Source: Bacteroidaceae bacterium (GTDB lineage: Bacteria > Bacteroidota > Bacteroidia > Bacteroidales > Bacteroidaceae). Taken from it: DNA of 41,702 bases. Positions 1 through 41,702 of this stretch are shown in pieces. The notes under the pieces were generated by a model that worked only from the letters and a program-made list of their open reading frames with translations, was not told the DNA's origin and ran no database searches. The DNA lies in assembly GCA_017445925.1 (NCBI GenBank), contig JAFSRW010000001.1:1-41702 (forward strand). Reading direction: 5' to 3'. Position numbers and translations under genes: made by a program. Within the stretch, counting starts at the first letter, position 1. Every line of letters begins with the position of its first letter.

Positions 1-85
1 TGTCTATGGAATTATGTCAAAGAACTTAATGCTCAAAAGGGACTTTCCAGGGCCTCAGGGACCCCGTCTCCCTCATTTGCGGGTG

Positions 86-117
86 CAAAGGTACAACATT
101 TCCGCAAAACAACAAAA
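86..117 (-). promoter_or_regulatory. Strong promoter reading off the left edge, probably of an rRNA operon
   Basis: On the minus strand there is TTTTG (113-117), a 19-bp spacer and TACCTTTG (86-93), an exact match to the Bacteroidetes sigma-ABfr pattern. The transcribed stretch that follows towards position 1 contains GTTCTTTGACAT, a word I associate with the leader in front of 16S rRNA in Bacteroidales. No rRNA body lies inside the window, so the rRNA assignment is an inference; the promoter itself is directly visible. Confidence 0.6.
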
Positions 118-195
118 TAATCTCCAACTTTTTTTTGAAAAGAATATCAGAAAAAAGATACTATACCTTATTATTATATTATTTAAGTTTCGGAG

Positions 196-396
196 GTTTT
201 AGGAGTCAAGGAGTTATCGCTTCGCTTAGGAGTTAGAGAAGTTAAAGAAGTTAAAGGAGTTATCGCGGCTAAAGCCGCTAAGACGTCACTTTAGACTTCT
301 TGTTAGCATGTGTATAACTATCGTCTTTAACTCCTGTCCGAATGGACGAGCGAAGCGATAACTCCTTTAACTCCTCTAACTTCAGAAACTTCAGTA
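196..396. repeat. Mosaic GGAGTTAAAG / GCGAAGCGATAACTCC repeat, copy 1
   Basis: The stretch is built from short words: AGGAGTTATCGCTTCGC, tandem GAAGTTAAA/GGAGTTAAA units, a small GCGGCTAAAGCCGC hairpin, then ACTTTAGACTTCTTG and AGCATGTGTATAAC, and finally reverse-complement copies of the first words. The same word set recurs at 25560-25738 and in part at 41181-41335, so it is an interspersed repeat family rather than unique sequence. There is no open frame of interest. Confidence 0.75.
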
Positions 397-423
397 TAAT
401 ACTTTTCCATTCCTCCCCTTCTT

Positions 424-461
424 GCAAAAAAGAGGATGTGACTATTAGGCCACACCCTCTT
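424..461 (-). terminator. Probable intrinsic terminator for leftward transcription
   Basis: AAGAGGATGTG (430-440) pairs with CACACCCTCTT (451-461) with a single G-T wobble around a 10-nt loop. Read on the minus strand the hairpin is followed directly by a run of six T residues. It would stop leftward transcripts before the rRNA-type promoter at 86-117. The words AAAGAGGATGTG recur near 41402. Confidence 0.55.
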
Positions 462-524
462 CATTATAAGCGATGATTGTTCGCCGGACTATTTACCAGC
501 CGTCGTTTCTCCCCGGTTTCTCCC

Positions 525-728
525 CTAACCCGAACACGGTCGCGAATGGGAATTCGCTTCACTAAAGCCGCCGTACTTGTAGCGAAGGTTCTTCATAATA
601 AACTTCACCAGCAAACGGTTCTTCCTGCGGATGATGCGCCGCTGCCAGAGGCAAATGCCCCCGAGGATTACCGCCCCGACATGCAGGGCGGAGATTATCA
701 GATCGGTATCATCACAGGAAGTAAACAT
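525..728 (-). pseudogene. Possible remnant of a TPR-membrane-AraC regulator
   Basis: A 67-codon minus-strand frame encodes a hydrophobic segment (about residues 10-28, LIISALHVGAVILGGICLW) followed by the basic run RRIIRRKNRLLVKFIMKN. This resembles the membrane segment and following juxtamembrane helix of the intact regulator at 1397-3064 (NRIISSKNHYLSQQINEAL), but no TPR region precedes it and no helix-turn-helix follows it. It ends shortly before a minus-strand terminator. A decayed regulator is my best reading; a spurious frame or an independent small membrane protein cannot be excluded. Confidence 0.35.
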
Positions 729-1396
729 TTTCGAACTGGTATTAATTTCATTAGGTTGGTTGGTACTGATTTAATAGGTAAGAATTCATCTAATTAGGCC
801 AGATTAAATTGGTATTAATTTTAAGGAAAGATTCTTTCTGCTTACAAAGTTGCGAACGTTTTTTCATTCTTGCAATAGCAAGAAGCCCCAAAAGACAAGA
901 TTGAAAGGTTTTTTAGACAAGATTTATACTCGTCAGACAAAATCTAAAGTCTTTCAGACAAAATTTATAATCCAAAAAAGCGGGGAAAAAGGGGTCACTT
1001 GCATAATCCTGTGTTTAGATTCTCAAAGAAAAACACCGCTATCGCTAAAAAACTCTCATCTATCATTTAATCATTTATCATTTGGTTCCCGTTGACGTTA
1101 TCGTTTTTCATTGTAAACGGTTTTCTCTGTTTTTCGGTTCTGTTGCTAAAGCCGTAAGGCTGTATTCGGTTTGTGAAGCAGCGAAGGCAAGGTTAACTTG
1201 GATTCGATGATTCACGGACTGAATACCAATGGGTGAAACACATGAGCGAAAGAAACGGGTTTTAAAAAGGTTTTCTTTTTATCAACGAAATTGAAGAAGA
1301 ACCTTTCGGTTTAAACATGAAGCAGTAAGTCTGACACAGGAATTTACTGGTGAGCGGGGGAAAAGTGAAAACAGTCGGAACCCTCACCTCTGAACT
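729..1396. other. Gene-free stretch of about 670 bp
   Basis: I see no convincing coding region here. It contains the 20-22-bp-spaced AGACAARAT array (893-977), a simple repeat of ATCATTT words (about 1057-1080), and otherwise AT-rich sequence without a recognisable RNA gene. It lies downstream of the stop codon of the regulator at 1397-3064. Confidence 0.6.
893..977 (+). repeat. Four AGACAARAT sites at 22/20/21-bp steps
   Basis: AGACAAGAT, AGACAAGAT, AGACAAAAT and AGACAAAAT start at 893, 915, 935 and 956. The nine-base core is conserved while most of the following 11-13 bases differ, apart from YTA after the core in the last three copies. Spacing is close to two helical turns throughout. Confidence 0.6.
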
Positions 1397-3064
1397 TTAA
1401 TCTTCAGACAACGCGGCGGTGTTACGGCGGAATTCGGTGGGACTTATGCCAAAGTGCTGACGGAAGCAACTGCTAAAATAGGCACTGCCCCCGAAACCGC
1501 AGTCGGTGGCAACCTGAGTGATGGTACACTCAGGATTATCAACAAGAATTTGGGCTGCATAGTCCAAACGCAGTTGCAGGATATAGCCGGAAATCTTGGC
1601 GTGTCCGCTGCACTTAGTGAAGACGGCGCCCACACGCTCCTTGGAAAGCTGGAAGCGATCCATGATAGTCTGGCGTTCGAAGCTAGGGTCGAGGTAGAGG
1701 CGGTCACGCACGATTATTTCGTGGATGTGCCGGAAGAGCTGCTCGTCGGTGAGCGCATTAAGGTCGTCGGGGGCGACGGCAGAGTTAAGTGAAGAGTCAG
1801 GAGTGGAAAGTGAAGAATTACCTGCCGGTATAGTATTGGACTGTTCACATTCGAGGATTTTTTTCTTATAGCTAAGTGCCTCATTAATCTGCTGCGACAG
1901 GTAGTGGTTCTTGCTGCTGATGATGCGGTTCTTGTGGAGAATGATGACGGCAAGGACCGTAACACCGACGAGAACGGCGAGGACGCTGAACAGCAGGTAG
2001 CGGTTGCGGGTATTCTCAGCCTCTTGTCGCATGATAATCTGCTCCTGCTCCTTTTCGTGATAGACGGCAGCCAACTCCTGGGCCGAATTTCTAGCCTTGC
2101 GGGTCTTCAGCGTGTCCTGAATCTCCAGCACCTGCTCATAGAGTATAGCGGCCTGCTCGCAGTTGCCCATCTTCCGATAGACCTCAGCCAGTCCCCACTT
2201 GGCGGTGTTCATCATCTCGCCTAAGGTGTCGCCCTGCTGGCGTATGCGCAGGATCAGGTTGTTATAGATGGTGACGGCCTCCTGATAGCGTCCGCGCCTC
2301 TTCATGTAGTCCACGATGAAATAGTCGCGGGTGTGGTTGCCCTCGTACTGCACGGCCTTCCATGCAGCGTAGGCCGAATCGGCGCGCTGGAAATCGCCCA
2401 TCTTAGCCTGTAAAGCCGCCATCTTGGCCAGTGCCATGCGGCGGTCTATCAGCTGCTGGTTGGGAGCAGTTCCCCAGCGCGTACCCTCCATGGTGAGCTG
2501 CAGGTTGCGCTCGTTGGTCTGCAGGGCATTGTCATAGTCCTTCATCGCGCCATACATGCTGGCCAGCATATTCAAATAGCCGTGTATCAGGTGGTCGGTG
2601 TTGTCGTGGTCGATCTTCACCATCAGGTCGATGCCCTCGTTCATGCAGTGGATGCCCTTCTCGCGGTCGCCCTCATAGAAGAGGTTCTGGCCCATCGTGA
2701 TATACGCCAACGACAGGTAGTAGTTGTTGCCCGTCTGCTCGGCCAGGTCGCGCAACTGCTGTAACCATTTGTGTTGATCAACTTTGTGCCCTGAGAGCTC
2801 GCTGGTGTTGCAGAGGCAGTTCAGTACGTTCAGCCGTTTCTCGCTGTCGGCCTGCACCTCCTTGCTGTCTAACAGTTGCAGGTACAGTTTGTAGGCATCA
2901 CGGAACTGCATACTGTTGTAAAGCGAGTCGGCCATACCCATGGTCTGGGCAAACCCAGCATGATATGAACCATCATTTGCCGTTTCCTCCGTGTTACCGA
3001 TAGCGGTGCAACCCGTCATCAGGAGCAGAATGATTAAATATATGAATTTAGATAAACGACGCAT
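1397..3064 (-). CDS. TPR-membrane-AraC family transcriptional regulator (lipoprotein-like N-terminus)
   Basis: 555 residues. The N-terminus is a signal sequence with lipobox LMTGC (Cys19). Residues about 40-345 form tetratricopeptide-like helical repeats, a single membrane span follows (about 355-375), then a coiled linker, and the last ~100 residues are an AraC-type DNA-binding domain with two helix-turn-helix motifs (RFQLSKERVGAVF and ITQVATDCGFGGSAYFSSCF). By family knowledge this layout senses something in the periplasm through the TPR domain and acts on DNA in the cytoplasm without a kinase. The lipobox would tether the sensor to the membrane at both ends, which is unusual. A TAnnTTTG element (3087-3094, minus) lies just upstream of the ATG. 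Ligand and target genes are unknown. Confidence 0.85.
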   Translation of the reverse strand: MRRLSKFIYLIILLLMTGCTAIGNTEETANDGSYHAGFAQTMGMADSLYNSMQFRDAYKLYLQLLDSKEVQADSEKRLNVLNCLCNTSELSGHKVDQHKWLQQLRDLAEQTGNNYYLSLAYITMGQNLFYEGDREKGIHCMNEGIDLMVKIDHDNTDHLIHGYLNMLASMYGAMKDYDNALQTNERNLQLTMEGTRWGTAPNQQLIDRRMALAKMAALQAKMGDFQRADSAYAAWKAVQYEGNHTRDYFIVDYMKRRGRYQEAVTIYNNLILRIRQQGDTLGEMMNTAKWGLAEVYRKMGNCEQAAILYEQVLEIQDTLKTRKARNSAQELAAVYHEKEQEQIIMRQEAENTRNRYLLFSVLAVLVGVTVLAVIILHKNRIISSKNHYLSQQINEALSYKKKILECEQSNTIPAGNSSLSTPDSSLNSAVAPDDLNALTDEQLFRHIHEIIVRDRLYLDPSFERQTIMDRFQLSKERVGAVFTKCSGHAKISGYILQLRLDYAAQILVDNPECTITQVATDCGFGGSAYFSSCFRQHFGISPTEFRRNTAALSED

Positions 3065-3200
3065 ATCTTATTACATATTTTCTCTGCAAAAATACAAAAA
3101 AATGGAAAGCAAAGAGTTAAAACTATGACTTTTATTCCTAAAATAAAAGAAAAAGTGGATTTCTCTTACAAAATGACATTGGCTTTAGTTAAAAACAACC

Positions 3201-3350
3201 TTAACGAGGCTGTGTCGAAATAAAGAGATTACATGGAAAGTTTTTGTCCGTCACGTGCGAACTCTTAGTCCGTCCCGTACGGACACGCAGTCCGTCGCTT
3301 ACGGGCTATACTTACCCAAGGTACATCTTTATTTTATACAGCTTTAAGTT
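3201..3350. mobile_element. MITE-like element with imperfect terminal inverted repeats
   Basis: The left end GAGGCTGTGTCGAAATAAAGA (about 3206-3226) and the reverse complement of the right end (AGCTGTATAAAATAAAGA, about 3326-3343) share GCTGT and AATAAAGA, with a few mismatches and one gap. About 100 bp lie between, including the 22-bp repeat array. There is no transposase and no room for one. The ends recall IS termini of the GAGGCTGT type. The length and internal minisatellite resemble MITEs such as BrickBuilt of Porphyromonas gingivalis (from memory). Target-site duplications were not established. Confidence 0.45.
3246..3311 (+). repeat. Three 22-bp repeats, core GTCCGTCNCGTACGG
   Basis: Copies begin at exactly 3246, 3268 and 3290. 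The first 15 bases are conserved (GTCCGTC, then CGTGCG, CGTACG or CTTACG) and the last 7 differ. The middle copy contains the palindrome CCGTACGG. The array sits inside the MITE-like element. Confidence 0.75.
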
Positions 3351-3367
3351 TGAGCTTCGCTCGGGTT

Positions 3368-4996
3368 TCAAGAGGGGGATTTCTTTCCTTTCTTAAGTCT
3401 GGTTTTGACTTTCAGCTTATGCATCTGGTTGGTATCTGTAAAGGAGAAGTTGCAGTACACATTCATGAGTTTGTTCTTCTCCACCACGTTTCCTACAGCC
3501 TCTGCCCCATCGCTTACTATTGTTGCCGAGATATTATGTAATGTACCTATTACACAATGTACCTTCTCCACCTCAGCATCAACCTTTCCGATGGGCAGCT
3601 TGCCACCTTTCTGTCTTCGCGTCTGGGCTGTGCGCTGTTTTGATATATCAATGTGAAAATCAGCTTGGCATGCTATTTCATCCACTTGTTTTATATCCAT
3701 AACACGTCCTAACTGGAACGAACCTGTCTCAACACCTCCGTAAAGGTATTTGTTCAAGCCATCAACAGTAAAGTTCACATCTATATCGCCCGCCTCGGTT
3801 CCCAACTTTCCCGCAAAGACCACCTTCTTGAACAGTACATCAAAACAGCCCCTGAAGGTAACCTGCCCAAGGGCGCCCAGTTGTTTCATCATGAGCTTCT
3901 TGGTGGCAAAGTGGTTCACGATACGTTCCACCACCTTGTTTTGTGCAACCATCCTTTTCACATCAAAATGTACGCGCGTCTTATGCTTATCCTTCAGATG
4001 AGTGATTCGCCCCGCTGCCTCAATACGCAGTTGTTTGTTAGTTGTTGATACATGTACATTATCAAAACGCATACCTTCCTTATCACCGCTCATAGAACAC
4101 TGGGCCAGCAAGAGAGTGGTAAAATGATTCAGTCTGGGACCGAAGGGTTGGGCTATATCCTTAAGCTGGGTAGACAGACTGATATCAGGAATAGTGTAAT
4201 GCAGCGAGTCGCCCAGCCATAGCCGACCATTGGCTAAAGTAATGATAGAGTTAGGCAGGCGCACTCTCACCTCGTTTATGCAAATGCTGTCCTTGTTGGC
4301 ATCAGCCAACAGCAATAAACTGTCCACCAGCAAACCCGACCCTCGGTCTATGGCATGAAAATCAGAGATAGATACGTGCATGGATTTATCATCTGCCGAT
4401 TGGCTCAACTTTACCTTCATGGCAGCCAGAACATCCAGATGTCCTGCATCGAAGGCTCCCCGATGTGGGCGTCCCACATTTTTCCTTGGCTTACCGTTAT
4501 CTGTCTGGTAACAGAAACTGTCGACATTGACGGTCGCCTCTTCTATGCGAAATGCTATAGGCTTCTTTTTCGCATGAGACTGATTCCCCTTAAAAGCATC
4601 TTTCAGAAACATATAGTTTGCTGTACTGTCCGAGGCAGAGGCTGGTTTGCACAACAAAGTATTCAGGCCACTCACATTAGCCTTCCTTATTACGATATTC
4701 TTGTGCCAAAGCTCACCCAGGTCCAATCCGAGTGTCAGATTCCCCATCTGGAACATCTTGCGTCCCTGCCGGTCCTCAATCTCCACATCACGCAGTGTTA
4801 CTCCACCCCTGATTGGGCTTATGCTCACGTGTCCTATGCTCAGTTCCGTTTGCAGTTGTTCTTTTAGGATGCCAACAGCGTACTGAATCAGACGGTTCTG
4901 CACCCCGTCTGTACTCAGTAACAGCATTGCAGCCAGTATAAGAACGGCTACAACACCCAGACATGCACCTATAACTTTCAACACAATTCGCATCAT
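3368..4996 (-). CDS. AsmA/TamB-N-like inner-membrane protein
   Basis: 542 residues from the double ATG at 4991-4996. The frame extends to a TTG at 5026, but that leaves a leader of only about ten bases after the promoter. One N-terminal membrane anchor (about residues 3-28) is followed by a long beta-rich region beginning TELSIGHVSISPIRGGVTLRDVEI, the signature of the AsmA-like superfamily that scaffolds lipid traffic between membranes in diderm bacteria. The usual large TamB C-terminal domain is absent, so this is a short family member. It ends in a basic tail (KKGKKSPS). Its stop codon lies about 20 bp from the MITE-like element; truncation by that element is possible but not shown. It is divergent from sppA. 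Confidence 0.7.
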   Translation of the reverse strand: MMRIVLKVIGACLGVVAVLILAAMLLLSTDGVQNRLIQYAVGILKEQLQTELSIGHVSISPIRGGVTLRDVEIEDRQGRKMFQMGNLTLGLDLGELWHKNIVIRKANVSGLNTLLCKPASASDSTANYMFLKDAFKGNQSHAKKKPIAFRIEEATVNVDSFCYQTDNGKPRKNVGRPHRGAFDAGHLDVLAAMKVKLSQSADDKSMHVSISDFHAIDRGSGLLVDSLLLLADANKDSICINEVRVRLPNSIITLANGRLWLGDSLHYTIPDISLSTQLKDIAQPFGPRLNHFTTLLLAQCSMSGDKEGMRFDNVHVSTTNKQLRIEAAGRITHLKDKHKTRVHFDVKRMVAQNKVVERIVNHFATKKLMMKQLGALGQVTFRGCFDVLFKKVVFAGKLGTEAGDIDVNFTVDGLNKYLYGGVETGSFQLGRVMDIKQVDEIACQADFHIDISKQRTAQTRRQKGGKLPIGKVDAEVEKVHCVIGTLHNISATIVSDGAEAVGNVVEKNKLMNVYCNFSFTDTNQMHKLKVKTRLKKGKKSPS

Positions 4997-5042
4997 AGAA
5001 AAGGATTTCAGTTTGATTTTCGGCAATGACGTTTATTTGGCA

Positions 5043-5072
5043 CAAAGATAAAGAATATTTTCGAAAGAACAA
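5043..5072 (-). promoter_or_regulatory. Promoter of the AsmA-like gene
   Basis: TTG (5070-5072), 19 bp, then TATCTTTG (5043-5050) on the minus strand, matching the Bacteroidetes consensus. Confidence 0.7.
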
Positions 5073-5143
5073 GCAAATATTACCTTATTTATTATATAAG
5101 AACGTTACAATCACGCAGGTTAGAGCAAAAAAAACGGGGAAAA

Positions 5144-5175
5144 TTTGGTACTAAAGCAAAGAAAGTTTACTTTTG
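5144..5175 (+). promoter_or_regulatory. Promoter of the sppA operon
   Basis: TTTG (5144-5147), a 20-bp spacer and TACTTTTG (5168-5175), about 35 bp before the sppA ATG. It is divergent from the AsmA promoter with about 70 bp between them. Confidence 0.7.
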
Positions 5176-5210
5176 TTGGAAATATCTGTTAATTTAATAA
5201 AGAAAAAAAC

Positions 5211-6986
5211 ATGAAAGATTTCTTCAAGTATGTATGTGCCACAATTGTTGGCATTATCCTGACAAGCGTTATCATGACCGTTATCTGCATCGTATCTATG
5301 GCGGGCATGATGGCAAGTGAGAACATGAGTCAACCCGTTAAAGAGAACTCCATTTTGCGTATAAAACTACAAGGCACCATCTCGGAAAAAGGCGAAGATT
5401 CCAACCCTATGGCGTTGCTTATGAATGGAGCAGACATGGAGGATATTGCCCTTGATGTGGCATTAGATGCACTGAAAAAAGCTGCCAAGAACGATAAAGT
5501 GAAAGGTATTTATCTGGAAGGAGGCATTCTCTCCTCTAATCCTGCTGAGTTGCAAGAATTACGTCAGGGACTGATTGAGTTCAAGAAAAGCGGCAAATGG
5601 ATTGTTGCATACGCCGACCAATATTCACGTGCTTCATACTATCTGTGTTCAACAGCCGACAAGGTGTACATGAACCCCATAGGTATGCTTGACTGGAGCG
5701 GTATGGCCAGCGAACCTATCTTCTACAAGGGACTGTTAGAGAAAGTGGGCGTGAAGATGCAGGTATTCAAGGTGGGAACCTACAAGAGTGCCGTTGAGCC
5801 TTTCATCTGCGACCAGATGAGCGATGCCAACCGCGAGCAGGTTACCAGTTTCCTGAACAGCATCTGGGGAAACCTGCAGAAGGATGTGGCTTCGAGCCGA
5901 AAGTTGAAAGTGGAGGCACTGAACAGTCTGGCTGACAGCCTGACCTTGCTTTCAGATCCTGAGGCTAGCGTAAAAGGCGGCTTGGTGGACAAACTTTGCT
6001 ATAAGAGCGAGGTAAAGGAAGCGCTGAAGAAGCGCCTGGAATTGAAGGAGGACGACAAACTTACCTTCACCACCTTAAACGACGTGGCCCACTCAGAGGA
6101 TTTGAACGAGAAAGTTGACGATGAGATTGCCATATATTATGCTTACGGCGAGATTGAAGACGACCGCACCTCAGGCTTCGATCAGGAACACAGCATCACC
6201 TCTAAGGAGATGACCATGGATCTGCAGAAACTGGCTAATGACAAGGATGTTAAGGCCGTAGTTATCCGCGTTAACAGTCCTGGTGGATCAGCATACGCCA
6301 GCGAACAGATTTGGCATGAGATTGAGTTGCTGAAGGCCAAGAAGCCCGTTGTGATTAGTATGGGTGGTTTGGCTGCCAGTGGCGGCTACTACATCAGTTG
6401 CGGCGCCAACAAGATTTTTGCTGAGCCCACCACACTGACCGGCAGTATTGGTATCTTTGGTATGATTCCAGATGCCAGCGAGTTAATGACAAAGAAGTTG
6501 GGCCTCACATTCGACGTGGTTAAAACCAACGCACTGAGCGACTTTGGTTCTTTTGGTCGCCCCTTCAATGAGACAGAATGTCGCCTGATGCAGGCATACG
6601 TCAACAAGGGCTATGAACTCTTTACCGGAAGGGTAGCTAAAGGCAGAGGTATGGCTCAGGATAGCGTAAAGGCTATTGCCGAAGGCAGAGTATGGACTGG
6701 CGAGCAAGCTCTGAAGCTTGGCTTGGTTGACAAACTGGGTAATCTGGAAGATGCAGTAAAGGCTGCTGCCAAGATTGCCAAGGTGGAGAAATACACCATA
6801 GGAAAATATCCTGATGCTCAGCCTTGGTACATAGGTTTGTTGGACAAGAACACTAACGACTATCTGGAAGGTCACATACGTGCTTTGTTGGGCGATGAAT
6901 ATTACAAAGCATTTGGTCTGATTCGCAACCTCAAGAATCAGAATCCTATTCAGGCCCGCATTCCTTTTGATCCGAATATTAGATAG
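5211..6986 (+). CDS. sppA: Signal peptide peptidase SppA, long (67K) form
   Basis: 591 residues, the length of the two-domain SppA class. A membrane anchor occupies about residues 8-34. Two ClpP/crotonase-like S49 domains follow. The catalytic dyad is split between them as in E. coli SppA: lysine in GTYKSAVEPF (Lys192) and serine in GLAASGGYYIS (Ser390). The family cuts left-over signal peptides in the inner membrane. It is first gene of a plus-strand run with lpxK, purine nucleoside phosphorylase and thiL, and has its own promoter. The next gene starts about 150 bp downstream, after a 61-bp tandem repeat. Confidence 0.95.
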   Translation: MKDFFKYVCATIVGIILTSVIMTVICIVSMAGMMASENMSQPVKENSILRIKLQGTISEKGEDSNPMALLMNGADMEDIALDVALDALKKAAKNDKVKGIYLEGGILSSNPAELQELRQGLIEFKKSGKWIVAYADQYSRASYYLCSTADKVYMNPIGMLDWSGMASEPIFYKGLLEKVGVKMQVFKVGTYKSAVEPFICDQMSDANREQVTSFLNSIWGNLQKDVASSRKLKVEALNSLADSLTLLSDPEASVKGGLVDKLCYKSEVKEALKKRLELKEDDKLTFTTLNDVAHSEDLNEKVDDEIAIYYAYGEIEDDRTSGFDQEHSITSKEMTMDLQKLANDKDVKAVVIRVNSPGGSAYASEQIWHEIELLKAKKPVVISMGGLAASGGYYISCGANKIFAEPTTLTGSIGIFGMIPDASELMTKKLGLTFDVVKTNALSDFGSFGRPFNETECRLMQAYVNKGYELFTGRVAKGRGMAQDSVKAIAEGRVWTGEQALKLGLVDKLGNLEDAVKAAAKIAKVEKYTIGKYPDAQPWYIGLLDKNTNDYLEGHIRALLGDEYYKAFGLIRNLKNQNPIQARIPFDPNIR

Positions 6987-6987
6987 G

Positions 6988-7139
6988 TTAGAGGTTAGGG
7001 GTTAGAGGTTAGAGAGGCCAATAGCCAACGGCCAATAGCCAAAGTTCTTAATCGGTTAGAGATTAGAGGTTAGAGAGGCCAATAGCCAACGGCCAATAGC
7101 CAAAGTTCTTAATCGGTTAGAGATTAGAGATTAGAGAAA
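6988..7139 (+). repeat. 61-bp tandem duplication of simple-repeat words
   Basis: A unit made of TTAGAGGTTAGAG, GGCCAATAGCCAAC, GGCCAATAGCC and AAAGTTCTTAATCG occurs twice with a 61-bp offset (GGCC at 7016 and 7077), then a partial third copy runs to the lpxK start codon. The (GGCCAATAGCCAAC) words also appear, in reverse complement, at 20393-20480 and inside the LRR gene near 21431-21460. Confidence 0.85.
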
Positions 7140-8219
7140 ATGGAAGGAAACCGTATTAAAATAAACGAGTGGTTACTGCCTCTTAGCTGGCTCTACGGAG
7201 TGGGCACGGATGTGCGTAACCATCTCTTTGATATGGGAATCCTTTCATCCAAGAAATATAACTTACCCATCATCAGTGTCGGCAACATTACCGTTGGTGG
7301 AACAGGCAAGACTCCTCACATTGAGTACTTAATCCGACTGCTTTCCCGAAAATACAAAGTTGCCGTACTGAGCAGAGGGTATAAAAGAAAATGTCGGGGA
7401 TATGTATTAGCCCAGCCGGACACACCAATGGAATTGATTGGCGACGAACCCTGGCAGCTAAAACAGAAGTTTCCTGAAACATACGTTGCCGTTGACGCTA
7501 ATCGCAGAAATGGTATAGAGCGATTGATGTCCGACCAGGAAACACGTGACGTACAAGTCATTCTTCTGGACGATGCCTACCAGCACCGTTATATTACGCC
7601 TAGGCTGAACATTCTGCTAATCGACTACCACCGCATGATAACGGAAGACCAGCTTCTGCCAGCTGGCCAATTGAGGGAACGGGTCTCCAACAAGAACAGG
7701 GCCAACATGGTGATTGTTACAAAGTGTCCGCGCGATCTCACGCCCATAGGGTACCGTGTAGTTCAGCAAGCTCTACACCTGAAGCCTTTCCAGAGTCTGT
7801 TCTTCAGCACCCTAAAATATAGGAACCTAAAGAAACTCTTTGGTGAGGGAGAAATGCATCTGGAACAGTTACGTAAAGACAATATACACGTGTTGCTGCT
7901 CTCTGGCATCGGAAATCCACAGCAGATGGAACAGGATATGAGAAAGTTTGCTCAACATGTGACACCTCTCTCCTACCCCGATCACCACTACTTCACATCC
8001 AAGGATGTAAAGACAATAAACCTTGCGGCACAGAAAATGCAAAAACCCATGATTGTTGTTACGACAGAGAAGGATGCCGCCCGACTCAAGAACCTGAAAG
8101 GACTAGACGAAACCATTCGCGACAACATGTATGTATTCCCCATAGAAATCGAAATCCTCAAAAACAAAGAAACTACACTAAACGAACAAATCATAAACTA
8201 TGTACACAAAAATTCTTGA
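7140..8219 (+). CDS. lpxK: Tetraacyldisaccharide 4'-kinase LpxK
   Basis: 359 residues. The enzyme phosphorylates the 4' position of the lipid A disaccharide at the inner membrane. The P-loop GNITVGGTGKTP is at residues 48-59, the N-terminal amphipathic segment WLLPLSWLYGVG precedes it, and the DDxxQHR motif appears as DDAYQHR. Length fits the family. The ATG follows directly on the AT-rich repeat spacer, with no clear Shine-Dalgarno. The last 20 bases overlap the start of the purine nucleoside phosphorylase gene, which indicates translational coupling. Confidence 0.95.
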   Translation: MEGNRIKINEWLLPLSWLYGVGTDVRNHLFDMGILSSKKYNLPIISVGNITVGGTGKTPHIEYLIRLLSRKYKVAVLSRGYKRKCRGYVLAQPDTPMELIGDEPWQLKQKFPETYVAVDANRRNGIERLMSDQETRDVQVILLDDAYQHRYITPRLNILLIDYHRMITEDQLLPAGQLRERVSNKNRANMVIVTKCPRDLTPIGYRVVQQALHLKPFQSLFFSTLKYRNLKKLFGEGEMHLEQLRKDNIHVLLLSGIGNPQQMEQDMRKFAQHVTPLSYPDHHYFTSKDVKTINLAAQKMQKPMIVVTTEKDAARLKNLKGLDETIRDNMYVFPIEIEILKNKETTLNEQIINYVHKNS

Positions 8220-9009
8220 AACCGCAGCATGGGTAAAAGAGAGAATGCCCAACAAACCCACAACCGCCATTATTCTGGGTACAGGTTTGGGGCGTATGGC
8301 GGAAAAAATAGAACAACCACTATTCATACCCTATAGCTCCATCCCTAACTTCCCCGTCTCAACTGTTGAGGGACATAGCGGACGACTCATCTTTGGTAAA
8401 CTGGGAGGCAAGGACATCATGGCTATGGATGGTCGTTTCCATTATTATGAAGGTTATAACATGAAGGAAGTAACCTTTCCCATCAGGGTAATGTATGAAC
8501 TGGGTATCAAAACGCTGCTTGCCAGCAATGCTTCCGGCGGAACAAATCCCAGCTTCCGCATCGGCGATATTATGGTTATCACAGACCATATTAACTACAT
8601 GCCCGAAAATCCCCTGCATGGACCAAACATTCCCACCGGACCTCGTTTTCCTGACATGGCCGAGGTTTACGACCCTGATTTGATAGACCTTGCAGATGCC
8701 ATTGCTTCAGAAAATAAAATCAAGCTAAGGCATGGCGTATATCTGGCAACACAAGGTCCCACATACGAGACTCCCGCAGAGTACAGAATGTTTGCCCACT
8801 GGGGAGCTGATGCCGTAGGAATGAGTACCGTTCCCGAAGTGATTGTGGCTCACCATTGCGGTATGCGCTGCTTTGGTGTGAGCATCATCACTGACCTGGG
8901 TGTAAACGGAAAGATCATCAAGGTTACCCACGAGGATGTGCAGAAAGCCGCAAGTGCAGCCCAGCCAAGAATGGCAGTGCTGCTGGAGGAAATAATAAGA
9001 CGCTCTTGA
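8200..9009 (+). CDS. Purine nucleoside phosphorylase, trimeric (PNP/MTAP) family
   Basis: 269 residues. It cleaves purine nucleosides with phosphate to free base and ribose-1-phosphate in the cytoplasm. Visible motifs are the phosphate loop GTGLGRM, NASGGTNPSFRIGD, the purine-site segment TQGPTYETPAEYRM, and GADAVGMSTVPE. At the position where inosine/guanosine-type enzymes carry the base-selecting Asn, this protein reads SIITDLG, with an Asp, as I recall for MTAP-type enzymes; a preference for 6-aminopurines is therefore possible. It overlaps lpxK by 20 bases and lies 27 bp before thiL. Confidence 0.92.
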   Translation: MYTKILETAAWVKERMPNKPTTAIILGTGLGRMAEKIEQPLFIPYSSIPNFPVSTVEGHSGRLIFGKLGGKDIMAMDGRFHYYEGYNMKEVTFPIRVMYELGIKTLLASNASGGTNPSFRIGDIMVITDHINYMPENPLHGPNIPTGPRFPDMAEVYDPDLIDLADAIASENKIKLRHGVYLATQGPTYETPAEYRMFAHWGADAVGMSTVPEVIVAHHCGMRCFGVSIITDLGVNGKIIKVTHEDVQKAASAAQPRMAVLLEEIIRRS

Positions 9010-9036
9010 GCGAAATTCATAATTCATAATTCATAA
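9010..9036 (+). repeat. AATTCAT tandem spacer
   Basis: Three AATTCATA units fill the 27-bp gap between the phosphorylase stop and the thiL TTG. The same kind of AT-rich simple repeat (AATTAACAATTAAC) lies at 11428-11466. Confidence 0.7.
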
Positions 9037-10125
9037 TTGGAAATATCTGAATTGGGTGAGTTCGGACTGATACGCCGACTCACAGAAGAACTGAAAATAG
9101 AGAATCCTACCACCATGAAGGGTGTAGGAGATGATTGTGCTGTACTTTCACCCACAGAAGGCACGCAGACATTAGTGACAACCGACCTGCTGATGGAAGG
9201 TGTTCACTTCGACCTGATGTATGTCCCCCTAAAACATCTGGGCTACAAGGCCGTAATGGTGAATCTGAGTGATATCTATGCCATGAACGGCACCCCCCGA
9301 CAGATAACAGTCAGCCTGGCCATTAGCAAGAAGTTCACCGTAGAAGATATTGAGCAGCTCTATGACGGCATGAAACTGGCCTGCGAAAAGCATCATGTCG
9401 ATATAGTAGGCGGAGATACCACCAGCAGCCTTACCGGCTTGGCTATCAGCATTACCGCCGTTGGTGAAGCATTACCCCAAGATATCGTTTATCGTAATGG
9501 TGCCAAAGAAACCGACCTTATTTGCGTCAGTGGCAACTTAGGTGCCTCCTATATGGGCTTGCAACTGTTAGAGCGCGAAAAAGCTGTGTATCTTTCACAA
9601 GTTGACAAGTCGGACAAAAACACAGCAAACAACTCGTCAACTCGTCAACTCGTCAACTCGTCAACTATTAATGATTTCCAGCCCGATTTTTCTGGTTATG
9701 AATACCTACTGGAAAGACAACTGAAACCAGAGGCCCGTAGGGATATCATAGAAGCATTGGCAAAGGCCAACATACGCCCCACCAGCATGATGGACATCAG
9801 CGATGGTCTGAGCAGCGAACTCATGCACATCTGCTCACAGAGTAAAGTAGGCTGCCGAGTATATGAAGACCGCATCCCCCTTGACTACCAGACCGCAGCT
9901 ATGGCTGAAGAAATGAACATGAACGTCACCACCTGCGCCCTGAATGGTGGCGAAGATTACGAACTGCTCTTCACCGTCCCCCTGTCACAGAACGATGCCG
10001 TTAACGAGTTGGAAGACGTAAAAGTAATCGGCTATATCACCAAGGAGAGTTTGGGTAAGGTTCTCATCTGCAGAGACGGCAGCGAATTTGAGTTGAAAGC
10101 CCAAGGGTGGAATCCTCTCCAATAA
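9037..10125 (+). CDS. thiL: Thiamine-monophosphate kinase ThiL with an in-frame repeat insertion
   Basis: 362 residues, about 20-30 longer than I expect for ThiL. It phosphorylates thiamine phosphate to the cofactor thiamine diphosphate. Family motifs: LGEFGLI at the N-terminus, GDDCAVL (31-37), TTDLLMEGVHF, NLSDIYAMNG, GGDTTSS, and DISDGLSSEL in the AIRS C-terminal half. The start is TTG at 9037, chosen because MEISELGEFGLI matches the family N-terminus and no ATG is available. Residues about 187-211 are a low-complexity insert encoded by a tandem 8-bp repeat and have no counterpart I know in the family. It is last gene of the sppA run. Confidence 0.93.
   Translation: MEISELGEFGLIRRLTEELKIENPTTMKGVGDDCAVLSPTEGTQTLVTTDLLMEGVHFDLMYVPLKHLGYKAVMVNLSDIYAMNGTPRQITVSLAISKKFTVEDIEQLYDGMKLACEKHHVDIVGGDTTSSLTGLAISITAVGEALPQDIVYRNGAKETDLICVSGNLGASYMGLQLLEREKAVYLSQVDKSDKNTANNSSTRQLVNSSTINDFQPDFSGYEYLLERQLKPEARRDIIEALAKANIRPTSMMDISDGLSSELMHICSQSKVGCRVYEDRIPLDYQTAAMAEEMNMNVTTCALNGGEDYELLFTVPLSQNDAVNELEDVKVIGYITKESLGKVLICRDGSEFELKAQGWNPLQ
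9630..9666 (+). repeat. Tandem 8-bp repeat (CAACTCGT x 4.6) inside thiL
   Basis: Units start at 9630, 9638, 9646 and 9654, with a partial unit at 9662. Because 8 is not a multiple of 3, gain or loss of one or two units would shift the thiL frame; three units would keep it. Confidence 0.9.
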
Positions 10126-10208
10126 ATTATCCTTGTTTATTTGCATCAAGAAAATTTGTATGCATTCCCCCTATCTCCACGTCAGTGACTTTACGTATAT
10201 CATGCGGT

Positions 10209-10266
10209 GAGTTAACTCATAACATGTAACGAGTTAACTAATTACATGTATCGAGTTAAGTCCCTG
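10209..10266 (+). repeat. 22-bp repeats, core GAGTTAACT..ACATGTA, three copies
   Basis: Copies begin at exactly 10209, 10231 and 10253. The first two agree at 19 of 22 positions and each carries the palindromes GTTAAC and ACATGT. The first copy has the 10-bp palindrome GAGTTAACTC. The third keeps only GAGTTAA before diverging. Confidence 0.8.
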
Positions 10267-10346
10267 TTTTTGGGACCCATTTTCGTTCTAAAAAACGAAT
10301 TTATAGAATGTCTGTTTTTCTTCACCAAAATACCCCCAAAAATGCT

Positions 10347-10378
10347 GGCTCGAGCCAAAAGGGGAAATGGCTCGAGCC
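10347..10378 (+). repeat. Two GGCTCGAGCC palindromes 22 bp apart
   Basis: Perfect 10-bp palindromes begin at 10347 and 10369. The 12-bp segments that follow them (AAAAGGGGAAAT and ATTTTAGGCATA) differ. Confidence 0.85.
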
Positions 10379-10472
10379 ATTTTAGGCATACCCTAAAAGG
10401 CACTAAAAACATAACATGAGTTTAGAGCCTAAATTCAAATCAAAGGGGTATGGTTTTTTAAGCACGAAAGAA

Positions 10473-11426
10473 TTATCCACCAAGGAAGAACAGGCTGACG
10501 CCAAAGACTGAGATGACGGCTCCAATGATGGCACGCCAAGTAATCTTCTCGTGGAAAAGCCAATATGATGGCAGCAGGATAATGATGGGCGTCATTGCCA
10601 TTAGGGTGGAGGCAATGCCTGCAGCTGTGTACTGAACCGCCATCAGGGAAAAACCTACGCCTACAAAGGGACCAAAGATGGTAGTAGCGGTAGCTACGGA
10701 CAGGCCTTTCTTGTCGTGAAGGACTGCACGAAGAGATGCCTCTCTCCGTCCTCCTCCAGAAGACTGGGACTTTCTTTTACGAAGACCCAACAACAAAGAG
10801 AAACCAATGACACCGGCTATGCAACGGTAGAAGTTGGCACTGAAAGGCACCAGCCATTGAGGCATATCATCTGACACGACATAATGGTCCATACCTATTT
10901 TACTTAGTACAAGACCTATTCCCTGGCACATAGCAGCTCCAATGGCGAAAAGAACACCATTAAGCGGCAGGCGAAGCGATACCTTGTGATGCTCGCCCCT
11001 TCCAAGCACAGAAATGCTGATTCCGAAAAGCGTGACCAACATAGCTACTATGCTCATCTGCGTCATTTGCTGCCCTAACGTTATCCATGCCATCAAAGCT
11101 GCAGAAAGAGGAGCCAACGTCATGAACAACTGGCCAAAACGAGAACCTATGATAATGTAGCACTGGAACAGGCAGAAGTCGCCAATCACATATCCCACGC
11201 ATCCTGATAAAAGCATCCAACCTATTGCTTCGGAAGAAGCTCCAACAGGTAACACATTGCCCGTAACAACGTCAAACAAAACAAGTGAAAAAAGCAGAGC
11301 CAACGACATACGCAACACGTTGAGCATAACGTTACCCATACGCTTGCTGCCAAACTCGCTCAGAAGGGCAGTAGCTGTCCAAGAGAATGCTACACCTATA
11401 GAAATAAGTTCGCCTAAATAATTCAT
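10473..11426 (-). CDS. DMT-superfamily transporter (EamA type)
   Basis: 317 residues with about ten hydrophobic segments in two halves, the pattern of EamA-domain drug/metabolite transporters of the inner membrane. Each half ends in the typical segment (ISVLGRGEH near residue 140 and GVSLFFLGG at the C-terminus), and a hydrophilic loop rich in Arg, Lys and Ser (KRKSQSSGGGRREAS) separates middle segments. The substrate cannot be read from sequence. It follows the HhH gene on the same strand after 52 bp of AT-rich simple repeat. Confidence 0.88.
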   Translation of the reverse strand: MNYLGELISIGVAFSWTATALLSEFGSKRMGNVMLNVLRMSLALLFSLVLFDVVTGNVLPVGASSEAIGWMLLSGCVGYVIGDFCLFQCYIIIGSRFGQLFMTLAPLSAALMAWITLGQQMTQMSIVAMLVTLFGISISVLGRGEHHKVSLRLPLNGVLFAIGAAMCQGIGLVLSKIGMDHYVVSDDMPQWLVPFSANFYRCIAGVIGFSLLLGLRKRKSQSSGGGRREASLRAVLHDKKGLSVATATTIFGPFVGVGFSLMAVQYTAAGIASTLMAMTPIIILLPSYWLFHEKITWRAIIGAVISVFGVSLFFLGG

Positions 11427-11478
11427 GTAAAATTAACAATTAACAATGAAGAATGAATAATTAACAGTTGGGAGATGG

Positions 11479-12429
11479 TTAGAATTCAAGATATGGTTGA
11501 AGTTTTTCTATTTTCTGAGGGGAGAAGCCTTCCAAGCCCTTTAAGTCCTCAACACCTTTTATATTACCATGCGCCTTACGGTACTCAACGATGGAGCGAG
11601 CCTGATAGAACGTGATATAGGGATGAGTCATCAGTCGTTGCAAGGAGAGTTTGTTCACATTCACTTTCCTTACAGACTCCTCTGCCGAAACCTTTACCCA
11701 TTGCAAAATCTCATCGGGCATCTTACAAGCCTCCATCACCTGCTCTACATTATGGAAACCACCTAATTTCCGTCGGTACTCTACAATCTTATTGGCACGA
11801 TACACGCCAATACCAGGAATGCGCATCAGTTCGGTGGTATCAGCCCTGTTGATATCCACCTGCGTAACAGCATCGAACTTTCGTGGACGCTCTGTTATGG
11901 AATCCGTTTGCTGAGAGACAGCAACTTGTTCAGGAACCAGAGCCGCTGAGGTAGCCTCCTCAGGGAAGGAGGAACGCTTATCGGTCTCCTGGATATACTG
12001 AAACTGGCGGGCAATCCTTACCTGAGGGCCTAAGCGTTCCCACAACTCATACGTCATACCTGGTAAACGCTTGAATTCCTCTGGCGTATGATACCTGCCG
12101 TGCTTGGCTCTGTACTTGTATATAGCACGAACCTGCCAAGGAGCCAAGCCCAACTTCAAAAGCGTGGTGCTGTCTGCCGTATTAGGGTCGAAAGGGAAAG
12201 TCTCTACCTTCTCCTCCGCCACAGCATAGTTAGCCGAACGGGGTGAAGTCACACGCCTCTCCATCCTATTATATAATGTGGAAGAATCTTCCTTTTGGGA
12301 CACAGAGTCCTCCTTGGGCTTGCACCACGAATATACGGAAGCCCCAATAAGAACGATGATGATAATCCACTCCAGAAAGAGAAGCCCCCTACGAGCCGAA
12401 TTAGAAAGGAATGGAAGTCGACGTTTCAT
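11479..12429 (-). CDS. Membrane-anchored helix-hairpin-helix protein (ComEA-like)
   Basis: 316 residues. One membrane span lies at about residues 16-33, then a low-complexity linker, then three helix-hairpin-helix DNA-binding modules: around FDPNTADSTTLLKLGL (about 75-135), DINRADTTELMRIPGIG (about 192-245) and VNVNKLSLQRLMTH (about 255-310). The family binds double-stranded DNA without sequence preference; ComEA members take part in DNA uptake at the cell surface. Its ATG overlaps the stop of the upstream transporter (ATGA), so it is translationally coupled, although the functions look unrelated. Role in competence is only a possibility. Confidence 0.85.
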   Translation of the reverse strand: MKRRLPFLSNSARRGLLFLEWIIIIVLIGASVYSWCKPKEDSVSQKEDSSTLYNRMERRVTSPRSANYAVAEEKVETFPFDPNTADSTTLLKLGLAPWQVRAIYKYRAKHGRYHTPEEFKRLPGMTYELWERLGPQVRIARQFQYIQETDKRSSFPEEATSAALVPEQVAVSQQTDSITERPRKFDAVTQVDINRADTTELMRIPGIGVYRANKIVEYRRKLGGFHNVEQVMEACKMPDEILQWVKVSAEESVRKVNVNKLSLQRLMTHPYITFYQARSIVEYRKAHGNIKGVEDLKGLEGFSPQKIEKLQPYLEF

Positions 12430-13781
12430 CCTAACAGCTCGTTAATAAAGATGAGTGCAATGGCAATAGGTACCACATAGCGGATAAGGAACACATATAC
12501 ACGGAACATGCGGAAGGGAACGGTTCCCCCGTTGGTCAGCTCATTGTAAACCAACTTCCTATCCAGATACCAGCCCGTAAAGAGACAGATGATGAATCCG
12601 CCTGCAGGCATGATAATCTTTGATGCACAGAAATCAAACAAATCAAAAATGGTCAGACCGCAAACTGTACAGTCGCTCAGCACGCCAAACGAAAGGCTGC
12701 ACAATACACCCAGCAACATGCAACTGATGGAAACCCACGCAGAAGCCTTTTTTCTGGGAATGCCCCAAGACTCTATGACGTAAGCCGTTACCGACTCGTG
12801 CAAAGACATGGCGCTGGTAAGCGCAGCCAATAGCAAAAGCAAATAAAACATGCCCGAGAAAAAATAACCTAATAGGGGAACACTATGAAAGGCTATATTA
12901 AAAACGTGGGGAAGGGTTACAAATACCAATCCAGGCCCCTCATCGGGGTTTACATTGGGAACGCTGAAAACTGCAGGAAAGATAATGAAACCACTCAGAA
13001 TAGCCACGAACGTATCTATGGAGCATACACTAAAGGCCGTCTTCACCAACTTGGTATCAGACGTAAAATAAGAAGCGTAGGTACACAGGCAGCCCATAGC
13101 CAGGCTCAAAGAGAAGAAAGCCTGCCCCATGGCACTCAGCACCACGCTGGCAGTCACCTTGCTGAAATCAGGTTTCAAGAGGAAGCGCAATCCTGTTCCT
13201 GCTCCAGGCATACCAAATGAGCACACCACCAGAATACCTATAATCAGCAACAGCATAGGCATCATAATCTTAGAGAAACGTTCGATGCCCGACTGCACTC
13301 CACGCGCAATCACCAGATGCGTCATCAGCATAAAGGCAACAGCATATAATAGAGGTATAAAGGGATCGGAAACAAAAGAAGAAAAAACAGCCGAATAGTC
13401 CTGATGCTCCAGGAAACTACCCTTTACAGACTGCACCAGATAATAAAGTGTCCAACCGCTGATAATAGTATAGTAAGAAAGGATGAGGAAGGCTACGAAA
13501 ACACCAGCCACACCCTCTATGCGCCACCACTTACCAGGTGCCAGTTTAGAGAAAGCAGTAATGGTATTGGCATGCGTGTGTCTGCCGATAAGGAATTCGC
13601 TCATCATAACGGGGATGCCAACAGCCAAGACACATAACAAATATATAAGGATAAAAGCAGCGCCTCCATTATTGCCCACCTCGGTGGGGAATCGCCACAC
13701 ATTTCCCAAACCCACGGCACTGCCGGCAGCAGCCAGCACAACGCCCAACTTACTGGTAAAATTATTTCTTTTCTCTACCAT
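12426..13781 (-). CDS. Sodium-dependent NSS-family amino-acid transporter, second copy
   Basis: 451 residues, about 11-12 membrane segments. The N-terminal signature GLGNVWRFPTEVGNNGGAAF (residues about 22-41) contains the unwound TM1 that binds sodium and substrate in LeuT-fold NSS transporters. It starts 2 bp after the stop of a close paralogue, with similar sequence along the whole length, so the pair arose by tandem duplication. It overlaps the helix-hairpin-helix gene by 4 bp. The transported amino acid is not evident. Confidence 0.92.
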   Translation of the reverse strand: MVEKRNNFTSKLGVVLAAAGSAVGLGNVWRFPTEVGNNGGAAFILIYLLCVLAVGIPVMMSEFLIGRHTHANTITAFSKLAPGKWWRIEGVAGVFVAFLILSYYTIISGWTLYYLVQSVKGSFLEHQDYSAVFSSFVSDPFIPLLYAVAFMLMTHLVIARGVQSGIERFSKIMMPMLLLIIGILVVCSFGMPGAGTGLRFLLKPDFSKVTASVVLSAMGQAFFSLSLAMGCLCTYASYFTSDTKLVKTAFSVCSIDTFVAILSGFIIFPAVFSVPNVNPDEGPGLVFVTLPHVFNIAFHSVPLLGYFFSGMFYLLLLLAALTSAMSLHESVTAYVIESWGIPRKKASAWVSISCMLLGVLCSLSFGVLSDCTVCGLTIFDLFDFCASKIIMPAGGFIICLFTGWYLDRKLVYNELTNGGTVPFRMFRVYVFLIRYVVPIAIALIFINELLG

Positions 13782-13783
13782 CT

Positions 13784-15142
13784 TTAATTAAACAGTTTCA
13801 CCACCTGATCCAAGAATACCATCCCCACTCCTATAGGTGCCACCCATCTTATCAGGAAGATGAGGAATTTCAGTCCTCTTACTTTCAACGTACCATTATT
13901 GGTAAGTTCATCCGTCAGCAGACCACGTTTCATGCACCAACCAGTAAACAAAGATATAAATATACCGCCTAAGGGCATAATGAACATAGCTGTAGCAAAA
14001 TCAAACCAGCCAAAGACGGTCATCCCTGCCAACGTATAGTCCTTCCACGGGCCGAATGACAGAGAACAGGCTGCGCCCAAAACCAGATAAACCAATGTTA
14101 CCAGCGTAGCAGCTTTTTTACGTGTAAGATTATAGTGCTCGCTCACAAAAGATGTACAAATCTCATGCATAGAGATGCTGCTGGTAAGGGCTGCCAGCAA
14201 AAGGAGCAGATAGAATAATACAGAGAAAAAATAACCTAGCCAAGACATCTGCGCAAAAGCACTGCTGAATACATGGGGTAAGGTTATGAAAACCAAGCCT
14301 GCCCCAGCATCGGGATGTACCCCTTTCACACTAAAGACTGCAGGAAAGATAACAAATCCGCTTATAATGGCTACCAGCGTATCTATGGCACATACATGAA
14401 CAGCAGAACCTGGCAAATTCATATCCTTCTTGAAATAGGATGCGTATGTTGCCAGACAACCAATACCAACGCTCAACGAGAAGAAGGCCTGTCCCATAGC
14501 ACTAAGCACCACGTGAGGCGTAACCTTGGTGAAGTCGGGCTGCAGCAGGAAACGGATTCCTTCTGCCGATCCCGGCATACCTATGGAGCAACCCACCAAT
14601 ACCAGTATAATCAGTAGCAGCAAGGGCATCATCAATTTAGAATACCGCTCTATTCCGCTTCTGATACCACGAATCACCACCAGATGAGTAAACAATAAGA
14701 AGATGGCCATATAAAGCATGGGGCTCCATGTGTCTGAAACAAAGCTATTGAAGGCTTGGGCCGGATCGGCCCCACTAATACGATAAGCGACAGCATCGAC
14801 TGTGAATTTCAGTGTCCATCCTGCCACTACGCTATAAAAGGAGAGCACTAAGAATCCTGCTAACACTCCCATGAAACCAATAGTCATCCACCATCTGGAG
14901 GGTGCCAGTTTACGGAAGGCATGAACAATGTTAGTGCCAGAAGAACGTCCGATAACAAACTCGCTGACCATAACGGGCAAAGCCAGAAACAGAACAAAGG
15001 CAATATACACTAGGATAAAAGCCGCTCCGCCGTTCTGACCTACTTCAGTAGGAAAACGCCAGATATTGCCAAGGCCCACAGCACTTCCTGCCGACGCCAA
15101 GACTACTCCCAGTTTGCTATCAAAACTACCTCTTTTGTTCAT
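13784..15142 (-). CDS. Sodium-dependent NSS-family amino-acid transporter, first copy
   Basis: 452 residues, first gene of the minus-strand run. The same TM1 signature appears as GLGNIWRFPTEVGQNGGAAF, and GQAFFSLSVGIGCLATYASY marks TM6. It has the eleven-TM bacterial form of the family. The differences from its neighbour are scattered and conservative, suggesting an old duplication with possibly diverged substrate. A promoter (TTG, 20 bp, TACTTTTG) lies at 15174-15204. Confidence 0.92.
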   Translation of the reverse strand: MNKRGSFDSKLGVVLASAGSAVGLGNIWRFPTEVGQNGGAAFILVYIAFVLFLALPVMVSEFVIGRSSGTNIVHAFRKLAPSRWWMTIGFMGVLAGFLVLSFYSVVAGWTLKFTVDAVAYRISGADPAQAFNSFVSDTWSPMLYMAIFLLFTHLVVIRGIRSGIERYSKLMMPLLLLIILVLVGCSIGMPGSAEGIRFLLQPDFTKVTPHVVLSAMGQAFFSLSVGIGCLATYASYFKKDMNLPGSAVHVCAIDTLVAIISGFVIFPAVFSVKGVHPDAGAGLVFITLPHVFSSAFAQMSWLGYFFSVLFYLLLLLAALTSSISMHEICTSFVSEHYNLTRKKAATLVTLVYLVLGAACSLSFGPWKDYTLAGMTVFGWFDFATAMFIMPLGGIFISLFTGWCMKRGLLTDELTNNGTLKVRGLKFLIFLIRWVAPIGVGMVFLDQVVKLFN

Positions 15143-15173
15143 GATTTAGAAGAAAAACGGCTCTAAAAGCGCA

Positions 15174-15204
15174 CAAAAGTACAAAGTTTTTTGTAACTTT
15201 GCAA
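15174..15204 (-). promoter_or_regulatory. Promoter of the NSS transporter operon
   Basis: On the minus strand TTG (15202-15204), 20 bp, TACTTTTG (15174-15181). The divergent TAACTTTG element at 15194-15201 overlaps it, so the two promoters may compete. Confidence 0.65.
15194..15201 (+). promoter_or_regulatory. -7 element (TAACTTTG) of the VanZ-like gene
   Basis: The -7 element lies about 30 bp before the ATG. I see no good -33 element at the usual distance, so this promoter is less certain. Confidence 0.45.
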
Positions 15205-15230
15205 CAAAAATACGTGATTATACTTACAAA

Positions 15231-15611
15231 ATGGAAACAAAAAATCTAAAGGCATACCCACTTTCACTACTCATTGCATGTGTTATCATCTTTCTTTCAC
15301 TCTATCCTTTTCCAGAGTTACCAAAGGTTGATGTACCCTTGGCTGACAAGTGGACCCACATGGTGATGTACGGTGGTTTCTGCCTAATCATCTGGTACGA
15401 ATACCTGAAAACACATAAAAGTATAAACACAGGTAAGATAACCTTTTACGGATGGTTCTGTCCCATTGTAATGAGCGGCTTGCTGGAACTGGCTCAGGCG
15501 TATCTGACCACCAGCCGTAGTGGTGAATGGATGGACCTTTTAGCCAACGCAATAGGTGCCACTCTGGCATACGTATTAGGTTGGACAGTACTTAGAAAAA
15601 TGTTTCGTTAA
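15231..15611 (+). CDS. VanZ-like membrane protein
   Basis: 126 residues with about four hydrophobic segments. The pattern DKWTHMVMYGGFCLIIW followed by GLLELAQAYL and a glycine-rich last helix (LLANAIGATLAYVLGW) matches short VanZ-family proteins. VanZ itself gives low-level teicoplanin resistance, but short homologues are of unknown function. It stands alone, between a divergent promoter and a convergent neighbour that ends only 19 bp away, with no terminator visible between. Confidence 0.8.
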   Translation: METKNLKAYPLSLLIACVIIFLSLYPFPELPKVDVPLADKWTHMVMYGGFCLIIWYEYLKTHKSINTGKITFYGWFCPIVMSGLLELAQAYLTTSRSGEWMDLLANAIGATLAYVLGWTVLRKMFR

Positions 15612-15630
15612 ACGAGGAAACCAGGCTGAA

Positions 15631-16113
15631 TCAGTCCTCCCTCCACAGTTTATAGGGATTCTTGCGCATGTGGGAGTTGTAGTAACGGCGATCACCCGTT
15701 ACTTCCTTGCCTATGAAGGCGGGCTTACTGAAAGCCTCATCCTCAGAGCCTAATTCTATCTCCGCCATTATCAGACCGTCGTTGTCACCATGGAACTCAT
15801 CCACCTCCCAAGTGTGGATGCCATCCTCGGCCTTAACCAAATAACGGGTTTTATCGATGACGCCTGGCTCGCATATATGCATCAGATCCTGTGCGTCCTG
15901 CAAAGGAATCTCACGCTCGAACTCGTAACGCGAAAGACCTGCGATTCCGCAGGGGCCCTTGATAGTAAGGTAACCCTTGTCGTCACGGATACGGACACGC
16001 ACCGTACGTCCGTTTCCTGATGCGATATACCCTTGCTGTATATGCGTATGATTATAGGCCTGGCTCTTGAACTCTCCAACAACCAGGAACTTGCGTTCTA
16101 TCTCGAAATGCAT
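15631..16113 (-). CDS. CYTH-domain triphosphate tunnel metalloenzyme
   Basis: 160 residues. The family signature ExExK is EIERK at residues 4-8, and the alternating acidic/basic strands (VRVRIRDDKGYLTIKGP, EFEREI, WEVDEFHGDNDGLIMAEIEL) line the tunnel that binds triphosphates. Bacterial members of this length are usually inorganic triphosphatases rather than adenylate cyclases. It lies 14 bp after the small membrane protein and probably shares the fadD-prfB transcript. Confidence 0.9.
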   Translation of the reverse strand: MHFEIERKFLVVGEFKSQAYNHTHIQQGYIASGNGRTVRVRIRDDKGYLTIKGPCGIAGLSRYEFEREIPLQDAQDLMHICEPGVIDKTRYLVKAEDGIHTWEVDEFHGDNDGLIMAEIELGSEDEAFSKPAFIGKEVTGDRRYYNSHMRKNPYKLWRED

Positions 16114-16127
16114 CTTTTATGCTTTTC

Positions 16128-16265
16128 TTACTCAAAGAGATAAGCTGCTCCGACAAAGACGAGCACAAACATCACTATCAATGCAATAGCAACGTAAGCA
16201 ACTACTCTTTTGCCATTAGCGGCAACTCTCTTAGAGATCTTCTCTGGATTCTTGTTCTTTTTCAT
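16128..16265 (-). CDS. Small single-pass membrane protein, 45 residues
   Basis: A short frame beginning MKKNKNPEKISKRVAANGKR and then one membrane span (about residues 22-42) ending FVGAAYLFE. It fits exactly between prfB (21 bp upstream) and the CYTH gene (14 bp downstream), in the same direction, which supports it as real. The very basic N-terminus would stay in the cytoplasm. Function unknown. Confidence 0.75.
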   Translation of the reverse strand: MKKNKNPEKISKRVAANGKRVVAYVAIALIVMFVLVFVGAAYLFE

Positions 16266-16286
16266 TGTATATAAGTTTATAAGTTA

Positions 16287-17399
16287 TTAATCCTGTCCTC
16301 CAAATTCCATCAGATAGGCCTTGATGAAAGCATCTATCTTGCCATCCATTACGCCACCGACATCGCTGGTCTGATAATTGGTACGGTGATCTTTCACACG
16401 ACGGTCATCAAAGACATAGCTGCGTATCTGGCTTCCCCACTCAATTTTCTTCTTCCCAGCCTCTACCTTAGCCTGCTCCTCCATACGGTGCTTCATCTCC
16501 TTATCGTAGAGCATAGAGCGAAGGATTCGCATGGCGTTCTCCTTATTCTTGGGCTGGTCGCGAGTCTCGGTATTCTCAATGAGGATTTCCTCTTCCTCGC
16601 CTGTATAGGGGTCCTTGTACTGGTAACGCAGACGAACGCCGGACTCTACCTTATTTACATTCTGGCCACCTGCACCACTACTGCGGAAGGTATCCCAAGA
16701 GATGCGGGCGGGCTCTATATTCACCTCGATGGTATCATCTACCAAGGGCGTAACGAAGACGCTGGAGAAGCTGGTCATACGCTTACCCTGTGCATTGTAA
16801 GGCGAAACACGAACCAGACGATGAACGCCATTCTCGCTCTTCAGGTAACCGTAAGCATATTCGCCTTGAATCTCAAGCGTGCAGGTCTTGATGCCAGCAT
16901 CGTCACCGTCCAGAAGGTTGCTCACCACACACTTATATCCATTGTTCTCTGCCCAACGCATATACATACGCATCAGCATCTGTGCCCAGTCCTGTGCTTC
17001 GGTACCGCCGGCTCCTGAGTTAATCTTCAGCACGGCATCCATGGCATCGCCTTCGCCACGAAGCATATTCTTCAGTTCAAGGTCTTCAATAGCTTTTATG
17101 GCTCGGGCATAGAGGTCGTCCACCTCCTGCTCGGTTACCAGTTCTTCTTTATAGAAATCGAAAGCAGTTTCCAGTTCATCTGCCAAAGTCTTTACTTCCT
17201 CATATCCCTTAATCCACTTTTCCAATCCTTTTACCAATTTCATCTGTGCCTCGGCACGCTTCTGGTCGTCCCAGAATTCAGGAGCCTGCGTCCTGAGCTG
17301 CTCCTCTTCGTACTGCATCCGCTTGGCATCTATGTCCAGATAGCGATTCAACTGTTCAGTACGTTCTTTTACCTCTTTTAATTGATCTGCTGTTATCAT
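16287..17399 (-). CDS. prfB: Peptide chain release factor 2, without programmed frameshift
   Basis: 370 residues in a single frame. RF2 ends translation at UGA and UAA. The peptidyl-hydrolysis motif GGQ is in SSGAGGQNVNKVES. The stop-codon tripeptide position, SPF in E. coli, reads SPY here (LVRVSPYNAQGKR). In E. coli and many bacteria an in-frame UGA after codon 25 forces a +1 shift; here the matching place reads RYLDIDAK without interruption (CTG GAC), so autoregulation by that route is absent. Four bases separate it from the fadD-like gene upstream. Confidence 0.95.
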   Translation of the reverse strand: MITADQLKEVKERTEQLNRYLDIDAKRMQYEEEQLRTQAPEFWDDQKRAEAQMKLVKGLEKWIKGYEEVKTLADELETAFDFYKEELVTEQEVDDLYARAIKAIEDLELKNMLRGEGDAMDAVLKINSGAGGTEAQDWAQMLMRMYMRWAENNGYKCVVSNLLDGDDAGIKTCTLEIQGEYAYGYLKSENGVHRLVRVSPYNAQGKRMTSFSSVFVTPLVDDTIEVNIEPARISWDTFRSSGAGGQNVNKVESGVRLRYQYKDPYTGEEEEILIENTETRDQPKNKENAMRILRSMLYDKEMKHRMEEQAKVEAGKKKIEWGSQIRSYVFDDRRVKDHRTNYQTSDVGGVMDGKIDAFIKAYLMEFGGQD

Positions 17400-17402
17400 T
17401 AT

Positions 17403-19214
17403 TTAATCTTCTTCATACATCTTATCTATCTGTTCCTTATAAATCTCGTTTATTACGGGACGCTTAACCTTTAGCGTGTTGGTTAGTTCGCCGCGCTCCA
17501 GGCTGAAAGGTTCCGGCAGCAGGGTGATACGCTTTACCTGCTCGTAGTAAGCGAGGTCTTGCTGCATGGTCTCCAGTCGGTCTAACACGAACTGCTCCAC
17601 TTGCTTATTCCGGCAAAGGTCTGCCCTGTCCTGATATGTTATGTTATGGCTCTTGGCATATTGCTCCAGCAGTTTGTACTCAGGAATAATCAGGGCTGAG
17701 ACAAACTTCTTCTGGTCGGCAATAATTACAACCTGATCGATGTAACGGTCCACACACAGCCTTGCTTCCAGCATTTGGGGAGCGATGTATTTTCCGTTAC
17801 TGGTCTTGAACAGATCCTTTATCCGGTCCGTCAGGAAGAGTTCCCCATCCTTCAGGTATCCGGCATCGCCCGTATGGAACCAGCCCTCGTTATCGACCAC
17901 CAATCCCGTCACCTCTGCCTTACGATAATAGCCCTTGGTGATGGTATCGCCTTTGAGCAGAATCTCATTATTCTCACCGAATTTCAGCTGAACGCCATCC
18001 AGCAACCTACCCACCGAACCGATGGTGATGGGCCGGTTCCATCTGTCGGCCGAAACGGTGGCGGTGCTTTCGGTAAGGCCGTAGCCCACTATCATCATGA
18101 TGCCTGCCGAATGGATAAACTCCTCCACTTCCTTTGAGATGGCAGCTCCTGCCGTGGGGAAGAAGTTGTGGCGTTCCAGACCCAGCATCTTCAGCAGCAG
18201 AGCGATGACCGTCTTCTCATAGAAAAGGTATTGCATCTTCAGGGTGAGCGGAGGCTCCAGGCCCTTCATCTTATAGTTTACATTATACTCCTTTCCCACA
18301 CGCAATGCATCCTCCAGCATCCTACGCTGAATGGGGCTGCTGGTGTTTATCTTCTCCTGAACGCCGGCATACACTTTCTCCCAGAAGCGGGGAACGGCGC
18401 ACATGCAGGTGGGATGAACCTCGCGCAGGCTTTGCAGAATATCCGTCGGCCTCAGGTTTACTGCCAATGTACAGCCCGAGGCGATACACAGATAGGACCA
18501 TCCGCGTTCGAATACGTGGGTAAACGGCAGGAAATTCATCACCAGATCTGAGTCGCTCAGATTGAGCACACCTTCATGGGCCCTGATGGCGGCATTGTAC
18601 ATACGGTGAGTCAGCATCACGCCCTTGCTCAGGCCCGTTGTTCCGCTGGTATAGAGGATGTTCGCCAAGTCGTCCTGATCCAGTTCCGCCGTCCGCTGTT
18701 CTATCTCGGTCTGATGCGTGAAGGATTTTCCCAGCTCCAGAAACTCATCGAAGTATATGCTTACCTTATCCTGCTCGTCCTTCTTTACCTGGCGGTCAAA
18801 GATTATCAGTCCGCATACACAATGTTCTATCTTCAGCACGCGATAGGCCGTATCGTACTGATACTGTTCGCCCACGAAGAGGTACCGAATCTTGGCATCG
18901 CTCACCATGTACTTCACCTGCGTCTCGCTGCTGGTTGCATAGAAGGGGATGGTTACGGCACGGATGGCGTAGGCGCCGAAGTCCACGTACATGCACTCCG
19001 GCATATTCTGCGAGAAGACAGCCACGTTCTCCTGAATGCCGATGCCCAGTTCCATCATGGAATTGCTGACCAGACGCACTGTTTCCGAGAACTTATTCCA
19101 CGAGATGTCCTTCCACTTATTTTCAGTGTAATCTCTGTACTTCATAGCGGTCCGGCTACCGTAAATTTTAGCCTGACTATGAATAAGTGTTGATAAAGGA
19201 CTGTTGTTCTGCAT
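17403..19214 (-). CDS. Long-chain fatty-acid-CoA ligase (AMP-binding, FadD-like)
   Basis: 603 residues. The adenylate-forming core motifs are YTSGTTGLSKG (188-198), GYGLTEST, and GWFHTGDAGYLKDGELFLTDR, followed by the C-terminal lysine region (TSNGKYIAPQMLE). It activates a fatty acid to acyl-CoA at the membrane's inner face. This form is common in Bacteroidales with no beta-oxidation genes nearby, so lipid recycling is more likely than catabolism. First gene of the run with prfB; it has its own promoter at 19239-19269. Confidence 0.92.
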   Translation of the reverse strand: MQNNSPLSTLIHSQAKIYGSRTAMKYRDYTENKWKDISWNKFSETVRLVSNSMMELGIGIQENVAVFSQNMPECMYVDFGAYAIRAVTIPFYATSSETQVKYMVSDAKIRYLFVGEQYQYDTAYRVLKIEHCVCGLIIFDRQVKKDEQDKVSIYFDEFLELGKSFTHQTEIEQRTAELDQDDLANILYTSGTTGLSKGVMLTHRMYNAAIRAHEGVLNLSDSDLVMNFLPFTHVFERGWSYLCIASGCTLAVNLRPTDILQSLREVHPTCMCAVPRFWEKVYAGVQEKINTSSPIQRRMLEDALRVGKEYNVNYKMKGLEPPLTLKMQYLFYEKTVIALLLKMLGLERHNFFPTAGAAISKEVEEFIHSAGIMMIVGYGLTESTATVSADRWNRPITIGSVGRLLDGVQLKFGENNEILLKGDTITKGYYRKAEVTGLVVDNEGWFHTGDAGYLKDGELFLTDRIKDLFKTSNGKYIAPQMLEARLCVDRYIDQVVIIADQKKFVSALIIPEYKLLEQYAKSHNITYQDRADLCRNKQVEQFVLDRLETMQQDLAYYEQVKRITLLPEPFSLERGELTNTLKVKRPVINEIYKEQIDKMYEED

Positions 19215-19238
19215 CGGATTTCCTTATTAAAATTAGCA

Positions 19239-19269
19239 CAAAGATAACATCTTTTAAGATAAATGCCAA
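19239..19269 (-). promoter_or_regulatory. Promoter of the fadD-prfB run
   Basis: Minus strand: TTG (19267-19269), 20 bp, TATCTTTG (19239-19246). Confidence 0.7.
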
Positions 19270-19274
19270 ATAAA

Positions 19275-19306
19275 TTTGTTTTTTTTGGAATTACAACGTA
19301 ACTTTG
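19275..19306 (+). promoter_or_regulatory. Promoter of the M20 hydrolase gene
   Basis: TTTG (19275-19278), 20 bp, TAACTTTG (19299-19306), about 20 bp before the ATG. Confidence 0.7.
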
Positions 19307-19326
19307 CTCTACTTTAATGGCATAAA

Positions 19327-20391
19327 ATGAGTACAGAAGCATTAACAAATCAGGCAATTGAGCTTTTAAGCGCTCTTATCACGATTCCCAGAACCAGCAG
19401 AAACGAAGCAGAAGCATCGCGCTTTCTGAAGTCATTTATGGAGCAGGAATGTAAGCTGCCCACGCAGGCCGACGGATGCAACCTTTGGACCCTGGCGCCC
19501 GGCTATAATCCCAGCCTCCCCACCCTTCTGCTGAACGCCCATATCGATACCGTTAAGCCTGTGGATGCCTGGACTCGCGACCCCTTCTCTCCCCAGATAG
19601 AGGACGGCAGGCTCTACGGCCTTGGCAGTAACGACGATGGCGCCAGCCTGGTCTCCCTGCTGCAAGTCTTCCGCCTGCTCAGCCAGCAGCAGCGCCCCTA
19701 TAACCTTATCTTTCTGGCCAGTGCCGAGGAGGAGGTCAGTGGAGCGAACGGCATCGGGCACGTACTGCCCCTGCTGCCCCACATCGATGTGGCGCTGGTA
19801 GGAGAGCCCACCGGCATGCAGCCCGCCGTAGCCGAGAAGGGACTGATGGTACTGGACGTTACCGCTCACGGAAAGGCGGGGCATGCTGCCCGAAACGAGG
19901 GCGATAATGCCATCTACCGAGCCATTCAGGATATCCAGTGGTTCCAGACCTACCGATGGGAGAAGGAATCCCCCCTCCTGGGCCCTGTTAAGATGACGGT
20001 TACCATCATCAGCGCCGGAAAGCAGCATAACGTCATCCCGGACAAGTGTACGTTTACGGTAGATGTAAGGTCGAACGAAATGTATTCCAACGAGGAGCTC
20101 TACCACCACATCCGCCAGCACATCCAGAGCGACGCCCAGGCCCGCTCCTTCCGGCTGAACTCTTCCCGCATAGCACTTTCCCACCCCCTGGTACAGCGCA
20201 TCATATCCCTTGGCGGCCAGCCCTTTGGCTCCCCCACCCTCAGCGATCAGGCCCTGATGCCCTTCCCCAGCCTTAAGATGGGGCCCGGCCAGAGTTCCCG
20301 CAGCCACACCGCCGACGAGTTCATCCAGATTCAGGAAATCCAGCAAGCCATAGCCTTCTATCTTCAAGTGCTTTCCGATCTCAGGCTTTGA
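19327..20391 (+). CDS. M20-family metallohydrolase, ArgE-like
   Basis: 354 residues. Metal-binding and catalytic residues are visible: HIDTV (His72, Asp74), GLGSNDDGAS (Asp103/104) and the EEE run (Glu134-136), then the dimerisation domain beginning GHAGHAARNEGDNA-like at about 180. Members in Bacteroidales act as N-acetyl- or N-succinyl-ornithine deacylases in arginine synthesis; other M20 substrates are possible because no arginine genes flank it. The gene is richer in G and C than its neighbours. It stands alone between a divergent promoter and a bidirectional terminator. Confidence 0.85.
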   Translation: MSTEALTNQAIELLSALITIPRTSRNEAEASRFLKSFMEQECKLPTQADGCNLWTLAPGYNPSLPTLLLNAHIDTVKPVDAWTRDPFSPQIEDGRLYGLGSNDDGASLVSLLQVFRLLSQQQRPYNLIFLASAEEEVSGANGIGHVLPLLPHIDVALVGEPTGMQPAVAEKGLMVLDVTAHGKAGHAARNEGDNAIYRAIQDIQWFQTYRWEKESPLLGPVKMTVTIISAGKQHNVIPDKCTFTVDVRSNEMYSNEELYHHIRQHIQSDAQARSFRLNSSRIALSHPLVQRIISLGGQPFGSPTLSDQALMPFPSLKMGPGQSSRSHTADEFIQIQEIQQAIAFYLQVLSDLRL

Positions 20392-20392
20392 G

Positions 20393-20510
20393 GCTATTGG
20401 CTGTTGGCTATTGGCTGTTGGCTGTTGGCTGTTGGCTCTTGGCTATTGGCTCTTGGCCGTTGGCTGTTGGCTCTTGGCTCATCCCATTAGCCCCATAAGC
20501 CCCATAAGCC
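20393..20510. repeat. GGCTATT/GGCTGTT simple-repeat tract
   Basis: About thirteen GGCTATT, GGCTGTT or GGCTCTT words in tandem (7-8 bp period), followed by CCCATTAGCCCCATAAGCC words. Reverse complements of the same words form the 61-bp unit at 6988-7139. No coding content. Confidence 0.85.
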
Positions 20511-20524
20511 TTATCCAAGAATAA

Positions 20525-20552
20525 AAAGAGCGGGCCACAATGCCCGCTCTTT
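20525..20552. terminator. Bidirectional terminator between the M20 and HU genes
   Basis: A perfect 11-bp stem, AAAGAGCGGGC (20525-20535) and GCCCGCTCTTT (20542-20552), with a 6-nt loop and A/T-rich flanks in both directions. It lies between convergent genes. Confidence 0.85.
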
Positions 20553-20555
20553 CGT

Positions 20556-20578
20556 TCCCCCTTTAGAGGGTTAGGGGG
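20556..20578. repeat. CCCCCT...AGGGGG hairpin beside the HU stop codon
   Basis: CCCCCT (20557-20562) pairs with AGGGGG (20573-20578). The sequence CCCCCTTTAGAGGGTTAGGGGG resembles G/C-rich hairpin repeats scattered in Bacteroidales genomes. Confidence 0.5.
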
Positions 20579-20580
20579 TC

Positions 20581-21078
20581 TTAGTCTTCATCCGCCCCCG
20601 GCTCATCACCGCCACCACCGGGCTCATCGCCGCCGCCACTGGGAGTATCCCCGCCGCCGCTGGGCGTATCATCATCCTCCTCTTCCTCCTCGCTGCCCTT
20701 GGCCCAGGTCAGCTTGGCGCTCTTGATGGCAGCCTCCACCTCCTCGCCGGCACGGTAGTAGAGCGAGGGCTTAACGTCAGACAGTTTCATATCCTCCTCC
20801 TTCTCATACCAACCGGCTGAGCAACTGGGATACAGCTTACCGATGGGGCCCAGATCCACTATGTAGCCCTGCTTCAGCATCTCGGCCACACTCTCTATGC
20901 ACAGCTCGAAGGCCATTCGCAGCTCCGCCTTGTGCATGGTGGTGTTATGGCCCGCCTCCTTAACAATGTCGTCGAACGCGGCTGTGCCGTTGGTTTGTAC
21001 TCGGGCCACAAAGCCCATTTGCTTAGTAGCAGGATTCTTGCTACTTGCCTTCTTAACTCGCAATTTTAATTGTGCCAT
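20581..21078 (-). CDS. HU-HIG family DNA-binding protein with acidic glycine-rich tail
   Basis: 165 residues from ATG at 21078, chosen because MAQLKLRVKKASSKNP begins the conserved domain; the frame extends 16 codons further without support. Residues 1-115 resemble the HU/IHF-like domain of the Bacteroidales-specific HU-HIG type. The last ~35 residues are low complexity: SEEEEEDDDTPSGGGD, then repeated GGGD and GGGGDEP units, ending ADED. Acidic tails on small DNA-binding proteins commonly moderate DNA binding. The upstream 43-163 bp hold the six-site 22-bp array, which makes this gene the likeliest regulated target or the source of the binding protein (inference). Confidence 0.85.
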   Translation of the reverse strand: MAQLKLRVKKASSKNPATKQMGFVARVQTNGTAAFDDIVKEAGHNTTMHKAELRMAFELCIESVAEMLKQGYIVDLGPIGKLYPSCSAGWYEKEEDMKLSDVKPSLYYRAGEEVEAAIKSAKLTWAKGSEEEEEDDDTPSGGGDTPSGGGDEPGGGGDEPGADED

Positions 21079-21120
21079 CTTTTTTAAAATCGTTATAGTT
21101 AAACTTACAATAATTATATT

Positions 21121-21241
21121 CTCCACGGACAGTGGTCCGATACTCCGCGGACTTCATTGTCAGAGTCCACCGACTTTTGAGCGAAACTCCACGGACTTTT
21201 TGCTAATTCTCCACGGACTTTCGGGCAAAAGTCCACGGAGT
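21121..21241 (-). repeat. Six CTCCACGGACT-like sites at exact 22-bp steps
   Basis: Plus-strand sites begin at 21121, 21143, 21165, 21187, 21209 and 21231. The 11-bp site is conserved (S-TCC-RC-GGA-like, nearly palindromic; the second copy contains TCCGCGGA, a perfect palindrome; the third is the weakest, GTCCACCGACT). The five 11-bp spacers share little sequence. The array fills the gap between the stop of the 49-residue peptide and the HU-HIG gene. A periodic operator or protein-binding array is the simplest reading. Confidence 0.85.
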
Positions 21242-21243
21242 GT

Positions 21244-21393
21244 TTACCCGTCGTCCTCCCATTCAAACTCTCTTGTTCCTGCCGGAACGTTATCCTCGCC
21301 AGGCTCTATCACGTCATAGTCGCTGGCGCAGATGATGGCGGTGGGCTGTAGCCTCAGCACCTTCATCTGGGGCACCTGGTATAGCCTCTTCAT
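21244..21393 (-). CDS. Small acidic peptide, 49 residues, coupled to the LRR protein
   Basis: The frame starts MKRLYQVPQMKVLRLQ and ends REFEWEDDG. Its ATG overlaps the TGA of the LRR gene (ATGA), so ribosomes finishing that gene can restart here. It shares the layout MK+xYxxPxMxVxxxQ, then DNVxxGxR and an acidic, Trp-containing end, with the 51-residue peptide at 33740-33895, which is also coupled to a large secreted protein. No signal peptide or membrane span. Function unknown; the pairing makes a random frame unlikely. Confidence 0.7.
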   Translation of the reverse strand: MKRLYQVPQMKVLRLQPTAIICASDYDVIEPGEDNVPAGTREFEWEDDG

Positions 21394-23612
21394 CTTACGG
21401 CCTCCTTCCTTCCGTTATGGATGTAGATGCCTTTGGCTGTTGGCTTCTGGCCGTTGGCTATCTTTCTGCCATCAAGGGTGTACCAGCTCCCCTCGCCCAC
21501 GGGAGAGGGGTCGGGGGTGAGGCTGATGCCCGTTTCATCCTCCACTTCCTCACCGTCAACCACGAAGTGCATCTCCCTTACGTAGCTTGACTCTCCGCCA
21601 AACTTGCTGGTCTTGCGGATAATCCAGCGGAATGCACCGACGTGTACTGAAGTGCTATTGCCGTAGCTGATACCGCCGTTGATGTTTACATAGTAGAACG
21701 GATTGCTGGCCGTGGCGTTCAGTCCGTCATAAACTCCATAGAACGAGTAGATGTCCTCCGCGGTTTCTGTCTTCAGGATATAGTCGGCTAAGGGGACGCG
21801 GGGCTTCAAAACAGCGGGGGCGGAAGTGAACTCATAGCCGTCGGTCACTGCCTGCTTCGGCTTATAGACGTATGGTCTGTTGGCATGCAGCACGTCGCCA
21901 GCGCTCAGCCTCGTCAGGAACACCCACATGTCGCCTGATGCTGAACTCTCGCCTGGAGCAGGAGCATTGGCAATCATGTTTATCTTATAGAAGTTGAACT
22001 TAGCCGCATCAGCCGACGTAATGGTATGGTCGAACGGCAGCATCCATGCCTGATACTTGCCCACGCGGCTCTCCTCAATCGTCTTCTGGTAGGTGGCAGA
22101 GGCTACGGGGATGTCGCCGTCCCAATTCGTGTAGCTTCCTGCATCGGTCAGCGTCACATGTTCGGCAACGAAGTTCACGGGGATATAGCTGCCAAACCTG
22201 TCGAGCCACTCCGTCTCGTCGCTCAGCACGTGGAACTTTGTCATGACATGATATAATTCAGAGAAGTCACTGTCAGAACCTCTTTCCCAATCCAGCAGAG
22301 ACAGGTCGAGAATAGAGCAATACACATCCGTCACATTGTCATAATCGCCACAATTCATAAAGGCATCTGCCTCGATGGTGGTCACGCTGGCGGGGATGGT
22401 GGTTACAGTCAGACCACTACAGCCCGAAAATGCCATGTATCCGATGGTCGTCACGCCGTCAGGGATAGTGAGCGATGTAAGGTCATCGCACATATAGAAG
22501 GCAGCATCGCCGATGCTCGTCACGGCATAGCCATTGACAGTAGCAGGGATGACCAAAGCGCCGGTAGGCTCGTCTCCTTCATAACCGATGAGTTCCACCG
22601 TCTTCGGGCTTTCGCTCGTAATGTTGTATATCAGCCCATCCACCGTGAACGTATTCTCCTCAAGGGCAACGAACGTGACGTTGACTTTCTTTTCCGGATA
22701 AAAATCATTATTATAAACGTTAGTATAGATTTCAACAGCTCTCACGTGGCACTTTGTCGAACCGTCATCCTTGAAGTCGTCGCAGCCACCGTCAACCCAC
22801 GACTTCAATATGAGCGGGTTGACATAGCAATACACGTCCGTCACACCGGTACAACCATAGAAGGCATCAGCTTCGATGTACGCCACGCGAGAAGGAATCA
22901 CCACCGAAGTAATGCCCGAGCATCCATAGAAAGCCATTCCGCGAATGCCCGTCACGGAGTATTTCTTGCCGCCGTGTGTCACGGTTTCGGGAATCACCAA
23001 TGCACCCGTAGGCTCGCTGACATAGTTGGCCACCTCCACCTTTGCGTCGTCCGTAACCCTGTAGGTCAGGTTACCCACTGTGAACTCTTCGTCCGCTAAG
23101 GCTTCGAAGGTGACATTGGGATAGAAAGTGTTTGCATTATTCTGCTTTTGGGTAAAGATGTCAACGAGGTCTGGTATCACATGGCACTTCGTCGCCCTGC
23201 CTGGCTTAAAGTCGTCCTGACCATCATCCAGCCAATTTTGGAAATAAGATTTACCGAACAAGTATGTAGTATTCAAATACACATCCGTCACGTTGGTGCA
23301 GCCATTAAAGGCATCTTCACCAATCGAACATATGCTCTTAGGAAGCGTGACCGATGTCAGGCCTGTACATCCCTTGAAGGCATTAGCAGCGATTGCCATC
23401 ACACTATAAGTCGTCTTTGTTTCAGGATTGGTAACGAGCATGGGAATCACCAAAGCCCCGGTAGGTGCAGTGGAATAGCCCTTCACGGCAGCCGTTCCTG
23501 TACCAGTATCCTTGTAAATCAGGCCGCCCGCCGTGAACTCGTCACCCACATCAGCCCATGCCGACACCATCGGAAGCAGGGCTATCAAAAGGAAAAGTAA
23601 TTTCTGTTTCAT
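21390..23612 (-). CDS. BspA-like leucine-rich-repeat surface protein
   Basis: 740 residues from ATG at 23612; the frame reads further upstream but the signal peptide (KQKLLFLLIALLPMVSAWA) begins there. Three blocks of about 125-150 residues each contain FTVxxLxYxIT, PTGALVIP, and Treponema/Bacteroides LRR_5 repeats (AFxGCxxLTSVxIPxxV), then a C-terminal adhesin-like region. The end, WYTLDGRKIA...KGIYIHNGRK, matches the C-terminal sorting-type motif seen in two other proteins of this window. The linker before it reads LTPDPSPVGEG, a translation of a known kind of G/C-rich intergenic repeat. Family members bind host or microbial surfaces. The next peptide gene is translationally coupled. Confidence 0.85.
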   Translation of the reverse strand: MKQKLLFLLIALLPMVSAWADVGDEFTAGGLIYKDTGTGTAAVKGYSTAPTGALVIPMLVTNPETKTTYSVMAIAANAFKGCTGLTSVTLPKSICSIGEDAFNGCTNVTDVYLNTTYLFGKSYFQNWLDDGQDDFKPGRATKCHVIPDLVDIFTQKQNNANTFYPNVTFEALADEEFTVGNLTYRVTDDAKVEVANYVSEPTGALVIPETVTHGGKKYSVTGIRGMAFYGCSGITSVVIPSRVAYIEADAFYGCTGVTDVYCYVNPLILKSWVDGGCDDFKDDGSTKCHVRAVEIYTNVYNNDFYPEKKVNVTFVALEENTFTVDGLIYNITSESPKTVELIGYEGDEPTGALVIPATVNGYAVTSIGDAAFYMCDDLTSLTIPDGVTTIGYMAFSGCSGLTVTTIPASVTTIEADAFMNCGDYDNVTDVYCSILDLSLLDWERGSDSDFSELYHVMTKFHVLSDETEWLDRFGSYIPVNFVAEHVTLTDAGSYTNWDGDIPVASATYQKTIEESRVGKYQAWMLPFDHTITSADAAKFNFYKINMIANAPAPGESSASGDMWVFLTRLSAGDVLHANRPYVYKPKQAVTDGYEFTSAPAVLKPRVPLADYILKTETAEDIYSFYGVYDGLNATASNPFYYVNINGGISYGNSTSVHVGAFRWIIRKTSKFGGESSYVREMHFVVDGEEVEDETGISLTPDPSPVGEGSWYTLDGRKIANGQKPTAKGIYIHNGRKEAVR
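21431..21522. repeat. Intergenic repeat words inside the LRR gene's 3' end
   Basis: 21431-21460 reads GGCTGTTGGCTTCTGGCCGT, matching the spacer tract at 20393-20480. 21487-21522 reads CCCCTCGCCCACGGGAGAGG followed by GGTCGGGGGTGAG, matching a repeat just upstream of the gene (about 23680-23735). Both are translated in frame. Confidence 0.7.
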
Positions 23613-23943
23613 GTTGTAATTTTGTTTAAGGGTTAATATTTGTAGTTGATTATTGATGTTCGTAATTATCCCCCCCTCCTTAATAGTGAGGGGACGGGGG
23701 TGAGTCCGCAAACGCAGCGGCGGCTCCCCTCGCCCATACCGGTACAAGGGGAGCCGTCGCAGGCTCCGTCTTCATGATGTTTAAGACTATATTGTTTGTT
23801 TGTTTGTTATACAAAAAAATTCTGGAACCACCAAATATCTGCGCCACATTCTGCACCGCATTTACCTTATATATTATATGTCCGCTCCAGTTATTCATGG
23901 TGAAGAGTATTAAGGGATTTTACTGGGGAATCTTCCTTATCGA
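23613..23943. other. 331-bp region with a G/C-rich repeat, otherwise empty
   Basis: It contains a GAGGGGACGGGGGTGAG repeat word (about 23688), a strong hairpin CGGCTCCCCT / AGGGGAGCCG (23721-23730 and 23747-23756), and AT-rich sequence. I see no reliable promoter and no gene. Confidence 0.6.
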
Positions 23944-24123
23944 TCAGAATGCAAAATTGGGGAACTGAGCCTTCTCCTGTTCCGTGAGTTCATCTAACTT
24001 TCCGGCCACCCAAACACCGAGCAAGAAGTCAACGAGTTCCTTACGCTTGAGTCCGTTCTTCTGGAGTAGGAGTTCGAGAACGCCACGACGCTCCTGTTCA
24101 ACTTTCTTCTGTTTTTCGCTCAT
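23944..24123 (-). CDS. Small hydrophilic protein, 59 residues, unknown
   Basis: The frame starts MSEKQKKVEQERRG and ends AQFPNFAF. It is mainly helical and charged, with LLLQKNGLKRKELVDFLLG in the middle. The open frame extends upstream through a hydrophobic stretch, but a consensus promoter (24150-24180) lies within that extension and places the transcript start about 20 bp before the ATG at 24123, so the short form is preferred. I do not recognise a family. It may share a transcript with the LRR gene. Confidence 0.55.
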   Translation of the reverse strand: MSEKQKKVEQERRGVLELLLQKNGLKRKELVDFLLGVWVAGKLDELTEQEKAQFPNFAF

Positions 24124-24149
24124 ATTATCTGTTTTTACGTTTCCGACTG

Positions 24150-24180
24150 CAAAGATAACGATAAATATGAACAATGCAAA
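24150..24180 (-). promoter_or_regulatory. Promoter of the 59-residue protein gene
   Basis: Minus strand: TTTG (24177-24180), 19 bp, TATCTTTG (24150-24157). An exact consensus match. Confidence 0.7.
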
Positions 24181-24217
24181 ATAAAACGGGGCTTTTATTC
24201 TGAATTGCCGCTGCTTG

Positions 24218-25741
24218 TTACCTCCCAATCCAGCTTTCGGGATTCAGCTTGGTGGTTTCCTTGCGGAGCTGGAAATGAAGGACGCATTTGCCCGTACCAT
24301 CGTCGGCAACGGTACCGATAATGTCGCGGGTATTAACCTTCTGACCCTTGGAAACCGTAACGGAGGAAAGGTTACAGTAAACCGATATGTAACTGCCGTG
24401 ACGGATGAGCACATTGCTGGAGCCTCCGAACTGGAAGACTGCCGAAACCACGCCGGTGAAGATGGAACGGGCACGGGCTCCGGGACGGCCCACATAGTTG
24501 GTTCCCTTATTCTCCAACTGCACATTCGTCAGTCCAGGGACGTTATACTTACCAAAACGGTTGCCAATCATGTACTGGCCAGTGATGGGAACAGGCAATC
24601 GACCACGGTTCTGTTCGAAGGTGCCGTTCAGCTGCCGGTCCTCGGCTGTGAGCCATGTATCAGGCTTCAGGGGCGTAGGCTTGCCGGTGGACTTGGGAGC
24701 AGGCGTAGTTTTTCCGCCCGACTTACCCGCCGACTTGCCCGCCTTCTTACGCGCGGCTTCCTCGGCAGCCTTCTTGCGTGCAGCCTCTTCAGCTGCCTTC
24801 TTGCGGGCCGCAGCCTCGGCAGCCTTTCGGGCCTGCTCTATCTCGTAAGCTATCAGGTCGTCAATCTTCTTGTTCAGGGCATTCAGTTGCTTCTGCTGCT
24901 CGGCAATCTTTCCTGCCAAGCCCGACTCCTGCTTCTTCAGGCCTTCCACCTTCTTCTTCTGCTGTACCTGCTGGTAGCCCAGATCCTTACGCTGCAGCAT
25001 CACCTCGTGAACCAGGCTGCTCTTCCGGCTCTTGGTATCCAGGAGTTTATTCTGCTCCTCCAGCAGTTCGGCCTGCTTAATGAGAATCTGCTCGCCCAGA
25101 TTATGCTCGAACGATACGTATTCCTTGGCAAAGCGGGAACGGCGGAACATCTGCTTAACATTCCGGGCCGAAAGGATGAAGACGAGGCTGGAATTCTGGT
25201 TCTTCTGGGTACGGGCATAGCGTATGGCCTGCTTCAGCTTCTCGCGCTTCTCCTTCAGTTCCCCCTCCTTATCGCGAATCTTCCCCTGTAACTGTATGGC
25301 CAGGGAATCCAGCTCATCTATTTCCTTTTCCAGCCCCACAATCTGGTCCAGACGGTTGTTCAACTGAATACCTATATAATGGATGTTCTGCTGGCCTGCC
25401 TTCACTTGCTGCTTGGTCTTGGTCAGCTGGTCCTTGGATTTCTTAAGGGTATTCTGTAGCTCCGCCTTCTGCTTCTGCAACGCCTTCACCTTCTTACTGT
25501 TCTGGGAAAAAGCTATCGCAGGGAACAGCAGGAAAATGGCAAGGAGAGCCGTTTTTATGTAAGGAGTTAAAGGAGTTAGAGGAGTTAAAGGAGTTAAAGA
25601 CGATACTTTAGACTTCTTGAACGTCATTGGGGAGCATGTGTAGAACAAACGTCCTAGCGAAGCGATAACTCCTAGGCCGCAGGCCGATAACTCCTTAGCG
25701 AAGCGATAACTCCTTAGCGAAGCGATAACTCCTTCCTTCAT
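24218..25741 (-). CDS. EnvC-like murein hydrolase activator (degenerate LytM domain)
   Basis: 507 residues if started at the ATG overlapping the DUF4292 stop (25739-25741); a second ATG is at 25627. A signal peptide-like segment lies unusually far in, at residues 62-80 (IKTALLAIFLLFPAIAFSQ). Coiled-coil regions (about 81-305), an Ala/Lys/Glu repeat (AAEEAARKK, about 305-335) and a C-terminal M23/LytM fold (about 395-505) follow. Zinc ligands are missing: the HxH end reads LHFQLRK and the first HxxxD is absent, so it should activate amidases rather than cut peptidoglycan. The first 61 codons are mostly interspersed repeat DNA, including LTPLTPLTPLTP. Confidence 0.85.
   Translation of the reverse strand: MKEGVIASLRSYRFAKELSACGLGVIASLGRLFYTCSPMTFKKSKVSSLTPLTPLTPLTPYIKTALLAIFLLFPAIAFSQNSKKVKALQKQKAELQNTLKKSKDQLTKTKQQVKAGQQNIHYIGIQLNNRLDQIVGLEKEIDELDSLAIQLQGKIRDKEGELKEKREKLKQAIRYARTQKNQNSSLVFILSARNVKQMFRRSRFAKEYVSFEHNLGEQILIKQAELLEEQNKLLDTKSRKSSLVHEVMLQRKDLGYQQVQQKKKVEGLKKQESGLAGKIAEQQKQLNALNKKIDDLIAYEIEQARKAAEAAARKKAAEEAARKKAAEEAARKKAGKSAGKSGGKTTPAPKSTGKPTPLKPDTWLTAEDRQLNGTFEQNRGRLPVPITGQYMIGNRFGKYNVPGLTNVQLENKGTNYVGRPGARARSIFTGVVSAVFQFGGSSNVLIRHGSYISVYCNLSSVTVSKGQKVNTRDIIGTVADDGTGKCVLHFQLRKETTKLNPESWIGR
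25560..25738. repeat. Mosaic GGAGTTAAAG / GCGAAGCGATAACTCC repeat, copy 2, over the envC-like start
   Basis: It contains GGAGTTAAAG tandem words, ACTTTAGACTTCTTG, GGAGCATGTGTAGAAC and multiple AGCGAAGCGATAACTCCT words, in the same order as copy 1 at 196-396. It begins just before the hydrophobic core of the signal peptide and ends at the start codon. Confidence 0.85.
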
Positions 25742-26583
25742 TTCGCCAAACTCATGATTTTCCTGAACGCAGTATCTAAGGAAACCTCGGTGTAACGGTT
25801 CTTATTAATCTCGGTACGAGTTTCCCAAGAGGAATCTGGCTTAACGGAACTGATACGGAAGGTTGCCTCTATGTTTTCGTCGCTAATGTCAAACAACAGC
25901 TTCATGGTGCCAGGGAAGTCCTGCTCACCCAGTTTGGTCCAGTCGGCATACTGCCATTTTACCACAGCATCCTCGGAATAGGCACGTGAAAACCTTGTTT
26001 CCTGCACCAACTGTTTGGTTGTATCCAGAACAAATGCCACTGCAACATTTTCGTTTTGTGATTTCAGCGACCGAGCTCCTTCTGCATCATCCTTCAGCGT
26101 GTAACTATCGCTCTTGGGGGCTTCGTCATTACCATCCAGGACAAACAACTCGTCCCAGAATAACGACTGGAAGGTATAGAAGTTGATTCCCGCTTCACGG
26201 AAGAAATCAACCTCATCATAGTCGCACTTCACATACTGATGGTTCATGCGGTCCACCATCATCATATAGTCGGGTGTCAGTTCCAGTCGGCCCACCTCCA
26301 TCAGACCCAGTGCCACCAGCGAGATCTGTATAACATCGTTGCGCTTCATCTTCAAGGAACCGCCCACCCTGGTACTATTCTTGGAAGTACTGAGGTTCAG
26401 GCTCATCTTGGCTGATATGCAGGGTTCCGATACACGCTTAGCGTTGACTGCCTGTACCACATTGGCAATACTCTGCTGCTCCAGCATAGCATTGCCACCG
26501 GTGCTCACCACACTCTTTTTGCTACCGCAGGAAGCAAGGAGCACCACACTGGCTATAACGAGAAAATAATGGTAAACTTTCAT
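25738..26583 (-). CDS. DUF4292 lipoprotein
   Basis: 281 residues. The signal sequence ends in lipobox LLASC (Cys19). The remainder is a beta-rich domain (SLNLSTSKNSTRVGGSLKMK, MVDRMNHQYVKCDYDEVDFF) that resembles DUF4292 and, more distantly, LolA/LolB-type lipid carriers. It lies between the TPR and EnvC-like genes, an order I believe is frequent in Bacteroidales, suggesting an outer-membrane or cell-wall role. Its stop overlaps the next start by ATGA. Confidence 0.85.
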   Translation of the reverse strand: MKVYHYFLVIASVVLLASCGSKKSVVSTGGNAMLEQQSIANVVQAVNAKRVSEPCISAKMSLNLSTSKNSTRVGGSLKMKRNDVIQISLVALGLMEVGRLELTPDYMMMVDRMNHQYVKCDYDEVDFFREAGINFYTFQSLFWDELFVLDGNDEAPKSDSYTLKDDAEGARSLKSQNENVAVAFVLDTTKQLVQETRFSRAYSEDAVVKWQYADWTKLGEQDFPGTMKLLFDISDENIEATFRISSVKPDSSWETRTEINKNRYTEVSLDTAFRKIMSLAK

Positions 26584-26602
26584 CTTATTTGATCTTTTTT
26601 TT

Positions 26603-26632
26603 CTGAGTACTCGGGGAAATCCGATTACTCAG
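26603..26632. repeat. Intercistronic hairpin between the TPR and DUF4292 genes
   Basis: CTGAGTACTCGG (26603-26614) and CCGATTACTCAG (26621-26632) pair at 11 of 12 positions around a 6-nt loop. The stem includes the TPR gene's stop codon. No T-run follows on the minus strand, so it is more likely an mRNA stability or attenuation element than a full terminator. Confidence 0.55.
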
Positions 26633-28349
26633 ATTTAATATACTTCTTTTTCTTAATCTTCTTCTTTATCAGCGGAGTGCAAGTGCCATCCTTCTTCTGA
26701 AGAGCTAAGTTCCAATAGCGGAGAGCCGTGTCCAAAGAACCACATTCGGCATAAATATCCCCAGCATGCTCGATCAGGTTTCCCAAAAGGTCCGCCACCT
26801 GCAAGAGTTCCGCATCGGAGAAATTCGGGTTCACCACCCTATCCATATAAATACGGGCATTGGTAAAATCCTTCTTCATGAACAGAATCCATGCGTATGT
26901 ATCCAGGTAAGTGATGTTATCCGGCTCTGCCTTGATGGTTCGGTAGCTCATCTCCTCAGCCTTATCCAACTGCTCGTTTCTCAGGCTCAGATAGTAAGCG
27001 TAATTGTTCAGGCAACTGATATTGTCATCCTTATAAACAAGGGCTGAGTCGTACGCAGCGAAAGCCTCCAGCGGTTTATTCTCCTGATAGTACAAATCTC
27101 CCAGAACAGCATACATATCGGAAACCAATGCAGGCCGAGCCTCCTCGGTCTTAGTCCTTAGTCCCTGCAAGAATGCTTCAGCAGCCTCTTTCTTCTTATC
27201 CTGCTGATATAACGACAGCCCCAGATAATAGGCATAGGCCAACTCCTCGGGATGATAATTGACACCCTTACGACAGATATCCTCAATAGCCGCGAAATTA
27301 TTCTTGGGAGCATAATACTGAAGCATGTGCGACAGGGCCATCTGGTTTCCAGGTTCTACTTCCAACACCTTAATCATCAATTCCGCCACCTTATCGTCAC
27401 TCGCCTTAGCATAAGTAAGATAGGCTGCTTTCAACATCAGTAGCTGCGCATCTTTCTGCGGCTTTGACAATAAGGAGTCAAAGGTATGAAGCATGGCATC
27501 ACGTTTGGTAGAATCCTGGAGGGTCTCATCGATATAGTCTCTCATGAGAGCCACTCGCAGCTCACTGGAACTGCCCTCATCATAAAGCAGAGAGTCGCGT
27601 AGTTGGGCAAAACGTTCGTTGTTCTCCGTCGTCCTGTAATAGTTCATCATGGCCAACAGGAGATTCAGGTTATGAGCATCCTTCTGCCTTACATAATTAT
27701 ATATATCCATTGCCTTGTCGGAATAACCCGCCTGCTGATACTGGTTGGCCATGATAACACGGTAGTTCAGATCATGAGGATACTCATCGCACAAACTCTG
27801 CAACTCCATAAATGCCGAATCTTCCTCCTCCTTGCTCATATAGAGCGTAAACTTTTCCATGCTCAACTGAACCGACTTTCCCTCCTGCATTTCTATACGG
27901 TTCAGAACCTCTATAGCCTTATCGGTATGGCCGTCGTCGCGATAAATGCTGGCAAGCTGCGATAACACATCAGTCCTTTTGGTCTGGAACTTCGCCAGTT
28001 TCTCCAGATAAGGAACAGCCTCACTTGTCCTGCGTGCATTCAGATAAATGGTCGCCAACGTTTCCAGATACCAAGGGTTGCAGGAGTCTAACTCACAAGC
28101 CTGCTTTAGCATGCCGATGCCGACCTCCAGACTATCCTGCCTGAGGAACAACTTCATCAAGCCCAGATTGTAAACAGCTTCTGCCGCTTGGGGATTAATG
28201 TCCAGGCAATGCTGATACAACTCCAAAGCAGAAGCATAGTCACCGGCAAGACGACTCTTTTCTGCCTCAAGATAAAAATAGTCGAACCTTGTCTGAGCCA
28301 ACAAAGTTCCACTACAGAGGAGGAATATGATCAGCAGTTTACTCTTCAC
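26625..28349 (-). CDS. Secreted TPR-repeat protein
   Basis: 574 residues with a GTG start, accepted because the signal peptide KSKLLIIFLLCSGTLLAQ follows immediately. The body is a nearly continuous array of tetratricopeptide repeats (for example SALELYQHCLDINPQAAEAVYNLG, shown here as its key positions SALELY and AEAVYNLG), ending in a lysine-rich tail (KKKIKKKKYIKSE). Such proteins are protein-interaction scaffolds, here presumably in the periplasm. It follows dut after 43 bp of AAACTCT repeat. Confidence 0.85.
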   Translation of the reverse strand: MKSKLLIIFLLCSGTLLAQTRFDYFYLEAEKSRLAGDYASALELYQHCLDINPQAAEAVYNLGLMKLFLRQDSLEVGIGMLKQACELDSCNPWYLETLATIYLNARRTSEAVPYLEKLAKFQTKRTDVLSQLASIYRDDGHTDKAIEVLNRIEMQEGKSVQLSMEKFTLYMSKEEEDSAFMELQSLCDEYPHDLNYRVIMANQYQQAGYSDKAMDIYNYVRQKDAHNLNLLLAMMNYYRTTENNERFAQLRDSLLYDEGSSSELRVALMRDYIDETLQDSTKRDAMLHTFDSLLSKPQKDAQLLMLKAAYLTYAKASDDKVAELMIKVLEVEPGNQMALSHMLQYYAPKNNFAAIEDICRKGVNYHPEELAYAYYLGLSLYQQDKKKEAAEAFLQGLRTKTEEARPALVSDMYAVLGDLYYQENKPLEAFAAYDSALVYKDDNISCLNNYAYYLSLRNEQLDKAEEMSYRTIKAEPDNITYLDTYAWILFMKKDFTNARIYMDRVVNPNFSDAELLQVADLLGNLIEHAGDIYAECGSLDTALRYWNLALQKKDGTCTPLIKKKIKKKKYIKSE

Positions 28350-28392
28350 CCTAATCTCTAATCTCTCAACTTTAAACTCTAAACTCTAAACT
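28350..28392 (-). repeat. TAAACTC tandem spacer, first copy
   Basis: CTAATCTCTAATCTCT followed by TAAACTCTAAACTCTAAACT fills the gap between dut and the TPR gene. A similar tract is at 30206-30241. Confidence 0.8.
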
Positions 28393-28827
28393 TTATTTCA
28401 CTCCACTATGTCCGAAGCCACCGGCTCCGCGTTCAGTCTCATCAAGCACCTCCACCTGTTCCCATTCTGCCTGTTCATGACGAGCAATAATCATCTGGGC
28501 AATACGTTCACCGTCTTCAATGATGAAAGGTTCGGTTGAGAGATTTATCAGTATTACACACACCTCGCCACGATAATCGGCATCGATGGTACCTGGAGAA
28601 TTCAATACCGTTATGCCACGCTTCAGAGCAAGTCCGCTTCTGGGACGCACCTGTGCTTCGTAGCCCTTAGGCAAGGAGATAAAGAGACCCGTAGGAATCA
28701 GGTGTCTCTCCATAGGTCTCAATTCAATGGGAGCCTGCAAATTAGCTCTTAAATCTACGCCTGCTGACTGTTCAGTAGCATATTGGGGCAGTACATGATG
28801 ACTGCGATTAACTATCTTTATTTTCAT
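28393..28827 (-). CDS. dut: dUTP diphosphatase
   Basis: 144 residues from ATG at 28827 (MKIKIVNRS matches the family start; another in-frame ATG lies 5 codons upstream). All five motifs of trimeric dUTPases are present: [40 protein letters not shown], and the C-terminal [10 protein letters not shown]. It removes dUTP and supplies dUMP for thymidylate synthesis. It starts 8 bp from the dGTPase stop, so both nucleotide-pool enzymes are coupled. Confidence 0.96.
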
Positions 28828-28834
28828 ATCTTTT

Positions 28835-30190
28835 TTATACATCTGGCAAACTCATGCCGTTAATTTTTCTATATAAATCCAAGGCAAAGACATCCGTCAT
28901 ACCACTGATATAATCCAATACCGCCATTACTCGCTCGTAAAGTGTGGGCGCCAGAATCTGATACTGAGAGCTGACTCTATTGATAAGCAATTTGGAGAAA
29001 GCTTTATCCGGCTCCGTTACCGCCTTTATCATCAAATCCGTCAGTTGGGTAATCACCTTGTAACCGGCTATCTCGATATCCACCACATCCTTGCAATGGT
29101 AAATGCTGGAATAAGCCACCTTCTCGCATTCATTATAAGCATCCCTTGGAATCTCGGAAATATGCTTAATCAGCGGGCCAGGGAAAGTTCCTGAAAGGAA
29201 TTCGTCCTCATGCTCCACAAAGACATGCACACACTCCTGCACCAGACAGTTGATTACACAGGCACGCAGATATACAATCTGTTCATTCACATCGTCCAGT
29301 GTTCCCATACGCTCAGCTATGCGGTTACGCTGATTCTCCTCGAAATAATTCAGGAAAAGCTCCCTTACCTGTTCCGTTGTAAGAATTTTCAGTTTATGGG
29401 CATCCTCAATGTCCATTATCTGATAACAGATATCATCGGCAGCTTCAACAAGGTAAACCAACGGATAACGAACATATTTGTATGAGCCTTCGGGTGCATC
29501 CAGTCTCAGAATTCCCAATTCGTCTGCAATCTTACAGTAATCTTCTACCTCGCTGCGGAAGAAGCCAAACTTATGCTTATCTCCAGCCAAATCGGAAGTG
29601 TATGGGTACTTAACAATGCTGGCAAGGGTGCTATAGGTCATAACAAAACCACCCTTTCTACGACCATTAAAATGATGGGTTAGTAAACGGAAGGCATTGG
29701 CATTACCTTCAAAGTGAATCAAATCTTCCCATTGCTTGGGACTCAGACAGTCGCCTGTATCTTCACACACATAGTGCCTCAGAAACTGGCCGTCGCCTTC
29801 GCTGAAATAAGTTCCTATGGCATTCTCGCCACTATGCCCAAAGGGAGGATTCCCCAAATCATGTGCCAGACAAGCAGCACTGACAATGCTACCCAGTTCC
29901 GAAAAATGTGTTTCAATCAATTGAGGATGACGTTCCAGCAACAGTCGACTTACATCATTTCCCAAGCTACGCCCCACACTGCTAACCTCCAGACTATGCG
30001 TCAAGCGGTTATGCACAAAAATGCTGCCAGGAAGGGGAAAGACTTGTGTCTTATTTTGCAGACGGCGGAAAGGAGCTGAGAAAATCAGTCGGTCATAATC
30101 GCGCTGGAACTCCGTTCTGTCATCATTCCTATTCGACTGCCCCTCCTGTCCCAACCGCTTGTTGGAAAGCAACTGGTTCCAGTTCATCAT
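28835..30190 (-). CDS. dgt: Deoxyguanosinetriphosphate triphosphohydrolase
   Basis: 451 residues from the first of two adjacent ATGs at 30190; the frame reads on to a GTG at 30205. HD-domain metal ligands are visible: [14 protein letters not shown] and [16 protein letters not shown], as in Dgt/SAMHD1-like enzymes. It hydrolyses dGTP to deoxyguanosine and triphosphate. Linked with dut, so the pair adjusts deoxynucleotide pools. Confidence 0.93.
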
Positions 30191-30205
30191 CTTATCTAAA
30201 CTCAC

Positions 30206-30241
30206 AACTCTAATCTCTAAACTCTAAACTCTAAACTCAAC
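30206..30241 (-). repeat. TAAACTC tandem spacer, second copy
   Basis: CTAATCTCTAAACTCTAAAC repeats between glsB and dgt, like the tract at 28350-28392. Confidence 0.8.
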
Positions 30242-30242
30242 A

Positions 30243-31232
30243 TCACTCCGGTTTATAGAAAAGACGGTTAGCTCCGCTGGTAATCTTCACCAACTCGGGA
30301 TGTTCTGCCGCAAAAGTATCAATGTGCCTCATGCGCTTTTCCTGTAAGATTTCATCGACAGCTATCAGAATACCCGTTTCCTCTACATCGCCAAACCCGT
30401 CATTGATAGCTGTGCCGAACAACTTCATGGTGGGACTCAAACCCATATAGGCATTTACCAGGGGAGGAATGTTATAACCCAGGGCACGCACCTCGCTGTT
30501 AAGGATACGATAGTCCGCCTTGAAGTCGTCCTCCACAAAGATTTTCTCAAACGCCGTTGTATCGTGCTCCAATTGCAGAGGCTTCATGGGGAAAATCAGA
30601 TTATCAGGATCAGGGAAATGCTTTTTCAGGAAATACAGTATCATATCGCGAGCCATGCGGTCGTAGCTGGGATACATGGTAAACTTTCCAAACAGATATC
30701 GGATTGTTGGTTCAATTACTACGATGGCCCCCAAACCGTCCCAAAGATTATCCAGGGCAAAAATTCCTTTTCGCCCACGCAAAGTACTCTGATACTCCAG
30801 CGTCACAAAGCTACGCCCCAGTTCTATGGTCCAGGGAGCATATTCCTTTAAGAATTTATCGCTGAAGCGGAACATGTGGCTAGTTGCCAGAATGGGCTGG
30901 CCTTCCTGGTCGTATTTCCAGTCCTTACCTAATATATATCGGTAGCCGCCAACAATCTCCTCTTCCTCGGGATCCCAAACAAGAATCTGCTTATAAGGAT
31001 TCTCGCAAGTATCAAACTCATCCAAATCCAGACTCTTGCCCGTTCCACCACCTGCTGCACGGAAAGCAATCTCGCGCAGTCGGCCAATCTCCCTTACTAC
31101 GTTAGGTGAATCCTGCCATGTGACTACATAAACCTCGTTGCTGCTTTTGTTAGTCATGCGCAACTTCTTGTCAGGCGTCAGTTCCGCCTTCAATATCTCG
31201 CGTGGAATACTGCCAATAATCTCTTCCATCAT
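30243..31232 (-). CDS. glsB: Glycine-lipid N-acyltransferase (GlsB-like, GNAT fold)
   Basis: 329 residues. It resembles the OlsB/GlsB type N-acyltransferase: VGGYRYILGKDW, then ELGRSFVTLEYQ and KGIFALDNLWDGLGA. In Bacteroides thetaiotaomicron GlsB (BT_3459) makes N-acyl glycine, and GlsA adds the second acyl group to give glycine lipids. The two genes adjoin here with a 4-bp overlap (ATGA). Assignment is by motif and neighbour, not by alignment. Confidence 0.82.
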   Translation of the reverse strand: MMEEIIGSIPREILKAELTPDKKLRMTNKSSNEVYVVTWQDSPNVVREIGRLREIAFRAAGGGTGKSLDLDEFDTCENPYKQILVWDPEEEEIVGGYRYILGKDWKYDQEGQPILATSHMFRFSDKFLKEYAPWTIELGRSFVTLEYQSTLRGRKGIFALDNLWDGLGAIVVIEPTIRYLFGKFTMYPSYDRMARDMILYFLKKHFPDPDNLIFPMKPLQLEHDTTAFEKIFVEDDFKADYRILNSEVRALGYNIPPLVNAYMGLSPTMKLFGTAINDGFGDVEETGILIAVDEILQEKRMRHIDTFAAEHPELVKITSGANRLFYKPE

Positions 31233-32050
31233 ATTTCGTAAACTTTACTCCGCACCCACTGCGCCCATTGCAATGGGGTTTGGGACTTATCAAATGTTTG
31301 CCATGAAATAGGCTTTCCTATCTTAACTGTATAAACGTTCCCGTTGCTTTTATACATCTCGTCAGGCAAGAGAATCTGCGCAAAGTTGGGCAGATGGAAT
31401 TTCTTGCAGAAGCGTGCCACCTTGTAGAAACGAGGCGTTAACTGACCTTCAAAATGTATGGGAACTACATCCCTCTGATGTTGAACGGTTTTTGTAATGA
31501 ACGATTTACTCCAGGCAACGTCCATAATCTGTCCCTCATCATTTTTGCGACTGCAAAGACCCGCAGGGAACATAATTACGTGGTTCTCGCCAGAGAAGGC
31601 GCTCTCCACCATAGCTGGGAAATTTCTTCCGTTCTTGCCCAGTTTGTTGATAGGGATACACAAAGGAGCCAACCCCTTAAGGTTCATCAGCAAATCATTC
31701 ACCAGATATTTTATCTTCCCGTCGTACTGTTCACCTATCACCCAACCTAAGGTTACGCCATCTACGGCTCCCAAAGGATGATTGCTCACGAAGGTGTAAT
31801 AGCGACCGTCGGAAGGCAAGTTTTCCCGTCCTTCCACATTAACCCTGACACCCAAGTACTCTACACAATGCTTACAAAAATCCACACCCACATATCCCTG
31901 ACGCAGGTAAACATTGATGAACTCCTGATGAATGATACGTTTCAGCCAGTTGATTACAAACTGGGGAATATACTTTGCCTTCTTACCCGCCCTGTTACGG
32001 ATAATTTTGTCAAGGTCAACTTCCTGAATTGTATGTTCTTGCTCCGACAT
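31229..32050 (-). CDS. glsA: Glycine-lipid O-acyltransferase (GlsA-like, PlsC family)
   Basis: 273 residues. The acyltransferase motif is NHPLGAVDG (His91, Asp97, the spacing common in this subfamily) and a second block is FPAGLCSRK. It should acylate the hydroxyl of the N-acylated glycine made by GlsB. It overlaps glsB and lies 4 bp after a small secreted protein. Without the partner gene it would be annotated only as a lysophospholipid acyltransferase-like protein. Confidence 0.82.
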   Translation of the reverse strand: MSEQEHTIQEVDLDKIIRNRAGKKAKYIPQFVINWLKRIIHQEFINVYLRQGYVGVDFCKHCVEYLGVRVNVEGRENLPSDGRYYTFVSNHPLGAVDGVTLGWVIGEQYDGKIKYLVNDLLMNLKGLAPLCIPINKLGKNGRNFPAMVESAFSGENHVIMFPAGLCSRKNDEGQIMDVAWSKSFITKTVQHQRDVVPIHFEGQLTPRFYKVARFCKKFHLPNFAQILLPDEMYKSNGNVYTVKIGKPISWQTFDKSQTPLQWAQWVRSKVYEI

Positions 32051-32054
32051 GGTT

Positions 32055-32414
32055 TCAGTTGATAGTAATAGGACGGTTGTTAATAAAATAATGCCCGCGT
32101 GGCAGTCCGTTCAACCAGTTCACGCCTTTATTCAGACGTACCGCCATAAAGAAAGCACCGGTACTGGTATAAATAGGAAGAATCTGGTTATGGTCGCTCT
32201 GAATCTGCACTGCCATGCCACTGACATGAATCTTGACCGGAAAAGTAGAACAACTCATACGTCCTGTCCGACCAAGGTCCTGTATTTTCTCCACAAGGGG
32301 AATTGTATCAGGCTTGACTACCACACGTTTCTTACGCACAGAAGCGCCCATTGGCAACAACACCAATAGTGCTAAAGTCAAAACAACCAGACGAACAACT
32401 GTGCTTTTTAACAT
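32055..32414 (-). CDS. Small secreted protein, unknown
   Basis: 119 residues with signal peptide (about 1-25, VVRLVVLTLALLVLLPMGAS). The mature part is beta-rich (VKIHVSGMAVQIQSDHNQI, GHYFINNRPITIN) and recalls small immunoglobulin-like secreted proteins of Bacteroidales such as DUF3244, but the match is not firm. First gene of the glsA-glsB-dgt-dut run, with its own promoter. Confidence 0.65.
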   Translation of the reverse strand: MLKSTVVRLVVLTLALLVLLPMGASVRKKRVVVKPDTIPLVEKIQDLGRTGRMSCSTFPVKIHVSGMAVQIQSDHNQILPIYTSTGAFFMAVRLNKGVNWLNGLPRGHYFINNRPITIN

Positions 32415-32441
32415 AAAATCCTTCTACACCTTTACAAATTA

Positions 32442-32473
32442 CAAAAGTACATCTTTTACATTAAAAGGACAAA
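32442..32473 (-). promoter_or_regulatory. Promoter of the glsA-dut-envC operon
   Basis: Minus strand: TTTG (32470-32473), 20 bp, TACTTTTG (32442-32449). Confidence 0.7.
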
Positions 32474-32492
32474 TATTTTAAAGAAAATATAC

Positions 32493-32520
32493 TTTGATTT
32501 ACATAAAATAGCTATCTTTG
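32493..32520 (+). promoter_or_regulatory. Likely promoter of the membrane AraC regulator
   Basis: TATCTTTG (32513-32520) is a good -7 element. The only TTTG upstream is 16 bp away (32493-32496), shorter than the usual 19-20 bp. Confidence 0.5.
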
Positions 32521-32552
32521 CCCGCGAATCTCTCAAGAGTTGACAAAAGAAA

Positions 32553-33656
32553 ATGAGTTCAAACACGATACTTCTGATACTGGCATGTAGTGCAACCGCC
32601 CACCTGATGGTGAGTGCTACAACTGGTATTTACGCACGTCACAAGGTACAATATCTCTGTCTTGCCTGGGTAAATGGCATCTTTGGATTCCTATTGGCAT
32701 TTGTGGCATTTCTAAGCCATCAGATAGCCGAGGGCGAGCCTGGCATCATGCATCCTGCCATGATTATGCCCCTTTTATGTGGTGTATATCTTCAGAGTAT
32801 TTTCCCCCTTAGCATTCCCATGCCTGGTTTCCTGCAGGTAAAGCGTATGATTAAATATGCCAGACCTGTTATAGCTCTTATTGCGGTTTATACTGTGGCA
32901 AGACTTTTGGGAAGCAAGATTGTTATCATGAACAGTTTTAACGAAGTGATTCAGAATCTGCTTTCCAGCGATGTGTTACTGCGTATTCTGGCTCTTGGAA
33001 TCAGTATCTACTACATTGTCAATATATTCCTGCTCCCTCGCAGACTGGTTCATAAAACCGACATCCCCAGCTATCTGATTGGCTATTGTGTGTGCTTAGG
33101 CTTCTCGGTGGTTTTCTTCACCATCGTCTCCATTCTGTATAATCCTACAGCACTCATGATTTACATCATAATCTTCACACTTCTGAATACGTATCTGGCT
33201 TTTCGCACCTTGGAAGAAATTGCCATTCATTTGCCCCAACCAGTCTTGATAGAGGTAGAGGAAGAGCCTACAGAGGACACTGTGGAGAAAGCAGAAAAGG
33301 AGGATTTTAACGAAGCCAACCTGTTACGTTTTAAGCGTCTTGAATTCTGGATGCAAAACCACAAGGAAGAATGGACCAATAACACCTTTGGCCGAGACAA
33401 GCTCTGCGAGGCTGTTGGCTACAACCGTCACCTTATTCTTCAATGTGTACGAAGCCAGGGATATAATAATGTACACGAGTACATCAACCGTTACCGCATA
33501 GAGGAACTCAAGTACTTAATCACGAAAGGCAAAATATCTGCTCTTGGCGAGGTTGTTGATGCCGGCTTCGGAACCATACAGACAGCCCGTTCCTGTTTCC
33601 TGAAGATGGAGGGCATCACTTTAGATGAGTTCTGGAGCCAGCACAAGAAAGAATAA
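32553..33656 (+). CDS. Membrane-embedded AraC-family transcriptional regulator
   Basis: 367 residues. About seven membrane segments occupy residues 1-215. A cytoplasmic linker rich in Glu follows (EVEEEPTEDTVEKAEKED), and the C-terminal ~100 residues form an AraC-type DNA-binding domain (FGRDKLCEAVGYNRHLIL, then LGEVVDAGFGTIQTARSCF). The layout allows direct sensing at the membrane, without a separate kinase. It lies opposite the surface-protein locus and could control it, but no evidence ties them together. Confidence 0.85.
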   Translation: MSSNTILLILACSATAHLMVSATTGIYARHKVQYLCLAWVNGIFGFLLAFVAFLSHQIAEGEPGIMHPAMIMPLLCGVYLQSIFPLSIPMPGFLQVKRMIKYARPVIALIAVYTVARLLGSKIVIMNSFNEVIQNLLSSDVLLRILALGISIYYIVNIFLLPRRLVHKTDIPSYLIGYCVCLGFSVVFFTIVSILYNPTALMIYIIIFTLLNTYLAFRTLEEIAIHLPQPVLIEVEEEPTEDTVEKAEKEDFNEANLLRFKRLEFWMQNHKEEWTNNTFGRDKLCEAVGYNRHLILQCVRSQGYNNVHEYINRYRIEELKYLITKGKISALGEVVDAGFGTIQTARSCFLKMEGITLDEFWSQHKKE

Positions 33657-33700
33657 AAAAAATCCACGATAACCGTTAATTTGGTCACCGTGGATTTTTT
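33657..33700. terminator. Bidirectional terminator
   Basis: AAAAAATCCACG (33657-33668) and CGTGGATTTTTT (33689-33700) form a perfect 12-bp stem around a 20-nt loop. It lies between convergent genes. Confidence 0.85.
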
Positions 33701-33739
33701 ATATAAGCCTAAAACATTATCCGGATAATGCCGGGGAGA

Positions 33740-33895
33740 TTATTCATCTTCCAACCATTCATCCCAATCAACGCGTTCCCTGCCCAATACAACATTATCG
33801 GGGTCAGCATCTTCACCATACATGCTGACTGCCACCATTTTACTCACCTGTATTTCGCAAACCTGCATGGCAGGCATCATATATTCCTTTTTCAT
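33740..33895 (-). CDS. Small acidic peptide, 51 residues, coupled to a large surface protein
   Basis: The frame starts MKKEYMMPAMQVCEIQ and ends VDWDEWLEDE. One base separates its ATG from the stop of the gene upstream, so translation is coupled. It is similar in layout to the 49-residue peptide at 21244-21393: MK+xYxxPxMxV, a central DNVxxGxR and a Trp-containing acidic end. It has a single Cys, and no signal peptide. It ends 40 bp before the terminator. Function unknown. Confidence 0.75.
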   Translation of the reverse strand: MKKEYMMPAMQVCEIQVSKMVAVSMYGEDADPDNVVLGRERVDWDEWLEDE

Positions 33896-33896
33896 A

Positions 33897-36152
33897 TTAC
33901 TTAAGAATCTTTTTACCGTTAATAATGTTAATACCCTTCTGCAACTTGTTAATACGCTGACCAGCTAAGTTGTAAATTGCTTCTGCTCCTTCGTTAAGGT
34001 TATCGTTAACGTTTTCAATACCTGTTGCATCTTCTTCGTTAAAGTAGAATGCCTTAACGTTAGAGCTTGGAACTATAAGATAGCAGTGGTTAGCACCAAC
34101 TTTTGGATACCTATTGCCTTCAACAACCTTAAAGAAACCTACCTTACCTTTTTTATTATCCTGCAAAACATAACTGCCTACAAGAGCATCAGTATCCGCA
34201 TAAACACCTGTGAGCAAGCCAACTGTAGGAGTTTCAGTTCCTTTGACGTAGATGCCGCTAACATTCATATTAAATGCTTGAAGAGCCTCTACAACAACAG
34301 GAGTATTGGCAGGAATAAAACCAGTCCCTATTTCTTCGAGTGTCAAGACACCTTTATTATCAGCACCTGTAATAGTGCTTGCTGTGGCATCCGTAGGAAT
34401 AGCTACTTTGAAAGGAGCACAGAAGGTACCTATGAGGGCATTGCTAACCTTGAGTGTTGCGTCTGCCCTATCTCCGACCTCAACCTCAACAACTTGTCCA
34501 GCCATACTAATGTCAATATGAACATAGAAATAGCTACCCTTGATGGTACCTTTCATATCAAGTGGAATAGGGCCGAGGGCTGGTCCAATCCATTGAACGT
34601 TTGGCAGATCACCTTCTGTAATATTAATATTGCCTTTGTAAGAGAAAGTACCATCGTTGCCTATTGGAAGACCTGTAACAGAAATGTTACCTACATAATT
34701 ACCATCCGCGCCAAAGTTCTTCAGATTAAAGTCAATGGTATTGTTTTTGTTAAACGTCACTTCAATTGGAGCCTCTATAAGAGGAGCTTGCGTGCCATTT
34801 ACAGTAATACCTATATTTTTATCATAGACAAGTTCGATGTCATCAACGTAAAGATGATCAACCACCTGTCCTTCTCCTGGATCAGCATTAGTGGCAAGGT
34901 TGACAAGGATGTACATCTGGCCATCAGTAGAGTTGCCTGTCGGAACAAAAGGAATCGTCAGTTCTTTCCATTCACCATTTGTGGAAGGAAAATTCAGTTC
35001 TGCCTGAGCGATGGCATAGGACTGGTTTGTCGCGTTATCACCTGTGCTGTATGTAATATAATTGTGAGCATCATGTATTGAAGCAGACACTCGTGCATTA
35101 GGATGCTTTTCATTATCGGCTGCTGGAACGAACTTCACCCAGAGTTTAATGGCAGAGGGGATTAGGGAAATAGTTTCACTCTTATTGGTGTCAGAAATCT
35201 TGCTAAAATTGTAATTTTCTTGGGAAGTTGCAGAGGTGGCACCTGCATTAATACACCCTGTAGTTAGATTGCCTTGCGCAGGAATACCAAAAGCAGAACG
35301 AGAATAAATGTCCACACAATAAAGTCCATTACTTCCTGGGCGATGATCTTCTACCATCACAACCTGCTGTACCTTAACCAGACTACCAAGGGCACCTTCA
35401 GCTACATCTCCCACCGCTGTTTCAAAGCCGTTCCAGTTGGCAGGAGCATGATTGCTGGAGGTTACACCACGCCAGTCTTCAAAGTCGCCATTGCCAATCT
35501 GGGTTTTACCTGCAGCCACATCATCAATAACAGTGAGGATATAAGAACCTTCCGCACCATTGGCCTTTGCCTTAATGATACATGAGCCATTCTTCTTGAG
35601 AGTTACTGTTCCATCTGTAGCAACAATGGCTACTTTTTGGTTGCTCGACTCGTAGGTAATTTCTGTCACATTCTTGGCTGTCAGCGTCTCGTTCTTATAC
35701 GTTCCGGCGCTAAGATTCGCATAGTCACGTGTCTTCCCATATCCAAGGACTGGGGCACTTGCATCAACGAATTTAGCATAATACGCCTTAGTAGTGGGAC
35801 TGCCTGAACTTGTTGATGTTGCATTTACTGTTACCGTAAAAGTAGCTTCAGTTGAAACTGCGCTACCTTCGCATGCTTGATTATCATACCAACCAGCAAA
35901 AGAGTTTCCCGCGTTAGCCTGTGCATACAGATAGTATTTGTGTTCTTGGCTACTTTGCCCACCTGATGTTGCAGAAGATTCTGTCTCATAACTGGGGTTA
36001 CCTGAAGAACCGTATTTAACATACACTTTACCTTGACCGACAGCCTTGGTAGTCACTTTGGAATAATAACTACTTCCTGCTAATGCCGACATACTACACA
36101 TGGTGAACATCACCACAAATAGGCTTACAAGCCGTGTAATTTTAGAATTCAT
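33897..36152 (-). CDS. Large secreted protein with PCMD-like and calycin-like domains
   Basis: 751 residues. A signal peptide (about 1-26) precedes a beta-repeat region (VTTKAVGQGKVYVKYG, FAGWYDNQACEGSA) and a Big-like segment (YESSNQKVAIVATDGTV, about 165-205). A PCMD-like carbohydrate-type domain follows (IGNGDFEDW ... LYVDDIELVYD, about 218-440), then a single calycin-like domain (VTFNKNNTIDFNLKNFGADG ... GPIPLDMKG, about 445-565) like those of the neighbour at 37380-38831. The C-terminus, IYNLAGQRINKLQKGINIINGKK, is of sorting-signal type. Probably exported to the cell surface. Confidence 0.8.
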   Translation of the reverse strand: MNSKITRLVSLFVVMFTMCSMSALAGSSYYSKVTTKAVGQGKVYVKYGSSGNPSYETESSATSGGQSSQEHKYYLYAQANAGNSFAGWYDNQACEGSAVSTEATFTVTVNATSTSSGSPTTKAYYAKFVDASAPVLGYGKTRDYANLSAGTYKNETLTAKNVTEITYESSNQKVAIVATDGTVTLKKNGSCIIKAKANGAEGSYILTVIDDVAAGKTQIGNGDFEDWRGVTSSNHAPANWNGFETAVGDVAEGALGSLVKVQQVVMVEDHRPGSNGLYCVDIYSRSAFGIPAQGNLTTGCINAGATSATSQENYNFSKISDTNKSETISLIPSAIKLWVKFVPAADNEKHPNARVSASIHDAHNYITYSTGDNATNQSYAIAQAELNFPSTNGEWKELTIPFVPTGNSTDGQMYILVNLATNADPGEGQVVDHLYVDDIELVYDKNIGITVNGTQAPLIEAPIEVTFNKNNTIDFNLKNFGADGNYVGNISVTGLPIGNDGTFSYKGNINITEGDLPNVQWIGPALGPIPLDMKGTIKGSYFYVHIDISMAGQVVEVEVGDRADATLKVSNALIGTFCAPFKVAIPTDATASTITGADNKGVLTLEEIGTGFIPANTPVVVEALQAFNMNVSGIYVKGTETPTVGLLTGVYADTDALVGSYVLQDNKKGKVGFFKVVEGNRYPKVGANHCYLIVPSSNVKAFYFNEEDATGIENVNDNLNEGAEAIYNLAGQRINKLQKGINIINGKKILK

Positions 36153-36186
36153 AATCGTTTGTTTTGTTTGTTTGTTTATTATTGTA

Positions 36187-37356
36187 TTATTTATTTGAAT
36201 ATTTTCGTAATTGATTCAATTGCCCTATGTAATTGATGGCTAATGCCAAAGCAAAAACAATATAAGCATTATCCACCAAAGGATTCCATATACGTACCAA
36301 CATGGCAATACTCCAGCAGATGCAAATCAGCGCAAAAGGAAGCAGCCACCATCTACGCCAACGCCATAAGAGAAATGGCAGGGGATTGAGTGGAACAATG
36401 AGCCAACTAAAACTTGTGTTAGGAAGTGCAGAGAAGATAACCAAATAGGTAACTGCCAAACCAAGAACCAACTGCAAGGCTAACAACAGGATAGACAACG
36501 GCCTTTGCAACCAGGAGCAACTGATAACAGCCAGCAACAGCAGGATACAAGCCAACACCATCGGGGTAAGCCATCCGCTTTTTTCAATACTAATAGTCTG
36601 ACTGACCAAGGTGTTTGGCTCTTCAAGTACTGGCTGACCATTAAGTGTTGTCTTCTGCAATACGTCTATCAAATCGGTGGGGATAACCACCTTTTCCGTA
36701 ATGGCACAATCTTTATCTGCCTCCGTTCCTGTAATAGTGAAAATAATAAAGCGATCCCAAGGAAAATCATCCGTCCGATCACCCAACAAAGCACGACGTG
36801 ACTTTTTGACAAGCCGCTCGTCCCATTCTCCAAATGAAAGAGTATCTGGCAGTACTGCTGCAGAAACAGCATTCAGACAAGCAAGAGCGCAACTTCGGTT
36901 CAGATAATCGTATGGCAGATTCATTCCTTCCTCTACCTTTCCGTCAAGATACTGCCAAAGTTGCTTGCGTTTTTCCAGAGGAATGTTGAGTACGTACTCT
37001 GTGATTCCTCTGCCTTCGCTGGCATAATCTGCCAAGACACGCTCTGTAGGAACCGCTGTCATACCCATATTCAAGTTACCCATAAAGAAGGTAAGCACCC
37101 TGTTCGTGACAGACTCTGACTCGTAAGTATAGACCATATCCAAGCCGTAGTGCGGACACTGCATACGGATGCTGGCATGACCAACACAGGAGTAGAGTAC
37201 ATCTGAAGGTGTTGCAACCAAAATGCTGGCCGTCACAAAGTTGTCTGCCTCTGTAATGGCCAAGGAATCCAGACGTGCCTGCTCCAAGCTATCTACCTGT
37301 GCATAAGCACACGCAGGCAACAACATGAGCAATACTATGTGGAAGAGAAACTTCAT
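36187..37356 (-). CDS. DUF4105 membrane protein
   Basis: 389 residues. A signal peptide (ends ACAYAQ) precedes the periplasmic DUF4105 domain (about 20-220), including VGHASIRMQCPHYGLDMVYT and YDYLNRSCALACLNAVSAA, where His and Cys residues resemble an NlpC/P60-like core. About five hydrophobic segments fill residues 255-380. Family function is not established. It sits in the middle of a run of surface-protein genes with short gaps. Confidence 0.85.
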   Translation of the reverse strand: MKFLFHIVLLMLLPACAYAQVDSLEQARLDSLAITEADNFVTASILVATPSDVLYSCVGHASIRMQCPHYGLDMVYTYESESVTNRVLTFFMGNLNMGMTAVPTERVLADYASEGRGITEYVLNIPLEKRKQLWQYLDGKVEEGMNLPYDYLNRSCALACLNAVSAAVLPDTLSFGEWDERLVKKSRRALLGDRTDDFPWDRFIIFTITGTEADKDCAITEKVVIPTDLIDVLQKTTLNGQPVLEEPNTLVSQTISIEKSGWLTPMVLACILLLLAVISCSWLQRPLSILLLALQLVLGLAVTYLVIFSALPNTSFSWLIVPLNPLPFLLWRWRRWWLLPFALICICWSIAMLVRIWNPLVDNAYIVFALALAINYIGQLNQLRKYSNK

Positions 37357-37379
37357 TACTTATCTTCAACAAATATTGT

Positions 37380-38831
37380 TTAGAACAACACCTTCTTACC
37401 ACTCACAACATAAATGCCATGTGAGGGATTCTTAACCCTACGACCAGAGAGGTCGTAAACATCTGATGATGATTTATGCAATGATACCACATCGTTAACG
37501 GCATCAATCTCCTCCTGATTTATAAAATCGTCTGTGCCAACCTGAACATTTACTATCTGACCCAAGGTTTCCTGTATATCAATGTCGATGGTAACAAATA
37601 GCTTATTCTCATTCATCTTGCCCTGGAGTTTCATAGGAATCTCGCCTACCATAGGACCTGCCCAATTATTAACACCTTCCATATCACCTGGCTGAATGGT
37701 AACAGCTCCTTCAAAAGTAATATAATCCAGACCATCATCACCCTTCGTTACAGGGATGTTTTCTATCTTAATATTACCAACAGGAATAGATGTCTCACCA
37801 TTGGGAAGGAAAAAGTTCTTGAGTTCAAAGTCTATGGTCTGATTAGCGTTGTCTATTACAGTAACGCCTGTCATCTGAGGCTCCGAGCTCTCACCATTAA
37901 CAGTGATAACAAGTTGCTCGGTATAGATTTTCTCAGTAGCAAAAAAGTTATCCCTGCCAAACTGAACGAAGAGAACTTGACCGAAAGCCTCACGAATATC
38001 AATATCAATGGCGGCATACATCTTATCATCTGTCATCTTACCGCGAAGGTCAAGGGGAATCTCACCAAACTCGGGACCCACCCAAAAGTCAACCCCTGGC
38101 ATGTCACCAGGCTGAATAACCAAGTTGCCCTTAAAGGTTAATATTTTCACACCGTTCTCACCTTCTGTTACGGGAAGGTTCTCGATAACAATATTCCCAA
38201 CAGGAACGGAGTTCTCACCAGCAACCATGAAGAAGTTTTTCATGATGAAGTTAATTGTTCCATTACCATTGTCAACCACTTTAACGTCAGCGGTCTGGGG
38301 TTCTGAACTCTGGTCATTGATGGTGATAACAAGTTGCTCAGTATAGATTTTGCCAGGAGTGAAATCGTCCGTACCGAACTGAACAAAGAGAACCTGACCG
38401 AAAGCCTCACGAATATCAATATCAATGGCGGCATACATCTTATCGTCTGTCATCTTACCGCGAAGGTCAAGGGGAATCTCACCAAACTCGGGACCTACCC
38501 AAAAGTCAACCCCTGGCATGTCACCGGGCTGAATAACCAAAGTTCCATTGAAAGTGAATGATTTCACACCGTTCTCGCCATCTGTTACAGGAAGGTTCTC
38601 GAGGATAATGTGACCAACGGGTATTGAATTTTCACCAGCAACCATGAAGAAGTTTCTCAGTTCAAAGTTAATTGTTCCATTCCCGTTGTCAACCACTTTA
38701 ACGTCAGCTGTCTGGGGCTCTGAACTCTGGTCGTTGATGGTGATAACCAACTTGTCTGTATAGGTCTTAACCTGAGCAGAAACTGCCAATGCAGTAAATG
38801 CACAAAATAATACGAGTAAAAGTTTTTTCAT
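37380..38831 (-). CDS. Secreted protein with three tandem calycin-like domains
   Basis: 483 residues. Signal peptide ends at Ala19-Gln20. Three repeats of about 137 residues start at 21, 160 and 300, each beginning TYTDKLVITINDQ-like and containing QPGDM.GV..W.GP..GEIP and DIDI(R/Q)E..GQ. Repeats 1 and 2 are almost identical; repeat 3 has diverged. The end, VYDLSGRRVKNPSHGIYVVSGKK (458-480), is a sorting-signal type motif. Calycin-like (lipocalin-like) domains bind small hydrophobic ligands or carbohydrates; the ligand here is unknown. Confidence 0.85.
   Translation of the reverse strand: MKKLLLVLFCAFTALAVSAQVKTYTDKLVITINDQSSEPQTADVKVVDNGNGTINFELRNFFMVAGENSIPVGHIILENLPVTDGENGVKSFTFNGTLVIQPGDMPGVDFWVGPEFGEIPLDLRGKMTDDKMYAAIDIDIREAFGQVLFVQFGTDDFTPGKIYTEQLVITINDQSSEPQTADVKVVDNGNGTINFIMKNFFMVAGENSVPVGNIVIENLPVTEGENGVKILTFKGNLVIQPGDMPGVDFWVGPEFGEIPLDLRGKMTDDKMYAAIDIDIREAFGQVLFVQFGRDNFFATEKIYTEQLVITVNGESSEPQMTGVTVIDNANQTIDFELKNFFLPNGETSIPVGNIKIENIPVTKGDDGLDYITFEGAVTIQPGDMEGVNNWAGPMVGEIPMKLQGKMNENKLFVTIDIDIQETLGQIVNVQVGTDDFINQEEIDAVNDVVSLHKSSSDVYDLSGRRVKNPSHGIYVVSGKKVLF
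37941..38771 (-). repeat. Near-identical 417-bp tandem duplication in the calycin gene
   Basis: The DNA of repeat 1 (about 38361-38771) and repeat 2 (about 37941-38354) is nearly the same for long stretches, for example GGGAATCTCACCAAACTCGG in both. The offset is 139 codons, a multiple of three, so recombination would keep the frame. Confidence 0.85.
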
Positions 38832-38846
38832 AAAATTATCGTTATA

Positions 38847-39653
38847 TTAATATCTGTAAGCTAATCCAAATGTTGCATAAACAGGGTACATCTTGAAGGC
38901 AACAGCATCAAAATCCTTCTCCCAAATATTGGTCAAACCCCAATCGACCTTTGCAAAGACATTCATATGCTTGCAAGCCTTCCAGTCGAAACCGAACTCG
39001 ATGCCGGCATTCCATGTACGCATATTATCCGTAAAATCGTATGTAGAGGGGTTAGTCCTGTCCATATAAATCTTTTCACCAGTAGGGTCATCAACACGAA
39101 GATAGCCCACACCTTTATCATTATCATACCCCAAACCGCTGAAATTACGTTTGAAATAGGTACTGAAATATGGGCCGAAACTGAAATTCCAACGTGGAGA
39201 CATTCTTAAGGTCGCCAAGATGGGTATAGTCATTCCCCACATATCTGTATTGGTGACATCTGTTCCAGTAAAATAGCCCGACATGGTGTTGCCATCCATC
39301 GTCAGAGACATCTTATAATTCTTTACATCGGCACTTGTATGGAAACCCTCGTAAAAGAAATGCCAACCCATACTGGCACCCCAGCGCTTACCAAACATCT
39401 TATATATATCAACACCAATGGTAGCACCTCCCTTCGGAGAGAACTCATTGATGGCCCGAATCTCGTTTGGCAAAGGCAATGGAGTAGTACCGCCAAAAGT
39501 ATAACCTGCGCGAACTAACACGCCAGCCCCCTTCATGCCCCGTGTAGGGCCCCACCTGTCCCAGCTGTCCTGAGCCTGGGAAACGGCTGAGCACAATAGG
39601 ACAACCGTAGCAAAAAGATATTTCAATTTATAAGTCACTATCATTTTCATCAT
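38847..39653 (-). CDS. Outer-membrane beta-barrel protein
   Basis: 268 residues. The signal peptide ends SAVSQAQ. Alternating hydrophobic/polar strands run through the length, with aromatic ends (GMKGAGVLVRAGYTFGG, FSFGPYFSTYF, AGIEFGFDWKACKHM), and the last residues VYATFGLAYRY carry the C-terminal aromatic typical of barrel insertion. The specific substrate is not evident. It lies between the PCMD lipoprotein and the triple-calycin gene. Confidence 0.82.
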   Translation of the reverse strand: MMKMIVTYKLKYLFATVVLLCSAVSQAQDSWDRWGPTRGMKGAGVLVRAGYTFGGTTPLPLPNEIRAINEFSPKGGATIGVDIYKMFGKRWGASMGWHFFYEGFHTSADVKNYKMSLTMDGNTMSGYFTGTDVTNTDMWGMTIPILATLRMSPRWNFSFGPYFSTYFKRNFSGLGYDNDKGVGYLRVDDPTGEKIYMDRTNPSTYDFTDNMRTWNAGIEFGFDWKACKHMNVFAKVDWGLTNIWEKDFDAVAFKMYPVYATFGLAYRY

Positions 39654-39692
39654 TAATTCTAAACTTTATCGTTATCGTTGACGTTCCCGTTA

Positions 39693-40931
39693 TCAATACT
39701 CGTCCTTGTCACAATAAAGTGAAACATTATGTATAAACAACTTATTTCCGATAGCTCCCATGAACTTACCTCCTTGCCAACTGCTTGCAAAACTCATGGC
39801 AAGACTGTAACCTTTATTGGCAAGAATGGTCTGATCCACCTCCTTATAATAAACCAGCGGAATCTCAACGAGTTGCCATTCGGAAGTCAAGCCGTGAATA
39901 GGAGTATCGCAAAGCTTATCCGATCCGTCTTCGTTAAGGTTATGGGGAAGACGGCCTAAAGCGACAATATGCGGATTGGTAAACATGTCGTTACCGTCAA
40001 TCATTACCTCATTTCCTGCCTCATCCTGATTACGATAGAATACCACGTAAACATCGGGCTCATCCACGATACCCTCCATAGGGTTTCCCTTTCTGTCCTG
40101 GAATACCGGTCCTGGCTCAAACTTGAGCCAAACAGTCATCTTAACAGGCTTATGACTGAAAGGTGCACCAAAACGGGTAGCCTTAAGTGCATCCTTGAGG
40201 GCATTACTTACATCAAAGATACCATTAAACATACTGCCACTGGCCAGTTTCATGTTTACCATATTACCAAAAGCTCCGGTATCTTTGGTCTCCAACTTCA
40301 CACAGGTAGTTCCGCCAGGTCCCCCATTGGCAAGGGGTACAGATGGATACTCCATAGGCTTGGCTGATGATTTACTCAACTTAAAACCAGGATTACCGTT
40401 TTTCCACTTCCCGTCAGGAAAAGCATTTGCAGCATTTACATCCGAAATAGTCCACTCATAAAACTTACCTGTGGGATCAAGCGCATAGTTCTCAAAGCCG
40501 ACAGTGAAATCGCCCTCAGTGGGAACATCGTGTTTGAACATAAGTGAATAGGTCCTGTTCCACTGCTTATCCTGGGAAACAATTCGGAACACCTGGAGCC
40601 TTTCGTCTGAAAAGTCAACAAGACTACCGTTCTTGAACGCAACAAAAGCACCGCTTGCATCCTTAATGAATGCAGTAGCACCTGATGTAATCTCCAAGGT
40701 CAAAGGTAAATGGGAAACATTAGACTGTGAGCGGATGATAAATTCCACCTTATCTGAGGAAGAATCAACAATCTTTAGCGTATCATACAAATGGTGAAAA
40801 ATGTCATTTGGACTATCGACATGTACTGACGCCGTTTCAATGTCACACTCAGAATTCAACGGCTCCTCACCAAAACAAGAACAGAGAACAACGGCTCCTA
40901 AAAACAAGATTTGAGAAATAAATTTTCGCAT
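39693..40931 (-). CDS. PCMD-domain lipoprotein
   Basis: 412 residues. Lipobox LCSC (Cys19) in MRKFISQILFLGAVVLCSC. An N-terminal Ig-like region (about 50-140) precedes a PCMD (putative carbohydrate metabolism domain) fold: GFENYALDPTGKFYEW, SDVNAANAF, FPDGKWKNGNPGFKL, GGTTCVKLETKDTGAFG. The end region carries KLFIHNVSLYCD. Presumably an outer-membrane surface lipoprotein, first gene of the six-gene locus. Confidence 0.85.
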   Translation of the reverse strand: MRKFISQILFLGAVVLCSCFGEEPLNSECDIETASVHVDSPNDIFHHLYDTLKIVDSSSDKVEFIIRSQSNVSHLPLTLEITSGATAFIKDASGAFVAFKNGSLVDFSDERLQVFRIVSQDKQWNRTYSLMFKHDVPTEGDFTVGFENYALDPTGKFYEWTISDVNAANAFPDGKWKNGNPGFKLSKSSAKPMEYPSVPLANGGPGGTTCVKLETKDTGAFGNMVNMKLASGSMFNGIFDVSNALKDALKATRFGAPFSHKPVKMTVWLKFEPGPVFQDRKGNPMEGIVDEPDVYVVFYRNQDEAGNEVMIDGNDMFTNPHIVALGRLPHNLNEDGSDKLCDTPIHGLTSEWQLVEIPLVYYKEVDQTILANKGYSLAMSFASSWQGGKFMGAIGNKLFIHNVSLYCDKDEY

Positions 40932-40959
40932 TATAACATTCGATTTTTAAATTTGGCTG

Positions 40960-40967
40960 CAAAATTA
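40960..40967 (-). promoter_or_regulatory. -7 element (TAATTTTG) for the surface-protein operon
   Basis: The element lies about 30 bp upstream of the PCMD lipoprotein ATG. No convincing -33 element lies at the standard distance. Confidence 0.45.
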
Positions 40968-41180
40968 CTCCAAATAAATTCTACTGACATATAAATATGG
41001 TAGCATTTGTTAACAAATCTTGGTAAAGGGGACAAAAATTCGGTATAGCATATTAAATTTCGGTATAAATTTAAAACGAAAACATTAACGTCAAGTTCAA
41101 AAGATTAAGAAAACGAGCGGTGAAATGGGAAATTTTACTAATTTGAAAGAGAAATTGTAAATATTGAAAGAAGGAAAATG

Positions 41181-41335
41181 AAAGGAGTTAAAGAAGTTAA
41201 AGAAGTTAAAGAAGTTATCGCTTCGCTCGTCCATTCGGACAGAAGGCTGCGATTAAGCGAGAGCAATGATAAGCTTGCTTAAGCAATGCCGAGCGGTAGC
41301 AGGCTCGACCGTTAGGTCAAGTTAAAGACGATAGT
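41181..41335. repeat. Mosaic GGAGTTAAAG repeat, copy 3 (partial)
   Basis: AGGAGTTAAAGAAGTTAAAG words, GAAGTTATCGCTTCGCTCG, TCCATTCGGACAG and AGTTAAAGACGATAGTTA match copy 1 at 196-396 (which has TCCGAATGGACGAGCGAAG in reverse), but the middle differs. Confidence 0.75.
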
Positions 41336-41448
41336 TACGCCAAAAGGTGGAGGAGAATCTATTTGTCGCGAGTTAGAGAAAACAAAAGAGACGGAAAAAT
41401 AAAAGAGGATGTGTTGCAATAGGAAACAGGTAATACGGCAGAAATAAT

Positions 41449-41532
41449 TATTTTCAAACTTTGGTAATATATTTTCATGGCTTGAAAATAAATAATCATG
41501 GTTTGAGAATATATTTTCACGCCTTGAAAATA
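41449..41532 (+). repeat. Four contiguous 21-bp imperfect palindromes
   Basis: Units start at 41449, 41470, 41491 and 41512. Units 2 and 4 are TATTTTCA-N5-TGAAAATA; units 1 and 3 are variants. Cores differ (AACTT, TGGCT, TGGTT, CGCCT). Confidence 0.85.
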
Positions 41533-41580
41533 ATTTTTTTGGGCAATTAAAACCTTTTATATTGTAGTTTAACGATTTTA

Positions 41581-41702
41581 GTTGACAGCTTAGAGGCTTA
41601 TTTGTATTACTCGTTGATTACTTTGAGTCTTATTTGTAGTGTAGGTTGATGTGGTTAAACTTTATTTATATTTCTTGTTGATTCTTGTTTTTGTTATTCA
41701 CA
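41581..41702 (+). repeat. 32-bp-period array, open at the window edge
   Basis: GTTGAC/GTTGAT occurs at 41581, 41613, 41645 and 41677, and TTATTTGTA/TTATTTATA at 41598, 41630, 41662 with TTATT at 41694. Both words keep an exact 32-bp step while the bases between them vary. The array may continue to the right. Confidence 0.75.

Follow-up and report, generated by a model that had tools for sequence, protein, structure and literature searches.

The question raised by this locus is why several intergenic arrays within one 41,702-nucleotide stretch of DNA (the window) share a spacing but not a sequence. The original prediction listed seven such arrays, in which a short core, often palindromic, recurs every 20-22 or 32 bp with variable DNA in between, and related the spacing to turns of the helix. 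All seven were found in place, and six of them were also present in the repeat-finder list or the array scan. They lie outside the called genes as predicted, although the array at 21121 overlaps the frame 20581-21126 by six bases if a GTG start is used. Two of the seven, those at 10209 and 10347, had been taken as separate arrays but are two modules of one dispersed element (family B). The features are as follows.

893..976, + strand: family C array, AGACAARAT at 893, 915, 935 and 956, in steps of 22, 20 and 21
3206..3345, + strand: family A element, with hairpin arms at 3206-3226 and 3326-3345 flanking the array
3246..3306, + strand: family A array, GTCCGT-N5-ACGGAC type dyads at 3246, 3268 and 3290, period 22
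10180..10283, + strand: family B left module, GAGTTAACTC-NNN-ACATGT-NNN type units at 10209 and 10231, a partial core at 10253, period 22
10330..10435, + strand: family B right module, TGGCTCGAGCCA at 10346 and 10368, period 22
21121..21242, + strand: array D, CTCCACGGAC-type units at 21121, 21143, 21165, 21187, 21209 and 21231, period 22
41447..41537, + strand: family E array, four TATTTTCA-N5-TGAAAATA type dyads, period about 21
41563..41702, + strand: module F, starting with TGTAGTTTAACGATTTTAGTTGA, GTTGA at 41581, 41613, 41645 and 41677, period 32

The spacing was analyzed by counting exact 8-mer recurrences in the intergenic DNA of the window and 80 relatives (610 intergenic regions, 134,729 bp) and in 20 shuffles. 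A sharp peak was observed at lag 21 (55 recurrences; shuffle mean 3.4, maximum 6) and lag 22 (74; mean 3.8, maximum 10), with harmonics at lags 42, 44, 63 and 66; the counts at lag 20 (11; mean 3.3, maximum 9) and lag 23 (6; mean 3.2, maximum 7) were far below it. When each distinct word was counted once, there were 30 clusters at lag 21 and 56 at lag 22, and between 4 and 9 at each of lags 19, 20, 23, 24 and 31-33. A sample of the bacterium's own genome gave 9 and 15 recurrences at lags 21 and 22 (1.2 each in shuffles), and G017 gave 6, 24 and 11 at lags 21, 22 and 23 (0.6, 1.1 and 1.0 in shuffles), while a 200-kb sample of E. coli gave none at lags 20-23. Within the non-gene DNA of the window (4,379 bp), the predicted enrichment over dinucleotide shuffles was borne out for lags 20-22, with 11 exact 8-mer runs, while 400 shuffles averaged 0.34 and never exceeded 3; it was not borne out for lags 31-33, where one run was found against 0.34 and 112 of the 400 shuffles reached one.

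Phasing at three helical turns was dropped, lag 32 being marginal in the window and relatives (9; mean 3.6, maximum 7) and giving no recurrence in the own-genome sample (1.1 in shuffles) and two in G017 (0.9 in shuffles). The 32-bp array is real but belongs to a single element, module F. Because lag 32 is marginal and G017 contains families built on a 23 bp unit, the rule is a unit length of 21-23 bp and not helical phasing as such. One rule written in many words did hold, and the class recurs in intergenic DNA across the relatives.

Six of the seven arrays lie in sequences that are repeated elsewhere in the genome (families A, B, C and E/F), and the words differ from array to array, as had been noted, largely because these element families differ. 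Inner tandem direct repeats of 20-23 nt are present in the elements, and the number of repeat units varies within families. In the own-genome sample, 10 of 13 strong arrays had another copy, two of these ten matching other repeat kinds, compared with 12 of 39 controls, which are also repeat-rich in this genome; in the G017 sample the figures were 7 of 17 and 5 of 51. The sole single-copy array of the seven is array D, for which a second match was absent from the own genome. It sits just upstream of an HU-HIG domain gene and has a dyad p of 0.003; viral relatives of the HU-HIG protein were looked for and none was confirmed.

Family A has copies of 85-87% identity on C36, C22, C29, C13 and C67, of which those on C13 and C29 are identical in sequence and sit at contig ends, and a G095 copy has four units and lacks the right arm. 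The element folds end to end (z -5.33), with two-sided changes at 7 of 48 predicted stem pairs among five copies. Clear terminal arms were seen in this family only; by eye none was noticed in B or C, and those of E are weak. The arm motif had nine matches in the own genome, all in element copies. Of 120 other genomes of the genus, two contained it, each time together with the array; the assemblies are fragmented and may lack multi-copy transposons. No clear target-site duplication was seen by eye in the five family A copies, although four of the five have complementary flanks, which could mask one. The family A stem as a hairpin on its own was considered and rejected as rare, with three matches, both strands counted, in the 441.7-kb own sample (none in one shuffle of it), seven in 80 relatives and none in G017.

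In the window's own genome, the family B query 10180-10410 gave 35 alignments across 17 contigs, the window included. Four of its sites are common to the sister G133, with flank identity of 94-99%. Other sites are not shared with the sister species. As judged by eye, the ThiL-EamA interval holds one subfamily in the window, a version with another inner palindrome in the opposite orientation in the sister, and none in L019. The right module has two to three units in other own copies and one unit in the sister's version of the window site. Among 29 distinct own-genome B units, the word ACATGT, which was unused in finding them, is conserved at 0.97-1.00, compared with 0.45-0.62 for the 3-base linkers. 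Own-genome family B thus has a second conserved word and free linkers, unlike the sister's mixed set of 33 distinct units, in which the second palindrome (0.55-0.91) is overall no better conserved than the linkers (0.55-0.70).

The other copies of family C are on C64 (six cores in steps of 21, one of 20) and in two places in C33; by eye, all three come after terminator-like hairpins. Copies of family E are present on C99 and C100 and also in G059, G063, G013 and G065. Its units mix two half-site words that are unable to pair with each other, and 1 of 27 pairs carries a two-sided change; both findings point to half-sites in DNA more than to stems in RNA. Unexpectedly, module F lies directly downstream of dyad arrays in nine of ten contexts inspected by eye. 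Two own-genome contigs break off 140-141 bases into it. Matches were found in 7 of 60 other genus genomes searched, and the word of the adjoining array, compared by eye, differs in three of the species, which was likewise unexpected. Viral contigs gave no exact 23-base match to module F and three matches of 18 bases, which do not continue like it, and plasmids and phages gave no match at E 1e-5. An rRNA leader was rejected as its identity, given that the G059 copies are flanked by ordinary protein genes and that Rfam returned only one tRNA in six loci.

We propose that the arrays probably make up the internal repeats of several families of small, dispersed, non-coding MITE-like elements in this rumen Prevotella-like bacterium. 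Each family would carry its own word in about 2-6 repeats at a fixed 21-23 bp step, and its copies would have spread over many intergenic sites, so that nearby loci follow a common rule but differ in their words. A transposase or recombinase would move the elements, and the dyads would be recognised by a dimeric protein, most likely the one that mobilises the elements or a partner of it. The footprint of this protein, about two turns long, would fix the unit length, and its specificity would co-evolve with the array word. The arrays are possibly protein-binding sites that travel with the elements. The protein binding proposed originally is plausible for the dyad families; our search identified no protein that binds the arrays, and no transposase gene was seen beside them among the few flanking genes inspected.

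These observations must also be weighed against a neutral origin, in which tandem duplication in this clade yields 21-23 bp units because replication or slippage favours lengths near two turns, and some arrays hitch-hike in mobile elements, unread by any protein. The prediction that ordinary minisatellites would preserve their spacers was too strong, since under a uniform-decay null simulated with the same detection rule as the arrays, 43 of 52 single arrays fit such decay. The pattern of kept cores and free spacers beat the null in only the other nine; the five lowest p values are rough because the simulation did not reach the divergence of the most divergent arrays (e.g. mean identity 0.64 in the simulation versus 0.53), and the three window arrays tested gave p = 0.083, 0.200 and 0.300. 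Near-identical repeat arrays also occur (L075), and in two sets the array density ranged from a minimum between divergent genes (0.32 and 0.45 per kb) to a maximum between convergent genes (0.97 and 1.06 per kb), as expected where insertions harm least. What speaks against neutrality is the excess of dyads, in line with the palindromic cores predicted: 10 of 52 arrays passed the dyad test at 0.05 and 42 did not, compared with 7 of 255 control windows, which are single sequences and not consensuses (60 shuffles each). The second palindrome kept in own-genome B units while linkers vary, and the conserved module F adjoining dyad arrays of differing words, argue in the same direction, and we consider a neutral origin rather unlikely.

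The dyads, together with the HU-HIG domain gene downstream of array D, would also suit phased sites for a transcription factor or nucleoid protein at particular genes or chromosome regions. Such host operators are improbable, as divergent gene pairs, with their facing promoters, have the lowest array density between them, and family copies occupy varied gene contexts as judged by orientation and distance. A function in RNA, with the arrays acting as hairpins such as terminators or 3-prime stabilisers, is suggested by the good folding of families A, B and E and array D (z -4.0 to -6.3), by the two-sided changes in the family A stem and by the hairpins preceding family C copies. However, family C itself folds no better than shuffles (z -0.92), stems are disfavoured in family E, and the window has no Rfam match. 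Terminator adjacency was rejected as a general rule, being found by eye in family C only and in 1 of 127 arrays against 1.9% at random, in a test that is weak because its strict rule found such sites in just 11 of 127 regions. We regard an RNA function as very improbable.

The dispersed MITE-like reading has one of its two closest published parallels within the Bacteroidales. According to the available text of its report (PMC4596501), BrickBuilt of Porphyromonas gingivalis is a MITE with tandem 23-nt units in a small, dispersed, non-coding intergenic element; it has 19 copies, differs in unit number between strains, is predicted to form long stem-loops and is confined to the species and near kin, and the same species also has 22- and 41-nt repeats. 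The elements described here (A, B, C and E/F, not array D) are likewise multi-copy and dispersed, with inner direct repeats of 20-23 nt. Unlike BrickBuilt, at least four families occur in one genome, the units are of 21-22 nt (23 in some G017 families) with about 2-6 per array, one family has dyads with free linkers, and neither a clear target-site duplication nor a parent transposon came to light. A mobilising gene was likewise not found.

The arrays also match the fixed-size bacterial satellites of Subirana and Messeguer, which, in the available text (PMC8161180, PMC6749651), have units of 20-23 nt whose size is constant while their sequence varies, are non-coding, and form several families per genome that spread within it, most with a short conserved word; two helical turns are named as a possible reason for their size. 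The stem 'bacteroid' is absent from PMC8161180. As far as that text goes, no enclosing small element is described for the satellites, whereas six of the seven window arrays sit in dispersed repeats. The about-two-turn direct repeats, and the TG with which module F begins and its words at a fixed 32 bp, resemble transposon ends as well. Those of Tn7 and Mu carry several 22-bp direct-repeat sites bound by one protein (TnsB and MuA, respectively), and these sites are not palindromes, unlike the dyad arrays here. REP/BIME or REPIN elements are tagged palindromes of 20-40 bp accompanied by a RAYT gene.

Bacterial satellites with fixed 20-23 nt units and no shared sequence are called 'enigmatic' by their describers, Subirana and Messeguer, in the available text. 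Once the arrays are placed in small dispersed sequences, at least one family of which has dyads and free linkers, this becomes a testable question: is there a protein that reads the array, and if so, which is it and is the unit length set by its footprint? Module F, adjoining arrays of differing words, offers a handle for identifying such a reader. We tentatively raise the doubtful possibility that a system exists throughout the clade in which the conserved module F, with its TG end and 32-bp words, acts jointly with a neighbouring 21-23 bp dyad array whose word has been swapped in some species while the architecture was kept. This could reflect a fast-evolving pair of DNA site and binding protein, for instance in transposition, target selection or partition, and, if true, would be an example of an undescribed system of one of these kinds.

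All seven intergenic arrays of the original prediction, in which short words were proposed to recur in phase at 20-22 bp or 32 bp, could be read directly in the sequence. The distances (lags) at which exact 8-mers recur were counted in 610 intergenic regions (134,729 bp) of the window and 80 relatives (Bacteroidaceae/Prevotella assemblies, mostly ruminant-derived, retrieved via the window's EamA-like gene), with genes called by a trained hexamer score, runs of period <=12 masked beforehand and 20 dinucleotide shuffles as the null. The enrichment at 21-22 bp was confirmed (lag 21, 55 recurrences versus a shuffle mean of 3.4, maximum 6; lag 22, 74 versus 3.8, maximum 10), with harmonics at 42, 44, 63 and 66; lags 20 and 23 gave 11 (mean 3.3, maximum 9) and 6 (mean 3.2, maximum 7). 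The window by itself contained 11 runs at lags 20-22 versus 0.34 (maximum 3) in 400 shuffles. The three-turn series did not hold, as lag 32 reached 9 versus a mean of 3.6 (maximum 7) in the relatives set, and lags 31-33 gave 1 run versus 0.34 in the window. Since the relatives' loci flank one orthologous gene, the same array may have entered the count from more than one species; merging recurrences with common words left 30 clusters at lag 21 and 56 at lag 22, and 4-9 at lags 19, 20, 23, 24 and 31-33. In 591,625 bp of coding DNA, taken from 40 of these relatives, lag 21 gave 46, inside the range for other multiples of three (28-69), and lag 22 gave 14. By its lag spectrum, the rule of the arrays is thus a 21-22 bp unit rather than a helical-turn series.

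The window's own genome (3.3 Mb, 100 contigs, 84% completeness) was sampled over 441.7 kb, comprising the window and 20 stretches picked on contigs with a known match, and lags 21 and 22 gave 9 and 15 versus 1.2 each, with 0 versus 1.1 at lag 32. In 400 kb of G017, a genome of the same genus, lags 21, 22 and 23 gave 6, 24 and 11 versus 0.6, 1.1 and 1.0, and lags 44 (13) and 66 (10) were strong. Because one G017 family (GTTAACTTAAC type) runs on 23 bp and GTGCCAC-type arrays run on both 22 and 23, exact two-turn phasing is not kept. No recurrences at lags 20-23 were found in 92 intergenic regions (19,921 bp) within 200 kb of E. coli K-12, an rRNA operon being excluded from the count.

Other repeats were observed in the window. 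With 55 runs, lag 7 is high also in the relatives set before masking, and a repeat finder located arrays of 7-bp units (AGGTTAG, AATTAAC, GGCTGTT, CTAAACT and TCTAAAC words) at the following positions:

6985-7137, array of 7-bp units
11431-11466, array of 7-bp units
20392-20479, array of 7-bp units
28350-28395, array of 7-bp units
30195-30238, array of 7-bp units

An 8-bp repeat, CAACTCGT x4.6, lies at 9630-9666 within the frame of an AIR-synthase-like gene (9037-10125), and this part used as a query found many matches in another genome, G003. Units of the AAGGAGTTA type with a CGCTTCGCTCGTCCATTCGGA-like word form an intergenic repeat at 180-400, 25561-25734 and 41181-41340 (by eye).

Every window array was searched against its own genome, whose contigs carry C-numbers (the window is C75). 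The array at 3246 (family A) lies inside an element of ~140 bp with 85-87% copies on C36, C22, C29, C13 and C67, those on C13 and C29 being contig ends with identical sequence, and a partial copy on C15. The arrays at 10209 and 10347 are the left and right modules of a single dispersed element (family B), with 35 alignments on 17 contigs, window included; the left part alone was matched on C31, C48 (near 5.2 kb) and C100 (near 66 kb), and the right part alone on C95, C1 and C67. Further copies exist of the arrays at 893 (family C; one on C64, two on C33) and 41449 (family E; C99 and C100). The array at 41581 is part of module F, which starts near 41563, and both C75 and C99 stop 140-141 bases into F and are identical there, probably marking a repeat that the assembler failed to cross. 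The array at 21121 (D) had no second match in the own genome. Arrays were classed as strong if they had at least three copies or a core of at least 10. Of these, 10 of 13 in the own sample, two of the ten hitting repeats of other kinds, and 7 of 17 in G017 had a second match within the sample, versus 12 of 39 and 5 of 51 matched intergenic control pieces; the own controls indicate that this genome is repeat-rich in general. The arrays are real and present across the sampled relatives, and in the window they are mostly carried by dispersed elements.

The cores had been proposed to be kept and the spacers to vary. As selection by an exact 8-mer itself creates a core, the null was a simulation in which units decay uniformly and are detected in the same way. 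Among the 52 arrays of at least three copies, 9 had a sharper core than this null (p <= 0.05); the three from the window gave p = 0.083 (21165), 0.200 (3245) and 0.300 (10209). The left units of family B, which contain two palindromes 11 bp apart, were found via GAGTTAAC (<=1 mismatch) and the right units via GGCTCGAGCC, so that these words are conserved by construction. ACATGT (positions 14-19) was not a search word and is conserved at 0.97-1.00 in 29 distinct own-genome left units, one of them plainly unrelated, with linkers 11-13 and 20-22 at 0.45-0.62. The 33 distinct units of a sister species have 0.55-0.91 at positions 14-19 and 0.55-0.70 in the linkers, owing to the presence of other subfamilies with other inner words. 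Unit spacing was 22 in 119 of 121 own cases, counted, like the units, on both strands and in overlapping loci. The description 'often palindromic' is correct, although most arrays fail individually: in 10 of the 52 arrays the best consensus dyad (a palindromic half-site pair within a unit) scored above letter shuffles at p <= 0.05 (6 at p <= 0.01), versus 7 of 255 windows drawn from these regions as controls at 0.05.

A main role as promoter operators is argued against by the low array density between divergent genes (0.32 per kb, versus 0.72 between co-directional and 0.97 between convergent genes; 86 arrays). A larger set of 127 arrays kept this order (0.45, 0.64 and 1.06 per kb; chi-square p 0.006, relatedness ignored). 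RNA folding of six stretches from the window gave z-scores of -5.33 (A), -4.04 (B left), -4.73 (B right), -4.80 (D), -6.32 (E) and -0.92 (C). Two-sided changes keep the stem at 7 of 48 pairs in family A (five copies) and occur at 1 of 27 pairs in family E (eight sequences). Units of family E mix the mutually non-pairing half-sites TTTTCAAG and AACCAAG, a pattern that would be expected of protein half-sites.

The sister species (G133, from which locus L017 comes) shares family B. Of four sites with flanks 94-99% identical, two carry identical left arrays, a third differs by a single missing base, and only the right module is present at the fourth. At another site (98% flanks), the left module is absent from the sister. 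The sister's ThiL-EamA interval carries, in opposite orientation, a version with the inner palindrome TGATCA instead of ACATGT, and in that of L019 (229 bp) no array was seen. One family A copy is shared with G063, whose matches equal those of G134 (from which L018 comes). These comparisons fit movement and loss over short times, but no unambiguous empty site bearing a target duplication appeared among them. By eye, an ATPase-like gene is also present in the sister interval (L017, 11660-13070), next to what looks like a tRNA remnant; the corresponding element is apparently whole in L019 and absent from the window.

Module F had matches, some weak, in 7 of the 60 other genomes of the genus searched, and its GTTGA words retain the 32-bp step in L201 and L202 (counted by eye). 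Ten distinct contexts from the own genome and seven others were inspected (L211, in which the start of F is missing, was excluded), and nine have a dyad array <=160 nt upstream (by eye). The word type is TTTTCAAG in six, GTGCCAC in L201, AGTACCA in L205 and GAAACG in L202; L207 and C99 likewise carry E arrays. No dyad array was seen by eye upstream of F in L199, where F starts inside a gene resembling those for ZIP transporters. Although few genomes are involved, F beside dyad arrays is the strongest support for a shared rule under different words. In L200/L208 (G063:C3, ~83440-83640), a second, inverted F start lies beyond the E array, which is bracketed by two F ends. In L210 (G059), a truncated F is directly followed by a small gene for a HigB-like putative toxin.

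BrickBuilt of P. gingivalis, a MITE of 19 exclusively intergenic copies, contains 23-nt repeats internally and is predicted to form long stem-loops (PMC4596501). Subirana and Messeguer report satellites, some of 20-23 nt, that hold their size while their sequence varies, and mention two helical turns (PMC8161180, PMC6749651). The literature searches returned no account of arrays of this kind in Prevotella. Another paper by the same two authors reportedly deals with bacterial tandem repeats.

That F and the adjacent word-exchanging dyad array act as a clade-wide site/protein system seems unlikely. We lean, with some reserve, towards dispersed MITE-like elements that would be moved by a protein and whose dyads would be bound by a dimeric protein. 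Our confidence in both readings was lowered slightly because the sister's second palindrome is unconserved and six of the nine F-side arrays are of one word type. Beyond dispersal itself, the footprint of such a dimer would set the unit length of the arrays. G017 is array-rich, its 28.8 kb of sampled intergenic sequence (L253-L272) holding 24 arrays of 21-23 bp, and lends itself better to study than the window's genome.
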